Positions 1 through 64,000 of a stretch of DNA of 64,000 nt are shown here, piece after piece. The notes under the pieces are model-generated. The model saw nothing but the letters and a program-made list of their open reading frames with translations, ran no database searches and was not told where the DNA came from. Where the stretch lies: the NCBI GenBank assembly GCA_028554795.2, contig CM068842.1, positions 52,837,608-52,901,607 of the forward strand, given 5' to 3'. The first letter of the stretch is position 1. Each line of letters starts with the position of its first letter. Source of the DNA: Sinohyriopsis cumingii (Eukaryota > Mollusca > Bivalvia > Unionida > Unionidae). The position numbers were made by a program, and so were the translations under genes.

Positions 1-3000
1 TTAGATATATCATGTCTGAATAAGTTATCAATAATGTGTCTACTTTCATCTCCATTCAACAAAGCAAAATAAAGGCACACAAAGCCAGACAAAGTCATAT
101 TTGAAGGGTGCATTTATAATGCAATGTGTTTCATGAATAATCAACCAAACTGAAATTATTATCATTAATGAGATAGAAATCTGTATGCACTTAAATCCTA
201 AGAAAGACAGAGAAACTAGGCAATGAGAAGATACTCTAGTATGGAATGCATTATACACATATTTCCCTACATAATTTTGAGTTGTTAAATCTTCAGTTAG
301 TTTGTACATGAATGGCTTCTGCAAAAAAAAGGATCAATATAAGACTTTCTAAGCGAGAGATATAGACAGATTAAGACGAAATAATATTCATGTTCGATCT
401 CATTACTTAAAGTTCACATATTCTTTCAATCTTTCTTCTTCTACAATTCTACTGGTCTCAATATTGCTGATCACACACACAGCCTAGAAATATTTTCAAG
501 CCAAATCCAACTATTGAAAAAAAAAATCTAATAAAAAAAAATTCATGTTTGTCATAAGCATATGTGACTGCATATAATACAAGTAATCCTTTGTAAGGCT
601 GTGAATCATCCTACATTTTTCAGGAGCCCACTTGTTTCCTGTCTGAATTGTTTTTCTTAATTCCACTAAATTTCCTCAGTATTTTAGAGTTTTATGTTTG
701 CTGTTTTCTCATAATACAATAGTAACATAGGAGTAGCAAACTTATCTACAACAAGGGGTTGGCCATTTAATGTTTGGGGGTGGGGTGGGACCATGATTTT
801 CTTTCAAGCTGAAATATTTTCACTTTATCTCAATCTTTTTTTCCTCCAAATAATACCAAGGATATAATAAGTGTTATACTGGTATACTGCAGTACAAAGT
901 TTTCACAGTAACCAACTTTATTATTGCACTGTTTCTTTGGCTACAGGTTGTTTCGCCCTGACCCCTATTAAGTTTTGTCCCCAAGAAATATCTGTCCTAC
1001 CAACCACTACAAAGACATGGCCAAAATGGCACATCTGCATTTAAACTGACACTACTGGAAAAATATTTACTGTTGATTAAAAAAAATGATTGTGAATAAA
1101 TATGTTAGAACTTGAAAATATTTGCTTTGCCTACTTGTTGATCATTCCCAGTGCTCAAAAATCCAAAAGCCACACACATGGGGCCCCTCTAATTTTGGAT
1201 CGGGCCCCTAATGTATTCTAATTAATGTTTTCATCGGGCTTGTTGATAAAACACTGATGCGCTGATGAAGCAGAAATTTATTTTCAACATGGATCATGTT
1301 GAAAGACTAGTAAATTATTAATAGTTATCCACATGTATGCCCCATACCCTTATGAAGATCATCCAATTATTATACTTAGCTGCAAACTTTGTTTTCAAAG
1401 CAAAGTACATAATTTATAAATGGAGAACAGATTGCCTGGGTTACCATAACTAAGGTTCAAATGGCTTTAACATACATATGATTATAAAATACTGTTTTGG
1501 ATAATTATGTGCCAGATACCAGCCAAATCAGTACTGGAACTTTTCAGCAATTGTTTCAACCTGTAGAATGACGCTTGGCCATGTTATAAAACTTAGGTTA
1601 GCATGTATACACAAGCTGATAATTGATTACTTTATTGGTGTAATCTGGAGAGTTTAGGCGAAATGGCACAAGTTTTAGAGTATTGTAAGTAATAAAGGGA
1701 TAAAAGGTGGTTATGTTTGCTTCTGAGTCGTTGATTAAAAAGTGAACATCCTTTGGCGGAGTTGAATAAAAGAGGAAAGCCAGACTAAAAATGATTTTTG
1801 CAAAACCACTTGAGTATTTTTATGGTCTTGTTTAATTGAAGTGGTTTCAAGCTAAAGTTTAATGAAAAATAATTCAGCCTTCCCATGCTCATGCTTACAC
1901 TAGTGTAATGAAACACGAGTTAAACATATTAAACATAAACTATAAATCAAGTTTCAGATGCTAAATGAACATAAACACCGTTGATCCACCGAGTAAGGAG
2001 GACATTGTTAGAGCAATTAGACAACAGCTTATCTCAGGACCTGAAGGAAAACATTAAAGTTTTTGAGATCTAACTAAAGACTCAAGTCAGTTAAATATGA
2101 TTTTGTTTTTGTCTTTTCATACCTGAATTGTAGCAATATCAACCTTTGGTGACAATTGATATTAAAAAATGAGCAATTTTGGGTATATGGAAATTGGAGT
2201 CGGGGCTTGTGATTTTTTTTTTGGTCACCAGCTCTTGGCCTATGTTTAAAAGAAAAAATCTTTGAGTCCTGGTTCCTTCTTAATATCTGTTTAACCCAAT
2301 TAACGCAGCAGCAGTACATGGAATGAGATGTTTTTAAACTTATAATACTGGAAAATATTTACTGTTGATATAAAATGCACATTGTCTGGTAGTAAAGTGC
2401 TAATTTGATTAACACGCATCTACATGTATTACAACACACAAAAATAATCACAAATACCTGAGTAGATGTGTACTATCTTTAACTCAATTAACGCAGAGGT
2501 AGTATAAGGAACGTTTGAAAATTTTGATTCTATAATAAGTTTATTTCTCTGTGATCTGGATTTTTCTCCTTTACTTCTATTTGAGTTTCAATTATTTTTT
2601 ATATTAAAGTCAAGTTTACAGTGTATGTATTAGACCAGAACACAATATTTTAAAATAACTTACTATACTTACAGACTAATAAGTTAGCATTAATATTTTA
2701 ACAAATATGGTTATATAAACTAAAACTTCATCTGAGATAGTGATTATGATTTGGTTACACTGGGATAAATATTCCAAGTTATAATGGCTTAATACAAAGA
2801 ACCATATTGTAGGCTGTCAAAAACAGTTATAACTACCTGAACACCAAGGCAAAAGAAGTATAAAAAATACAAAAAAAATAAAAGACTCTTGACAGATCAA
2901 AGTGGAAATCGGAATGGAACATCTTTCAACATATCAAACTTATTCACTGCCTTCAACTCTCTCACATAATTGGATAGTTTTGATGCAGACTTGGATGATC

Positions 3001-6000
3001 TTCAACCAATTCTGACAACAGGCGAGTCAACTGTCTCCTTAATGGACTGATGTCTAACATGTACACTATACTGAAAGCCCCAAAATTGTCCCCAAAAAAG
3101 CCAAACCAAAGAACAAAGTACCAGGTGACAAGAACTCAAAAATTATGACAAAAGTCTGAAATGACCAGAATACAGAAATTTTAAAAGAATAATACACATT
3201 TTTTTGTTACGATTTTGTCAGGCTTTCTATGATATAATAAATTTTCAATTTATCTTCCAAAAGATAATGCACATAATGTCATACACTTTTATAATTACTT
3301 CCCTTTAAATCACTGTTACCATATCTTTGGTCATCTTTCTTAGCAAATGTATTGGAAACATTATCTCCATCAAAAATTGAATGATTTCCAGATGTCTGCG
3401 TGAATGCAAAAAAAAAAAAAGGGAATAAAATAGTATATAACCAATATTATATACAAAATAAATCCTTTATGTATAGTTCTGAACTTCTCATTATGCTAGT
3501 ATGTGACAAATTCCATTCCTTTAAATAATGTCAAAGATTCAGGCTGACCCAAAAGATGACAGACACCTTTCACAAGGGAGGTAAACCATAATGGAACCAA
3601 AAAGGTCTATTACAATTCATGCATTATCTAATATTTCTCTTCTGGTAGTCACCATTTCTGCAACCACTGACGAGAGCAAAATAATTTGAAACTTTGGTCT
3701 ATTTCTATACTGCCATTTTGCTATGTCATCATCACTATCCTTGTAGCAGCTCTATGTAATTTTTGGAAAGTTAAGACTATCCAAATACATCTTTATGAAC
3801 TTTAATACGGACAAAATAACAGATAATCAAATTCCAGAAAAATATACCTTTAAAATTTTGCAAACTTTAAGACATGGAAATATTAGTCATACATATAACT
3901 CGTCATATCCACCAAACTGTGCACTATTTATTGTCCTGGATAATTACAGCTAAGACACCAAGAAGTAAATAATAGCCCACATATAATAAAACATGCGAAA
4001 ACCTTTATATGATGCAGATACAGCCCGTGATAAAGATTCATATTTTGAAACAATGAGTAATAATTTCAATGGTCTGAAATTTGTGTCTGCAATGTTACGT
4101 GTAATCCATTGGATCATATGGGGACTTTTTATTGTGGTGCTCAAATAGTTCTCTTAACATCACATTAAACTTCCTTACATCATTAAAACACGCAGATATT
4201 GCCATCTGTCGTTATATGCGAAATCAAATGTGACTACAATCAGAGGAGCACCAATTTTGTTCAGGTAGCAGAAGTTTCATCTGAATCAAAGGTAACAGTT
4301 ACATTAGACTATTGGTTGTAGTAATTTTAATGCCAGAAACGGTGTTTCTGAAGAAGGTATGTTCTTTCTCTGTAGATTTATGTACATTTGGTTGAATCTG
4401 TAAAAGTGCCTTTACATGGCTAGCTGCATTATTTTGACCAACATACCATATTACTGTTTTGCATTATAAAAGCTGCATTTAATTTAGGACAGAGTAATGG
4501 CTTTTGTATCCGTCCTTAATGCAGCAAGTACTACGTTGCTTTGACATTATCTTCAGGACTATCGTTTTTGGTAATGCAAATAACTAAGACATAAAACTTC
4601 ATTATCTTAATTATCTCATCTATTTTCTCTCCACCCATTTATTTATTTTGCTTCTATTTACATTTTTTTATGAAATTATGGATTTTTCAACATCTCTTGT
4701 AATGTTTTATTTTAATTTACTTGAATATCTATAGATCATTTGCAGTCTTCGTTGGGATTTGGTGTCCAAGTTATGAGTAACAACTGTAGTTTCTAAACAA
4801 AATATGGTTCATTACCATATATACTTACGTATAAGTCAAATAATTTAGGAAAAAAATAAAGCCCTGGAAGAAGGGGTGTGTGTTGGTTTGTCCATGGGCC
4901 AATGTCTAAGCTTGACAGTTTTTAAGTCTTTTTGTTGACTACTGTAATGGCTGTAAATCTTGGGACCCGAAAAAATAATTGTTTTTCAGTGTCCTAAGAC
5001 ATATGCATGTAAAAAAATCAGTTTCGGTGTCCCGACACTTATTGAACTGTTATAAAACACTATGATTGATTTTGCTATTATTTTGCATGAGCATATTGTC
5101 TGATTTCTCCAACACAAAATTAAATAAAGGTAAATATTGACTATAAATTCATTGGCCGGTTGAGATTAACAGGTGACCAGGCTGCACTTACATAGTGCAA
5201 AGCATGCATAGTCACTTAAATCCTTTTTTATTCCCAAACATTATATGCAGAATTTGCTTTATTCATTGTTTTGACCAAATTGCGTACTTCCAGATAACAT
5301 TTCAGCTAGTCCATAATAACTGTTTCATTTATGCTCAATCATGCGCTCACAAGTTACTCATTTTCAATGATATAAGTGCTCATACAAACTGAGGTAATAT
5401 TTAAGAAAATGAACGCATGTTTAAATGTACAAGGCACATAACCAGCGTAACTTACATGTTCACGAAGCGTGGTAATAATAAAGGATAAAATTCTTATTAT
5501 AATCAACTAAGATCATCATCAATCTACTTTAGTTTTGTGTTTTGGCTGAACAATGGTAAGCCTGAACGTTCGACGCCTCCTTTGTTGATAGTTGGCCTGA
5601 TTTGTGCTTCATTTTCCTACAGCAATACAGGCCAGTTAATCATTAAAACCCTGAGACTGGCTCGTGTTAATGGGGAATTGTGAACGGCAACCATACCAGT
5701 TCATTTATGTGTAATTGCCTTTCATTCCATAATATCAGCACGATTACCGTAGTTTTGTAAAACTGGGTGTAAGGTATACCTGTAAAGTGTCAGAGGAAAC
5801 CAATTTGACCGCTGCAGTGAAGGTCGACTGCGTTACAAACAATATAGCAGTAAAGATATATGTAACGAATATTATAATAATCTACTTAAACAAAACATTA
5901 GTATAGCTATTAGAAACGATATTCTGCTTTCATACTTTCATGATGTGATCCACCGGCTACTGCGGTGGCGTATCTCCGCAAACCGAGGGTAAATGCTCCC

Positions 6001-8181
6001 AGTCGCGAGGCCATCTTGTTTAATATGCTGGATGTAGTCTGGATCTAATATCAGAAACCTTTTCAGCCTTAACTTTATACTAAAACAGAAGTACAAAACC
6101 AGACCATTATATTTTGTGGTTGATTATTATCAGTTTAATTGTCATTGAACGATAAACGAGCTAAATTTAAATTGAACAATTTAACTAAATATAATTTCTT
6201 TTCTCAAAAATAAATGGCAATAATTCCAGTTTTCGTTTGCATAGGTCTAGTCTGGTTCCCTGAGTTGTAAATGCCTTCCGTTGCAATCGGCCATTCGTAT
6301 AGGGGGCGCTCACCAGTTATTATGTACTTTGGAGAGAGTGACGTATATAAGGTGAAGTTCTTTGCATCTAAAACATGCACCGTGGAGAGAATGTTAGCTT
6401 ACCTATATGCTACTTTAACGTAATGTGGCGAAATTTCTTTGGATATTGTACTTTTTAAAATTGTACATGATCTTAACAAACTGTTATCTAAAATGACTGT
6501 CCCCTTGTGCTAAAAAAATAATAATCAGCTGAATTAGTCTAATGTACACTATCCGTAGCAGCTATTAAAATAGGGGAAATGAATTTTTCCAGACTAGACA
6601 CTACGAGCCTCTGAAAGTGCAATGAATGAATTACCAAATGTATAAAAAAATATCGGCTCTTTTTAAAATACAATTTACTTCTGAAGTTCAGGAAGTTAAA
6701 ATGATCAAGTGGATCTAGACCTGTTTGTGAAAGATGCACATCTGGAGTAAGGCCAAGCTGTATACTGTATAACCCATATTACACCCAACAATCAAACACC
6801 AAAATAAAGGAAATTAAAGGTTCTTTGAATTACACCTAAAATATTCGAAGTCTATTTTAAATAGACAGTATGACCAGTGATGATAGCAGGGGAAATTCTT
6901 TTTCTTTAAAATTCTAACTATGCAAAATATGAAACTATAGAGCGCCACCATAACGAGTGCAACTCAGTGAGCATACGAAACATGGAACTAAACTAATTAA
7001 TTAGGGAACCGGCCTGGACTGATGCTAGACTAGTCCCATATCGTAATTAAATGCGTATGACAAGAATGCATGTAACAACGACACCACTCTGTGCCATAGT
7101 TGCTAAGTACTACTCAATTGGACATAGAGCACAATTAATTTTACTATATGTTCTCTACATTTGTTTCTCAGTACTGACCTTTCCACTGTGTGACAATCAA
7201 TGCAAATCATATGTTAATTTAAAATACCTTCAAAGATGACTTCATGGTGAAGTTCTTGTCAAAGGTTGACCTGTTCTTTTTTGAGATGCTGGGCTGTCAA
7301 CAGAGCAGCATGTAAATATAACACAGATTTCACTTCCGAATCATCACCAAGGCCTTATTACTCACTGTGCACTGTCGCCAAATTACACACAGACAACAAC
7401 ACCCTGAGCTCATATTATCAAGAATAAACAATTACCTTTAAATTCATAAATAAAACTCTTCTATCACCAACAAAATGAGAGAGGAAAAAATGTTCCAAAA
7501 ATAGACTAGAACTACATTACTTAACTGGAAGTACTAATTGTGACCTGATTCCAATTGTGGACATTATCCCTACGCCGACTTGGACCCATCTCTGAGGACA
7601 CGTAATTAGTTCCAAACACGTTTTTGTTAAAATCAGTCTACTACATCTCATGGAACTAATCTTAAACTAAGCACAATTCTTTCAATTAAAGTGTGTTAAC
7701 GTGTGTTTGCTAAGCGTACAATTGCCGATATTTATTAGAGCACTTCTGTTATAAAATATTACTTCCTACCTTTCTCAGAGTCAAGACCTTCCACTTCCGC
7801 AGAAAAATAAAACTTGGACTAATTTCGCGAGGGAAAATGCTTCAAACACAAAATCCCGTGTGGGAAACACAACCCCCTCCCTTATTTAGCTTAACCAGTC
7901 AGAATTAAATAGATCTAACCGTCGAAAATGTACACATAACCAGCGAAGTTAGAATAATAGTTCCGCCTTTATTAAATAAACTAATTGCTGGAATATTTCC
8001 CTTTATGGCACTCAGATCAAACGGCACAAAATTGTCCCTGGAATGTCTCCACCTTGTCATTTATTTCCGTTACTTAAATCCTAATTCACATTGCCTGGTC
8101 CAAATGTCTGCCGGTTATCCCAATTAAAAATCAATCACGCCCAAAACGAAAGAAGTTAAATCCATTGCGGTCTAAAGATTT
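1..8181. other. Host intergenic or intronic DNA, no gene recognised
   Basis: AT-rich sequence with poly-A/T runs. Open frames on either strand are under 100 codons and show no family I recognise and no codon pattern suggesting coding. I see no tRNA, no rRNA and no clear repeat family. It could be intron or intergenic DNA of the host. It ends at the 6-bp target duplication of E1. Confidence 0.6.
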
Positions 8182-8187
8182 AATAAT
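8182..8187. repeat. Left target-site duplication of E1 (AATAAT)
   Basis: AATAAT lies directly before the AG terminus of the left TIR. The same six bases follow the CT terminus of the right TIR at 47234-47239. A 6-bp duplication is the usual Maverick/Polinton length. The match is low-complexity, but it falls exactly at both termini. Confidence 0.8.
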
Positions 8188-8555
8188 AGTAATAATGGAT
8201 ACAGTATGGTAAATGAGAACATATTAGGAAAAACACCCTGGGAACGTATAGGAACAAGGAATATTTGACATGGGGAATTTTAACATGGGTGCGACTATAT
8301 AGGGACACAAATTATTGGGACTGTGAAGGGACAATAGGAATGGAACAGGAGATGTGACATCACGGTACTGACTATTAGCAATAATGCAGCAAGGGACTGA
8401 TCACAATCGGACCAAAGATCGGGGAAAAATAGAACGTTTGGGTTACAGAGACATTGATAACATATACAACAGACAACAGACAAACACAAACAACTATACA
8501 ACTGACTAAAAAAAATTAAGGCAAGAAAGCAAATCTTTTCGAGGCATACGTCTGG
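8188..8555 (+). repeat. Left terminal inverted repeat of E1
   Basis: The sequence aligns over about 368 bp with the reverse complement of 46868-47233. Shared blocks include AACATGGGTGCGACTATAT, GGAATGGAACAG and CAAACACAAACAACTATACA. Divergence is substantial. The inner end reaches the purine-rich block (AAATCTTTTCGA on the plus strand). The histone-type hairpin present at the equivalent place in the right TIR is destroyed here. Confidence 0.88.
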
Positions 8556-8650
8556 CACATTCCAGGTGCATATGGAGTTGCATCAGTTTTGCGAGTCTGC
8601 TGCTCATTCTTCACAGTTGATAAATCAACAGTGGGTAGCCAGACTATCTA
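8553..8650 (-). pseudogene. 5' relic of accessory gene b
   Basis: About 90 bp match the start of the accessory gene at 25740-26066 in E2: the shared stretch around TTCCAGGTGCAT continues to the region just upstream of the start codon. The ATG is lost. The relic abuts the TIR directly, so the rest of gene b, and any gene a, were deleted in E1. Confidence 0.6.
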
Positions 8651-9425
8651 TCTATAATTGAATTTACGTCGATTTCGCCTGTTAGGGCATGCTCGACGAT
8701 TTATTTCAGCAAAACTGAATGTTTAATTACTCCTGGGGAAGGAATTAGAGCCTCATCCCCGAGGTATTTATATGTTCAAGGAATACTGATTAATTTGGCC
8801 ATCAGATCGTTGGACTAATTATTCCATAACGACCTGAATGTAGGGCCGTCATGAGTGGGAATGAATCCAACACGCACTCATTAAAAAGGGATTGAAATTC
8901 AGTTGCGATTGAACGCACCAGGTTTCAACCCAAGCAGTATGTAATATCCGCTACGATTGGTTGGCAGCGATGACATCACATTAGGACACCTGGTTTTATG
9001 ACGGGTGGAAATGGTTCCACATTCCGTCATGGTACGAAGTCCGAGATAGGTCAGGAGGAAAGGTACTCGGAAAGCCAGCCATGATGTTGTGTACTCCCAA
9101 AAACGCCAGCCCTTACTTATTTCAAATTTAGTCCAGTTTTTCTAATGGACAGTAAAAACTACCAATAATGTGTTAGCCACCTGTGCAATTAAATCAAATA
9201 CAACAAGTCATAAAATTTTCATACTTCTTATCAAATCTATCTAAGTGTACATAAGAAAAATGCTCTATTTGTCTTGTTTAACTGATATGTCCAAGCGACA
9301 TTTTAAATGTTGGGTCACTATCAGGTAATAGAAAGCTTTTGAGATTTGACGTGGCAATCCAATGGATCATGTTTGTGTAAATGGAGTGTTTTTTTAGAAA
9401 TTGTTTTCAAGCCAAATAGAAAACC
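8651..9425. other. Non-coding part of E1 with one hairpin
   Basis: No open frame with support. An interrupted inverted repeat, ATGACGG to CCGTCAT, lies at 8999-9030 with an inner TGGAA/TTCCA pairing. An ATTGG box and a CRE-like TGACATCA occur nearby at about 8957-8977. This may be old promoter sequence of a lost flank gene, but nothing decides it. Confidence 0.4.
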
Positions 9426-10470
9426 TCAAGGCATATAATCTGTTTCCACACTGGACAGCACCGATGGTTTCCCATACCAATTTCTGACTCCTTGCTTTAA
9501 GTGGGCCGGGAATTCCACTTGCTGGGTTGCAACATGGATTCCATCGGCACCTGGGTTGATCATATCTGCTACACTGCTGTGTATAAATCTTCCGCTCACA
9601 GTCAGTAACCAGAATACTGGGTCTGGAAGGTCATGGATGAATACAATATGGTGGGCAATCATGAGAGCAAGCATGACTGAACAGTTGGTATATTGTACCC
9701 CTCTAATTCGAATGGCTTTACGGGCCTTCCCTAAGACCGCTTTGCTGGGTAGCGGTATATTGGGGTGCGGCTCATAGTTTCTCGCATTAAAGACTATGTT
9801 ATGGTCCGTCAGATGTTTGATGCCCTCGTGTTTGTCAAGAAACAGTTATTCAAGCCCCATTTCATCAGCATGTTTTTTAAATTTTTATTTTTTTTGCTGA
9901 GATCCAGTTCAATTAATTCTCCAAGACTCCATGTATCTTCGTCCTCAGATACAGTCTCTGCTAAGAGCTCGACTGCTTCCTCATGTGACTGGGGAGCTGG
10001 TGATTCACTTTGGGCCGGTATCTCTTTTCTGCCAACATGTGGAACTGGTGGTGGTGGTGGTTCTGGTGGTGATTGTGGAGGTGGGGGAGGTGGTATAGAT
10101 GGAATTCTTTCCCTCATCTCATTGTTTTTTCACGTCACCTTTGTGGTGCGGTTAAGGCTGTAGGTGCTCATCTCTTCTGGGGTGGGGGTCACGTCTTTGA
10201 TCAACTCTTCTAGGGGGGTCCTGTCTTTGCCGTGTTGGCTTGCGTGAAAACGTTCGATCATGTTGTTGTGGATATCTATTACAATATCTATCCTTGCCGT
10301 ATCTATTTCGCCTGTTTGAGTTATAACTATCTTCTTCTCTATATGTCGTTTCTTTTCTCCCATATGAGCAATAGTGTCGTTCATTTAGCTTGGGCACGTA
10401 AGCTCCATCCTGTGGCCAATCTAAGTCCCAGACTTCGCAAGGCATCTCTTGCAGCGGCGGAGATAAGATC
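9426..10470 (-). pseudogene. Unrecognised accessory gene of E1, broken
   Basis: Two stretches share one minus-strand frame: 10384-10130, then 10117-9809. They are separated by an in-frame stop. The second contains a long proline run (PPPPPPQSPPEPPPPP) followed by an acidic segment. After a poly-A/K run near 9880 the apparent coding sequence changes frame and continues to 9426 (hydrophobic segment MLALMIAHHIVFIH, ending DYMP). I recognise no family. E2 has no counterpart. The gene occupies the same accessory slot as genes a and b of E2, because the conserved upstream block (10569-10666) precedes it. The exact start is uncertain. Confidence 0.45.
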
Positions 10471-10568
10471 CATCGCTAGCGCTGTTTTTCATTATGTGTT
10501 GCTTCTACTACGCTCGTTGCAGACTGAATGGTAGCTAGACTGACGAGCATTTCCATTATATTTGTAAA

Positions 10569-10666
10569 GCATGGACGTGAAGGAAAACATCCCTTGTCAC
10601 CAAACCTTATATTGCCCATATCATTACCCCAATGATCGCGCGGACATAAAAGAAACACTCAATCAC
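10569..10666 (-). promoter_or_regulatory. Conserved upstream block of accessory genes (E1 copy)
   Basis: The block contains GGACGTGAAGGAAAACATCC (10573-10592) and, about 45 bp further, CGCGCGGACATAAAAGAAAC. The same two-part arrangement lies upstream of accessory genes a and b in E2 (25371-25474, 26111-26220), and the first part lies upstream of gene c (about 26995-27025). Conservation across divergent coding sequences points to a promoter or operator. The function is inferred. Confidence 0.5.
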
Positions 10667-10859
10667 TTTTTACTTACAAACCCTAACTACTGTTTAAAAA
10701 AACTCACTGACTATTCGACAAGCTAGATAAACGAAGTGCTTATAGACACACTTCTGCCAAAGTCAAACATATGCAGTGCTTACATACACACTTCTATTGT
10801 TTAATTTACTAATATACAATTGACAATTCAATTAGTATCTCTTTACTAGAATATTGTGT

Positions 10860-10875
10860 AGCCCTGAAAAGGGCT
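10860..10875 (-). promoter_or_regulatory. Histone-type 3' stem-loop (E1, gene c)
   Basis: On the minus strand it reads AGCCCT-TTTC-AGGGCT, a perfect 6-bp stem with a UUUC loop, flanked by A-rich sequence 5' and ACACA 3'. A purine-rich AAAGAGA block follows. It lies downstream of the gene c relic (10963-11154) and matches the hairpin after gene c in E2 (26528-26543). Confidence 0.75.
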
Positions 10876-10962
10876 GTTTTTGTGGTCGAGGAGTTATGCC
10901 AATCTTTTATTGTCTAAAATTGCGTCCTCTGGTTCCTGCTGCTACTGCTGTCTCTGCTGTTT

Positions 10963-11154
10963 CTAAAGTGTGTACTTTTCCGTCCATTCTTCCTTTTCTT
11001 TTTTGATTGCCTCTCTGAAGAGCTCTTCTATCTGGTCTTCGGTCACTTTCAACATTCTGACGTTCTCTGTCTCTGATGGCTTCGGTATCAGGCTTTGCCT
11101 GACACGATGTAAATTCACGTAAGCTTCGTTAAGCTTTTCTAGTCTTGAGCACAT
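10963..11154 (-). pseudogene. Accessory gene c, E1 copy (truncated)
   Basis: The start MCSRLEKLNEAYVNLHRVR matches E2 gene c (26574-26933) almost residue for residue, through EEWTEKY. A stop then falls just before the glutamine run found in E2. The remaining protein would be a 63-residue charged helical fragment. The next 100 bp still show decayed Q-coding DNA and end at the histone-type hairpin. Confidence 0.7.
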
Positions 11155-11274
11155 CTTCATAGGAGGATGAGTCAACAATGGTTGGTCAGACTAGAGACTA
11201 CCAATTGCTGACGCGATAGAAAACATCCCTACACTTTTTAGAGTCTGAACGCAAGGATAGTTTGATCTGAGGGT

Positions 11275-11529
11275 TGTTGTTGTTGTTGTTGTGGGGTTTA
11301 ACGCCATTTTTCAGCACACGATAGGCTATACATGGCGGCCAGTATTAATGGTGGAGGAAGAACCCAGGAAAACCCCGGGAAGAACCACCGACCCACGAGA
11401 AGCTACTGGCAAGCTTTCTCACATACCCTCATTAGCCGAATCCTAGACTCGAACTCACGCAGACAGAGGTGAGATGGCAGTGATCCGTAACGGAGAGCGC
11501 TTTAGACCACTCGGCCACTCGGGGCCCCT
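11275..11529 (-). mobile_element. tRNA-derived SINE with Meta-type core, inserted in E1
   Basis: On the minus strand a tRNA-like head (box A near TGGCCGAGTGGTCTAAAGC, box B GAGTTCGAGTC) is followed by a core with TTCTTCCTCCACCATTAATA and CTGGCCGCCATG. The tail is AACGCC/GGCGTT-type sequence ending in a (GTT)n repeat. Near-identical duplications GATCTGAGGG (11265-11274) and GATTTGAGGG (11530-11539) flank it. A second copy in opposite orientation lies at 53586-53820. The core is typical of molluscan SINEs, which is the main clue to the host. Confidence 0.88.
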
Positions 11530-11624
11530 GATTTGAGGGTGCGGGATAGAGAGAAGTCAAAGAGTATGGTTTATCATAAAAATGGCAAACAAACGACATA
11601 TTTTTTTCTTCAAAATACAACATT

Positions 11625-11630
11625 TTTATT
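11625..11630 (-). promoter_or_regulatory. AATAAA signal after the E1 protease gene
   Basis: Reverse-strand AATAAA within a block conserved with E2 (27155-27160), where the same signal follows the protease gene. It marks the 3' end of the structural gene cluster. Confidence 0.55.
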
Positions 11631-11755
11631 CAAATAACTAACAAACAACAATTAACAATCAACCATACAGCATTTTTTTCAAACAATCAAATAAACTAAC
11701 AAACTTTATGTTCTAATAACAATGTACTTTGGACAAGGATGACAACGTTGTGAAG

Positions 11756-12280
11756 TTAAGCTAGACTTCCACTTTGGAACTCATTGGGCCATTGATTTAC
11801 ACTACGTTTCGTAGCTAGAGACAAAAGATAACCATAATGGTCACAAAACCATCGATCTATTTTGTCATCGTTTCTAGAAAAGAGACGATCAAAACTTGTC
11901 ACTAAATGTTCTAAAGAATATCCAAGACTGCGTTGATGAGGAAAATGCACACAATATTGTCCACACACCATGGAATCTGTGCCTTGTAATTTCACATTAT
12001 TGAATCGTGTCTTCTGGGCATTTCTTCTCAAAAAGTCGATGATATCGTCTTCCAAAGGTGGCAATCCATACGAAGCAAAATACTCCACACAACCTTCTTT
12101 AGGAAAGTAGACGGCAACCCAGTTGGTTCCTGGGAGATGACTTTCGTCCGCGTTGATGACATTAGCTTGATGGTCTTGAGGTTTGCGATGACGTAGTTCA
12201 TCTTTAGCATACACGACAGGATTCCTAGAAGGAGTGTACGAACTGTGGTTCAAAAGATAATAAAGTTCCCAGGTATCCAA
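11756..12280 (-). pseudogene. Adenain-like protease, E1 copy, active site lost
   Basis: A 174-codon open frame colinear with the E2 protease (27278-27838). The start codon is TTG where E2 has ATG. The catalytic His (residue 53, GTHW in E2) is Asn here (GTNW). The acidic residue at 69 (YFDSYG in E2) is Ala (YFASYG). The Gln (KLQG) and Cys (VCGQYC) positions remain. The C-terminus is truncated. The frame is open, but two of three catalytic residues and the start are gone, so this is a dead copy. Confidence 0.85.
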
Positions 12281-12330
12281 TTTTGTGAAGTTTTCACTTC
12301 TTGTTTTTCTTCACAGTTAATAATAAGTCA

Positions 12331-12765
12331 TCAATTCAATCTGACCTTTTGCTTGAAAATGTCTGACAAGTAACTGTTTCTTCGTTTCCTCTCTACACTC
12401 TGTGCCAAGAGAGCTTCGATGTGATGGATCTCTAGAGTCATGAATGGAGGAGAAGAATGATCACGCAAGTCTTCATACCACTGATGCAACACGTCTTCTT
12501 CTTCGTCCATATACTCGTCCAATTTTTCTTCTTGACTCAGCATCAGACATTCATCGTGTTGAATTTGACTGGGATGATCATTTTGACATCCATAACAATC
12601 TTTCTTGATCAATTCCGAATTCTGCCAGGTGTTTGGCAAAACAGGAGACTAAATATTGTTATTGTGCTGGCCATCTGGACTTCATCACTACGTCCTTTTC
12701 GTCTTTGTCTTGGGGTTCTGCTTCCAAGGAATCCTTCCATACCATTTCCATAGATTCTCCACTAT
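12331..12765 (-). pseudogene. CYGC-motif protein, E1 copy
   Basis: Matches the E2 gene at 27857-28342, including CYGCQNDHPSQIQHDECLML and the C-terminal SDIFKQKVR. A short in-frame deletion removes residues after LDEY, and the 5' third lies in another frame upstream of 12639. No function is known. Confidence 0.75.
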
Positions 12766-13262
12766 CCTGACAACAAGATGGCCGCTATCGCTTAACCGGC
12801 TCGAAGCAGTTGTTCCGTTTTTGTAGTGCCGTTTTCATGATATTTGTGCTTGTTGCCTGTTTTCATCTTCGTTATTGTGTTCATTATGTATTGGCTGTTA
12901 AATTCGTATGTGTTTCTTCATCTCCTTGTTTTGGAAACGAGAATAATTAGACTTTTTCCCATCTGTCTTGCTCCACTGTTTTTGAAGAAACCGCCATCAC
13001 GTGATACTCGCCAGTCAACCCGTTTGTGCTATGATGGATCCTCATTAATTGCTTTAAATGTTCACTCCTTGGCTGTCCACACTACACAGTGCTCCAGACT
13101 AAACGAACTGGGACTACATTCATCATTACCTAAATGTAAACAGAAGCGAAAGAAAAAACGTTGTTTCAAAGTTGGCCGGCGTAGAATAGGAAGAAGAATT
13201 CCTGTTATCTCCCTTATTACAGGGATAAGTACGACAACAAGTAATTCATCTTGACACTAAAG
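12766..13262 (+). mobile_element. Probable 5' fragment of a LINE inside the E1 capsid gene
   Basis: About 500 bp with no counterpart in E2 separates the CYGC relic from the capsid relic. A plus-strand frame ends in a basic stretch (KCKQKRKKKRCFKVGRR, then IPVISLI) like the region just before the endonuclease of CR1/L2-type LINEs. The equivalent of the last ~110 capsid codons is missing, so this is a replacement rather than a simple insertion. Family assignment is tentative. Confidence 0.45.
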
Positions 13263-14210
13263 TCAGGTTTGAAGGGTCTGGTACACAAGGTCTAGCCACT
13301 GCAACTGACTTCCATCTAGGACACGTCGTAATGTTGAAACTCGAATGGATTTAGACTGTGGGCTCAGTTGAAGGCTGCATTCCTCACGATACCAACAATT
13401 AATCGCTTGGGTAACTGTCCTTGGAACAGATGATCTTAGACCTTGGATCGCAGACCAGTGGCAATAATGAAAATTTTCACTTCCACGGATCGTATCGGAT
13501 AGTTGGCGGTCGTTCTGCTCAAAGTGTGACTGATGTCGTTTCTCACTTTAATTAAAACTTCCACACGTCGCACGTAGAATCTGGCTTCCTCGATATAGGT
13601 TTTGTAATCGGCAGCACCAGCCATCAAATGGAAAGTGGTACGGTTGAGATTCAGTCTCAGGTGAACATCCACGTCGTTCAGCAAATACTTCTCTTGTAAC
13701 CACATGTCCAAATGCAAACCGTCCATCAGTTCTAAACTTCGGCTTCCAGTATTTTATTTGACGTGCATCAAATCCCTTATTGGTGAAATCTTTTTCTGCC
13801 ACCTCATCAAACTGTGTCAAGTTTCCATACCACGCAAACATCCAGATGGGGGTTTTTTGGCTTCTTTTCCGTACGTCAGGACATTTTCCAAGTACGCTCG
13901 ATAAGGGTAAGTAACACTGCTGCTGCTAACCAGTTTGTTATTCAAGTACAAGTCTACTTCTCTGAACAAGGAATGCATGAAATTGTTGACGGGAGCTAGT
14001 GCTTATCGGCATCTAGATCGCTATCATCCGAATAGTTCACTTCGACTTTCAAATACAAGTAACTACTATTCAGATCAATGAATTTTCGAGAAGTCCTTTG
14101 ATTTCCAACTCGATGGGAGCTGAGGCCGTCAAAGAAGAGATGGAATGAAATTCGACCCATGGGATTCTTGCATCATCATTATAGTGGGAGGCATGGCAAA
14201 CAGATCCAGT
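13263..14210 (-). pseudogene. Major capsid protein, E1 copy, decayed
   Basis: Segments such as LHLDMWLQEKYLLNDVDVHL and YVRRVEVLIKVRNDISHTLS match E2 28670-29680, but they lie in at least three frames. The N-terminal half around 13800-14200 has deletions. The C-terminal ~110 residues are replaced by the foreign segment at 12766-13262. Confidence 0.8.
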
Positions 14211-14341
14211 TCCGTCTTGGAACAGGAGCAAGAATCTCGGTGCATCATTTTTTGTTTCTGTGACGTTTAAGTCTCGAGCAGTTATTTTTTAATAGTTTTT
14301 CTAGCTTTATCAGTGTGAAGTCTTCTGAAGGGATATCTTAG

Positions 14342-14679
14342 TCATATCTTTCTGCCTTGTCCTTCCTGTGACGTCATGGAAGCGGAAATGCCTGACTCAG
14401 TAGAGCCCAGGGTATTTATAGGAGTTTCTAGTCGGCCCAAAATGTCCTTGCCTGTTTGAAGTAAGACATTTTTGTCTGCTCTCAGGAAAGCTTCTATGGG
14501 GTTTTGTTTGTCTATGATGACATTTTGGAGAAATTGTTTACTGTGCGTCATTGCGGCATCTTTCAAGGCGTGCAATCCTCGTGTCACCATCAGTTTCATC
14601 ATGGGAGTCACCAAACGAAAGATTTATTTATTAAACCATGTCCTCGCTGTCGAAGAACTCCTCAGTACACTGGATACAT
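14342..14679 (-). pseudogene. Minor capsid/basic core protein, E1 copy
   Basis: The ATG at 14677-14679 is followed by MYPVY and then a stop. The 3' two thirds are open (14342-14614) with MVTRGLHALKDAAMTHSK and NVIIDKQNP. At the position where E2 has a stop (TAA), this copy has a glutamine codon, so the E2 lesion is recent. The basic tail seen in E2 DNA is absent. Confidence 0.7.
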
Positions 14680-14682
14680 GAC

Positions 14683-15598
14683 TTACAATTCGTTTGAGAA
14701 TCGTTTTCGAAAATGGAGTTTCACGGTGACTTTTCCTTTGGAGAATGAAATATTTTGTTCCAGATCTCCTTTTATAGCAATGTTGACAGTGTCGAAATAC
14801 GACTTACTGACGGGTAAATAGTAACGATGTACAAATTCGCGGTTAACGTGATAGATATTCCCACCTTCCTGGTCATTGATCTTGGTCGAATCCACTTTGA
14901 AAGAAACGACACGCTGTATCGGTACGGACGTGTGTCCCAACACGTTGTACTCCACCACATCGGAATACACAAAGATCAAATTGTGTCCTTCGTTTAGTTC
15001 TACCGGGAATCCAAAAGCCCTGAAAAATCCACATTACTGTTGATATTTTGGCCCAGATTCTGTGCTACCATGTGTGTATGTCCACCCAAAATTTCAAATA
15101 AACTACCACTAAACCTGTTGGACAACGTGTCGGTGTCCTGAAATTTTATCAGTAGGCGACGATCCACTTTATGATACTCAGTCTTAAACCTTATTTTGGC
15201 TCTGTTCAGGGCTTTGCTAAATGCTAACTCGAACCTGTCAGAAATGGTGTCCACCAAATATTCATCTCGAAAATAATAGCCTGATCAAATTTTCAACGTG
15301 TAGATGCTAAATGATGGATTGCAAGCTGACTTTGTGTCACCTGAAAACCCGATTTTTTTATTTCTTCTAGCAAGTGGACGTTCAGGATTTAGACCTGGAA
15401 AGTGTTTTGCTTTTCAGTGATGTTTTTGATTTGTGTAGAGTAAATCATTTGCACCAATGCCACTTCCCAATGGGTTTCAGGATCTAATTGGATGGCCTTA
15501 GGGAATTTGGCCGTGTAACAACACAAAGTGTTATTGGGAAACACCTCCATGGAACTGTCACTGGGTAAGGTTAAGTACAATTGGTTGTTATCGTTCAT
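14683..15598 (-). pseudogene. Penton-like capsid protein, E1 copy
   Basis: Three frame-shifted blocks (15598-15389, 15257-15000, 14979-14683) align in order with the intact E2 gene at 30126-31040. Shared parts include LYLTLPSDSSMEVFPNNTLC, VYSDVVEYNVLGHTSVP and GKVTVKLHFRKRFS. A gap near 15290-15390 lost part of the coding region. Confidence 0.82.
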
Positions 15599-15599
15599 A

Positions 15600-16009
15600 A
15601 TTCCAGAGTTCTGTGGCTGTCCTAGGGGTAACTGGAAGTCAGAGGATGTCTCCGTCCAAAATGATGTTATTGTTGAGGTGGTGACTGACGCTCGACACAA
15701 GATTCCCGTTGTTCCAATCGAGGAGTATTTCAGGGAAGGATTGGGAAGACGGTAACCGATGCAACTGCTCAGTAAAAAAAAGCCACAATTGTTTGTCTCC
15801 TAGCTGCAAACACAGATTGGCAATGGACGAGCCGATGACACAATACACTACAAAGATTTGGCAGAAAAAGACGGTTTGCATTTTAGCCACACGTTCTCCA
15901 CACCACACCCACATGGGTGCTATTTTAGATCTTGCAGAGACGAACTGGGTGAAGGAGTGGTCACTGCGGTGGTATCGGCAGCTGAGGCTGTGTGGAAGGG
16001 CAATATGGT
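15600..16009 (-). pseudogene. Two-helix membrane protein, E1 copy
   Basis: Retains WVWCGERVAKMQTVFFCQ and the first hydrophobic helix (FFCQIFVVYCVIG). It shifts frame after DKQLW. The start codon found in E2 (31450) is TTG here. Confidence 0.72.
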
Positions 16010-16976
16010 CACTTATTTGTATAGTCGATGACTTGCGAAGCGTCGATCCAAGAATCAAAACTGGGAGAATACCCTTTCCAACGCACTTTGACGCGTTGTA
16101 ACTCGGACAAGTAAAACGTTCCGTTTAACACTTCCCTGTTCACGTCTTCCAATTTATAGACAGCAGAATCATGGCCACGCACTCGTCCAGTAACATGAAA
16201 CAATTCGGTAGTCTAGTTAGGGAAGTAACCTTTGTCGGAAGTGCATTTGGTTTGTGAATGCGCACGTAATCTCCTACAGCCAACACTCCACCTTTCTTGG
16301 GGATAGCCACCGTCGGTGACGTACCAAACAGGCGCTCAAAAACGGTCACATCGTTGTCGGGAGTCACTTCTTGGGCGGCATGTCCAATGCTACGATGGTA
16401 AGATTGGTTGTACGTTTGGATCAAGTGGGGTAAGACGTCAATGTATTTGAGAGTGTGGTGATGCGTAAAATATTTTCACATGCGTTCTTTCAAGGTGCGT
16501 TGAAAACGTTCCACGATGCTGGCTTTGTATTCGGGATTCTCGGTGGTGAAAAAATGAATGTCACGTTTCTTTAATTTCATTTTGGAAAGCGTGGTTCAGA
16601 AATTCGGTGCCTTTTTCAGTTTGAAATCGAAGAGGGTGACGACCGCTTTGTTTCAACACCAGTTTGAGGGCTCGCACTAATTCACTGCTCGGTTTGGAAC
16701 CAGGCAAATTTAGAAAAGACACAAAACAAATATTTGTTGCCACGATTGTAGGTGGCCAATTGAAAGACATCGGCTAAATCTGCTTGTCATTGGTGATCAT
16801 TCGGATGAGACTTATGGAAATTTTCGTCGAATTGGTTTATGCACGTGGTTTGTGTATGTGGTTTTTTCTTGCAACCTTCGTTGCACTTGAGGTAAACGGA
16901 AACTTGGCAGCACGATACAATTTCTGAACTCCTCTGTATCCCGCAGGATGGGATTGCTGCCTAACACTTTCTCCAT
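16009..16976 (-). pseudogene. Chromodomain DDE integrase, E1 copy
   Basis: Fragments match the E2 integrase: start MEKVLGSNP, RLPQVQRRLQEK, HPLRFQTEKGTEFLNHAF, DVTVFERLFGTSPTVA and VRWKGYSPSFDSWIDASQVI of the chromodomain. The second catalytic Asp is Glu (QTEKGTEF against QTDKGTEF), and much of the linker before the chromodomain is deleted. It cannot encode an active enzyme. Confidence 0.85.
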
Positions 16977-16984
16977 TTTTGTTA

Positions 16985-17580
16985 ATAAGCCACTCACTCT
17001 TCGCTGATGATACTCGTTTTTGTGTGTGGTATTTTCTTGGTTTGTAATGCATTGCGTGTCCGGCGAGTGATAGGTGTCGACGAAGAGGAGGATGTATGAA
17101 CAGGGATAATCGGTTCTTGTTTCACTTCTGTCTTCGCATTAATTTTTTCTTCTGATGAAGAATGGGTGGCATCATAGTTTTAATCCATCCAATTATGGAT
17201 GTAGGTGGTGTTGTTAACTTGCGTACATTCTCTGGTGGACTCTTCTTCTTCTCCTTTTCTGTCTTAGTCATCAGGGGTGGTGATGGTGATAGACTTTTCA
17301 TCAAGGCCTTAAAATCTTTCAGATTGACCAGAGCTGTTTTGTTTAAAGCATTCTAGTGAAAGACTTGTAGTCGTTGTGAGTGTTGACCGTACTTTCCTAT
17401 TTTTCTCTTTCGGACAATTGCAATTCGTGTTTTAACTGGGACATCTCGGTCAAATTCAGATTGTGAGGCAAATGCGGAGTTCGTTGTCCTTGCCAACGAT
17501 GATATTCCATCCATCGTTTGTAAGACACTAAAGACAGTTTTCGTCATTCCATTCGATTTCAACAGTCACATCTGAGATGT
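16985..17580 (-). pseudogene. Proline-rich protein, E1 copy
   Basis: Decayed copy of E2 32590-33294. Recognisable parts include the segment encoding the KYGQ...LQ helix near 17380 and the lysine-rich stretch near 17240. Frame is lost several times. Confidence 0.6.
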
Positions 17581-17584
17581 TTTG

Positions 17585-17980
17585 TCTCAAGAGGTCCCTT
17601 TTGCCTTCTTGGTACTTTTATCTTGCTCCCATGAGTCCTCCAGCATTGTTCCCAATACTCCTTTCAGCAAGGATCCCAACAATGTGGCAAAATCCTCCGC
17701 GGTGCAGCAACATCATTATTTGACGAATGGTGATATTTTTTTGAATCATTTGGCGAAGAACGTGAAGATGTTTGGCTAAGCATTTTTTCTGGTGTTAGAC
17801 AAAGGCATCGTGCTTTTCAAGACGTTCAAACAACATTCGCACACGGTATTGATGCTATCTTTGGAGGAAGTTTGAACGAGTTTTGTTCGCATCGGTGGAG
17901 AATCATTGAACAAGACGGACAATATGTCCCTATGTTTGACTAAACGAGGAGGCAGTCATTTCCTTTTCAGAAAAACACTG
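17585..17980 (-). pseudogene. pX-like core protein, E1 copy
   Basis: DNA-level similarity to E2 33344-33718, including the region coding the C-terminal glycine-rich hydrophobic tail (near 17590-17680) and the CCLNVLK-type segment near 17830. No continuous frame. Confidence 0.6.
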
Positions 17981-18019
17981 ATTCTCATTCTTTTCCTCAG
18001 GCATTTTGTTATACTGGAA

Positions 18020-18843
18020 CGCGTCGCCACTGATTGTCTTTACGTCATATAAACTTGATGACAGGCATCAAGCGTCTTGCTTGGACAAATCCAGTAAACT
18101 CTGTAACATTCCCGATCTCTCTTGGACTTAAATTTTGGGTAGTTTGTGAGCAGCTACCACTGCAGCTAAAGAGGAGGAGTGTGGTACAGCTGAAGGAGAA
18201 GGTTTTGGCAGGCATCACCAAAAACGGAGACGTAGAAGAACCTGAGTCTACTGTAGACGCGATCACCGTCGCTACAGGTTGTGGTTTGCGAATGTAAGGT
18301 TCCGTCATAGCCGAAGTGTCTCTCTTGCGAATAGAAGCTGTTTTCTGAGGTCTTTTCTTTGATGGGGGACTTTTCTTTTTCTTTTTCTGTGGGTTTTTTT
18401 TTTCCTTGGGTTGTGACCTGGTCTTGACGCCACTGGTCCTTTTCTTCTTTGGGCTTCGTTTGGGTTTTTTGGGAGTGGCTTCTTTTTTCTTTGGGAGAAC
18501 TATGGAGGTATTAGGATCCTATTTTAAGAGAGAGCAACTGACGACACCTCCTAAAGAACAGCTACATCTAGGTTTCAAAATGATTTGCTTTTTGGTTTGA
18601 GTGTCGATGCGAAGATCAGCCAGTTGCGTCAAGGCTACTTTGTTTCTCTCAAAAAGCGTTTGTTTTGATGAGGAATGTGAATGATGCCTTGCAGTAATTG
18701 ACGTGCTGTCACCGTAAACCATCGTAAGACTTCTTTGAGACTGGCTTCTAAGACACGAGCACGTACTGTGGATTTTTTTCGCGACTGTTGCCGTACAAGA
18801 CTCGAATCATTTTGACTGGAAGATGAGACTGAAGGAACGTCAT
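18020..18843 (-). pseudogene. Large basic core protein, E1 copy
   Basis: Colinear with E2 33778-34725. The N-terminal part near 18600-18840 (ALTQLADLRIDTQTKKQIIL) and the 3' end near 18060-18110 survive. The lysine/proline repeat region is shortened and shifted. Confidence 0.68.
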
Positions 18844-18899
18844 GTTGACTTTGTGTGAGACAGATCCAAAGTGTCAGAGGTTTTCATAGATTTTTTTCG

Positions 18900-19620
18900 T
18901 TATGTCGACGACGAGGACGTGTACACGACAGGACCCCCGTCTTTGCACCAGTAGTGAAACAGATAGGTACAAAATCGCAAACAATCTGGGATGGTGGGTT
19001 TAAAATCCACGAGTAAATATGCGTGTGGGGTTTGAGTGGCATCGTCGTACGCATGGGTCAGCCAAGGATTTCCTAACTGTTTGGCTAAGACTTGCACTTA
19101 AGATTTATCTCTAGGGCTTTTAAACAAGACAACGTAATGAGCATTGAGACTGATGGTGCAATGGGTTTTACTTTGTTGAAACAAATTCTAGATTGCAAAT
19201 GACCCTTGGATTACGATGATACCTTTCGCGGGTAAACCACAGTTTAATTTCTTCTTCGTCTTCTCCTAACATGTCATCGAAAATGAACAGATGGGTTTGA
19301 TTGGGGTCAGACACGATTCCGTCCGCTAGGAATGCCTTCCACAAACACGATGGAATCGCCTTGACGTTCTCGCAAGAGGCTGTACGCGGATTGCCACTCT
19401 TTGTAACACTACACGACCGTTTGAGGTGAACGATCGATCAAATGATGTTTATGTTTTGACAACATTTGACAAATTCGGTTTTGCCTGAACCAGTAGGTCC
19501 AGCAATTAACATGTTAAATGGAAGTCGAAGATACAAAGCCTTCCAACTGGCATGATCTAAGTGTTTTTCGATGACTTTGAAAGTGGAGGAAGAGGGTGCA
19601 GAGACAGCAGATATAGCCAT
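18900..19620 (-). pseudogene. A32-like packaging ATPase, E1 copy
   Basis: The 5' part keeps ATG (19618-19620) and the Walker A stretch IAGPTGSGKTEFVK, followed by frameshifts. The 3' part (18900-19097) is open and reads MQVLAKQLGNPWLTHAYDDA to the natural stop. At the codon where E2 has TGA this copy has CGA, which shows the ancestral protein was about 34 residues longer than the E2 frame. Confidence 0.85.
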
Positions 19621-19699
19621 AATGCAAGGAATGACACGAAGACAGACAAGACAAGAGTTTTTAAACTTTTTCATGACACGTTTTTTTGCAAGTTAAAAT

Positions 19700-20070
19700 G
19701 GAACAACACGAAAGACAAAAATTCATAAAAGCCAAATGGTACAAAAAGTACAACAATAAAAAAAAACATCAAAACGATCAAAGTTGAAAAGGAACAAGTC
19801 ACTGTACAACACGTTTGTGGTAACCAAGGTGTCCTAGGGACAGGTTGTAAAGTTCTTACAGTCGCTACATTGGTTAATGTCGCACAGGTGTCTTCCCTGA
19901 AGGGAGTCGTTGATCTCAGGGACCGGTTCGTCTTCTAGCACTGTCACTAACACAGGTTTAAAAGTTATTCTTTTCCTTGGACGTTTGAATTGAGGATCAC
20001 AACTCTTGGGCATAACTGGCCACTTCTTTGGTCCAAGTCTCAAAAACCTATTTGTTCCAGTCACTTACAT
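19700..20070 (-). pseudogene. C-terminally anchored small protein, E1 copy
   Basis: The frame at 19834-20064 keeps RLGPKKWPVMPKSC and ITFKPVLVTVLEDEPV, matching E2 35609-35938. A stop comes before the membrane segment, whose DNA remains near 19710-19770. Confidence 0.6.
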
Positions 20071-20447
20071 CTGTCCAGTGAGGGTGTAAGTCACAAGCTA
20101 CACACACAAAGTCTTACACATCTTCGGTACCTAAAAAGTTACTAATCTTTATTCCCTGTAGAGGTATACGGATGAAAACGCAAGGCTTTTAACAAAATGA
20201 GTCTCTCGTGGACATTTAAAGGGACCACTTTCTTGTTTTATTTGGTGGCAAGTACTGTTCGTAAAGTGTCCACAAGGAATCGGCTGCTAAACGAAATCCC
20301 AGAAAAAGTCATCAAGACACACACCACATGTCGACCCCAATTCACTGGACACAGTTCCTGTAATAAGTGTTGGTAATCCTCCATTGTCTGAATAGTGACA
20401 TTGATTTCCTTCCACGGAATTTGATAAAGGTTGTGGTATGGTAGCAC
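19960..20447 (-). pseudogene. Conserved small gene (IPWKE protein), E1 copy
   Basis: 20238-20447 reads QIPWKEINVTIQTMEDYQHL and runs on in one frame through SGISFSSRFLVDTLRTVLAT. In E2 these two parts lie in different frames, so comparison locates an indel in E2 near 36230. A stop follows in E1. Confidence 0.65.
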
Positions 20448-20545
20448 GTTGTATACCCTCTTAAGTGTTTTTTCTGCATTGAGATGATCGTATGTCAGAG
20501 ATGACCCAGTGACGAATATAAATTATTTAGTCACTATCTTGCACG

Positions 20546-20870
20546 TCACACTTCGTTTGAAAGATTTTGGTAACCCTCTAACTCTTCTTCTGGAATTCGT
20601 TGCAGTAAGTCTACCTTGTAGAAAATAGAGTCAGCAGTAACAAAACAATCATTTGTGCCAGTCTGAATTTGATCAATGTCTGACCACTGAAACACTTTCT
20701 CCTGAATCAAACCTCTTATATCATTCAGGTACCAGTGGTTTAAACATCGGTGACGCAACGTATGCAATTGTTCTTTGAACTTGTATTTTGATCAGCTCTC
20801 GGTAAATGCGTTTTCTCAACTCCACAGGCAAACCACGAATATTCTCTTGTAAAGTATTTATGATCGTGTA
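20546..20870 (-). pseudogene. F-box-like protein, E1 copy 1
   Basis: Equivalent to E2 36849-37304. The start is ATA where E2 has ATG (near 20860). GLPVELRKRIYRELI and the HPLRHRCLNHWYL region are recognisable, with a frame change between them. The frame ends early at 20546. Confidence 0.65.
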
Positions 20871-20883
20871 ATTTAGTTTTACT

Positions 20884-21205
20884 TTATTTAAAATCTTCCC
20901 TTAGAGCGAAAGTAATGAATATAGTGAGTAATTTCTTACCACTGTCATTCAGGGTAACAGTCAAGAATGTCAATAAAATCTTCCGATGTAAACGGTCTAA
21001 AGCGGAAAAATAGGATGAACGCACACTTGATCCAGAGAAATCTGACCCGTTTGTTTCACTTTCCTCTTGCGAAATTCTCGACACAAATGTTCTACAATCA
21101 CCCATTGAGATTTTGCTCTGGCAAGTCCCTGCCAAACTTTCGTGTAGATCTTCTCTTGCAGTTGGTTTGGTAATCCTTGAATATTATTTTTTAAATGAGA
21201 TTTAA
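20884..21205 (-). pseudogene. Divergent F-box-like paralogue, E1 copy 2
   Basis: A frame with NNIQGLPNQLQEKIYTKVWQ resembles the NIRALPVELRERIYRELV start of the E2 pair, but the rest is unlike either E2 paralogue. It lies between copy 1 and the BIR relic. No ATG is seen at the expected place. E1 and E2 thus each carry two such genes with diverged bodies. Confidence 0.45.
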
Positions 21206-21261
21206 ATACTTGTCTTGGTGTTGTCCAACGTTTCACTCCTAGCCAAGCTGGTTCCAAAACG

Positions 21262-21872
21262 ATGGCTAGGGTCCCACTAAAGGGTCCCACTAAAGGAAGT
21301 GACAATTCGGAGACCATCGAGCATGTTCCATGCAAGCCGAATCTTTCTGCTCCCACCGGTGAAGCGACACACTACAACTGAAGCACTTGACTTTATCCCC
21401 TTCACCCAAGTAGAAAAATCCATCTCCGGCTAATTCTTCGGGGGTAGGTCCTCACAGATATTTAGGACATCTTCCAATGTCGTCGTATTCAGGCAACGCA
21501 CAGGGAACGAATATTTGTCTTTCACAGGCGCATTTAGATGAGAGCAGGGTGAATGAGTTCGCTCAGTTTTGGATGACATTCGTAGGGTGGTAGACGCATG
21601 GTCTCGCCTGACGGTTGACATTGACAGTGAAAACCAGCAAAGATTCCGCGATAACGAGTGGCATGGCTTTCGCATCTCTCAGGTTTGACACGCACATCAT
21701 CCCTTTCCATGGTAGGTGTAGTGGTAGTAGTAGTAGTTATAACAATGTTCCCATGATGTGGTACTGCATCGCTGTGGCCACAACTTACTGCATCGCTCTC
21801 ATCGCAAGGAACTGCATCAAACTCCACTTCAGAATCTCCAAACTTGAATGATGTCCTTTTTAAAGGATTCAT
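21262..21872 (-). pseudogene. BIR-domain (IAP-like) protein, E1 copy
   Basis: The ATG at 21870-21872 opens MNPLKRTSFKFGDSEVEFD with the SDAV-type repeats. The frame changes near 21600 and again in the BIR, whose GEGDKVKCFSC-coding DNA is recognisable near 21380. The N-terminal cysteine cluster of E2 is missing. Confidence 0.72.
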
Positions 21873-22039
21873 CTTCCTGTCTTGACGTTGGTAGTTACAA
21901 TGAACTATCTGTCTTGGACGTTGTACCTTTTTATATGATGGTCAAAATCAACATGACCGTACGGCAAAGTGAAGTAGCTGGGAAGCCTCACTCGCTTCTG
22001 GTACACGATTTGATACAGTTTTTCAAAAGGCCGACTTAC

Positions 22040-24439
22040 AATTTGGTATGTGGGTAAACGTACAATCTTGTGCGGTTCATAGGTGATTACTTTAAATTTT
22101 CCACCCTGTCCAGACTGTAAGGCTTCTTTTCAAGACGCCAAAGTTCACCACTTGACTGTTGCGATAATTGAGAGTCAATCCTTTTACTTTACACTCCGTG
22201 TGCACTTCTGCTTCTTTGTCCCGTTATTTGTAGCCGTAATGTTTCGGTCCGCCACCAGCAAAACTTAGAAGAATCTAGTTGTCTGTCCAGACTCCTAAAT
22301 ATCTCCTTCTATGTCACGGTGACCTTGACCCAGGCGGTCAATGTAGTTGCAACTGTTCGTGCCAAAGTTCAGGACACGATCACCTAACAGTTCTAAAGCC
22401 TTGTACAATTTTAAACGACCATGGGCTGTCACGTAGGCCGCTAAGATGACATTTCCAAATTCGTGGGCTTCTACAAAGTCCAGTTTATTTTCGTAATTGA
22501 CTAAGATCAAATCCTCACGAACGACGTAGACGTGTTTCATGTATTTGGTTTTGCCGTGAATCATCTGGAAGTGGCGGGAAGGTACTGTCGAATGCGCCGT
22601 TTTGGGTACACACGGTCGTTGTGCCATTTTGCCCCACATGCATTTTAACATGCCTTTGTCAAACGATCGCCTACCTTCGTTTTTCTCCACCTTTTCTAAA
22701 GTGATGCCGTCCTGCTCCCGGGATTTTTCTTTGAATTTCATTTGGTCTTCGGGAGTTCGGCACCAGGAAGTTTAGCCACTGGCTTCTTGTTTCAGTTTCA
22801 AAAAGGCATCCACGGAGTCTGCGAAAATGCATTTCTGGGTCTCGTCACCCTTGCATTATTTTTCTGTCATGGGAAAGTGATAGATTTCGTACACTTCTAA
22901 CAGTTGGTATCCGAGGTCCAGAGCTTTAAGCAATTCCATGTTGACCCACGTTCCCGTCAAGGCACGTTTTACCTCGGTGTGTTGAGAAAGTCGGTCTTGG
23001 CAACACGTTTCGGCACAAGTAAGGCACAAGGGAAACATCAGTTTTTCTTGACAATGGTGAGGTAAAACGGGGTGGAAAAAGTCCGTGGGAGGCAAGACTT
23101 TGCACTTGATCCATCCCTCGTATTGTCGAATGTTGTCCAGATCAATGTGTTTCGTCAGTAATTGCGGGTGCTCTCTAGGAAAGCGACAATATTTGCACAG
23201 GTATTGATACAGCAAACAAACGTCCAAGTATTTGATTTCTTCTCCTTCCTCATCGACAGCGTGGTACAAAAAACATGTGGTATTCGTCCGTCCTCCGCAC
23301 AAACTGTCTCACGGGTTCAGTGGGTCCACCAACTTATAACTTTTAACGATACGTTTAGACTCAGGATCGGTTTTCAAACAACTATCATAATCATGTTACC
23401 ACATTGCCACCACCTGGTATCCTTGCTGTTCTAACTTCAAGCGCTGCTGACAAGTGGCCTGGTACAAGTCTTCCATAGTCGGTTGTAAAAACTGATTTTA
23501 AGTGTCATGTTTAGGGTAGCGAAGGGGACATCCGTGAAATAAGCAACCGTTAAACTCGTACACGATCTGAAGTTTTTCTAAGTCCCAACCATCTACTGTT
23601 CTAAGTTCCGATTGTCTTTTCGCCTCCCCCGTTTAGTTTTTTATTTTATCCATTTGTCTTCCTTGTCGCACAAATAATGTAGCCAGCGCATGTCTTTGAC
23701 CGAGTCCTGACGTTTGACAATGTATATTGTTTGAGGGCTGATGACAGTCAGCGTGTTTTCGAGCATGAATAGTTGGCGATACACTAAGGAACACGCTTTG
23801 GTAATGGTGCAGGCTTCTTTCAAAGGATCGATCCCACCATGTTCCATGAACAGATCTCGAAATTTTCCACAGCAACGCCGTAAAATGTCCACGTCGGAAC
23901 GACAATACTTTAATATTTCTTCCGAAAGTCGAAGGTGTCCGAGGCGTGAGTCTGGTACCAAGCTTACGTATGTTGTCGATACGCACGTTGTCGGGGTCGT
24001 AGTCGTGAGATGGTGTTGATAAGCTTAGGTATTGAAAAAGTGCTGTAAATAGCCTTTGGCCATTCCTGTCATTCTAAACGTTTTAAGCATTTGGCTCAAA
24101 GCATGGCCAAGTAACTCATCGAATCTTTAAACAGCACTTGTCTCACTTGCATTTTATTAAATTTAGCTCCGTTCAAAGTCAATTTCGGACGTTCGGTACT
24201 TTGTTCCGGATAGTATCTGAGAAGAAACTGCCCATCATCTCCCGAGAAATTGTGAGCTATCACTGTGGCAAGGCGATGACAATCTCCGTTACGTCTTTTC
24301 GATGAAATATAAGATCCATTGGGCGAAATCGGCAAGAGTGTGTCTTTGGATAGCCCCGCTTGCTGTAACAAGAGTTCTGCTTCACTTCGTTTTCTGGTTC
24401 GGTCCGATTTTTGAATGTTCTCACATACTCTTGTCAGCC
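22040..24439 (-). pseudogene. Protein-primed DNA polymerase B, E1 copy, 3' part
   Basis: Fragments in many frames match E2 PolB: GDCHRLATVIAHNFSGDDGQF (Exo II, Tyr to Asp), YCRSDVDILRRCCGKFRDL (Exo III), FDKGMLKCMWGKMAQRP (motif B) and YLDVCLLYQYLCKYC (motif A, changed). Motif C is altered. The gene is interrupted at 24440 by E2 and resumes at 44224. It was probably already decayed before that insertion, because both halves are equally damaged. Confidence 0.88.
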
Positions 24440-24445
24440 TACGTT
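24440..24445. repeat. Left target-site duplication of E2 (TACGTT)
   Basis: TACGTT immediately precedes the left TIR and recurs immediately after the right TIR at 44218-44223. The duplicated bases belong to polB of E1, and removing E2 and one copy restores colinearity with E2's own polB. Confidence 0.95.
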
Positions 24446-24711
24446 AGTAGTGAATGGGGATACCCTACGGACAATGGGAATTAGCATTAAAAACACCCTT
24501 GGGACACTCTACGGACAATGGAAATTTAACATGGCGAAAAATCGTGGGACACTCTACGGACAAGGGGAATTTAACATGGGAATAAATCGTGGGACACTCT
24601 ACGGACAAGGGGAATTGAACATGGGATTTTTTTATTTTTTAAAAAAAGGGGTAGGCAATGGAAAGGCTATCTCTTTTCGAGAAATATGGGGGCCCTGAAA
24701 AGGGCCTTTGG
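24446..24711 (+). repeat. Left terminal inverted repeat of E2
   Basis: About 266 bp, matching 43953-44217 inverted with only a few differences (one cluster near 24510, poly-T length, a base or two by the hairpin). It holds about three tandem units of ~45 bp, each starting GGGACACTCTACGGACAA (24500-24640). The inner end contains a histone-type hairpin with its purine block, so both element ends supply the same 3' signal to genes running outward. Confidence 0.95.
24691..24706 (-). promoter_or_regulatory. Histone-type 3' stem-loop in the left TIR
   Basis: On the minus strand GGCCCT-TTTC-AGGGCC, then CCCATATTTCTCGAAAAGAG. It has a perfect 6-bp stem, a UUUC loop and a purine-rich block about 15 nt downstream. 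It serves the leftward gene a. It is 25 nt from the stop of that gene's shifted frame (24731) but about 160 nt from the stop of the unshifted frame. Confidence 0.82.
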
Positions 24712-24730
24712 GTTTTTTCTTCTTCTTCTT

Positions 24731-25314
24731 TTAACTTCTTAACTTCTTCCACCATCCTCTTATCTTGTCCATCATTCCTTTCTTCTTTTTCTTTTCTGTT
24801 TCCGGCAGCCAGTCCGGGTGGCCCATGGCCCGGAACTTCTCTTGGATTTTCATCCAGTTTGTGTTCAGTTTTTCAAATTCATCCCTTTTTTTCTATTTTC
24901 TTCTTCTTTTCTTTCTTTATACCATCTCTCTTTAATCTTCTTGACTTCTACCTCCATCACTTTTCTCATCAACTCCTCTCCTTTCCTCAGTCTTTCCTGG
25001 CCTCTCTCCACATAAGAGCACTCTGTCCCATGTGACATTTTTTCAAGAAAGCACCTGACTTTGCTTGCATTGTCAAGTGCTTCCTTTAGGCTTCCCACTC
25101 TGACATAGGTGGGATTTATCATACCTCTCAATCTTTTTTCCTCCTCTTCAATCATTCCTGCTATCACTTCTTTTGCTATGTTTAGACATTTAGCGTAGTC
25201 CAGGTACTCTGCTATCTTCCATTCTTTTTCCAGTCTCTCCACTACATAGATACCATCTATTATCCAGTTGTATATATGTACCAAATTGTTGAACAAGTCA
25301 CTTGGAACCACCAC
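24731..25314 (-). pseudogene. Accessory gene a: charged helical protein, frame-shifted
   Basis: The frame open from 25314 begins at GTG with no ATG upstream, so the start is lost or unknown. It gives a helical protein rich in E/K (WKIAEYLDYAKCLNIAKEVI, then KVMEVEVKKIKERWYKERK). It ends at 24865 just after an A7 run. The other frame continues 3' with an equally plausible basic segment (FRAMGHPDWLPE, GWWKKLRS) and stops at 24731, 25 nt before the hairpin. That spacing matches the other flank genes, so I take the single-base shift as a lesion or sequence error. Function unknown. Confidence 0.55.
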
Positions 25315-25370
25315 CTTCGTTTTTATTATTCCGTAGAATGGTTCGAACGACGAAGGTGGTGGGTTATTAT

Positions 25371-25474
25371 AGTGAAAGCGCGGACGTGATGGAAAACATC
25401 CCCTGAAAACATAAAATTAATCTTACCTAGATCATGACCCAACAACGCGCGTACGTGAAGGAAAACATCCCCCC
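25371..25474 (-). promoter_or_regulatory. Conserved upstream block of gene a
   Basis: AGCGCGGACGTGATGGAAAA (25377-25396) with CATCCCC following, then about 40 bp later AACAACGCGCGTACGTGAAG and a second CATCCCC. Repeated with few changes upstream of gene b (26111-26220), showing that the cassettes duplicated together with their control region. Confidence 0.55.
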
Positions 25475-25696
25475 TACTTTTTTCATATAATAAAACCCTA
25501 ACTATACTCTTCACATACGCTAAGAAACCCATAATCTACTATTCACACTAACATACCTGAGCTCTTACAAACACAAACACACAAACACACAAACACATAC
25601 CCTCACATTTTTTAAAAAGAGTTAGTGTTTATATTCACACTACTCTACCTACACACATTGGCAAATTAAAGTTATTTCTTTTCTAGAGTATTGGGT

Positions 25697-25712
25697 AGCC
25701 CTGAAAAGGGCT
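25697..25712 (-). promoter_or_regulatory. Histone-type 3' stem-loop of gene b
   Basis: Minus strand AGCCCT-TTTC-AGGGCT, followed by ACCCAATACTCTAGAAAAGA. It lies 28 nt after the stop of gene b. The stretch 25597-25712 is a direct repeat of 26428-26543 after gene c. Confidence 0.82.
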
Positions 25713-25739
25713 GTTTTTATGAACTCCTGATGCACCTAT

Positions 25740-26066
25740 CTAATGGTTGCACCTTCCTGGCCTGGCGCCGCACACGCATCTTCTTCCCCAGTCTTCTTTC
25801 ACCTTTCTTCTGGGGAGCGCAGAGGGAGGATGATTCGCTTCAACACCCCAATCCTCTGTTTCGGGAATATTGAACGACATCCTCTCTTCTCTTTTCTTTT
25901 CCTCTTCTTCCCTCTCTCTTCTCTCCTCCTCTTCCTTCTTCATTCTTGCTTCTTCTACTATAGCCTCCGCTGATAGTTCGTTTACTATGCGCCTGGCATA
26001 TTCCAGGTGCATCTGGAGTTCTAACAGTTTCACTATTCTGCTATTCATTCTTCTGGCTGTGTTCAT
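25740..26066 (-). CDS. Accessory gene b: small coiled-coil protein
   Basis: 108 residues from the ATG at 26064-26066 (MNTARRMNSRIVKLLELQMH). An N-terminal helix is followed by a very acidic/basic coiled coil (EEEERREREEEEKKREER) and a Cys-containing tail (RRCVCGARPGRC). No family recognised. It ends 28 nt before a histone-type hairpin and is preceded by the conserved upstream block. The same gene survives as a short relic next to the E1 left TIR. Confidence 0.6.
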   Translation of the reverse strand: MNTARRMNSRIVKLLELQMHLEYARRIVNELSAEAIVEEARMKKEEEERREREEEEKKREERMSFNIPETEDWGVEANHPPSALPRRKVKEDWGRRCVCGARPGRCNH

Positions 26067-26110
26067 CAATCAACAAGGGTAGCTAGACTGCCCAGAGAGT
26101 TTCAATTTAT

Positions 26111-26220
26111 AGTGAAAGCGCGGACGTGATGGAAAACATCCCCCTAATAACATAAAATTCATCTTACCTAGATCATGACCAAAATAAAACAACAACGCGC
26201 GGACCTAAAAGAAACACTCA
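26111..26220 (-). promoter_or_regulatory. Conserved upstream block of gene b
   Basis: AGTGAAAGCGCGGACGTGAT (26111-26130), GGAAAACATCCCC, then AACAACGCGCGGACCTAAAA (26191-26210) and GAAACACTCA. The bases between (ATCTTACCTAGATCATGACC) are also shared with the gene a copy. ACGTGA within the motif resembles a CRE/ATF half-site; this is inference. Confidence 0.55.
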
Positions 26221-26527
26221 CTCACTTTTTTATGCTACCCATCACTATTGTAAAATTTTTTATAAATCACTTCAATAGACTATCCACATGCGCAAAGCAA
26301 TCCAATCTAACTCCAAATATACACCTCTAACAGCCAAAAAAACAAACATCATTTTAATCTACTATCCACACCAACCTACTTTATCACTTACAAACACACA
26401 AACACACAATCCTATACACAAACACATACCCTCACATTTTTTGAAAAAGAGTTAGTGTTTATTTTCACACTACTCTATCTTCACACATTGGCAAATCGAT
26501 CGTTATTTCTTTTCTAGAGTATTGGGT

Positions 26528-26543
26528 AGCCCTGAAAAGGGCT
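26528..26543 (-). promoter_or_regulatory. Histone-type 3' stem-loop of gene c
   Basis: Minus strand AGCCCT-TTTC-AGGGCT with 5' AAAAAC and 3' ACCCA, then CTCTAGAAAAGAAATAAC as the purine block. It is 31 nt after the stop of gene c. Confidence 0.84.
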
Positions 26544-26573
26544 GTTTTTTTTTTTTTGCTATGGCATTCTTTT

Positions 26574-26933
26574 TTAGTTTCTAAGAATGCGATGTCCTCT
26601 GAGGATAGACTTTCTGGCGATAGGTCTGCTTCTTCGGAAAGAGAAGAAGAACTCTTTGGTGTCGATACGACAATCGACAAAGCCTCTGTCAGCTTCAGGT
26701 TGCTGCTGCTGTTGTTGTTGTTGCTGCTGTTGCTGCTGTCTCTGAAGTCTGTACTTCTCTGTCCATTCTTCTTTCTCCCTGTTCATTTCTTCTCTGAAGA
26801 GCTCTTCTATCAGGTCTTCAGTGATTTTTAACATTCTCACATTCTCTATTTCTTCTGGCTTCGGTATCAGACTGTGTCTGACCCTATGCAAATTCACGTA
26901 GGCTTCGTTGAGCTTAGCTAGTTTGGAGCACAT
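26574..26933 (-). CDS. Accessory gene c: Q-rich helical protein
   Basis: 119 residues from ATG at 26931-26933. The first 65 residues (MCSKLAKLNEAYVNLHRVRH onward) are conserved in E1. A run of about 13 glutamines follows, encoded by CAG/CAA repeats at 26699-26740, then a basic tail (FRRSRPIARKSILRGHRILR). Family unknown. The conserved upstream block lies about 60 bp 5' of the start, and the hairpin follows the stop. The tail differs from E1, where a stop precedes the Q-run. Confidence 0.62.
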   Translation of the reverse strand: MCSKLAKLNEAYVNLHRVRHSLIPKPEEIENVRMLKITEDLIEELFREEMNREKEEWTEKYRLQRQQQQQQQQQQQQQPEADRGFVDCRIDTKEFFFSFRRSRPIARKSILRGHRILRN

Positions 26934-26992
26934 CTTCTTAGGAGGATGAGTCGATAATGGATGGTTAGACTGGGAACAACCCCGGTTCTTAA

Positions 26993-27026
26993 AGTCAAAG
27001 CGCGGACGTGAAGGAAAACATCCCCC
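26993..27026 (-). promoter_or_regulatory. Conserved upstream block of gene c
   Basis: AAAGCGCGGACGTGAAGGAA followed by AACATCCCCC, the same motif found upstream of genes a and b and, decayed, at 11204-11232 in E1. Only the first half of the two-part block is present. Confidence 0.5.
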
Positions 27027-27154
27027 ACACGGTTTTCGATCCGCAACGTTCAGTGAATGTCATGAGAGGGATAGTAAGAAATGAAAGAGCATCAATCCAA
27101 CAGTCTTATAGCTAAACAAACCACAAAGGCATTTTTTTTTCCAAACACAACATT

Positions 27155-27160
27155 TTTATT
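27155..27160 (-). promoter_or_regulatory. AATAAA signal after the protease gene
   Basis: Reverse-strand AATAAA about 120 nt beyond the protease stop, conserved at 11625-11630 in E1. It contrasts with the hairpin-type 3' ends of the neighbouring accessory genes, which begin only 220 bp away. Confidence 0.6.
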
Positions 27161-27277
27161 CAAAAATCACTTAACACTAAACAACAACAACTCTAACATT
27201 TTTTTAACAATAATCCAACACTATAACATCAAACAATTTTTTTTCAAATCACAAACATTTTTTTCTCAATCTACAGT

Positions 27278-27838
27278 TTACTTTGAACAGGGCTGACAAC
27301 GTTGTGAATGAAATTGTGATTTCCACTGTTGGAAATCATTAGGCCATTGATGGACACTACGTTTCCTAGCTTGAGACAAAAGATAAGCATAATGGTCACA
27401 AAACCATCGATCTACTTTCACATCGTTTCTAGCAGAAGAACGAGGATCGAAATGAGTCACTAAATGTTCTAAGGAATAGCCCAGGCTGCGATGATGCAGA
27501 AAATACACACAGTACTGTCCACACACCAAGGAATCTGTGCCTTGTAATTTCACATTATTGAATCGGGTGGTTTGAGCATTTCTTCTCATAAAGTCAATGA
27601 TATCGTCTTCCAAAGGGGGCAATCCGTACGAATCGAAATATTCCACACATCCTTCTTGAGGAAAGTAGACGGCTACCCAGTGGGTTCCTGGGAGATGACT
27701 GTCGTCCGTGTTGATCACGTAAGCTTGATGGTCTTTAGGTTTGCGATGAGGGAGTTCATCTTTAGCACAGACGACGGGATTCCAAGAAGCCGTATACGAA
27801 CTGTGGTTCAAAAGGTAATAAAGTTCCCAGGTATCCAT
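27278..27838 (-). CDS. Adenain-like maturation cysteine protease
   Basis: 186 residues, close to adenovirus protease length. Catalytic positions visible: His53 (GTHWVAVYF), Asp69 (VEYFDSYG), Gln99 (KLQG) and Cys106 (VCGQYC). Their spacing matches adenain (His, Glu/Asp, Gln seven before Cys). In Mavericks this enzyme is thought to process capsid proteins. It is the last gene of the leftward structural cluster and is followed by a conserved AATAAA. The frame is intact, unlike the E1 copy, which has lost His53 and Asp69. Confidence 0.9.
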   Translation of the reverse strand: MDTWELYYLLNHSSYTASWNPVVCAKDELPHRKPKDHQAYVINTDDSHLPGTHWVAVYFPQEGCVEYFDSYGLPPLEDDIIDFMRRNAQTTRFNNVKLQGTDSLVCGQYCVYFLHHRSLGYSLEHLVTHFDPRSSARNDVKVDRWFCDHYAYLLSQARKRSVHQWPNDFQQWKSQFHSQRCQPCSK

Positions 27839-27856
27839 TGTTTTGTGTTTTCTTCT

Positions 27857-28342
27857 TCACAGGTAATAATAAGTCGTCAATTCGATCCTGACTTTTTGCT
27901 TGAAAATGTCTGACGAATAAACGGTTATTCGTTCTGTTTCCTCACTCTGATTCAGGAGAGCTTCGATACGATGGATCTCTTGAGTGGTTAATGGTGGACA
28001 AGAATGTTCACGCAAGTCTTTATACCACTGGTGCAACACGTCTTTGTTCGAGATGAGACTCCAAGCTTCGTCCAGATACTCGTCCAATTTTTCTTCTTGA
28101 CTCAACATCAGGCATTTATCGTGTTGAATTTGACTGGGATGATCGTTTTGACATCCATAGCAATTTTTCTTGATCAATTCCGTCATTTTATCGACCAAGT
28201 GTTTGGCAAAACAGGAGACTAAATGGGCTTCTTGTTCTGGCCATCTCGACTTCATTATGATCACTTCTTCTTCTTCCACAGTCTCCTCACATTTCATGTC
28301 CAAAGTTTCTCCACTAGGTAAAGAGGGATAACAGTCTTCCAT
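27857..28342 (-). CDS. Conserved Maverick protein with CYGC/DHPSQ motif
   Basis: 161 residues with an acidic N-terminus (EETVEEEEVII) and a central CYGCQNDHPSQIQHDKCLML, whose Cys/His spacing could bind a metal ion. A helical C-terminal half ends KQKVRIEL. A gene of this kind next to the protease is a recurring feature of invertebrate Mavericks as I know them, with no assigned function. It is 18 bp from the protease start and 5 bp from the capsid gene stop, so the cluster is tightly packed. Confidence 0.75.
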   Translation of the reverse strand: MEDCYPSLPSGETLDMKCEETVEEEEVIIMKSRWPEQEAHLVSCFAKHLVDKMTELIKKNCYGCQNDHPSQIQHDKCLMLSQEEKLDEYLDEAWSLISNKDVLHQWYKDLREHSCPPLTTQEIHRIEALLNQSEETERITVYSSDIFKQKVRIELTTYYYL

Positions 28343-28347
28343 GACTT

Positions 28348-29680
28348 CTAGTAATCTAGAATGACTTCTCTCAAACTGTTGATTTCTATGGTATTGTCGA
28401 ATTCGGCATACAGGATGACGTTCAACGTTGGATTAGCAGTAGCGGGGTCTGTTTGGCTTGCAAACTGAATTTCCACACGAATCTGGCCGGATTTTATAGG
28501 GTGGAAATGTCCCTCGTCGCTGCCTTGGTCTGGAGTGAAATCGAAAGCCCACAAAGCATAGCCTCCTGCATAATCTTTGTACGTAATGCCGTGACTGGTG
28601 TTGGTTCCTAACTGACCGGTAGCTTCGTACAGGGACAAGTACGATCTCAAGTAATTCCCGTCACCAAATTTAGGTTCGAAAGGTCGGGTACACAAGGTCT
28701 TGCCATCGCGACTGACTTCGATCTTGGTCACGCCAAAGTGTTGAAAGTAGAAAGGATTTTTTTTTCAAATTTCCGTTGAAGGCTTCATTTTCGACGATAC
28801 CAACGATCAAACGTTTGGGTAGCTGTCCTTGGAACAAATGATCTTGGATCATGGATCGCTGTCCCTTGGGAATGGTGAACGTTTTCACTTCCACGCGTCG
28901 TATGGGATACTTAGCGGTTGTTCTGCTCAATGTTTGACTGATGTCGTTACCCACTTTAGGTAACACTTCCACGCGTCGTACGTAGAGCCTGGCTACCTCG
29001 ATGTCAGTTTTGCAAGCGTCATTACCTATCAAATGGAAAGCGGCACTGCTACGATTCAGTCTCAGGCGAACATCCACCCCGTTCAGCAAATATTTCTCTT
29101 GTAACCACATGTCCAAATGCAAACGATCCATCAGTTCTAAACTTTTGTTTTCTATGATTCTGTTTCTTCGTTCTGTAAATCCCTCATTGTATGATTTAGT
29201 TTTATCCTTTGTATCAGTTTCGGTTGTTTCAAACTCGTTAGCATCGTCAGCTTCCCATACCACACAGGCATCGAGATGAGTGTTCTTGGCGTCTATTCCG
29301 TACGTCAAGAGATTTTCCAGGTACGCTCGATAAGGGTAAGTATCCATGCTGCTGCTGACCAGTTTGTTATTCACGTACAAGTCCACTGAGCTGAACAAGG
29401 AATGCATGAAATTGTTGACTGGAGCTATTACATCAGTACTTTCTAGGGGCGAATTATCCTCTTCGACAACTTTGACTTTCAAGTACAAGTAACTGCTATT
29501 CAGATCGATGTAATCTTCGGGCTGTCCTTTGATTTCAAACTCGATGGGAGCTGAGGCTGTCAATGAGGAGACGGGATGAAATTCCACCCACTGGGATTCT
29601 TGCATCGTCATCATGGTGGGGGGCATGGCAAACAGATCCAGTTCCGTCTTGGAACAAGCGCAAGACTCTCGGTGCATCAT
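28348..29680 (-). pseudogene. Major capsid protein (double jelly-roll type), one frameshift
   Basis: Homologous to the invertebrate proteins annotated F54H12.2-like, which are Maverick major capsid proteins. The first frame (29680 to about 28765) gives SLTASAPIEFEIKGQPEDYI, NNFMHSLFSSVDLYVNNKLV and LHLDMWLQEKYLL, all family-typical. At an A9 run (28764-28772, minus strand) the coding sense moves to another frame, which carries the rest to 28348 (FGDGNYLRSYLSLYEATGQL). Total coding length is about 440 codons, the usual size. The break may be a real indel, a sequencing error in a homopolymer, or slippage. Translated as written, the second jelly-roll is lost. Confidence 0.85.
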
Positions 29681-29698
29681 TTTTTGTTCTGTTCTTTC

Positions 29699-30114
29699 TC
29701 AATAATCGAAAACGTCTAAGTCTCGAACGGTTCTTCTTTTCTTGGCCTTTCTAGCTTGAAGTCTGGTGAAAGGGTGTTTTCTTCGTCGTCTCTTTCTGCC
29801 TTGTCCTTGCTGAATGCCTGACTCGGTAGCGTGCAGAGCATTTATAGGTGTTTCTCGGCGACCCAAAATGTCTTTGCCCGTTTCAGCAAGACATTTTTGC
29901 CTGCCCTCATGAAGGCTTCTTTAGGGTTTTGTTTGTCGATGATGACATTTTAGAGAAATTCTTTGCCTTGCGTCAGTGCCGCATCTTTCAAGGCGTGCAA
30001 TCCGCGTGTCACCATCGGTTTCAACACCGGGGCCACCGAACGAAAGGCCGATTTTAACATGTCTCCTAAACCGTGTCCTCGCTGTTGAGCAACCCCTCGG
30101 TACACTGGATACAT
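29699..30114 (-). pseudogene. Minor capsid/basic core protein, stop plus frameshift
   Basis: Starts ATG at 30112-30114 (MYPVYRGVAQQRGHGLGDML), the glycine-rich start I associate with a conserved Maverick minor virion protein. An in-frame TAA lies about 50 codons in, where E1 has CAA. Further on a single-base shift is needed to reach a long basic tail (RKRRRRKHPFTRLQARKAKK) ending at 29699. Two independent lesions mean this copy is inactive. It sits between capsid and penton-like genes. Confidence 0.72.
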
Positions 30115-30125
30115 GACTTACTTAC

Positions 30126-31040
30126 TTACGAGTCGTGAGAAAACCGTTTTCGAAAATGGAGTTTCACCGTGACTTTTCCTTTGGTGAATGGAATATTTTG
30201 TCCCAAATCTCCTTTTATAGCAATGTTGACCGTGTCCAAATACAACTTGCTGACAGGCAAATAGTGAGGATGGACAAATTCCCGGTGGACGTGGTAAGTG
30301 TTTCCACCTTCCTGGTCATTGGTCGTGGTACTATCCACTTTGAAAGGAATGACACGCAGTAATGGCACGGAGGTGTGTCCCACCACGTTATACTCCACCA
30401 CATCTGAGTACACGAACATCAAATTCAGTCCTTGGTTCAGTTCTACAGGGAATCGAAAGAACTTGTAAAATTCCGTATTGCTGTTGATCTTCGGTTTAAA
30501 ATTTGGAGCCATGTTTGTGTCTCCACCTAAAATATCAAACAAGTCACGATTAAAACTGATGGACAACGTTTGGGTGTCCTGAAATTTCATCAGGAAGCGA
30601 CGAGCCACTTTATGGTACTCCAGGGTGACACTTTTTTTGGCTCTGTTCAGGGCTTTGCCAAAGGCGAACTCGAACCTGGAAGTAATGGTGTCCACCAAAT
30701 GTTGGCCACTAAAATAGAACCCTGCTGGAATTTTCAAGGTGTAGATACTGAAGGGTGGATTGCTGGCTGGTCTTATGTCCCCTGAAAACCCGATGTCAGT
30801 CATGGCATCTTGTAATTGTTGGTTCAGGATTTCGACCTCAAAAGTGTTTTGCGTTTCAGTGATGTTTTTGATTTGTGTAGGGTGAATCATTTCTACTAAA
30901 GCCACTTCCCAATGGGCTTCGTGATCTAAGGGGATGGCTTGAGGTAATTTGGCCGTGTAACAGCACAACGTGTTGTGGGGAAACACCTCCATGGAACTGT
31001 CACTGGGTAAGGTTAAGTAAAATTGGTTTTCGTGACTCAT
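30126..31040 (-). CDS. Penton-like minor capsid protein (candidate)
   Basis: 304 residues, intact. It begins MSHENQFYLTLPSDSSMEVF and contains VYSDVVEYNVVGHTSVPLL and GKVTVKLHFRKRFS. This is a widespread invertebrate Maverick protein always found next to the capsid gene. A penton or other vertex role is my inference from that context and its size. Its ATG overlaps the stop of the upstream membrane protein by ATGA, which suggests coupled or at least very compact expression. The E1 copy is in three frames. Confidence 0.68.
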   Translation of the reverse strand: MSHENQFYLTLPSDSSMEVFPHNTLCCYTAKLPQAIPLDHEAHWEVALVEMIHPTQIKNITETQNTFEVEILNQQLQDAMTDIGFSGDIRPASNPPFSIYTLKIPAGFYFSGQHLVDTITSRFEFAFGKALNRAKKSVTLEYHKVARRFLMKFQDTQTLSISFNRDLFDILGGDTNMAPNFKPKINSNTEFYKFFRFPVELNQGLNLMFVYSDVVEYNVVGHTSVPLLRVIPFKVDSTTTNDQEGGNTYHVHREFVHPHYLPVSKLYLDTVNIAIKGDLGQNIPFTKGKVTVKLHFRKRFSHDS

Positions 31041-31450
31041 AATTCCAGAGTTCTGTGGCTGTCCGAGGGGTTATTACTGGATGTCAGAGGCGTGTCTCCG
31101 CCCAAAATGGGGTTCTGGTTGTGGTTGTTGGAGTGGTGACTGGCACTGGCACTGGACACAACGTTCCCGTTCGAGGAGAATTTCAGGGAGGGATTGGGAA
31201 GCAGGTAACCGATGCAACTGCTCAATAAAATGGTCCACAATTGTTTGTCTCCTTGTTGCAAACTCAAATTGGCGATGGCTGCCCCGATGATACAATACAC
31301 CACGAAGATTTGGCAGAAAAAGACGATTTGCGTTTTAGGCACACGTTCTCCACACCACACCCACAAGGGTTGTTTTTGTAAATCTTGCACAGAAGAACTA
31401 GGGGAAGAAGGAGTGGTCGACGTAGCTGCGTCTGATGTGTGAAAGGGCAT
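31037..31450 (-). CDS. Small two-helix membrane protein
   Basis: 137 residues from the first ATG (31448-31450, MPFHTSDAATSTT). The longer frame to 31459 begins at GTG, and E1 supports a start here. After WVWCGERVPKTQ come a hydrophobic helix (IVFFCQIFVVYCIIGAAIAN) and a second (LWTILLSSCIGYLLPNP). The tail is Ser/Asn-rich. A protein of this layout recurs between integrase and penton-like genes in Mavericks. Its role is unknown, perhaps an inner-membrane or entry factor. It follows the integrase stop by 5 bp. Confidence 0.65.
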   Translation of the reverse strand: MPFHTSDAATSTTPSSPSSSVQDLQKQPLWVWCGERVPKTQIVFFCQIFVVYCIIGAAIANLSLQQGDKQLWTILLSSCIGYLLPNPSLKFSSNGNVVSSASASHHSNNHNQNPILGGDTPLTSSNNPSDSHRTLEL

Positions 31451-31455
31451 GATGG

Positions 31456-32568
31456 TCACTTCTTCTTTTTATAGTCGATGACTTGCGAAGCGTCGATCCA
31501 AGAATCGAAACTGGGTGGATATCCTTTCCAACGTACTTTGACTTCTTTGACACGTCGTTTGCCCACTTTACGGGTTCTGCGTTCGAGAATGCTTTCGATG
31601 TCGTACACGTCGTCTTCTTTTTTGGTGACACGTTGTAACTCGGGCAAATAAAACGTTCCTTTGAGTACTTCTCCGTTCATGTCTTCCAATTTATAGACGG
31701 CAGGATGACGACCATGTACTCGTCCAGTGACGCGAAACAATTCGGTCGTCCAGTTAGGTAAGTAACCTTTGTCGAAAGTGCGTTTGGTTTTGCCAATGCG
31801 TACCCAATCTCCTACGGTCAACTCTCCACTTTTCTTGGGGACAGCCCTCGTCGGGGACGTACCGAACAGGCGCTCGAACACCAGCACTTCGTTGTCGGGA
31901 GTCACGTCTTGCGGGGCACGTCCGATGCTTCGAAGGTAAGATTGGTTGTACGCTTGCACCAGGTGCGGTAAGATGTCGATGTACTTCAGAGTGTGGTGAT
32001 GCGTAAAATATTTCCACATGCGTTCTTTCAAAGTACGTTGAAAACGTTCCACGATGCTGGCTTTGGTTTCGGGATTCTCGGTGGTAAAAAAATGAATGTC
32101 ACGTTTCTTTAATTCTTTTTGGAAAGCTTGGTTCAGAAATTCGGTGCCTTTGTCCGTTTGCCATCGAAGAGGGCGACGACCGCTTTGTTTCAACACCCGT
32201 TGCAGGGCTCGCACTAACTCGCTGCTCGATTTGGAAGTTAAGGGCACGACCCAGGCAAATTTGGAAAAGACGTCGATGACACAAAACAAATATTTGTAGC
32301 CACGATTGTAGCTGGCCAAATGAGAGACATCGGCTAAATCGGCTTGCCATTGATGATCGATGGCTTCCACTCGGGTGCGACTTCTGGCAAACTTGCGTCG
32401 AATGGGTTTGTGCAAAGTGTAGGTAGCTTGTTCTTGTAACCATCGTTGCACTTGAGGTAAACGGAGACTTTTCAGTCGCGTTTTGGCAACACGATACAAT
32501 TTTTGAACTCCTGCGTAACCTGCAGGATGGGAGGGATCGTAGTAAATGCTGGCTAAGACTTTTTCCAT
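31456..32568 (-). CDS. DDE integrase (rve type) with C-terminal chromodomain
   Basis: 370 residues. Catalytic triad visible: Asp77 (QWQADLADVS), Asp139 (RWQTDKGTEF), Glu174 (SIVERFQRTL). An N-terminal helical DNA-binding region (GVQKLYRVAKTR) precedes the core. The last 50 residues form a chromodomain (VYDIESILERR, VRWKGYPPSFDSWIDASQVI), which may steer insertion towards particular histone marks. The frame is intact. The 6-bp duplications and AG/CT termini of E1 and E2 fit this enzyme. It has no close similarity to the integrase of E3. Confidence 0.94.
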   Translation of the reverse strand: MEKVLASIYYDPSHPAGYAGVQKLYRVAKTRLKSLRLPQVQRWLQEQATYTLHKPIRRKFARSRTRVEAIDHQWQADLADVSHLASYNRGYKYLFCVIDVFSKFAWVVPLTSKSSSELVRALQRVLKQSGRRPLRWQTDKGTEFLNQAFQKELKKRDIHFFTTENPETKASIVERFQRTLKERMWKYFTHHHTLKYIDILPHLVQAYNQSYLRSIGRAPQDVTPDNEVLVFERLFGTSPTRAVPKKSGELTVGDWVRIGKTKRTFDKGYLPNWTTELFRVTGRVHGRHPAVYKLEDMNGEVLKGTFYLPELQRVTKKEDDVYDIESILERRTRKVGKRRVKEVKVRWKGYPPSFDSWIDASQVIDYKKKK

Positions 32569-32589
32569 TTTTTATTTTGTGTTGGTGTG

Positions 32590-33294
32590 TTAATAAGTCA
32601 CCCACTCTTCGGTGATGCTACTTTGGGTGGGTCGAAAGGGTGGTTTGGAAACGGATTTACGTGTCCGATGTTCTACGGGAGTAGAAGTCGAAGGTAGTGG
32701 TGGTGGAGGTGGAGGTGGCAATGGAATGGCTTTGGTTTTCTTTTCTTTTTTCGCTTCTGGTTTCCCTTCTTTCTTTTTCACTTCTGTCGAAGGAGGCGTG
32801 GACATCATCTTTTTAACCCAAGCTTTCATTTCTTCTCGTTGGGGTGTGGGGGACGGGGTCAATAAGGATGCTGCAATCTTACTCGAAATGGGAGCTGCTG
32901 GCGGTGTTTGAAACACTTCGCGCATCTCTTCTTCCTCAGGTCTTTGTGGGGTGGCATCTCTGGTGACCCTTGGGGATGGTAGTGGTGGTGGTAATGATGA
33001 TGATGGTGCTGGACTTTTCATCAAGGTCTTAAAATCTTTTAGAGTGGGTAAAGCTGTTTCGTCTAAAGCTTTCTGGTGAAAGAGTTGCAGTCGTTGCAAG
33101 AGTTGACCGTACTTTTGCGATTTTTCTGTTTCGGACAAATCTTGGCGATCCATCAAGGACTGCAATTCGTGTTGTAACTGGGACATCTCGCTCAAATTGG
33201 GATTGGGAGGTAAATGCGGGGTGCGTTGTTCTTGCCACCGATGGTATTCCATCCATCGTTTGTAAGGCACTAAAGCTAGTTTTCGTCCTTCCAT
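32590..33294 (-). CDS. Proline-rich virion-associated protein (unknown)
   Basis: 234 residues. The first 100 are helical and charged (MEGRKLALVPYKRWMEYHRW, QKYGQLLQRLQLFHQKAL). The rest is disordered and Pro/Ser/Lys-rich, including PLPPPPPPPPLPSTSTP. The start MxxRKLxLVP-like is common for a Maverick gene next to the integrase. No catalytic motif. It may be a core or scaffold protein, which is inference from position. Confidence 0.6.
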   Translation of the reverse strand: MEGRKLALVPYKRWMEYHRWQEQRTPHLPPNPNLSEMSQLQHELQSLMDRQDLSETEKSQKYGQLLQRLQLFHQKALDETALPTLKDFKTLMKSPAPSSSLPPPLPSPRVTRDATPQRPEEEEMREVFQTPPAAPISSKIAASLLTPSPTPQREEMKAWVKKMMSTPPSTEVKKKEGKPEAKKEKKTKAIPLPPPPPPPLPSTSTPVEHRTRKSVSKPPFRPTQSSITEEWVTY

Positions 33295-33343
33295 GGGGTT
33301 GTCAGGGGTCGATTCTGAGATCTTGGGACTTTCGAAGGCCTTT

Positions 33344-33718
33344 CTATCTTGCTCCCATCAGTCCTCCCAACATGGTTCCCAAGACTCCTTTCAGTATGGG
33401 GCCTAACAAGAGGGGTAAAATGCCTCCGCGTTGAACCAACATCTTCTTTTTTTGACGAATGGGAATTTTCTTTTGAACCATTTGACGATGTTTGCCTAAG
33501 CATTGTTTCTGGTGTTTGGACAAAGGGATTGTGCCTTTCAAAACGTTCAAACAACATTCGCAGACGGTATCGATGACCTTTTTGGAGGCCGTTTGAATGA
33601 GTTTTTTTCGTAGGGGTGGAGAAGCTTTGGACAGGACAGATAACAGGTCCCCATGTTTGGCTAAACGTGGTGGCAGTCCTTTCCTTTTCTTTCCTTGGGG
33701 TTTTCTGAAGGGTGACAT
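33344..33718 (-). CDS. pX-like small basic core protein
   Basis: 124 residues from the ATG at 33716-33718 (MSPFRKPQGKKRKG); the longer frame to 33799 has only a GTG start. It contains VCECCLNVLKG, a basic KKKMLVQRGGILP, and a hydrophobic Gly-rich tail (LLLGPILKGVLGTMLGGLMG). This matches the recurring Maverick protein likened to adenovirus pX/pVI. The same K-(I/L)-L-x-R/K-GG pattern occurs inside the next gene (33778-34725), which suggests an old duplication. Confidence 0.62.
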   Translation of the reverse strand: MSPFRKPQGKKRKGLPPRLAKHGDLLSVLSKASPPLRKKLIQTASKKVIDTVCECCLNVLKGTIPLSKHQKQCLGKHRQMVQKKIPIRQKKKMLVQRGGILPLLLGPILKGVLGTMLGGLMGAR

Positions 33719-33777
33719 CTTTGAATCTTTAGGAGCACCAAAAGAACACTGATACCCTACTTGGTCACAGGCCTTTT

Positions 33778-34725
33778 TTATACTGGAACGCGTCGCCACT
33801 GATTGTCTTTACGGCGTATCAACTTCATGACAGGCATGACACGTCGTGCAGGGGTACGTAACGGACTAAATCGAGCCAGTTCTTGCTTGGACAAATCCAG
33901 TAAACTTTGTAACATGCCCGATCTTTCATGGACTTTGATTTTGGGAGAAGGTAATTTGTGAGCAGCAGCCACTGCCGCTAAATTGGAAGGTCCTGCCACT
34001 GGGGAAGTTCTTTTGGGGGTCATCAACGGAGAAGTTCTTGGTGTGATTAACGTCTCCAAGTACTCTTCAGTTCCTGGTGACATCAACGGAGAAGTGGATA
34101 AACGTGAGGCTGTCGGAGACACAGTCACCGATGTGGCAGGTCGTGGTTTGCGAGTGTAAGGCTGCGTCCTGGCCGCAGTGCCTCTCTTGCGACTAGTTTT
34201 CTTCTGTGGACTTTTCTTTTTCTGGGGACTTTTTCTCTGTTTCTTTTTCTGGGGGCTTCTTTTCTTTTTTCGGGGTGGTGTCTGGTAAGAGGAGGGTCCC
34301 GCCACTGGAGAAGTTCTTCTCTTTGGGGACCTGGTCTTTTTCTTCTTGGGGCTTCGTTGAACTTTTGTCTTAGGGATAACTTTGGGGGCATTAGGATCCC
34401 ATCTTAAGAGTGAGCGAATGATGACCCCTCCTAGAGTACCGCTCCCTCCAGGTTTCAAAATGATTTGTTTTTTGGTTTGAGTGTCGATGCGGGGATCGGC
34501 CAGTTGGACCAAAGCGACTTTGTTTCGATCGAAAAAGCGTTTGGTTTGATGAGGAATCTGAATGATTCCTTGGAGTAATTGACGTGCCGTCACCGTGAAC
34601 CATCGTAAGACTTCTTTGAGACTAGCTTCTAAGACACGAGCTCGTGTTTGTGGATCTTTTTCTCGACTGATGCCATACAAGGCACGAATCAATTTGACGG
34701 GAAGATGCGACTGAAGGGACGTCAT
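33778..34725 (-). CDS. Large lysine/proline-rich DNA-binding core protein
   Basis: 315 residues from the ATG at 34723-34725 (the frame is open to 34731 but starts TTG). The N-terminal 110 residues hold VALVQLADPRIDTQTKKQII and KPGGSGTLGGVII, a pX-like module. Then come repeated KKKxxSPxK units (RSPQKKKQRKSPQKKKSPQK) and SPLM(T/S)P repeats typical of condensing or nuclear-targeted proteins. It probably binds packaged DNA. The E1 copy is broken. Confidence 0.6.
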   Translation of the reverse strand: MTSLQSHLPVKLIRALYGISREKDPQTRARVLEASLKEVLRWFTVTARQLLQGIIQIPHQTKRFFDRNKVALVQLADPRIDTQTKKQIILKPGGSGTLGGVIIRSLLRWDPNAPKVIPKTKVQRSPKKKKTRSPKRRTSPVAGPSSYQTPPRKKKRSPQKKKQRKSPQKKKSPQKKTSRKRGTAARTQPYTRKPRPATSVTVSPTASRLSTSPLMSPGTEEYLETLITPRTSPLMTPKRTSPVAGPSNLAAVAAAHKLPSPKIKVHERSGMLQSLLDLSKQELARFSPLRTPARRVMPVMKLIRRKDNQWRRVPV

Positions 34726-34768
34726 GTTCAAACTGTGTGTGAGACAGACGAAAAAGGTTCTGAGGTTT

Positions 34769-35524
34769 TTATAGATTTTTTGATGGGGAGTGAAATGAAG
34801 TCGAGGACGGAGACGTGTACAGGACAGGCCCTCCGTCTTGGCACCAGTGGTGAAACAAGTGGGTACGAAATCACAAATCCTCGGGAGTGGTAGGTTTCAA
34901 ATCGACGAGTAAATAGGCGTGTGGCGTTTGAGTGGCATCGTCGTACGCCTGAGTCAGCCAAGGCGTTCCTAACTGTTTGGCTAAGACTTGCACTTGCGAT
35001 TTATCTCGAGGGCTTTTAAACAAGACCACGTAATGTGCATTGAGACTGATGGTGCGATGGGCTTTACTTTGTTGAAACAAATTTTGGGTGACGTAAACGA
35101 CACTGGCATTACGGTGATGCCCTTTGCGCGTGAACCACAATTTAATTTCTTCTTCGTCTTCTCCTAACATGTCGTCGAAAATGACCAAATGGGTTAGACG
35201 GGAGTCAGAGACGATGCCGTCGTCTTCTTTAGGAATGCCTTCCACAAACACGATAGAATCGCCTTGACTTTCTCGCAAAAGGCTGTACGCCGATTGCCAC
35301 TCTTTGTAACACCACACGATCCGTTGAGGTGGCCGATCGATCAAATGATGTTTATGTTCGATCAAACGTTTGACGAATTCGGTTTTGCCAGAACCGCTAG
35401 GTCCAGCAATGAGCATGTTAAAGGGATGGCGAAGATACAAAGCCTCCCAACTGGCACGATCTAAGTGTTCGTCGATGACTTTGACAGTAGAGGAAGAGGG
35501 AGCAGAGACAGCAGAGGTAGCCAT
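34769..35524 (-). pseudogene. A32/FtsK-type genome-packaging ATPase, premature stop
   Basis: Starts ATG at 35522-35524 (MATSAVSAPSSST). Walker A AGPSGSGKTEFVKR, Walker B LTHLVIFDDML, and the downstream YVTQNLFQQ and NAHYVVLFKSPRD are as expected for Maverick packaging ATPases. An in-frame TGA (34871-34873) ends it at TPEDL. E1 has CGA at the matching codon, and the frame continues about 34 codons with E1-like sequence (LFHHWCQDGG) to a TAA at 34769-34771. The ATPase core is intact, so the shortened form could keep some function, but the natural C-terminus is missing. Confidence 0.86.
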
Positions 35525-35608
35525 GGTGTGAGAAATGTCACTTGTGACACGAAAAACAAACAAGACAAGAGTTTATTTACTTTTTTCAGAACACGTTTAT
35601 TGAATGTT

Positions 35609-35938
35609 TCAAATATGAACACGAAAGACAAAAATACATACAACCCAAATAGTGATGTACAGGAATATAAAACACAGCAAAGCGATCAAAGTGGAATATA
35701 AACAAGTGTCTGTACAACATGTTTTGGGTAACCAAGATGTCCTAGGGACAGTGTGTAATGTTCTTACAGTCTCTACATGAGGTATTGTCACACAAGTGTC
35801 CTCCCGGAATGACCTTTCAGGAATGTCCATGACAGTCCTGTCTTGAAGCGAGTGGTTGTTCTCGGTGACGGGTTCTTCTGGCACCGTCACTAACACAGGT
35901 TGAAAAGTAACTTTTTTCCTTGAACAACTCTTGTGCAT
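35609..35938 (-). CDS. Small tail-anchored membrane protein
   Basis: 110 residues from the ATG at 35936-35938 (MHKSCSRKKVTF), a start shared with E1 (MPKSC). A hydrophilic domain (PVLVTVPEEPVTENNHSLQD) ends in one C-terminal membrane helix (STLIALLCFIFLYITIWVVC). Its 5' end overlaps the previous gene in another frame. A reverse-strand AATAAA lies about 32 nt past the stop (35572-35577). Function unknown. Confidence 0.55.
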   Translation of the reverse strand: MHKSCSRKKVTFQPVLVTVPEEPVTENNHSLQDRTVMDIPERSFREDTCVTIPHVETVRTLHTVPRTSWLPKTCCTDTCLYSTLIALLCFIFLYITIWVVCIFVFRVHI

Positions 35939-36373
35939 ACTGGGCGACTTCTTGGGTCCAAGCCTCAAAACCCCCCTTTTTCCAGTCACGAACATCTGTC
36001 CAATGAGGGTGTAAGTCACAAGCTACACACACATCGTCATACACGTCTTGGGTAGCTAAAAGTTGACGAATCTTTTTTTCCTGTTGAGGTCGAGAAGTAT
36101 CCAGATGAAACCGCAAGGCTTTGAGCAAAAGGAGTTTTTCGTGACCATTTAAGGCCATGGAGGTGGTAAGTACTGATCGTAAAGAGTCCACAAAGAATCG
36201 GCTGGTAAACGAAATCCCAGAAAACAAGTCACTAAGACACACACCACTTGTCGTCCCAAATTGAATGGACACAGTTCTTGTAATAATCGATGGTAATGAT
36301 CCACGGTTTGAATATGGTCATTGAGTTCCTTCCACGGAATCTGTTGGATTACATACGACATAAGTCGTGGCAT
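35817..36373 (-). pseudogene. Conserved small gene (IPWKE protein), frame-shifted
   Basis: The 5' part (36373 to about 36230) reads YVIQQIPWKELNDHIQTVDH; the 3' part (from about 36235 to 35817) is in another frame with SGISFTSRFFVDSLRSVL and VYDDVCVACDLHPHWTDVRD. In E1 the junction is in one frame, so E2 has an indel near 36230. The 5' end overlaps the F-box-like gene. No family recognised. Confidence 0.55.
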
Positions 36374-36836
36374 AGCTGCCTGTTTTTATAGTCTCTTTGT
36401 TTCGAAAAGAATACACGTACTTTCTAGCCAGTGATGTTCGTTTTCCAGCTGGGAATGTAAATCTTGCATACTGTAACCGAAACGTCAGAGTTCGATTAGA
36501 AGTTTCCTCTTCCGCTAAGTAGATTCCACGGAAAATATGTTGGTAATCCTTTACCTCGTCTTCCTCAATGGGTTGCTCTAGGTGAATCTCGAAGTAACCA
36601 AAATGATCAACACGTGAATCATCGGGGGCCTGGAAGTATTGAACAAGGTCTGACCACGGAAACAATTTCTGACGAATCAGTTCTCTTATACCCTTCAGGT
36701 ACCAGTGGTTAAAGATCTGGTGACGTAACGGATGCAATTGTTCTTTACGTTTCACTTGTATTTTGACCAGCTCTCGGTAAATGCGTTCTCTCAACTCCAC
36801 AGGCAAAGCACGAATGTTCTCTTGCAAAGTATCCAT
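36318..36836 (-). CDS. F-box-like protein, paralogue 1
   Basis: 172 residues. The N-terminus (MDTLQENIRALPVELRERIY, then RELVKIQVKRKEQ) resembles the LPxEL..I start of an F-box. The first ~55 residues are almost identical to the neighbour at 36849-37304, and the bodies then differ (FPWSDLVQYFQAPDDSRVDH here). This pattern, a constant N-terminus with a variable body, fits an adaptor family, perhaps recruiting different targets to a cullin ligase. The F-box call rests on one short motif and is tentative. Confidence 0.5.
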   Translation of the reverse strand: MDTLQENIRALPVELRERIYRELVKIQVKRKEQLHPLRHQIFNHWYLKGIRELIRQKLFPWSDLVQYFQAPDDSRVDHFGYFEIHLEQPIEEDEVKDYQHIFRGIYLAEEETSNRTLTFRLQYARFTFPAGKRTSLARKYVYSFRNKETIKTGSYATTYVVCNPTDSVEGTQ

Positions 36837-36848
36837 GAATAGGTCATA

Positions 36849-37304
36849 CTAAATCCTCTTTGGTCTGACACAAGAAATGTACTCTTTGCACAAACATGGT
36901 TTCACTTCAGTGTCGAATTTAAATCGTTGAGTCACTAATCTACACATTACAATTCGTTCAGAAGTTTCCTCTTTCACTAAGTTGACATTGTGTTCAAGAT
37001 GTTGGTAATTCGTTAACTCTTCCTCTGGAATTCGATGCAGTACGTTTACAATGATGTAACTACAATCGTCCATACCAAACCAATCCTTTTTAAAACTAGA
37101 GGATCGTTGATCAATGTCTGTCCGATGGAACACTTTCAATTGAATCAATCCTTGTATAGCTTTCAGGTACCAGTGGTTCAAACACCGGTGACGTAACGGA
37201 TGCAATTGTTCTTTACGTTTCACTTGTATTTTGACCAGTTCTCGATAAATGCGTTCTCTCAACTCCACAGGCAAAGCACAAATGTTCTCTTGTAAAGTAT
37301 CCAT
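36849..37304 (-). CDS. F-box-like protein, paralogue 2
   Basis: 151 residues with the same N-terminus (MDTLQENICALPVELRERIY) and a distinct body (HRIPEEELTNYQHLEHNVNL, then CRLVTQRFKFDTEVKPCLCK). The shared DNA block is 36715-36836 against 37184-37304. It lies 13 bp from paralogue 1 and 29 bp from the BIR gene. E1 has one close relative and one divergent one at the same place. Confidence 0.5.
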   Translation of the reverse strand: MDTLQENICALPVELRERIYRELVKIQVKRKEQLHPLRHRCLNHWYLKAIQGLIQLKVFHRTDIDQRSSSFKKDWFGMDDCSYIIVNVLHRIPEEELTNYQHLEHNVNLVKEETSERIVMCRLVTQRFKFDTEVKPCLCKEYISCVRPKRI

Positions 37305-37332
37305 GAACAGATTATTATGGTAAGAAGTTACT

Positions 37333-38070
37333 TTAATGTCTCGGTCCCACTAAGGGTAAGTAATGACAATTCGGTGACCATCGAGCATGTTCTACGTAGG
37401 CCGAATCTTGCGGTTCCCAGTGGTGCAGTGACACACCGCAACTGAAGCACTTGACTTTATCTCCTTCGCCCAAGTAGAAAAATCCGGCTCTGGCTAATTC
37501 TTCAGGGGTCGGTCCTCCCAGATACTTTGGCCATTTTCCTTTGAACGATTGAAGACGATTTTCAAAGTCGCAGTATTCCGACAAACGCACAGGGAACGAA
37601 TATTCGTCTTTCACAGGTTCGTTTCGATGAGGGTTAGGTGACAGGAACAGGAGTTTGCTCAGGGCTGGATGACATCCGTAGGGAGGTAAACGTGAAGGTC
37701 GACATTCCCCTTTAAACCCGGTAAAATGTCTAAGAGGACGAGCGGCATCGCTTTCACATCCCTCAGGTTTGACACGCACAGCATCACTTTCCATGACAGG
37801 GGCAGTGAGAACAAAGTTCCCATGATGCTTTACGGCATCGCTCAGGTCACAACGTACAGCATCGGTCCCATCGCAAGGCTCACAATCGCACTCGTCTGCA
37901 AACTCCGTTACGCAGTTACAATGGTAACCACATGGACAATCGCAGTTTCCTTCCGGACATTTTCCGTCGCAATGCATGGGTCTTATCCATCCAATATTAG
38001 TCACACTAGAGGAAGATACAACTTTTTTACAATCCCCAAACTGAAACGATGTCTTTTTCAAAGTATTCAT
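37333..38070 (-). CDS. BIR-domain protein (IAP-like)
   Basis: 245 residues. The C-terminal 75 form a baculoviral IAP repeat: RLQSFKGKWP, LARAGFFYLGEGDKVKCFSC, then HHWEPQDSAYVEHARWSPNC. The zinc ligands C-x2-C-x16-H-x6-C are present. No RING follows. The N-terminal half has a Cys cluster (CPEGNCDCPCGYHCNCV) and three SDAV/TDAV-type short repeats. Virus-borne BIR proteins can block host cell death. That role here is inference from the family. The E1 copy is broken. Intact frame, typical Maverick accessory cargo. Confidence 0.88.
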   Translation of the reverse strand: MNTLKKTSFQFGDCKKVVSSSSVTNIGWIRPMHCDGKCPEGNCDCPCGYHCNCVTEFADECDCEPCDGTDAVRCDLSDAVKHHGNFVLTAPVMESDAVRVKPEGCESDAARPLRHFTGFKGECRPSRLPPYGCHPALSKLLFLSPNPHRNEPVKDEYSFPVRLSEYCDFENRLQSFKGKWPKYLGGPTPEELARAGFFYLGEGDKVKCFSCGVSLHHWEPQDSAYVEHARWSPNCHYLPLVGPRH

Positions 38071-38228
38071 CTTGTTCGCTCGGTCTTGGTAGTCCCAATG
38101 AACTATCGATCTTGCCTAGGGTTCCTTTTTATATACAGACCAATACCAACGTGACCGTACGGTAAGGTGAAATGATTGGGAAGTCGCACTCGCTTCTGGT
38201 ACACGATTTGATAGACTTTTTCCAAGGG

Positions 38229-41200
38229 TCAACTGACGATGTGGTGAGTGGGTAAACGTACAATCTTGTTCGGTTGATAGGTGGTCACTTTAAAGTTTCC
38301 ATCCTCTCCCGATTGCAAGGCTTCTTTCAATACCCCAAAGTTGACCACTCTACTGGTACGATAATTCAGAGTCAGTCCTTTCACTTTGCACGTCGTGTGC
38401 ACTTCTCCTTGTTTGTCCCGGTATTCGTAGCCGTAATTTTTGGGACCGCCACTGACGAAACTTAGAATCTTGTCGTCGGGATGCTCGTCTGTCCAGGCTC
38501 CTAAACGGTCTCCTTCGATGTTAGGGTGATGTTGAATCGGGTGATGGATGTAAATGCAACTGTCCGTGTCAAAGTACAGGACGCGTTCTTCTAACAGTTC
38601 TAAAGCTTCGTACAATTTTAAGCGAGCATGGGCTGTCACGTAAGCCGCAATGATGACATTTCCAAAAGGGTCGTCTTGTACAAAGTCCAGATCTTCTTCG
38701 TAATTGACCAAGATTAAATTCTCTCGAACGACGTCCACGTGTTTCATGTATTTGGTTTTGTCGTGAATCATCTGGAAGTAGCGGGAAGGTTCTGTCAAAT
38801 ATTCCGTCTTGGGTAAACACGGCCGTTGTGCCATTTTACCCCACAAGCAATTTAACATCACTTTGGCAAACGATCGCCTGCCTTCGTTTTTCTCAATGTG
38901 GTCTAAAGTGATGCCTTCTTGTTCGTAATATTTCTCTTTGAATTTTATTTGGTCTTCGGGAGTGTGACACCAGGAAGGATAGCCGCTGGCTTCTTGCTTC
39001 AGTTTCAAAAAGGCATCCACGTAGTCGGCGAAAATGCCTTTCTGAGTAGGGTCACCCTTGTGGTACTGTTGTGTCTTAGGAAAGTGGCAAATTTCGTATA
39101 CTTCTAACAGTTGGTATCCCATGTCCAGAGCTTTGAACAATTCTACGCTGACCCAGGTTCCCGTCAAGGCCCGTTCTTCCTGGGTGTGCTGACAAGGCTG
39201 GTCTTGGTTGCACGTTTCGGCACAAGTACGGCACAAGGAACACATCAGTTTGCCTTGACAATGGTGAGGTAAGACGGGATGGTATAGGTTCGTGGGAGGC
39301 AAAACTTTACACTTGATCAAGCCTTCGTATTGTCGAATGTTTTTCAGGTCGATGTGTTCCGTGAACAATTGCGGGTGCCCTACAGGAAAGCGACAATATT
39401 TGCACACGTAGGGATACAGCGAACACACGTCCAAGTATTTGATTTCTTCTCCTTTCTCTTCGTCGGCTTGGTACAGCAAACAGGTGGCATTGGTCCTTCC
39501 TCCGTACAAACTATCCCTCGGGTTCAGCGGGTCCATGAACTGGTAACTTTCCACGGCACGTTTAAACTCGGGATCGGTTTTCATACGGTGATCGTACTCG
39601 TGTTCCCACATTTCCACCACTTGGTATCCTTGCTGTTCTAACTTTAGGCGTCGCTGACAAGTGTCCTGGTACAAGTTTTCCATGGTTCGTTGCAAAAACT
39701 GATTTTTAGTGCCACGGTCAGGGTAACAAACAGGACATCCGTGAAATAAGCAACCGTTAAACTCGTACACGATCTTGGGGTTTTCTAAGTCCCAGCCATC
39801 GACCGAATACGTTCCGATGGTCTTTGCGCCCCCTCCGTTGCGAGCATGCTGAATCCACTTGTCTTCCTTGTCGCACAAGTAATGTAACCAACGTAGGGCT
39901 TTGACCGAGTACTGACGTTTGACAAAGTGGGTCGTTTGAGGACTGATGACAGCCACGGTCTTTTCAGGCATGAATCGTTGTCGATACACTAAGGAACACG
40001 CTTTGGCAATGGTGCAAGCTTCTTTCAAAGGATCGACCCCTCCGTGTTCCATGAACAGTTCTCGAAATTTTCCACAGCAACGCCGTAAAATGTCCACGTC
40101 GGAACGACAATACTTTAGCATTTCTTCCTGAAAGTCGAAAGGGTCCGAGGCGTGAATCTGGTACCAAGCGTAGAAAGCTTCTCGTTGTTCGGTACGCATG
40201 TTGTCGGGGTCGTAATAGTGAGCCTCTGGTAAATGGGGTAGAACGGCATGTTGATTGGCTTCCGTATTGAAAAAGTGTGGAAAGTACCCTTTAGCCATTT
40301 CTGTCATTCCAAACGTTTTAGGCATTCGACTCAAAGGCATGGCCAAATAGCTCATCGAATCTTTAAACTGTACTTGTCCCACTTGCATGAAAATGATTTT
40401 GGCTCCGTTCAAAGTCACTTTAGGACGTTCGGTGCCTTGTTCCGTATAGTACCTCAAAAGAAACTGTCCATCGTATCCGGAGAAATTGTGAGCCATCACC
40501 GTGGCATGACGATGACAATCTCCGTAACGTTCGATGTCCTCTTGGCTCCACGTCTTGTCGACGGGGTCTAAGACCCATTGGGCAAAATCGGCTAACGTGT
40601 TTGGTCCCCGAAAGATTTTTTCACGCCCTCCGGGAATCTTGCTACAGTGAGGGCAATGACTGAAGATAGGTTCTTGAATGCACTTCTCGCACGCTCGATG
40701 AGCCACGCAGAAATTAGGAATGTGAATGCCAGTCTCTTGCATGCATTCGAAATCGAAAAAGATGAAATTGCCTTTCTTCCTGTGACCGTCCTCTTTCTCT
40801 GGTGGGGGTTGGTATTTTTGCACGTAACATTGGTGTTCCAAGTCCACGATGTGGTGACAAATGTGACATTTTTTCTTTCCTCGACATACGTGTGCCTTGG
40901 TACTATTGGTACGTATGACTTGTTCACACGTAGGGCACAATCTCAGGAGTTGACAAGCGCATTTTTTCTGTGAACCTTGCGTCTTCAAATGTTGTTGGTA
41001 ACAGGTAGGGCTGACAAACGTGCGCAGACAAGTGGAACAAGGCACTGGTTCTTCGCTCAGACAGGGTGAAGAGGCCAAACATCCTGTGCATTTCGATCCA
41101 CAATGCTTGTGTTGCTCTCGATTGTTATAACCATGGTCACATTTCTCACAGTAATAACCGTATACTAGGAATCCGGTGATACTGGTAATGGTATCGAAAT

Positions 41201-42164
41201 GGTCATCGTGATGATAAACATGAATGTATTTTCCGTCCTTAAAATCTTGGCCTCGAAACAATAGAGGCCCGCGCATTTCTTGAGGGTGCACTTTCAAGGT
41301 GTATCGTGGAGCTAGGACATCTTGCAATTTTTGCATCTCAGGAATGCCACAGGGTGTGTCTTTGGACAGTCCGGCTTGTTGTAACAGGAGTTCTGCTTCG
41401 TTTCGTTGTTTGGCTCGGTCGGAACGTTGAATAGTGTCCCAGGTTCTTTTCCATTCTACCGTGTCGTTCTTGTTGGCATAGGTTCGTCCCACCACGATGG
41501 CACGGGCTAAACACATCTGGTCATGAGGGTTGTTAATTCGGACGAGACTCGTTTTGGTGTTGCGAAGGTCGTCCACCAATAACATCTTTTTGCGTCCTGT
41601 CCCTTGAGGAGGAGAGACGTGGGTCATGTCCAGTGTGGCTTTACCATCGGTGATGTCAAACTGATCATTAGATTGTTGTACGTGTTGAATCTTGTCCATG
41701 ACTTTGGAAGCAGTCAATTCTGCAGGGGTGCTAAACTCGATCCAAACAGGGGATTTCAAACCGTCGTGTTGTATGGAAAGTCTCAAGCGATCGTCTTCTT
41801 TGGGTTGACATTGTCGCTTGAGTGCAGTGAGCAAAGAATCCCACACCTCGGTGATGAACACTTCTGCTTTCTCTAACGGCACTTCAGCCTTGAAATCTTT
41901 AAACTTCACCGTGTATTTGTAAGCCGTGGTTCTAAATTTTCTAGAGGAGCGCTTTTCCGTCTCTCGAATGGAATAGTACTTTTCAGGGTTGACAAAGGGT
42001 GGTGGACTTGGTTTAGAGGGTTCGGATTCTGGTTCACTCATGTCCTCTTCAAAATCACTGGCATGAATTTGTGCCAAGATTTCAGCCCTGGTACGAGGCG
42101 ATAGATCACGTTTCTGCCTCTTACTTTCTTCTTGTTTCTTCTCGAATGAATGGGATCGTTTCAT
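38229..42164 (-). CDS. polB: Protein-primed family B DNA polymerase
   Basis: 1311 residues, full length. N-terminal disordered and basic region; Cys/His-rich zinc-binding segment at about 335-450 (CEKCDHGYNNREQHKHC, CPTCEQVI, CHICHHIV); exonuclease motifs I (FIFFDFECMQE, ~465), II (HNFSGYDGQF, ~557) and III (YCRSDVDIL, ~684); polymerase motifs A (LDVCSLYPYV, ~911), B (KVMLNCLWGKMAQR, ~1100) and C (YFDTDSCIYI, ~1197). This is the Maverick replicative enzyme. The frame is open throughout with all catalytic residues visible. It diverges from the CCHC gene across an 86-bp promoter. No separate terminal-protein gene is evident; the N-terminal region may supply it. Confidence 0.96.
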   Translation of the reverse strand: MKRSHSFEKKQEESKRQKRDLSPRTRAEILAQIHASDFEEDMSEPESEPSKPSPPPFVNPEKYYSIRETEKRSSRKFRTTAYKYTVKFKDFKAEVPLEKAEVFITEVWDSLLTALKRQCQPKEDDRLRLSIQHDGLKSPVWIEFSTPAELTASKVMDKIQHVQQSNDQFDITDGKATLDMTHVSPPQGTGRKKMLLVDDLRNTKTSLVRINNPHDQMCLARAIVVGRTYANKNDTVEWKRTWDTIQRSDRAKQRNEAELLLQQAGLSKDTPCGIPEMQKLQDVLAPRYTLKVHPQEMRGPLLFRGQDFKDGKYIHVYHHDDHFDTITSITGFLVYGYYCEKCDHGYNNREQHKHCGSKCTGCLASSPCLSEEPVPCSTCLRTFVSPTCYQQHLKTQGSQKKCACQLLRLCPTCEQVIRTNSTKAHVCRGKKKCHICHHIVDLEHQCYVQKYQPPPEKEDGHRKKGNFIFFDFECMQETGIHIPNFCVAHRACEKCIQEPIFSHCPHCSKIPGGREKIFRGPNTLADFAQWVLDPVDKTWSQEDIERYGDCHRHATVMAHNFSGYDGQFLLRYYTEQGTERPKVTLNGAKIIFMQVGQVQFKDSMSYLAMPLSRMPKTFGMTEMAKGYFPHFFNTEANQHAVLPHLPEAHYYDPDNMRTEQREAFYAWYQIHASDPFDFQEEMLKYCRSDVDILRRCCGKFRELFMEHGGVDPLKEACTIAKACSLVYRQRFMPEKTVAVISPQTTHFVKRQYSVKALRWLHYLCDKEDKWIQHARNGGGAKTIGTYSVDGWDLENPKIVYEFNGCLFHGCPVCYPDRGTKNQFLQRTMENLYQDTCQRRLKLEQQGYQVVEMWEHEYDHRMKTDPEFKRAVESYQFMDPLNPRDSLYGGRTNATCLLYQADEEKGEEIKYLDVCSLYPYVCKYCRFPVGHPQLFTEHIDLKNIRQYEGLIKCKVLPPTNLYHPVLPHHCQGKLMCSLCRTCAETCNQDQPCQHTQEERALTGTWVSVELFKALDMGYQLLEVYEICHFPKTQQYHKGDPTQKGIFADYVDAFLKLKQEASGYPSWCHTPEDQIKFKEKYYEQEGITLDHIEKNEGRRSFAKVMLNCLWGKMAQRPCLPKTEYLTEPSRYFQMIHDKTKYMKHVDVVRENLILVNYEEDLDFVQDDPFGNVIIAAYVTAHARLKLYEALELLEERVLYFDTDSCIYIHHPIQHHPNIEGDRLGAWTDEHPDDKILSFVSGGPKNYGYEYRDKQGEVHTTCKVKGLTLNYRTSRVVNFGVLKEALQSGEDGNFKVTTYQPNKIVRLPTHHIVS

Positions 42165-42266
42165 CTTGAAAGCAAAAAGTCAAATGACTCAAGTTCAAAC
42201 ACCATAAACTACTTTATAGTCATAGCAGACCAGCGTATATAAAAGGGTGTGTGTCTTGTCCTTTCA
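42165..42266. promoter_or_regulatory. Divergent promoter between polB and the CCHC gene
   Basis: A minus-strand TATA box (CTATAAAG, 42212-42219) lies about 48 bp before the polB ATG. A plus-strand TATA box (TATATAAAA, 42236-42244) faces the other way. In E1 the plus-strand box (TATATATAAAGG, near 44959-44970) is conserved although the polB start is deleted. The plus transcript should begin near 42270. Confidence 0.65.
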
Positions 42267-42625
42267 CTATTCATTTCACTCTCAAGCCGAGCACAACGAA
42301 GAAAGGGCATTGGTCTTCAGAGTGTCCAGACCGTCAAAAAAGGACAAAAACAGGGACTAAAAAAGACAAAAGTCAAGATACCTGTTATTATTGTAAAGAA
42401 AAAGGACATTGGTCTCCAGATTGCCCAAAAAAGAAACAAGAGGAGTCAGAAGAAAAGAGGAATTCTTCAGAAGAAGAAGAGACGGATTCTTCAGAGGAAG
42501 AGAGGGATTCTTCTGAGGAAAAAAGACAATTCTATTTACAAGAGGCAAAGAAACAGGAGAAGAAAAGAAGAAGGGAAGAAAATGAGGAAAAGACGGTGAA
42601 GAAATTTAAAAAACAGAGAGAGTAA
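42267..42625 (+). pseudogene. CCHC zinc-knuckle protein, 5' deleted
   Basis: One complete knuckle is present (CYYCKEKGHWSPDC, C-x2-C-x4-H-x4-C) and the second half of another (GHWSSECPDRQ). An acidic Ser/Glu repeat (SSEEEERDSSEEK) and a basic tail follow. No ATG exists in this frame. E1 has about 130 more bp at this point, including ATG and the first half of the first knuckle, so E2 has a 5' deletion. Knuckles of this kind bind single-stranded nucleic acid. It ends with AATAAA at 42704-42709, not a hairpin. Confidence 0.62.
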
Positions 42626-42703
42626 ACAAGGAGAAAGAAGAAGTCAATGAACTTTTTATTAAAGTGTTGTGCTGTGAATTGGATTGTAAAAAATGGAGAA
42701 AAG

Positions 42704-42709
42704 AATAAA
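42704..42709 (+). promoter_or_regulatory. AATAAA signal after the CCHC gene
   Basis: AATAAA about 80 bp beyond the stop at 42625. The convergent gene on the other strand ends in a histone-type hairpin at 42873-42888, so the two 3' modes meet here. Confidence 0.55.
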
Positions 42710-42872
42710 TGAATGATAAAAGGTAAGTGTCTTTGAGTTGTGATTTTAAAATAAGAAGCTACACTCACGCACTCATACACAGACACGTACTATAAGGGTA
42801 AAATGGGTGGGTTTTTTTTTTTTTTGAGTTATTGGCAAATTGAAATTGTATTTCTTTTCGAGAAATGTGGGT

Positions 42873-42888
42873 GGCCCTGAAAAGGGCC
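42873..42888 (-). promoter_or_regulatory. Histone-type 3' stem-loop of the coiled-coil gene
   Basis: Minus strand AATAAAA-GGCCCT-TTTC-AGGGCC-ACCCA, then CATTTCTCGAAAAGAAATAC. This copy fits the metazoan histone consensus best: the ACCCA 3' flank and the purine-rich downstream element are both exact in type. It is 23 nt after the stop at 42911. The orthologous E1 hairpin (45690-45705) has T-A in place of the third C-G pair. Confidence 0.88.
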
Positions 42889-42910
42889 TTTTATTGGTGT
42901 AGGGGTGAGT

Positions 42911-43486
42911 TTAAGCAATCAACTTTAACTGCCTTATGCCTTTGCCACGGCCAAGGCCTACTTCTGGACTGCGTAATGTTGATGATGATTGGGTTGAAAT
43001 CACTAAGGGTGGTACGGTAGGCTTAGTCACAGGGTTGACGTGTTTAGCTCGGGAAGGTCGTATTCTCTTCGGTCGTGATAAAGAAGTCTGATACATTTGT
43101 TTCAGACTTCTTAACTCCGCTAAAATGTCCAACAGTACCGTGACCGTTTGATTTTCACCCTCTTGTTTCTTTGCTGCTACTTCTTCTTGCTGTTGTTGCT
43201 GTTGTTTTTTTCTTACCTCTTCTTCTTGTTGCTGTTGCTGTAGGAGTAAAGCCTGTTCCGCTTCCTTTTGTCGTTGTATAAATTTCTCCAATTCTTCTTT
43301 CTGTCTCTGTCTAAAATTCTCCACTTGCGGTAATGAAGAAGGTAACGAAGGTTCCGGAACAAATTCTTGCGAGGAGAGAAAATCCACAAAATCCCAATTC
43401 ACCTCTTCTGAAAGTAAGTCCGAGTTCCCTTGGGCGGTCTCCCCTGCTGGTGCACCCCAATGGATCGTTTTCTGAGTTTCCGTCAT
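42911..43486 (-). CDS. Q-rich coiled-coil protein with basic tail
   Basis: 191 residues from ATG at 43484-43486 (MTETQKTIHWGAPAG). An acidic N-terminus is followed by a long coiled coil with glutamine runs (LLLQQQQQEEEVRKKQQQQQ), then a Leu-rich helix (TVLLDILAELRSLKQMYQTS) and a basic disordered tail (SRPKRIRPSRAK; ending GLGRGKGIRQLKLIA). No family recognised. It is transcribed divergently from the small basic gene and has a histone-type 3' end. The E1 copy (45738-46371) keeps both ends but is frame-shifted in the middle. Confidence 0.68.
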   Translation of the reverse strand: MTETQKTIHWGAPAGETAQGNSDLLSEEVNWDFVDFLSSQEFVPEPSLPSSLPQVENFRQRQKEELEKFIQRQKEAEQALLLQQQQQEEEVRKKQQQQQQEEVAAKKQEGENQTVTVLLDILAELRSLKQMYQTSLSRPKRIRPSRAKHVNPVTKPTVPPLVISTQSSSTLRSPEVGLGRGKGIRQLKLIA

Positions 43487-43705
43487 GTTGAATCACTGTC
43501 GCATAGATTGACTGCACACAAGCGCTAGCGAATCTATATAGACTACGTGACGTCACAGACTGCACTCTTCGGATTGGATGCGGGCTGACTGAATTCTGTA
43601 ACGCGTGTTCGGATTGGTGAATGAACTCAATCCGTTTCAATCCTTCCTGTCCCTATAAATAAGCGCCGTTCACTGCATTGATTCACCTATTCTCGGAGCC
43701 TCAAC
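43487..43705. promoter_or_regulatory. Compact bidirectional promoter with CRE, CCAAT and two TATA boxes
   Basis: A palindromic CRE TGACGTCA (43548-43555), two CGGATTGG blocks (reverse CCAAT; 43571-43577 and 43611-43617), a minus-strand TATATAG box (43534-43541) and a plus-strand TATAAATAA box (43654-43662). The E1 region 46372-46595 keeps the CRE, one CGGATTGG and both TATA boxes. Conservation between two old copies argues for function. The arrangement resembles that of divergent histone gene pairs. Confidence 0.75.
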
Positions 43706-43936
43706 ATGTGGACAGACGTTGAATCTTCAACCCTTGTGTCAACAATGATGTTCAGGACGGACATGCTCATGTATGTCCGATCCAAGTGGACCGTTGTCCA
43801 CAGGACCAACAGCAGCCTGTGGATAAGAAGAGTCTATATAGAGAGACAAGGTTGCCTCAAGAGGACTCTGATGTATGGCCCTGCTGTAAGACGAAGTTTG
43901 AGGACAAGAAGATGTCGCAAATGCCCTTTATGTTAA
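43706..43936 (+). CDS. Small basic protein of unknown family (E2)
   Basis: 76 residues, MWTDVESSTLVSTMMFRTDM then an Arg-rich second half (WIRRVYIERQGCLKRTLMYG, RRSLRTRRCRKCPLC). The E1 copy at 46596-46841 is open and about 60 percent identical by eye, so the frame is real and under constraint. Net charge is strongly positive, as for a nucleic-acid binding protein; I recognise no fold. It has its own TATA box 44 bp upstream, and the stop is 22 nt before a histone-type hairpin inside the right TIR. Confidence 0.68.
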   Translation: MWTDVESSTLVSTMMFRTDMLMYVRSKWTVVHRTNSSLWIRRVYIERQGCLKRTLMYGPAVRRSLRTRRCRKCPLC

Positions 43937-43952
43937 GGGCATATTAACATAA

Positions 43953-44217
43953 ACCAAAGGCCCTTTTCAGGGCCAGCCATATTTCTCGAAAAGAGATAGC
44001 CTTTCCATTGCCTACCCCTTTTTTAAAAAAAAAAAATCCCATGTTCAATTCCCCTTGTCCGTAGAGTGTCCCACGATTTATTCCCATGTTAAATTCCCCT
44101 TGTCCGTAGAGTGTCCCACGATTTTTCGCCATGTTAAATTTCCATTTCCATTAGAGTGTCCCAAGGGTGTTTTTAATGCTAATTCCCATTGTCCGTAGGG
44201 TATCCCCATTCACTACT
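43953..44217 (-). repeat. Right terminal inverted repeat of E2
   Basis: Inverted copy of 24446-24711, ending CCCCATTCACTACT. It contains the tandem units, a poly-A/T tract and, at its inner edge, a hairpin serving the basic gene. The few differences from the left TIR include a short cluster at 44146-44153. Confidence 0.95.
43959..43974 (+). promoter_or_regulatory. Histone-type 3' stem-loop in the right TIR
   Basis: AACCAAA-GGCCCT-TTTC-AGGGCC-AGCCA, then TATTTCTCGAAAAGAGATAG. The 5' flank CCAAA is the histone type. It is on the plus strand, in the same direction as the gene that ends at 43936. Confidence 0.86.
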
Positions 44218-44223
44218 TACGTT
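44218..44223. repeat. Right target-site duplication of E2 (TACGTT)
   Basis: Exact copy of 24440-24445, directly after the right TIR end. The E1 polB sequence resumes at once (codons for CLARAIVVGRT run up to it). Confidence 0.95.
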
Positions 44224-44890
44224 CGTCCCACCACGATGGCACGGGCTAAACACATCTGGTCTTGAGAGTTGTTAATTTGGACAAGGCTACGCTTGATGCT
44301 ACGAAGGTTGTCCACCAATAACACCTTTTTGCGTCCGGTCCCTTGAGGAAGAGATACGTCGGTCATGTACATTGTGGCTTTTCCTTCGGTGATGTGAAAC
44401 TTGTCATTGGATTGTTGCATGTGTTGAATCTTGTCGATGATTTTGGAAGGTGTTAATTCTGATGGGCTTCTAAACTCGATCCAAACGGGGGACTTTAAAC
44501 TGTCATGATGAATGAAAGTCTCGAGCGATCGTCTTCTTTGGCTTGACATTTTCGCTTCAGTGTGGTTATCAAAGAAGCCCATACCTCGGTGATGAACCCC
44601 TCTGCCTTCTCCAATGGTAGTTCGGCCTTGACATATTTAATCTTCACAGTGTACGTGTAAGCCGTGGCTCTAAATTTTCTAGAGGAGCGCTTTTCCGTCT
44701 TTAGAATGTGGAAGTACTTTTCAGGAGTTAATTTTAGTTAACTTTCGTTAAGTGTAGACTCTCTGGGTCTGGATTATGTCTCACTCATGTATCTTCAACA
44801 TCACTGGCATGAATTTGTGCCAAGACTTCAGCTACTGTACGAGGCGACAAATCACGTTTCTGCCTCTTACTTTCTTCTCCTTTCTCCGTG
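44224..44890 (-). pseudogene. DNA polymerase B, E1 copy, 5' part
   Basis: Matches residues ~1-240 of E2 PolB: HDSLKSPVWIEFRSPSELT, DKIQHMQQSNDKFHITEGKA and DQMCLARAIVVGRT. It shifts frame near 44520 and loses the start codon by a small deletion near 44880. It continues at 24439 on the other side of E2. Confidence 0.88.
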
Positions 44891-44989
44891 ATATCTTGAC
44901 TGCAAAAGTCAAATGGCTACATTCTAAACGCAATGGGTCTATCCATGTTAGACCAGTGTATATATAAAGGGTTCCTGTCTTACCTTTCA

Positions 44990-45440
44990 GCATTCATTCA
45001 CTCTCAAGCCAATAAGAACGATGGAAGAGCCCACACAGATCGAACTTCTGATAGAGCGTTGCGAGGTGTCATAAGAAAGTTTTCTTCAGCCAATCCGACG
45101 GACCAACCCCCCTTCTTTCGAGATATAAGTCAATATACTTGGTATATCTGTAAGAATAAAAGGCATTGGACTTCAGAATGTCCAGACCGTCAAAAAAGAA
45201 AATAGGTGTCAGAAGAGACAAAAGTCAAGATACCTGTTATCATTGTCAAGAAAAAGAACATTGGTCATCGGAATGCCATAAGAAACAACAAGAGAAAGAG
45301 GAAGAAGAGGTAACCTCCCCAAAGGAAGAACTCAGACACGTGCAGAAAGAGAAATAAGAACAGAAAAGAAGACGAAGAGAATGTGAGAACAAAGAAAACG
45401 GAAAAAACTGTGAAAGTGAAGAAATTTAAAAAACGGAGAA
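44990..45440 (+). pseudogene. CCHC zinc-knuckle protein, E1 copy
   Basis: An ATG at 45020 (MEEPTQIELLIERCEV) is followed by a stop. The other frames carry the first knuckle (with Trp in place of the first Cys: WYICKNKRHWTSEC) and the second (CYHCQEKEHWSSEC). This copy shows what E2 lost at the 5' end. TATA box near 44960. Confidence 0.65.
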
Positions 45441-45689
45441 AGTGAACAAAGACACAGAGCATGTCTATGAAAATTTTGAAGTGTTGTGTTATGAATTCAA
45501 TTGTAAAATTTGTACCAGAATAGACCAGGCATAAAACATATGTATCTCTTGGTTTTGATTTGTTTGAATATAGACCTACACTCACGCACTCACTCACTCA
45601 CTCACACACGTACATCATGGGTATAAAAGGGTTTTGAGTTTAATTGATTTTGGCGATTGAAATACTATCACTTTTAGAGAAAAGTGGGT

Positions 45690-45705
45690 GGTCCTGAAAA
45701 GGACC
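45690..45705 (-). promoter_or_regulatory. Histone-type 3' stem-loop (E1, coiled-coil gene)
   Basis: Minus strand CAAC-GGTCCT-TTTC-AGGACC-ACCCAC, then TTTTCTCTAAAAGTG. Perfect stem. Compared with the orthologous E2 hairpin, the third pair changed from C-G to T-A on both sides, a compensatory change. Confidence 0.82.
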
Positions 45706-45737
45706 GTTGGGTACTTGTTTGTTTAAAAAAAAAAAAC

Positions 45738-46371
45738 TTAGAAACGGAACGTTATGACATTTAACTGCCATAAACCTTTGCCACGGCCACGGCCTACTTC
45801 TGGACTGGCTCCTGTCGATGATAACTTGGTAGAAATCACTAGGGGTGGTATCGCAGGCGTTGTAACAGGGCTGGGTTGTTTGGCTGGGGAAGAACTTTTT
45901 CGCTTGGGTCGTAATAAAGAGGTCTGATACATTTTTTCCGACTCCTTGACTCTGCTAAAATGTCTAAGAGTACCGGTACGGTTTGGCTTTCAATATTCTC
46001 CTTCTCTCTTAGACCTTGTTTCTCCTCTGCTACTTCTCCCTGTCATTTCCTTCTTGCCCTTTCTTCTTCTCGCTGTTGCTGTTGAAAAAAACCCACAACT
46101 TGTTCTTCTTCTTTCTGCTGTTGTAAAAATTTCTCAAATTCTTCTTTATGTCTCTGTTTAAAATCCTCGACGTGTGGTAAAGAAGAAGGTGGCGAAGGTA
46201 CTGGTACCGGAACAAATTCTTGAGAAGAAGAAAGAAAATCGACTAAATCCCAATTAAAATCGACCTCTTCTGGAAGTAGGTATGTGTTAACTTTGGTACC
46301 GCTGCTATGCCATCGATTCTCGTCCCCACAGCTGGTGCGCCCCAATTCATCGTCGTCTTAGTCTCCGTCAT
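45738..46371 (-). pseudogene. Q-rich coiled-coil protein, E1 copy
   Basis: The ATG at 46369-46371 is kept. The middle part EEVDFNWDLVDFLSS and FKQRHKEEFEKFLQQQKEEE matches E2, as does the tail (MYQTSLLRPKRK, SPEVGRGRGKG). Frames change near 46290 and 46050. Ends 33 nt before a hairpin. Confidence 0.7.
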
Positions 46372-46595
46372 GTTTGAAAACTGTCGCATGGATTGACTGC
46401 GCACAGACGCTAGCGCATCTATATAGGGAATGTGACGTCACAGGTAGCTCTCTTCGGATTGGAAGACAGACTCCACAATGTGACTGAATTTTGTAACGCA
46501 TGTTAGGATTCGTGAATAAACTCAATCCCTTTCGATCCGCTCCTCCACTATAAATATATGTTCACTGCATTCCCTCCACATGTTCTCGTCACAAG
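46372..46595. promoter_or_regulatory. Bidirectional promoter, E1 copy
   Basis: CRE TGACGTCA at 46433-46440, CGGATTGG at 46455-46462, minus-strand TATATAG at 46419-46426 and plus-strand TATAAATATA at 46549-46558. Spacing matches E2 within a few bases. Confidence 0.7.
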
Positions 46596-46841
46596 ATGTG
46601 GACAAACGTAGAATCATCTACTCTCGTATCGAAAATTCTGTTCCGTACGGACTTACCCATATATGTGAAATCGTCATGGACAATTATCCGGATCACCGAT
46701 AAGAACGTTAGGAAAAGAAGAATTTATGTGGAGAGACAAGGCTGTATGAAGCGAGTTCTCATCTACGGCACAGAAGTCAGAAAATGTTTGAGGAACAAAA
46801 GAAGACATGCGTTGCCCTCTATGTTACCGGAATTATGTTAA
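46596..46841 (+). CDS. Small basic protein of unknown family (E1)
   Basis: 81 residues, MWTNVESSTLVSKILFRTDL, with an Arg/Lys-rich second half (KNVRKRRIYVERQGCMKRVL). It is the only gene of E1 with an undamaged start and a frame matching E2 almost to its end. The last ~10 residues differ. The stop is 13 nt before a slightly decayed hairpin. Persistence of this frame in an otherwise ruined element is notable, though a short gene may escape damage by chance. Confidence 0.6.
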   Translation: MWTNVESSTLVSKILFRTDLPIYVKSSWTIIRITDKNVRKRRIYVERQGCMKRVLIYGTEVRKCLRNKRRHALPSMLPELC

Positions 46842-46853
46842 CATAAACCCAAA

Positions 46854-46869
46854 GGTCCTTTTCAGAGCC
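46854..46869 (+). promoter_or_regulatory. Histone-type 3' stem-loop (E1, basic gene)
   Basis: AACCCAAA-GGTCCT-TTTC-AGAGCC-ACTCT, then TATGCATCGAAAAGATTTAC. The flank and loop are canonical. The stem has one C-A mismatch and one G-T pair, so it is decaying. Located at the inner edge of the E1 right TIR. Confidence 0.72.
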
Positions 46870-47233
46870 ACTCTTATGCATCGAAAAGATTTACTTTCTT
46901 GCCCAATTTATATTTAATCGGTTGTATAGTTGTTTGTGTTTGTCTGTTTTCTGTTTTATGTGTTATCTATGTTTCTGTCCCGCCAAACGTTATAGGTTGT
47001 ATCCCGCTCTTTGGTCCGATTGAGGTCAGCCCCTTGCTACATTGTTGGTAATAGTATCGTGATGTAACCTCCCCTGTTCCATTCCTAATGTACCTATACT
47101 GCCCCAATACTTTTTATACCCATATAGTCGCACCCATGTTAAAACTCCCCATGTTAAATTCCCCTTGTCCCTTTACGTTCACGGTCTGTTTTCCTTATAT
47201 GTTCTCCTTTGCCCTACGGTATCCCCATTTACT
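46868..47233 (-). repeat. Right terminal inverted repeat of E1
   Basis: Inverted counterpart of 8188-8555. It ends GGTATCCCCATTTACT and is followed by AATAAT. The terminal GGTATCCCCATT is shared with the E2 TIR, showing the two elements belong to one family. Confidence 0.88.
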
Positions 47234-47239
47234 AATAAT
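47234..47239. repeat. Right target-site duplication of E1 (AATAAT)
   Basis: Matches 8182-8187 exactly at the other end of E1. Confidence 0.8.
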
Positions 47240-47340
47240 AAGGTACCTAATCCATTAGTCAATTAATTGTTACGTGTCACACCGACCGCGCGCGGCAAAA
47301 TATGTTGTGTTGCGATAACATCTAAAAATAAATTACAGTT

Positions 47341-47762
<422 letters not shown>

Positions 47763-48854
47763 AAATCTAATCACTCGCGCTTTTTATTTTGTTTTTCTTT
47801 TCATCGATCGTTTTCTGTTAAATCGTTTCTCTTTCCACCTTTATGTTTGTTACTGCGACGAAGTATTAGCATTAACAACTAATTCGTCTCCAGGTTTATC
47901 ACACCAGCTTTATACTTTTCAGCAACTTTAAATTTCTGCTTCTTCTCATCGTTAATTATTCCTAGAATGGTTGAAGTTAAGATAAAGAAGTTTTATAATT
48001 TTTAAGAAGCTTTTAAACGTCCTCTTTGTTAGTCTCTAAGACTGGCATATCATTTACCCTTTGTTCTTTTGGTTGCAAATATTGATGCATGTTTAGCATT
48101 TATACAGGTCTTTGGCAGTTTCTAAAGGGCGTAAAGCACTGGAAATATTCATTAATCTTCTGGTAACAAAATATCTTACGCGTCTTACATCTTCCATGTG
48201 TGATTGTTCGTTTGTTTCTAAACGTCTGAGAAATATTGGATTTTCTTTTCTATTATATTCTTATCAGCAGGCATTTGTTAATGTAATCTCAGCTTCTTCT
48301 TATCATGGCTTTCTATTTCTAAAACTATTAACCGTAAAATTATCACGTATTTTTTATGAACTCGTTTTTTTACACAAACATACAATTGCTCTTACAAGGT
48401 CAACTACATTAATAAAAATGCTGTTTACGTTTGTTTCTCTCTTTGTTGATGACTGACTATAGTGACGAATATTTTGCCGGGATGATTCGCTTATCTCTGT
48501 ACTGCCAAGTCTAATGTCGCTCGGACCGCTTAAGGATATTTCCATTATTCTGAACATGTTCTCTCTGCTGTTTACTTAATGTGAAAACAATACGTTACAT
48601 GTATTCTGTGGAAACACATTACTTTCATCTGTAATCCTAATATATGATCTGTTTGTGGTATATGTTTACAGTTGCTTATAATTTCTATGAAAATTCTATG
48701 AAACATTCACCTAAAAAATAGACGTTTTCGACTGGTAATAACTCTAGATTAAAAGGGTTCTACCATCAAAGTAATTTAATGATTTACCTGGTATTGCAAA
48801 ATGTATGAATTGTTATGTCTAACAAAAACCACAAGCTATATAAGATTCAGTACT

Positions 48855-48926
<72 letters not shown>

Positions 48927-50751
48927 TATTAAAATTAGATTTGTAGTTTGTTGTATATGACGTGTGATTATTATTAATTTATACGTTTGGATATGTTTAA
49001 TTATTCAATATTTGTTCTTGTTTCATTATCGTTATTAGCAGCTATTCAATCTGTGACTTTTTATATACATTTCGAGATCTGGAATGAAAACGGCCGTTGC
49101 TTCATTCTATTCGTTAATGTACTAGAATATGTTGTCTGTTTTATGGTGGGGTGTTCTGATAACTGAAAATGTTATAATATAACTGAAAATATTATAATAT
49201 GCAACTTTAAAATCAATTCTATGTAGTAAGTTTGATATTCATTTAATTTCTGTTAACAAATGGATTTTTGTATCGCTTACTGACAATATCACTATTACTA
49301 TTTAACTTCATTCTACCAGAGGTTACAATCTCATCCCGTTTTTAAACCTCCTTGTATAGCATGTTGTACTTGAGAGTTTAGGAACAAACCCTTGTAAAGT
49401 TGTACCCAGTAAAAAAGGTAGAGGAATAATAAATCATATTGCTTTTCCAAGTCACTTCTACATATGTACCACTTAAAGTTTTAATTTTTGTTTGAACTTG
49501 TCAGCGAATTCACTAAGAATTTCTGTAGACTTACTTAATCATGTTCTGTTTCACTATTAGCTGACTTACAAAACTCGCTTGCTTATTATTAATATGTTTC
49601 TCCTGTTCTTTTACTGCCATTTTGTTACCATACGGCATATATAAATATTAATAGTGACACCAGCAGTTGATAGAAAAGATGCGTATATTACATGATATTC
49701 AGTACACACGGAATAGGTTTAGTAACTCTCTCTTTCTCTCTCTCAGAAATTTCTCTTGCTTTCCTCAAATGAATGTGTGTAATAAATCATGTACTTAATA
49801 CAGATAGAGGTAGTTACTTTTACCGAATAGCCTGCTAAAATTTAATATAAACAAACCTTACCTTGTATACTTATTTGATGGAAAATTCCATTAAGATGAC
49901 AGAGTATTTTCAGGAAATTATTTTTGTGACATAGGTCTGGTGGTGGGGTATATAAAGTTCTTTACATAAAAAATTACTCTTTCCTGAATTAACATTTAAA
50001 GAGGAATCAGTCTTTTAGTAGTGTTCAGTTTTAATTTGATAGGATTTATTTATTTATTTATTTAAATTATTCTTTGGAATTACAAAATCCACATCATTAT
50101 TTGGGATTAGATAATTCTATATGTGAATTCATTTAGAGACATTTTGGATTATATAATTGTGTTACATCAAGACTGTTAGAACATAAACACTGTTCCAGGC
50201 TATTGGCAAATCAGTACGTTCAAGACTGCAATTCATTACTAGCACCAATGGAACGAATTCCTAATACTCTATACTTTTGAACTGGGATAGAACTTACTGA
50301 CTATTTGGGATTTAATTTATCATACTGTAAGTTCTTTTAAAATTTTCACTTACTATTCTGGGAAAATACTTTTTTGTTGAATTTTACTAAACTTGTTGGT
50401 TTTTGATCCTTTTTGTTACTTAGTTAAAAAGCCTAGAATCGTAACATTTTTCTCAATTTACAATATTATTTTCAGATTCCTGTTTCTATTCTTCTTGCTC
50501 ACAGACTTGTGAAAAATCTTCCACATTATAGTTTCAAAATGTTTCTATGAATTGTTTTATGGAGGAGTTTTAAGATATCCAAAAATATCTTTGCTGACAT
50601 GTTTTTCAATAGTTTTTTAGAGTACAGATGGAACAAATAAGGGTATATAGTTGGCAGAGACATTCATTTCATTTCACTAATGAATTAGGAATACTTTTGC
50701 TAATTTCAACGACTCCGGCAATTTACAGGATGTGATACTACAGTTAATTAC
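47763..50751. other. Host DNA without recognised genes
   Basis: AT-rich, no supported coding region. It contains a (TA)n tract at 48857-48920 and a short TTTA repeat near 50048. An open frame of 114 codons at 48112-48456 shows no family and starts with TTG, so I do not call it. Confidence 0.6.
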
Positions 50752-51720
50752 TCATTTCAATGGCTCAGAGAGTGATAAAGCCGACATTTTCAGAATTTTG
50801 GGATGAATTCCATCTAGACCCGCCGATTTGGTAATGTCTCTTTTATTGATAATTTCGATAGTATTGGTTATTGTTATTCGAGGGATATTGAAACTAACAT
50901 GATCCGGTACACTTTCATACACGAATACATTAAGATATTTTATGTTAGGCTCAGTAAAATTGAACCTTTCAAGTGTTGGGGTATATGAGTAAAAAAAGAT
51001 GTTAATTTGGTTTGTAATATACACTCGTCAATATAACTAGTGTCATTAACTATAATTTTACATGGAAGTAGAAGTGCAGGTTTCGTTGAAGTTAGTTCTC
51101 GCGAGTGATTCCAGATGGATCTGTTATATGAGTTTGAGGTGATGGCTTCTTTGAAAAAGGAATGCTTGTTTTTTGTTTGTTTGTTTGTTGCTTTATTGTT
51201 TTTTGTGAGTGGGTGGGTGTGGAAACAATGGTTCCAGATAGATTAGTCATAGTCCGGGTCTATATTAAAGAATGTTAATGAGCTAATATTTTGTGATAGT
51301 TAAGAGAGGAATTCATTTTCAGCAATTGTTTTGCATATAGGAGGGTAACTTGTTTTTCTTTGCGCTCTTTACTTAAGAGTTGCACATATGGGACAGTGAT
51401 CACTGATAGGGAAACTGTAAATTTATCTCGTAGAGATAGTCAGGATGGGTAGTGTAGATGTGGTCGATCAAGGTAGAAGACTGTTGCTCTTGGGGCATTG
51501 ATTACCTGTGTAAGGTCGTGTAGCTGTGTCATATATATCCATTTAGTATTGGTATCAGAGAGGAACTCAAAATTAAAGCCTCTCATGATAATTACTTCAC
51601 TTGTTGAAAGATAAAAACCTCTAGCTCGTATTCAGATTGGTCAGTACATGATGAGAGGAGGTTTATAGGTCAGCAAGCTGAGAAGATATGAATAGATTTA
51701 CTGTTGAGGGAACTTAATTT
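50752..51720 (-). mobile_element. Decayed LINE fragment (endonuclease to start of RT)
   Basis: The minus strand at 50752-50870 reads ITKSAGLDGIHPKILKMSAL, the typical KSxGxDGI segment at the start of non-LTR reverse transcriptases. Upstream on the same strand (51430-51570) are NTKWIYMTQLHDLTQVIN and TLIDHIYTTHPD in different frames, typical of the APE endonuclease end. No frame is intact. The clade is not resolved. Confidence 0.7.
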
Positions 51721-52898
51721 GATCCATATTGATTCTGCAGTTGATATTTTTTCATATAAGTGTTTCTCTTGAATGCTACGTTATTTGAAACGTACATAAC
51801 TATCCCTCCTCCAATTATTTGGCGTCGATCTCGCCTTTACAATGAAACGTTGTTATTTTAAATAGTACACATCAGGAAAATTAAAATATAGTAACGTTTC
51901 GCATAGTCCAATTACAGCAAGGTTGGATTCATTTTGTATCGTAAATCTTAGTTCATCGATTTTTGTATACAACGTGTCTTGCATTCAGGTTGTTACCTTT
52001 CTTTTTCAAATTAAAATATGTACGTTTTCCTCAGTCATTTTAGAATCGAGGACAGATTTATTATTTATTTTGGTGCTAGATGATGAGAAATTTGTTATGT
52101 ATACTTGTTGTTACTTTTTTAATTATTTCATTATGTGATATGGGTAATTAAACATTATATCTTGTGGCTGACACTTCCCAAAATGAGTGAAAAGTTTGAT
52201 AAACTAATTTTATTTCTCATAGTAAGGAATACATTATTAAGCTGAGCCAAGGCAACTGTATTTTTGTATAATTTTACTTGAACCACGTGATTTCCGTCAC
52301 GTGCCTTATGGTAACAAACGTTCTATTCCTTCTTGAACAATGAACTTTTGATCCTCACCGAGGGTTTTGTTTTGAGTCTTAGTTTGTTATGTAACTGATG
52401 CTTTTGGGTTTTTTCTTCTGAAAGTTTATTATTTGCGCTTTAACATCTGAGCAGAATCAAGTAATCATTCTTGTGTACAGTATTTGATTTTGAATTAACT
52501 AAATTATTTCTTGTCTGGAAATACAAAGTTGCTCGTATAACATTCTTGGAAATAGAGACTTGAATTTATACTGAAATTTCAAATAAGGATTTAATTCTTG
52601 TATTGTATTTATGTGATCCAACAAAAGAATGTTGGCACATTAACACTTTACAAGCGATCACATGCACATCAACACTTTCAGCTTTGGAACTAATTGGATT
52701 TCCACTAAAATTTATTCAGACATTATTATGACATTTTGTTTGTAATTCTAGGATTATTTTGGGATTTCATTCGCAATACTATACGTTCGTTGTTTCCAAT
52801 TTCACTCTGTGTTCTAGGGAAATACATTATTTGTTGAATATAAAAAGCTTGTTGTTTTTCTCTCTTTTCCGTTACTAATTTGAAAAGCATATACTCTT

Positions 52899-53113
52899 GA
52901 CATGTACAGTACGAATTAGCACTTTAGATAGTAAGACAATCGACATGTACAATACGATCTAGCACTTTGGATAGTAAGACAATCGACATGTACAATACGA
53001 CCTAGCACTTTGGATAGTAAGACAACCGACATGTACAATACGACCTAGCACTTTGAATAGTAAGACAATCGATATGTACAATACGACCTAGCACTTTGGA
53101 TAGCAAGACAATC
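52899..53113 (+). repeat. Tandem repeat, five units of 43 bp
   Basis: Units begin GACATGTACAATACGACCTA and end AGTAAGACAATC, differing at a few positions. Five copies fill 215 bp exactly. Minisatellite of the host. Confidence 0.92.
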
Positions 53114-53219
53114 AACAAATTTCACCAAGAACATGATAGCTATATTTGACTGAGGTACATGTATTATCATCACTGTAACCAGACTGATGTAGAAATATAA
53201 AAATAAAACTTCACAAGAA

Positions 53220-53585
53220 ACAGATCAATAAAACAACTCAAGAAAAGATGCACTAGAGAAATCCAGATGAACGAATTAACTCAAGCGAGTAAAACCCCTC
53301 AACAATTCTGGCATATTTTGAAACGAGAAACGCATTATTCTCAACAAGAAGTAGAATATATCTCCTCCAAAAATTGGTATGACTACTATAAATCTTTATT
53401 GAAAAGCCTGTGTGCAAATTAGATGACTCTGACAATATTGTTAGTGAAGAACTACCTCATTTACAGTTTGATGACTTTAATAATCAAATTAAAAAAGAAG
53501 AAATTATGAGACGTTTACTTAAAATAAAAAACAAAACCTCTGGACCTGATATGATACTTACTCGCTTTTATCATTGCACGAACAG
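53220..53585 (+). mobile_element. Decayed LINE fragment (linker to RT)
   Basis: Plus-strand frames give ASKTPQQFWHILKRET, then NWYDYYKSLLKS and IKKEEIMRRLLKIKNKTSGP, the region between endonuclease and RT of non-LTR elements. Frame changes near 53410. A SINE has inserted directly downstream. Confidence 0.68.
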
Positions 53586-53820
53586 GGGCTCCGAGTGGTC
53601 GAGTGGTCTAAAGCGCTCTCCGTTACGGATCACTGCCATCTGCCCTCTGTCTGCGTGCGTTTGAGTCTAAGATTCGGCCAATGTGGGTATGTAAGAAAAC
53701 TTGCCAGTAGCTTCTCGTGGGTCGGTGGTTCTTCTCGGGGTTTTCCAGGGTTCTTCCTCCACCATTAATACTGGCCGCTATCGTGTGCCGAAAAATGGCG
53801 TTAAACCCTACAACAACAAT
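53586..53820 (+). mobile_element. tRNA-derived SINE with Meta-type core
   Basis: Same family as 11275-11529, opposite orientation: box A near GTGGTCGAGTGGTCTAAAGC, box B-like GCGTTTGAGTC, core TTCTTCCTCCACCATTAATA with CTGGCCGCTATC, ending CAACAACAAT. No clear target duplication is visible. Confidence 0.88.
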
Positions 53821-55019
53821 CTTACCATTCCTTACATACCATTACACACTATTCAACTAAATCTTTGAATTTGGTTATTTTCCTAAACAGTTGGAGAAAA
53901 GTATTATCTGTCCTATATTATATATAAGTGCAGTGACAAGAACGATCCAAACAATTAACAGAGATATTTCTCTTATTCGTACACTACGCTTTTGTTAAGT
54001 ACAGCATGATATATTATGGTAGTCAATCAAACGTAAGGGTATGAAATGTTAAAATAGTAAACATTTTAATAGATATGAATAGAAATCTAAAAAGCTGTGT
54101 TCGAACACCCAAAGGTTTAACTACTTATTTTGAATGTACATTAGGTACAAGGTAAGGTTGTGTTTCAAGCTCTATCATGTTTCCTTTTTTAATAATGATT
54201 CGATTACACAATTGAAGTTCAAATGCAACAGAGGTGTATTTATCTCAGAAGATATTGATTATATTTTTGTAACTTCTTTAAACCATGGCGCACATCATAT
54301 TTACTTGAGTTGTATTTTGTACTATGGACTGGTGGACTAAATCAGTGAATACAGTATTGTTGTTATTATATATCAATATAAAATTTTTGAAAATTACAAG
54401 TACTATTAAAATACTGAAAATAAAAGAGTATAAATAGTTGATAATTTATCAGATATGAGAAACAATTTAGAGAGAACCTTAATACCATTCTATCAAAATT
54501 AAAGAGAAGTCGCCATTAGGTAACATGTTAAAGAAACTGTTTGAGGGAAAAGATGAAACAATTGGTGCCATGTTTGTTTTATAGCTAAACTCTAGCTTTA
54601 TCGGTAGCAAATTATTTGATTAGTTGAACAGGTGGCCCCTAATAGCTAGTTACAGAAGTCGACTCTCTTAACTAGTCCCGGACATGGATGCACTATAAAT
54701 AAATTCATTGAAGTCTTGAAAAAATGTTTGTATTTGGTTTAGTAAGCTTAGGAGAAGAAAAATAAAAAAAGAAATAAACCCCCAGAATCCACAAAAACCA
54801 CCACAACAACAAAAAATGCTACATTGACTAGTATAAGCGGCAGTGTAATAATCTGGCTTCTAAATTCAGCTGGACAAATTGTTGTTTTAACAGAACAGAC
54901 TGCTTACCTTGTACCTGCAATAATTTGATTCTAATTATGAGATATATAAAATATTCTAGTGTGTGTGACTTGGATTTTTAATGTAGCTTTTGACAATTTT
55001 TCAGTCATATAGATACGAT

Positions 55020-55279
55020 GTCTGCAGCGTGGCAGTTTATAGTTATGTCTAGCACTGGGGCATCATGCCGCAGACATGTAGCATGATGTCCCACCCAGTC
55101 ACATTATCTTGACATCAGGCCGACCAGTCATAACACTAACCTCTTAATGCTGAGCGCCAAGAGAGGCGGATGTTAGTACCTTTTTTGTAAGTCTTTGGTA
55201 TGACTCGGCCAGGGATCGGACCTACGACCTGCCGCATCCGATTCGGACGCTGTAACCATTTGGCTACCGGAGCGGTTGA
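55020..55279 (-). mobile_element. Second SINE family (tRNA-derived)
   Basis: On the minus strand, GGTAGCCAAATGGTTACAGC resembles a tRNA box A, and GGTCCGATCCC a box B about 45 bp later. An unrelated body of about 180 bp follows. Clearly distinct from the Meta-type SINE. The 3' limit is approximate. Confidence 0.65.
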
Positions 55280-55414
55280 AAATATTCTAGAGCTCTTTCG
55301 CTATGTATCATGTTAAATGAAATATGTTTGATGAAATTTAGGCTATTAGAGGGTCCAAAGATATGCTGGATTTTTGCATCAGCTGGTCGGTTCCACTTAG
55401 TTTAATGTACCATG

Positions 55415-55657
55415 AGCAGCAGGGGGGGGGGGCGAATCGGACATTTTGTCCAATCGTTATTTTGCTTAATTATTACTTCTGCACTCAGCGGATCCGGTGT
55501 AATCAGCGCTGGTAAAAAAAAAACGACGTCGGTCCATCCTACACGATGGTGACGTCATTTGGTTTAATTAACACCTTCTGCGCGTCGATCCCCAGCGTCG
55601 TCAGCGTCCCGTAAGCACATCGACGACCGCGTCGATGTCATCGCCCCCCCTGCTGCT
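55415..55657. repeat. 243-bp inverted-repeat unit next to E3
   Basis: The left end AGCAGCAGGGGGG...GCGA and right end TCGCCCCCCCTGCTGCT are inverted copies of about 17-20 bp. Near-identical TACCATG (55408-55414) and TACAATG (55658-55664) flank it. Inside is a perfect hairpin CATCGACG-ACCG-CGTCGATG (55618-55637). It could be a small non-autonomous transposon, or the left end of E3, since AG/CT termini fit Mavericks and the E3 ATPase stop is only 21 bp away. Confidence 0.55.
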
Positions 55658-55678
55658 TACAATGAAAATTATTTACAA

Positions 55679-56353
55679 CTAACCGAATATTTGGTCAAGT
55701 CCGATACGATATCGTGTCCGAGGATCATGTAAATTTATCGTTACGAATCCATGTGGGGTCGACTGAGCATGACTAAAAAAGTTTCGAAAAACATTGAAGT
55801 CCATGTCACCGCCGCACCATGTCTGCCAAATATTTCGTAGCGTGTGTGTATCAACGCCGTTGAATACAGCAAGAATATTACAGTTATCTCTGATTACTTT
55901 TGAAATCTGAGTATACCGTTGAGTGACATATATCACGTCAGTGTTTTTATGCCTGCCTCTGGAAAATATCCTAGCTGGGTTTTTTTGATTGTCTAACATA
56001 ACATCATCGTACACGACTAGATTGTTAACGTCGCCATCAATATCATCAATACCTGGTGCATCATTGATATCTGTAATAAACTCAATAACATTTTTTTTAG
56101 CGATCGCTGATGCATTCTCGTTGAAATCTTTCAACACCTCGTAGCATCGTTGATCATCTACGCTAGGAGCAACCAAATACAACTTATCCCACTTCATCCA
56201 TCTCATTATTAAATTGAGTAACAATTGCGTCTTGCCGGATCCAGATGGTCCGATGATAATCATCCGGATCGAGTTTGGTAACGCTGCAACATGCTTAACT
56301 GGTTCTCTTGTTTTAGTCGCCGAAAAATCAATTATATTCATATCTCTATACAT
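55679..56353 (-). CDS. A32-like packaging ATPase (E3)
   Basis: 224 residues; ATG at 56351-56353 (MYRDMNIIDF) or the second Met at 56341. Walker A MIIIGPSGSGKTQLLL, Walker B NNLVVYDDVML, arginine-containing IFSRGRHKNTDVIYVTQRY sensor region. This is the FtsK/HerA packaging ATPase class shared by Mavericks, virophages and NCLDV. It is distant from the E2 ATPase. Its start is only 5 bp from the divergent zinc-ribbon gene, leaving almost no separate promoter. Frame intact. Confidence 0.9.
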   Translation of the reverse strand: MYRDMNIIDFSATKTREPVKHVAALPNSIRMIIIGPSGSGKTQLLLNLIMRWMKWDKLYLVAPSVDDQRCYEVLKDFNENASAIAKKNVIEFITDINDAPGIDDIDGDVNNLVVYDDVMLDNQKNPARIFSRGRHKNTDVIYVTQRYTQISKVIRDNCNILAVFNGVDTHTLRNIWQTWCGGDMDFNVFRNFFSHAQSTPHGFVTINLHDPRTRYRIGLDQIFG

Positions 56354-56358
56354 AAATT

Positions 56359-56882
56359 ATGGATCTATATTGTGTGAAGTGTAGAGTACGTACTGGCACA
56401 AATGATATGACAACCGCTACAACAAGAAATAACAGATCGGCCCTTACTGGTAAGTGTGCACAATGCGGTACAAAGAAATTTAGATTTATTTCTATTAAAC
56501 CCGGGGATGTTTTAAAAAAAAGCGAGGAGGTGATATTGCAGCCAGGTTATCAAAACTCCCGGGAACACCGTGGGCAAAGTATCCAGGAGAAAAGCACCTC
56601 CCAGGATATAGCTACTGTGGCCCCGGAACACGATTAGATATCAGACTCGATGATCAAAATCAGCCCAAACCCGGTGAGTATCCAATAAACGCTATCGATA
56701 AGGCGTGTCATGCTCATGATGTTGCTTACAAAAGTAGCGATCTGCAACAGCGTCATATCGCGGACGTAAAATTAATTCACGCGTTAAATGCTATTCCTGA
56801 TAAATCCGTCAAAGAAAAATTGGCCTCATGGTTGGTAAAATCGGCTATGAAAGGTAAATTAATGATGGGCGCTGGTAATTAA
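56359..56882 (+). CDS. Zinc-ribbon/phospholipase A2 protein, joined by a -1 frame change
   Basis: The first frame gives MDLYCVKCRVRTGTNDMTTA and GKCAQCGTKKFRFI, a four-Cys ribbon like DUF5679. Without a shift it ends at 56637. The -1 frame from about 56517 to 56882 encodes a PLA2-like domain with the calcium loop YSYCGPGTRLDI and the catalytic DKACHAHDVAYK, as in parvovirus VP1 and many Mavericks, where I recall ribbon and PLA2 as one protein. The junction is GTT TTA AAA AAA AGC. T TTA AAA fits the X XXY YYZ slippery pattern in phase, so programmed -1 slippage is possible; a one-base indel is the alternative. PLA2 would act in membrane escape during entry. Confidence 0.8.
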
Positions 56883-56889
56883 TAACAAC

Positions 56890-57834
56890 ATGGAATCCAT
56901 CTATTATTCTCCGAGAGGATACTGGAAGGGGAAGGCCGCAATTGGTAAGCTTGCAAGCGCTGCAAAGGTAACAAAGGCCACTGCGGCTAATTGGTTATCC
57001 AAACAGGCTATATGGCAAATTTATCTACCACCGCCTAAACAAATCAACTTCTCGCGCTTTGATGTCAGCGTACCTAATGAAGTTCATCAGGCTGATATAC
57101 TATTTTTGCCGCTTGACAACGGTTACAAATACGTGCTAACCGTAGTTGATGTTGCGAGTCGATACAAACAAGCGGAGCCGTTAAAAACAAAGTCAGCAAC
57201 TGAAGTAGCCGCTGCGTTTGAAAGAATTTATCAAAGAGGTTCTCTGCGCTGGCCAAATCTATTACAAGTTGATCCCGGTAGTGAATTTCGCGGCGCTGTT
57301 TTATCAACGCTGAAACATCATAGCGTCGCGGTACGACGAGGTCATACTGCGCTACATCGTGATCAGGCAATTGTTGAACGATTCAATCGGACTCTCGCTG
57401 AACGGTTATTTGGATATCAATACGCGAAGGAATTCATCCAAGAAAAACGATCTCGTGAATGGGTCAAAAGGTTGCCAGGCGTAATTGCAGCGTTAAATAA
57501 CGAGATTACCCGAGCAATCAACATGAAGCCCAGCGACGCGATTAAATACGAGTATATACCCGGAAAATCAAAAATAAATAGCGTTTCCAAGCCGATTCTC
57601 GGCAATGTCACCGTGAGATATCTATATGAACCAGGAGAGCTTGAAGGCGGTAAAAAAAGGGCTACCGATCCTATTTGGAGTGTTACCACACATAACATAT
57701 CAACGATAACACGATCAACTAGTAGACCACCGATCTACAGACTGGATTCAACTGCTCCTCAGCGCGGATTTACTCGCGAGCAACTACAAGTGATACCTGA
57801 CGATACTCAATTACCCCCGCGTGGTCTTAACTAG
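56890..57834 (+). CDS. DDE integrase (rve type) of E3
   Basis: 314 residues. Triad: Asp69 (VHQADILFLP), Asp128 (LLQVDPGSEF), Glu163 (AIVERFNRTL). An N-terminal helical region precedes it; no chromodomain follows, the C-terminus being a short beta-rich segment. It starts 7 bp after the PLA2 stop. Its TAG overlaps the stop of the convergent large gene by 8 bp. It shares only the catalytic pattern with the E2 enzyme. Confidence 0.92.
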   Translation: MESIYYSPRGYWKGKAAIGKLASAAKVTKATAANWLSKQAIWQIYLPPPKQINFSRFDVSVPNEVHQADILFLPLDNGYKYVLTVVDVASRYKQAEPLKTKSATEVAAAFERIYQRGSLRWPNLLQVDPGSEFRGAVLSTLKHHSVAVRRGHTALHRDQAIVERFNRTLAERLFGYQYAKEFIQEKRSREWVKRLPGVIAALNNEITRAINMKPSDAIKYEYIPGKSKINSVSKPILGNVTVRYLYEPGELEGGKKRATDPIWSVTTHNISTITRSTSRPPIYRLDSTAPQRGFTREQLQVIPDDTQLPPRGLN

Positions 57835-60800
57835 CGCCGTTGCGTCTATTGCACTCAAGACAGGTCAACCTCACATTGTTTTTAACATGACCGAGACTGT
57901 TATCGATTCTGTCCACGGTAAATTGGCGAGCGTCTTTATCCAAATAACGCCAGCGCATTACACAATTACAACTTGCGCAGTGATTATTCTGTTGTTGTCG
58001 TAACGCAATTATTAATTCGGCATCAATATCAAAACGCCGCTGTTTTTTTTTATCCTGTTGGCGGTAACCCGAGAGTTTTCTATCAATGACGCTTGCATCG
58101 ATGACTCCGTCACTGGCTTTGTCACTGGCTTCGTCAATAACAATTCTTCGAAGCTGATTTATCCTTCGTACTCTGGACACTGCAAGATAGACTAGATTTG
58201 ACCATTCGATGCGATTATCAACCATCCAAACAATTGTGTCCGTGATGGTTAGTCCCTGCGAGGAATGTATTGTTGTTGCGTATCCTAGCGTCCACGGGGA
58301 TTTATCAGCACGTAGCGCGTCCTCGACGACGCTGATATCAACGAGCACAATATCATTCAGCACGAGAATTTGTTTTTCTGTCCGGTCTGGAATCTCAACT
58401 TCAGTGTTCTGCCGCCGTGTGTCCGCGGGTCTATAACACAACGGCACTGGACGCGTTGGAAACTTTTCCTTATGCAACGCAAACAACTTCCGCTGAAGTG
58501 TGTCTCTGACTATCTTTCTACTCGCTACAATCAAATCGTTTGGTTTCCATGTTTCCCAGAATTCATTTAACGGCGTTTCCGGAATCACCTCGCGGATTAT
58601 TTCACATTGAATTCTATCCGGCTGTAATCTGATTAATTTCTTAACCTCGCGCAGTTGTTCATCAAGTGCTCGGTAATCAGTATCGGTTTCTTCATAATAG
58701 TCCACAAAACCCCTTAACCAATCATGTGGACCCTCGCCGACAAATGGTGGTGGTTGGCCATGGTCGCCACACATGATCACCGCTGTATTCGCGCGCAGCA
58801 ACCACTCAAGAAACATTTGTAAAGTATCTAACGAAACAGTACATATCTCATCCCAGATGATAACCTCAGGAATAAATTTTTCACCCATTCGATCAGGAGT
58901 CCACTCACCGCCGCTGTATCGAAAAAAGCTGTGATAAGTAACGGCGTCAACATTTCGTTGTTTTATCTCTCGCGCTAGTCTATGGGTCGGTGTAAGCACG
59001 ATTATACTTGCCCGCGTTCGAAATAATTCAATTGCCCGAGTCGTCTTTCCTGACCCGCCACAGCCGCTTAAATAAACTGTTTTATGTCTACAAATTGGAT
59101 CAGAACACGATGGTGCATTAGACCATTCTGACAATTTATCACCGCGTAAGTAGTTGTTCTCAACGGTGACATCTGCTGACGGGGAATAATCGCGTCGTAT
59201 TTCATTTTTAATTCTCCATATACCCCAACTCTCGTCCGGACTAGTAAACTCGGCTACGTTTTCCTTGTACTTTACGTCAACATAAAACGAATCAACGGCT
59301 ACTCTAACCGCGGTATCGGGAAATCTATTTATCATCGAGAATAAATTGATAGCGGCATAACCCAGCATAGACGCCCTCAAATGTGGATACGCCGGGCTGT
59401 CTCCATCGCTGTAGGTAACAACTGTACCCAACCTCGTTCCATTGGACAAGAAAGCTGTTTTGCAGTTCACGTATCTATTTTTTGCCACTGCGTCCTTGAT
59501 TACGAAATCATATTCTGCGTCATCTATAATCAGCCGTGAGCAATATCGTTTGTAGTCGTGGTTTTTTCCACCTTGTGTGAACTTACCAATTATTCTTCTA
59601 CCGAGATCTTTTGCCTCGCGGTTTCGTTGGTTAAATATCCTCCTGGACCATTCGATGATATATTCCTCGTCGGCATCAATGTTTTTTCTGGACTCGTCAA
59701 TTATGCTATCTAGACGCTCCGGTTCTGGTAACCAGACTTCAGTCTGTGCCCGGTATGATATAATCGCGTCACTGACAATCAACGAAACTAGCATGCTACA
59801 ATCAATCATATACCGTAGCAGCGCTATTGGCAGCCACTTCTTTTCAGCCATGTGTCTACCGATCCAAATATAGCAACAGCGATGGAGTCCTGCCGCGAAT
59901 TCAAATGATACTATGCGAGCGAATCCGGTTAAATCAAAATCAGGCAGTGGTCCATTAATAGCAACACGAGTCATTTCATGACTGGGGTGTCCAAATCGTC
60001 TAAAGTACTCAGCGGCGGATCCATACCCGAGAAAACTCGCTGGATAACAGGCAACCATATCAACCGAGATCATAGCGTCGCGGCTGTATTCAGTGTTCCA
60101 TAGTCCACCGTGATAGTATTCCAAACAACTGGATTGTACATCCGGCAGAAATTCCTTGCGCGTTGGTCTCCACGCATTTTTCCTTGCTGCAACATGAGCT
60201 ACAACCGATGGAATCGTAAAACAATTTGTTAGCAGTTGTTCATCATGCTCTTCAAATTCCATGGCGGTTTTTTTCATCCTGTTGTGAAATGCTTCAGTGC
60301 GATATAATTCGCCGTTTGGTCTTACAAACTGATCAAAGGTATCCGCATCGTTTTCAGCGCTGCGAAGTAACCACACTGATACAGGGTCGTTTTTACACAA
60401 GTAGGCAATAGCATCAAATAGTTTCCTCTCCGCGAGAAAACCATCCCGGGAGAATTCTTCGGGTATATACTTTACTGTTCTATCCCGTGGAAATATTGTG
60501 ATCGCGGGCGTCCATGCGTGTTCGTTATGATCAATAATTTTGATTGGGGCTCCCTTCGATTTATACTTCGATTCGTATAATACTTCACCGGTTATCGTTG
60601 TAACGGTTATTGGAAATCTCAACGACGTTTCTAATCTCGCTATGTCGCTGATGGTCGCTCCACGCTCTTTTACGGTTAGTTCCCACTGGTTGATTTTGCT
60701 ACGTCGTAAATCAGTCAATTTGTTTCCTCGACATGCATTTGTAAAATGCTCTATTATTCGTTCTGCTACACAATTTATCCCCGTTGACTGTTTCATCGGT

Positions 60801-61288
60801 TTCAGTTTTCCGATATCAGGTTTCTTATTTAACGGGTATATTCCATAAACAACTGCTGTTTCAGGATACGCTCGTTCATAGTATGGTCTGTCAATTCCGG
60901 TTAACAACCCCGGCTTGGAGTCGCGGCTGACAGTGACTGTTTTCTTGTCGCTTAGAACTGGTTCAAATTTATCACGTATGATCCAATCGCCTGATTCCAC
61001 CCGGACAATGAATTTTACTCTGAAGAAATACCTTTTACGGTCAAGTTGTGATATTATCGTTGCTGCGCGGTTGTCGTTCATGGTAGCATCAACAACACCA
61101 TCAATTCGAAATGTTGACCAACTATGAGATGCACCATCACGCTTGAATTCATCGATACAATCGCGTATTTTATTTAACAGGGTTCTATCGTTTATTAACG
61201 CTTTTGGTGTGTCCTTGAGGACTCTATCGAGATTGAATTTAATATTTTTCCAGGGCTTAATTGCTGCTAATCTCTCAAACTCATCCAT
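57827..61288 (-). CDS. Polymerase-like palm, SF1 helicase and HNH in one protein
   Basis: 1153 residues. N-terminal 380 residues unassigned (GINCVAERIIEHFTNACRG). A family-B-like palm follows: CLEYYHGGLWN then motif A ISVDMVACYPASF (~408), motif B AKDLGRRIIGKFTQ (~559), motif C VRVAVDSFYVD (~663), keeping the two metal-binding Asp. The SF1 helicase has Walker A LSGCGGSGKTTRA (~739), Walker B EVIIWDEICT (~807), GDHGQPPP (~840), YATTIHSSQGLTI (~1010) and YLAVSRVR. The C-terminal HNH runs CASCNCVMRW, VDRIDNSLGHVKNNVRL, CLECN. It has no classical exonuclease motifs that I can place. This is probably the whole replication machine of E3, as no separate PolB is visible. The palm call is by motif only. 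Confidence 0.78.
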   Translation of the reverse strand: MDEFERLAAIKPWKNIKFNLDRVLKDTPKALINDRTLLNKIRDCIDEFKRDGASHSWSTFRIDGVVDATMNDNRAATIISQLDRKRYFFRVKFIVRVESGDWIIRDKFEPVLSDKKTVTVSRDSKPGLLTGIDRPYYERAYPETAVVYGIYPLNKKPDIGKLKPMKQSTGINCVAERIIEHFTNACRGNKLTDLRRSKINQWELTVKERGATISDIARLETSLRFPITVTTITGEVLYESKYKSKGAPIKIIDHNEHAWTPAITIFPRDRTVKYIPEEFSRDGFLAERKLFDAIAYLCKNDPVSVWLLRSAENDADTFDQFVRPNGELYRTEAFHNRMKKTAMEFEEHDEQLLTNCFTIPSVVAHVAARKNAWRPTRKEFLPDVQSSCLEYYHGGLWNTEYSRDAMISVDMVACYPASFLGYGSAAEYFRRFGHPSHEMTRVAINGPLPDFDLTGFARIVSFEFAAGLHRCCYIWIGRHMAEKKWLPIALLRYMIDCSMLVSLIVSDAIISYRAQTEVWLPEPERLDSIIDESRKNIDADEEYIIEWSRRIFNQRNREAKDLGRRIIGKFTQGGKNHDYKRYCSRLIIDDAEYDFVIKDAVAKNRYVNCKTAFLSNGTRLGTVVTYSDGDSPAYPHLRASMLGYAAINLFSMINRFPDTAVRVAVDSFYVDVKYKENVAEFTSPDESWGIWRIKNEIRRDYSPSADVTVENNYLRGDKLSEWSNAPSCSDPICRHKTVYLSGCGGSGKTTRAIELFRTRASIIVLTPTHRLAREIKQRNVDAVTYHSFFRYSGGEWTPDRMGEKFIPEVIIWDEICTVSLDTLQMFLEWLLRANTAVIMCGDHGQPPPFVGEGPHDWLRGFVDYYEETDTDYRALDEQLREVKKLIRLQPDRIQCEIIREVIPETPLNEFWETWKPNDLIVASRKIVRDTLQRKLFALHKEKFPTRPVPLCYRPADTRRQNTEVEIPDRTEKQILVLNDIVLVDISVVEDALRADKSPWTLGYATTIHSSQGLTITDTIVWMVDNRIEWSNLVYLAVSRVRRINQLRRIVIDEASDKASDGVIDASVIDRKLSGYRQQDKKKQRRFDIDAELIIALRQQQNNHCASCNCVMRWRYLDKDARQFTVDRIDNSLGHVKNNVRLTCLECNRRNGAS

Positions 61289-61327
61289 ATAATTAAAACA
61301 AGTATTTAAATAAAAGAATATAGTATA

Positions 61328-61651
61328 ATGAATAAATGCAAATGGTTGATGATTGGGTCGATAACCCCGTGCAATAAATCATGTAGAGGTGAATTCTGCG
61401 GGTATCATTTACAAAGCGTTCGTAATGGTTCTCTTGGCCCTCTCCCGTGCTTGGTTTGCCACGTTGGTGTAAGAGGAAAATCGCAGTTGTGTATTAATTG
61501 TGGCGGAAAGCGATACAGGGAACTAAAACGCTATTATGACAAACGAATTAAAAACGCCGTCATTGACCCCACCGCTGACTCCGTCATCAAAACTCCTCAA
61601 GACTACATTGAAAGGTTTATAATTAAGCCAAATAATGAATTAGACAAGTAG
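61328..61651 (+). CDS. Small Cys-rich zinc-binding protein
   Basis: 107 residues with two clusters: CKWLMIGSITPCNKSCRGEF followed by CGYH, and PCLVCHVGVRGKSQLCINCG. The spacing suggests one or two treble-clef or ribbon folds. Divergent from the large replication gene with 39 bp between. Function unknown. Confidence 0.6.
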   Translation: MNKCKWLMIGSITPCNKSCRGEFCGYHLQSVRNGSLGPLPCLVCHVGVRGKSQLCINCGGKRYRELKRYYDKRIKNAVIDPTADSVIKTPQDYIERFIIKPNNELDK

Positions 61652-61664
61652 TATTATTATACAA

Positions 61665-62192
61665 ATGGACCAAGAGTTCAGACCTCACCCTGTGTTTGTT
61701 AATTACGAGGCATCTCGCGACGGCGTTGTTAGAAATTGTAGACTGAAGAAGCCGGTTGGTACCGTAAATAATCACGGATACTTGCGATTTAATGCTGGGA
61801 AAAAAATCTGTCTTATTCACAGGATGGTGTATGAAGCGTTTAACGGACTGATCAACGACGGTCTCGTTATTGATCACATTGATGGATGTCCTCAAAATAA
61901 CAGACTGTGTAATCTAAGAGCTGTTACACCGAGTCAAAATTCCAAATTTGGAAAAACAGGAGGGATGAGAAAGGCAAAACCCGTAAAGTCATTTGATACA
62001 ATAACGCACGAAGAAAAAATATTTCGCTCTATGAATGCGGCTGGTAAATACTTCGATATTTGTAGTAAATCAGTTCGAGATGTTGCGGAGAATATAACTA
62101 AAACAGCGATCTCAAAAAAGACGGGTCACAGAATTCGATTTTCATATATAACATCAAAGGGAGATAACTCGTTTTGTGATAGCGTCGCATGA
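61665..62192 (+). CDS. HNH endonuclease with NUMOD-like tail
   Basis: 175 residues. YEASRDGVVRNCRLKK and GYLRFNAGKKICLIHRMVYE match the NUMOD4/HNH_3 start. The catalytic core is VIDHIDGCPQNNRLCNLRAV. The tail SMNAAGKYFDICSKSVRDVA is a helix-turn-helix of the NUMOD1/IENR1 type. Such enzymes are free-standing or intron-borne homing nucleases in phages and large DNA viruses. Here it stands alone between viral-type genes. It starts 13 bp after the previous stop. Confidence 0.85.
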   Translation: MDQEFRPHPVFVNYEASRDGVVRNCRLKKPVGTVNNHGYLRFNAGKKICLIHRMVYEAFNGLINDGLVIDHIDGCPQNNRLCNLRAVTPSQNSKFGKTGGMRKAKPVKSFDTITHEEKIFRSMNAAGKYFDICSKSVRDVAENITKTAISKKTGHRIRFSYITSKGDNSFCDSVA

Positions 62193-62262
62193 CAAGAGTT
62201 ACGTCCCTTGAAGTCCAATTAATGTTGCGATTAATTAATCATTTTACGATGAAAACTATTGA

Positions 62263-62299
62263 AATACACGCTGTTATCTAACAGCTGTATTCTTTTTTT
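62263..62299. terminator. Strong hairpin followed by T8
   Basis: AATACA-C-GCTGTTA-TC-TAACAGC-TGTATT, a 13-bp stem with one bulge and a 2-nt loop, followed by CTTTTTTTT. It sits 70 bp beyond the HNH stop. It looks like an RNA terminator or pause hairpin; in a eukaryote a polymerase III or cruciform role is equally possible. Confidence 0.45.
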
Positions 62300-62473
62300 T
62301 AATGTTTTATTTGAGTATTTGGTTTCATTTAAATGCCGTGAAACACCATTAATAAGTATTTAAGGATTCAACGATTCAAGGGAATTCAAATTAACACACA
62401 CCTTGTGACTGACGCCGCTGTATTAGTCACTTTATATATAAGATGACTCGTTATAAGCCTCGGGTTTTCGAAA

Positions 62474-62591
62474 GCCAATTCAACTAATCAAAACTAACCC
62501 ACGCTCTTGACCCGGGCGTGTGGTTGTCTTTTGTTCACAATCATGCAACCGGGTTAATTTAATTGGGTTGCTTTTGATTGGTTGAATTGGC
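62474..62591. repeat. Long inverted repeat
   Basis: GCCAATTCAACTAATCAAAA (62474-62493) onwards pairs with 62564-62591 over about 28 bp with two or three mismatches. The inner CACGC/GCGTG sequences pair as well. It may be a cruciform, a MITE or an origin-type structure. Confidence 0.55.
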
Positions 62592-62599
62592 CGTAGAGT

Positions 62600-63060
62600 T
62601 CCGCCCCGCCGTTTTATGTTTGTGCTGTCTTGTGCCGTCCCATCATCCATCAATCATTTCATTGTAAATATATTCATCCTTAATTAAGTACATGTAGTGA
62701 TGTCCCCCCAAGCATATCTTCTGGGCGGTCTACGATGACGTTTGTCACCCTAGGCCTCCCTCCCGGAGATGTATGTTTTGGGGTTCCCTTGGGCTCAGAT
62801 GGATGCGAAGGCACCCAAGGGGTTCCAAGATGTGAATGTCCTTAATTAAGTATATGTATATGCCTGCAATCTGCCACAACACTCGAGTGGAGATTTACGG
62901 CATTGTACTGTCCATGTATGCCTGCAATCTGCCACAACACTCGAGTGGAGATTTACGGCATTGTATTGTCCATATAAAAAACGGGGTCAAAAATGACCCC
63001 CAATAATTTTATTAAACTTTAAACTTAAATTTTATTAAAATTTTTGATATTAGAAATAAG
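62600..63060. repeat. Non-coding region with 58-bp tandem palindromic units
   Basis: Two 58-bp units (62860-62917, 62918-62973) are nearly identical. Each centres on the perfect palindrome CACTCGAGTG (62880-62889, 62938-62947), with outer AATCT/AGATT and ATGCC/GGCAT arms. CCTTAATTAAGTA occurs twice (62683, 62839). An inverted pair CCTTGGG/CCCAAGG lies near 62790-62820. No coding potential seen. Could bind a dimeric protein or be part of a replication or transcription control site. Confidence 0.6.
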
Positions 63061-63074
63061 ATGTTTATAAGAAT

Positions 63075-63485
63075 ATGGATTCCCAAGACATCAATAATAT
63101 ATTAACTGAGATTTCAAAATTAAAAAATCAAGGAATTGTATTATCTGATAGGCTCAACAGCGAGGAAATATTATCCGCTTATGAGGCTATAAACGAACAA
63201 TCGAAGCGAGGGCGTTTTACGCTAGCCCGCGAGTATTCTTTTATAAAACGATTACAACATACAATTAATGAGAACCTGTATGGCAATGACGTAAGCGTAT
63301 TCATTGGGTTATTCACTGCCGTTGAAACAATACGAAAAAAACTCGGGCAGCTTTATGAAAAACGCCGCGAGATCTCTAGTAAGATTAAAAACATTAGGAG
63401 GATCATAGACGAAACCCCTGTGGGGAGCCTCAGCTTGAAGTTACCTGTTCCCACGTCGCGCGACGAAGTCGGCATACAAATGTAA
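63075..63485 (+). CDS. Coiled-coil protein of E3 (unknown)
   Basis: 136 residues from ATG (MDSQDINNILTEISKLKNQG). Helical almost throughout, with EKRREISSKIKNIRRIIDE near the end. No family recognised. Preceded by an AT-rich leader without a clear TATA box and followed 15 bp later by the next gene. Confidence 0.55.
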   Translation: MDSQDINNILTEISKLKNQGIVLSDRLNSEEILSAYEAINEQSKRGRFTLAREYSFIKRLQHTINENLYGNDVSVFIGLFTAVETIRKKLGQLYEKRREISSKIKNIRRIIDETPVGSLSLKLPVPTSRDEVGIQM

Positions 63486-63500
63486 CATTATATATATGTG

Positions 63501-64000
63501 ATGTATGGAAAGACCCAGCGGAAAATTTTATTTGAAATTGCGGATCAATTTACAATAATGGTAGGTGAATCACTTACTACTCGGCTAGCCAGAGATCGGC
63601 TAGCAGCGCTTATAAAGTTTATACCGTTACGAGATAGAGTGAGAGAGAAACTTCAAACGCGGCAACAAATGCAAACTGATTTTGCTGTTGGAAGTGAACA
63701 GTTATTTGCCCCGGTAACTAAAGCGACTAAGGATGTTACAGCGGCAACAGAACGAGCAATATATGGAGATATTCCTAAGGAGGGCGAACGGAAAGAGGCG
63801 CCTCTTCTTCCTGTACTTGAAAAGATAGCAGCAGAGACAGAACAAACACAGCAACGGATAAAACAACTTTCCAGTGATATAAAAACCCAACGAGAGTATG
63901 AACGATTAGTTGATATTGATGATTCTGAACAGGGTGATGTTGGTGAACTTCAAAAAATTTCCACTCAAAAAGGGGTTCCCTTTATAGATAAACTCACTGA
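63501..64000 (+). CDS. Partial coiled-coil protein running off the window
   Basis: Open from ATG at 63501 (MYGKTQRKILFEIADQFTIM) to the last base with no stop, at least 166 codons. Charged and helical (EKIAAETEQTQQRIKQLSSD). The frame carries on beyond 64000. It could be a virion scaffold or minor structural protein; nothing in the visible part decides. Confidence 0.65.
   Translation, partial: MYGKTQRKILFEIADQFTIMVGESLTTRLARDRLAALIKFIPLRDRVREKLQTRQQMQTDFAVGSEQLFAPVTKATKDVTAATERAIYGDIPKEGERKEAPLLPVLEKIAAETEQTQQRIKQLSSDIKTQREYERLVDIDDSEQGDVGELQKISTQKGVPFIDKLT

Follow-up and report, generated by a model that had tools for sequence, protein, structure and literature searches.

The window analysed here, a 64,000-nt stretch of the genome of the bivalve Sinohyriopsis cumingii, contains eight short hairpins that follow genes of mobile elements, and the question is what these hairpins do. 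A preliminary description had placed them behind the non-core flank genes of two Maverick elements and had likened them to the 3' ends of replication-dependent histone mRNAs. All eight are present at the positions and on the strands given there. The analysis suggests that Mavericks borrow the host histone-mRNA machinery for several of their own genes.

Two nested Maverick elements

Both elements are Mavericks, as had been proposed, and element B is nested in element A (Table 1). The features that define Mavericks (Polintons), a viral-type DNA polymerase B and a retroviral-like integrase, are present, and element B also has the TIRs, the 6-bp target duplication and a length within the 15-20 kb range. 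The TIR arms of B (24441-24644 and 44019-44222) are 96% complementary, its ends read AGTAGTGAATGGGG...CCCCATTCACTACT, and the hexamer TACGTT is duplicated at 24440-24445 and 44218-44223. B interrupts the polB gene of element A, which resumes at about 44218. The inverted arms of A lie at 8225-8369/47053-47197 (81%) and 8445-8556/46867-46978 (85%), its end sequences having been compared by eye, and the direct repeats D7, D11 and D16 tie A to the polB gene of B.

The PolB, the rve-chromo integrase, the A32-type ATPase, the F54H12.2-like protein, the TIRs and the 6-bp duplication are shared with Maverick/Polinton elements and adintoviruses. The F54H12.2-type protein, which we take to have a capsid (penton) role, has homologues whose named animal sources, among the best 120 of 1009, are Mercenaria, Crassostrea, Ostrea and Saccostrea. 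No capsid match was found among the ORFs scanned with Pfam.

Table 1. Elements, genes and hairpin-bearing 3' ends in the window
Feature	Position	Strand	Evidence and remarks
Element B, Maverick, 19.8 kb, inserted in A	24446..44217		TIRs and target duplication
Element A, older Maverick into which B inserted	8225..47240		outer boundaries approximate; erosion at the left end
Maverick DNA polymerase B, 1311 aa, core	38229..42164	-	PF03175, E 5.7e-43
Maverick integrase, rve + chromo, core	31456..32568	-	PF00665, PF00385
Packaging ATPase, Pox_A32, core	34871..35524	-	PF04665, E 1.1e-7
F54H12.2-type protein, core	28670..29680	-	1009 homologues
Adenovirus-type protease candidate	27278..27838	-	PF00770, E 0.0084, below Pfam cut-off; AATAAA at +117
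g108, flank gene, 108 aa	25740..26066	-	ORF; only a sub-cut-off Pfam match
g119, flank gene, 119 aa, Q-rich	26574..26933	-	ORF; no Pfam match at E 0.1
g191, flank gene, 191 aa, Q-rich	42911..43486	-	no Pfam match at E 0.01
g76, outward flank gene, 76 aa, pI 11.1	43706..43936	+	ORF
Element A copy of g76, 81 aa	46596..46841	+	stop 12 nt ahead of stem
B left outward gene, 3' end	24667..24711, stem 24691-24706	-	RF00032 32.2 bits; within TIR
g108 3' end, element B	25672..25717, stem 25697-25712	-	RF00032 31.0 bits; stop-to-stem 27 nt
g119 3' end, element B	26503..26548, stem 26528-26543	-	RF00032 31.0 bits; stop-to-stem 30 nt
g191 3' end, element B	42849..42893, stem 42873-42888	-	RF00032 40.8 bits (above gathering score); stop-to-stem 22 nt
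g76 3' end, element B, right TIR	43954..43999, stem 43959-43974	+	RF00032 35.6 bits (above gathering score); stop-to-stem 22 nt
Decayed g119 copy 3' end, element A	10834..10880, hairpin 10860	-	RF00032 31.2 bits; aligns with 26528
Decayed g191 copy 3' end, element A	45665..45710, hairpin 45690	-	RF00032 39.9 bits (above gathering score)
Decayed g76 copy 3' end, element A	46849..46893, hairpin 46854	+	RF00032 20.9 bits, E 0.36; one C.A mismatch

Hairpins at the ends of the flank genes

All eight sites are matched by the Rfam model of the histone 3' stem-loop, RF00032, the check that the preliminary description had proposed. Three pass the curated gathering score of 34 and four more have E <= 6.4e-5, a value that holds for seven of the eight, and the lack of significant matches that had been named as counter-evidence did not materialise. 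The lowest E in a scan against all Rfam families is 1.4e-8. The loop is UUUC at every site, and the stem consists of six standard base pairs in all hairpins except 46854, a decayed copy that belongs to the older element A. The purine core is altered at all three element A sites.

Every hairpin reads in the sense of the preceding gene. Where an ORF of at least 45 aa ends nearby, which is the case at six of the eight sites, the stem begins 12-32 nt past the stop (32 and 12 nt in element A); the preliminary description gave 13-33 nt. At 10860 and 24691 the gene copy is broken in the window, and the distances to the end of the nearest such ORF are 87 and 158 nt, respectively; an open, 182-aa homologue of the gene broken at 24691 (g182) is found in locus L010. 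The core genes, which form a block between the flank genes, are devoid of a histone-type signal. No CTTTTCAG occurs within 400 nt past the stop of the polB, integrase, ATPase and F54H12.2-type genes.

In a loose scan, which asked for six pairs with at least six G/C among the stem bases, U as the first and third loop nucleotide, and a run of seven purines within 29 nt, the window gave eight sites, six of them among the eight hairpins (45690 and 46854 were missed). The same scan of 60 approximate dinucleotide shuffles gave a mean of 1.28 sites per window and a maximum of 4, and the UUUUCA core occurred four times in all 60 shuffles together. A covariance model built from the eight sites and from L003, a distant Maverick contig from another source, assigned E <= 7.2e-10 to all eight, followed by a best remaining site at 0.063, in an unfiltered 64-kb run of which only this gap is informative.

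No Pfam histone match was obtained for g191, g108, g119 or g76, and no histone peptide motif lies upstream in any of the 75 genomic RF00032 loci described below; the flank genes are thus not histone genes. For g76, g191 and g108 no match to other flank proteins better than E 2 was found. Weak mutual matches exist among g119, g182 and a MASN-type protein (E 0.027-0.5), so that not all flank genes need be unrelated. The median dN/dS is 0.129 for g76 (239 pairs, 25 ORFs), 0.222 for g182 and 0.369 for g191.

Comparison with the histone genes of the host

A passage of PMC5011920 calls the stem-loop and the downstream element hallmarks of replication-dependent histones. A host histone unit (L089) contains H4, H2B, H2A, H1 and H3, each with an RF00032 match of 35.0-39.4 bits, and the model built from the Maverick sites and L003 recovers the same five ends with 37.7-58.8 bits. 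The claim of a histone-type layout is supported by this comparison, as the host genes show the same hairpin, purine core and spacing. The likeness comprises the 6-bp stem, the UUUC loop, the AAA 5' flank, the ACC 3' flank, the one-sided downstream purine element with its spacing and the short gap past the stop. The purine core CTCTAGAAAAGA is common to host H2B and to g108 and g119, and in the host genes the core lies 14-15 nt past the stem (the H4 value of 14 was read by eye).

The Maverick ends differ from histone ends in that the genes upstream are viral flank genes, that A-U is frequent as the first stem pair (AGCCCU...AGGGCU) and that cleavage is predicted here from sequence. The stop-to-stem gap is 27-38 nt in the host histone genes, and the Maverick gaps are mostly shorter. 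In the region 20-45 nt past the stem, which lies outside RF00032, the five host genes are jointly nearer to the Maverick profile than any of 5000 letter shuffles. Only H2A, H4 and H3 show this further block clearly in register; H2B and H1 score better at another shift, and the score is positive for H2A alone. The host U7 snRNA was not found: RF00066 gave no match, and none of 25 candidate places from two pattern searches, judged by eye and some by folding, was U7-like.

Recurrence in the genome and evolution of the signal

A genome scan with RF00032 yielded 589,472 candidates and 75 scored matches, the sequences of all of which were examined. Homologues of the flank genes g76, g191 or g182 lie directly 5' of 64 matches; in ten others a g108 homologue lies 0.8-1.3 kb upstream, and one is unlabelled. 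The Maverick-trained model detects a second, partner hairpin about 1 kb away in 71 of the 75 loci (67 by a separate scan), and none was seen within the stretch examined in the remaining four. The 75 index hairpins are conserved by choice, having been picked by their RF00032 score; the partners are free of this selection, yet they have recent ancestry in common. The motif AAAAG starts 14 nt past the stem in 74 of the 75 loci, and among 67 partner hairpins it does so in 63, with two at 15 nt and two in which it was not found. Of 25 g76 ORFs, 24 have a gap of 18-24 nt between stop and stem; of 22 g191 ORFs, 21 have one of 21-27 nt.

Stem changes are in part compensated. In g191 the third stem pair differs on both strands between the two elements, C-G having become U-A, and a double change from G-C to A-U is seen at the g108/g119 ends. 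In the hairpin alignment 97.9% of the cells are paired. The covariation is modest: the score was reached by 12 of 500 shuffles, two doubly changed pairs by 55 of 500 and the number of pair types by 296 of 500.

The distant contig L003 has a 35.8-bit RF00032 match after a C2H2 zinc-finger ORF. No match was found in five of the six contigs carrying a relative of the capsid-type protein (L001, L002, L004, L005 and L006), of which four are only 3.6-8.4 kb and L001 is 20.9 kb long.

Proposed function and alternatives

The signal, its place after stops in gene sense, its match to host histone ends, the compensated changes over diverged copies and the recurrence in a distant contig are observed, and the hairpins are very probably histone-type pre-mRNA 3' processing signals used by the Maverick flank genes. 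In the most likely pathway, the flank-gene mRNAs would be matured by SLBP and U7 snRNP of the host and would carry no poly(A). In the nucleus, the stem-loop would be bound by SLBP and the GAAAAGA element, some 14 nt further on, would base-pair with the U7 snRNP. Cleavage about 5 nt past the stem would yield a non-polyadenylated mRNA with a short UTR, which SLBP would then carry to export and translation. Flank-gene expression would as a consequence be tied to S phase and host DNA replication, on which the element may itself depend.

Some histone genes use both SLBP/U7 cleavage and downstream polyadenylation. The same may apply here, with the former in dividing cells and the latter otherwise, a reading that overlaps with the one preferred and that we consider possible but doubtful. 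AATAAA is found at most 150 nt past the stem in 14 of the 75 loci and within 30 nt ahead of it in ten, and among the five genes of the host unit H4 also has one within 150 nt; both end signals are thus possibly used. The downstream rate (19%), however, barely exceeds the 12.3% found for random 150-nt pieces.

This lack of a clear AATAAA excess also speaks against the proposal that the hairpins are functional DNA or a generic RNA structure, such as a part of the terminal repeat, a replication or packaging signal, or a hairpin directing polyadenylation as in mimivirus. Two of the five hairpins of B do lie inside the TIRs, and a hairpin rule for 3' ends is reported for giant viruses. The other three lie deeper than 1 kb within the element, however, and the gene sense, the short distance past the stop at six of eight sites, and the flanks, UUUC loop and one-sided purine element matching host histone ends make such a role unlikely. 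The mimivirus hairpin is reported to mark an mRNA 3' end in a DNA virus too, but it signals polyadenylation. The mimivirus rule is not known to involve a U7-type element.

The module might instead be a passive relic of a host histone 3' end that an ancestral Maverick captured, copied along and no longer uses. The host likeness beyond the known signal is what capture predicts, and the best 150 genomic copies of g191 are stop-free and 98-100% identical, so that likeness alone is no proof of use. A relic is nevertheless very improbable, since some stem changes are compensated, the module is found after different genes, partner hairpins persist in 71 of 75 loci although the median dS of the g76 ORFs is 0.996, and the remote contig L003 also has the signal. 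Capture followed by use is possible and compatible with the processing function favoured above, of which it is no rival. Chance hairpins, although short inverted repeats are frequent in a sequence of 64 kb, are ruled out for practical purposes by the Rfam E-values, the matches at all eight sites, the shuffle control and the genome-wide recurrence.

Relation to earlier reports and significance

The preliminary description knew of no such signals in Mavericks, which holds in part. A 2025 paper (PMC12220804) counts six RF00032 matches above the gathering score in a scan of 8,300 genomes of Polinton-like viruses and virophages, and none in 1,107 cryptophyte elements. There they are one list item, for which the main text names neither position nor gene, and neither a purine element nor a mechanism; in the present case there are several per element, placed after flank genes and matched to host histones. 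No fuller report of histone-type ends in Mavericks or Polinton-like viruses was found in the literature, and a search of the available portions of Maverick and virus papers for histone and stem-loop gave no such mRNA signal. The adomavirus 'Histoid', a virus-encoded histone-like protein, is likewise a histone-related feature, found in animal DNA viruses that have genes in common with adintoviruses. There the resemblance is in the protein, whereas in the Mavericks it is in the mRNA signal, and their flank proteins gave no recognisable histone match.

A broader proposal, about as likely as not, is that an animal Maverick lineage in more than one host has made the pathway of replication-dependent histone mRNAs its own expression programme. 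The non-core flank genes would be poly(A)-free and S-phase-timed, their 3' ends (hairpin, purine element and downstream block) would be tuned to each host, and the core genes would have ordinary ends. The hairpin is a cheap marker with which flank genes and the ends of elements can be located. The Maverick life cycle becomes testable, since the flank genes would escape RNA-seq with poly(A) selection. If the processing function is true, it would constitute a new route by which a DNA virus or transposon links its expression to the host cell cycle and escapes poly(A)-based control.

Histone-type hairpins of the two Maverick elements

The two Mavericks proposed for the window are both present: element B is inserted within polB of the older element A, as is seen from its TIRs (96%) and from a TACGTT duplication on either side. 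Element B encodes PolB, an rve-chromo integrase, an A32-type ATPase and a BIR-domain protein, and has a weak match to the adenovirus protease. The eight hairpins that the preliminary description had assigned to the histone type are all real. RF00032, the Rfam model of the histone 3' stem-loop, matches every one of them, three above the gathering score, seven at E <= 6.4e-5 and all eight at E <= 0.36. R1, a covariance model trained on the eight window sites and one outside site (L003, a Maverick contig), was run unfiltered over the 64 kb and found the eight at E <= 7.2e-10, the next-best site having 0.063. A loose hairpin scan gave 8 hairpins in the window against 1.28 per window in the shuffled control, and the UUUUCA core occurs 6 times, against 4 in total across 60 shuffles. 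The observation is confirmed, and its interpretation as histone-type 3' ends is supported by the sequences.

All eight hairpins stand in gene sense behind non-core flank genes (named by their length in amino acids), as had been described. Two of those of element B are contained in its TIRs, so that the outermost genes at both ends point outwards and terminate with the signal. Within 400 nt of the stops of 15 core ORFs examined, CTTTTCAG is absent, and an AATAAA lies 117 nt beyond the last gene of the core block. The third virus-like element of the window has no match to RF00032 or R1 at E 0.05.

Features of the window and of one related contig
Feature	Position	Strand	Location and remarks
Element B	24446-44217
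Hairpins of element B			behind g182 (broken here), g108, g119, g191, g76; gene sense
Hairpins of element A			behind decayed g119, g191, g76 copies; gene sense
199-nt inverted repeat	11332-11530 / 53583-53781		93% complementary; joins A to sequence on the right-hand side of the nested pair
Two adjacent ORFs	36318-37304		element B; duplicated in tandem (86% across 209 nt); matched once in element A
BIR (inhibitor of apoptosis) domain protein	37333-38070		element B
Open frame with CCHC zinc-knuckle motifs	42304-42625	+	between polB and g191; no ATG seen; AWTAAA at +32 and +78, without hairpin
Stretch resembling the CCHC frame (by eye)	~45160-45450		element A
Third virus-like element	55679-64000
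Pox_A32 ATPase	55679-56353	-	third element
rve integrase	56890-57834	+	third element
SF1-type helicase, 1153 aa	57827-61288	-	third element
HNH/NUMOD1 endonuclease	61665-62192	+	third element
TATA-binding-protein gene	L003:1189-1695		Maverick contig; PF00352, E 1.2e-27

Copies in the host genome

The RF00032 search of the 2.9-Gb genome scored 75 of 589,472 candidates, all of which were fetched with 1.5 kb on each side; the loci are a sample, not a ranking, and yield no copy number. The host histone genes are absent from them despite scores of 35.0-39.4 bits, and no histone motif was found at the 75 loci. The nearest flank gene is g76 at 29 loci, g191 at 23, g182 at 12 and g108 at 10, with none at one. 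The 64 matches to g76, g191 and g182 end shortly before the hairpin; those to g108 lie 0.8-1.3 kb upstream. A small ORF rich in Lys and Glu directly precedes the hairpin at 7 of the 10 loci labelled g108 and at the unlabelled one (grouped by eye), and is complete with a MASN start in four (L011, L026, L061, L079).

The index hairpins, those scored by RF00032, are conserved through the choice of the sample, and the partner hairpins about 1 kb away were therefore examined. R1 finds a partner at 71 of the 75 loci (none in L033, L038, L061 and L074), and a separate scan, in which candidates below the score cut were dropped, at 67. Among these 67 best stems, GGCCCU/AGGGCC (38) and AGCCCU/AGGGCU (14) differ by a first pair altered on both sides; one mismatch occurs in 9. 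Since R1 was trained on close relatives, its high scores mirror homology, and the informative part of the partner data is the presence of the hairpins and their paired changes. In a nine-row alignment (eight rows distinct) 97.9% of the cells pair and two pairs are changed on both sides; the covariation score was equalled by 12 of 500 shuffles, which is supportive, not strong, evidence.

The median dN/dS is 0.129 for g76 (25 ORFs, 239 pairs), 0.222 for g182 (8 ORFs, 18 pairs) and 0.369 for g191 (22 ORFs, 117 pairs), ratios that are rough because truncated ORFs were included (9 of the 22 g191 ORFs have 56-121 aa). Pairs with fewer than 40 codons, with dS <= 0.05 or saturated were dropped, as were 11 of the 75 loci with no ORF of at least 55 aa ending within 60 nt. 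The best 150 copies of g191 are open and 98-100% identical, which indicates a recent spread of this family. For g76, g191 and g108, comparison with the other flank proteins yielded nothing better than E 2; among g119, g182 and the MASN type there is weak mutual similarity (E 0.027-0.5).

Comparison with the host histone genes

The histone genes of the host are arranged in tandem, with a unit of about 8.3 kb as judged from the spacing of H4 matches. In the unit fetched (L089), which comprises H4, H2B, H2A, H1 and H3, RF00032 matches at 35.0-39.4 bits behind every gene. R1, whose training included no histone genes, recovers all five hairpins at 37.7-58.8 bits. The purine core of the host is CTAGAAAAGA in H4, H2B, H1 and H3 and CCCGAAAAGG in H2A. 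Downstream of the window hairpins, the core is CTAGAAAAGA or CTCGAAAAGA at five of the eight, all in element B; at the three of element A it is altered. GAAAAG is the prevailing core at the 75 genomic loci, with CTCAAAAAGAGA in 10 and loss in one (L008). The spacing from stem to core, 14-15 nt, is common to the host histone genes and the Mavericks, whereas the gap from stop to stem is 27-38 nt in the host histones and mostly exceeds that of the Mavericks.

Most Maverick copies have a further block like TTTCAATTGCC on the 3' side of the purine element, about 30 nt (30-39 nt) past the stem and beyond the reach of RF00032. Its profile drew on 63 different 3' flanks of Mavericks and covered positions 20-45 past the stem, the better of two registers being scored; L008, the one index locus of 75 without a purine core, was excluded. 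The summed score of the five host genes is -60.7 bits against a shuffled-letter mean of -169.4, and was reached by none of 5000 shuffles; singly, it was reached by 3 of 5000 for H2A, 30 for H4, 36 for H2B, 457 for H1 and 463 for H3. Only H2A scores positively (0.7 bits; CAATTTTGCC, in the Maverick register); the block of H4 is a weaker form of it, and H2B and H1 score higher in another register. For H2A and H4 at least, host and Maverick ends may thus be alike in more than the established signal, a likeness that is a lead only, because it was sought after it had been noticed. It would fit either the capture of a histone gene's 3' end or an additional element, for example a longer U7 pairing.

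RF00066 gave no match to U7 in the host genome (65 of 801,960 candidates scored), and the RF00066 controls were likewise silent. A first U7 pattern, with a vertebrate-type Sm site, had 76 matches against 82 for its reversed control; a second had 206 against 215. Among the matches listed, 25 places were fetched (17 of the 76 and 8 of the 206) and none was accepted as U7. In the C5 cluster, whose repeats are nearly identical, no 3' hairpin was visible by eye, and the TCTTTTCTAAATTTGTCT sites come from one dispersed, coding-like repeat. A word resembling U7, around TCTTTTC...AATTTGTCT, occurs in a dispersed coding-like repeat family of the host genome (L090, L091, L100-L105) and is apparently coincidental.

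Relatives and earlier reports

The matches listed for the F54H12.2-like, capsid-type protein of element B include homologues in Mercenaria, Crassostrea, Ostrea and Saccostrea; Mavericks make up 1.69-1.93% in a table of Mercenaria assemblies in PMC8905726. An alignment search found relatives of this protein on six contigs in bacterial MAGs. One of them, L003 (8.9 kb; its capsid-type protein has 31% identity to that of element B), has a TBP-like gene, an integrase and PolB split over two ORFs. Close to its end, behind an 89-aa C2H2 zinc-finger ORF, lies an RF00032 match of 35.8 bits with the loop UAUC and a AAAAAAGAGA element. The other five contigs have no hairpin match; four are short, and L001 lacks one despite its 20.9 kb, so that histone-type ends may not be universal. 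The IMG/VR viral collection yielded no locus, either to two hairpin patterns or to four queries with proteins or alignments.

The claim that no such signals had been reported stands in part. RF00032 matches in relatives are published: PMC12220804, in its section 16, lists six histone 3' UTR stem-loops, none in cryptophyte elements and without further comment there, from an Rfam scan at gathering scores of 8,300 PLV and virophage genomes. Passages of PMC11071296, PMC8097293 and PMC11071308 do not mention the histone stem-loop. No literature joining it with Mavericks was found, and because subscription journals were mostly outside the search, the novelty of the fuller system is provisional.

Implications for 3' end formation

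The simplest reading is that SLBP and U7 snRNP of the host type would process the 3' ends of the flank-gene mRNAs, which would then carry no poly(A). It is possible that the flank genes use both histone-type and poly(A) ends. A mimivirus 'hairpin rule' for transcript 3' ends is cited among the references of PMC3058096 and PMC5799277, and histone 3' ends of clam and cnidarian are treated in passages of PMC6210712 and PMC5011920. The purine element, the spacing and the flanks of the Maverick sites match those of the host histones, which argues for probable recognition by the host machinery, as against a generic hairpin. By SLBP/U7 processing a Maverick may gain coupling to S phase, escape from controls that act through poly(A), or compactness of the 3' ends close to its termini.
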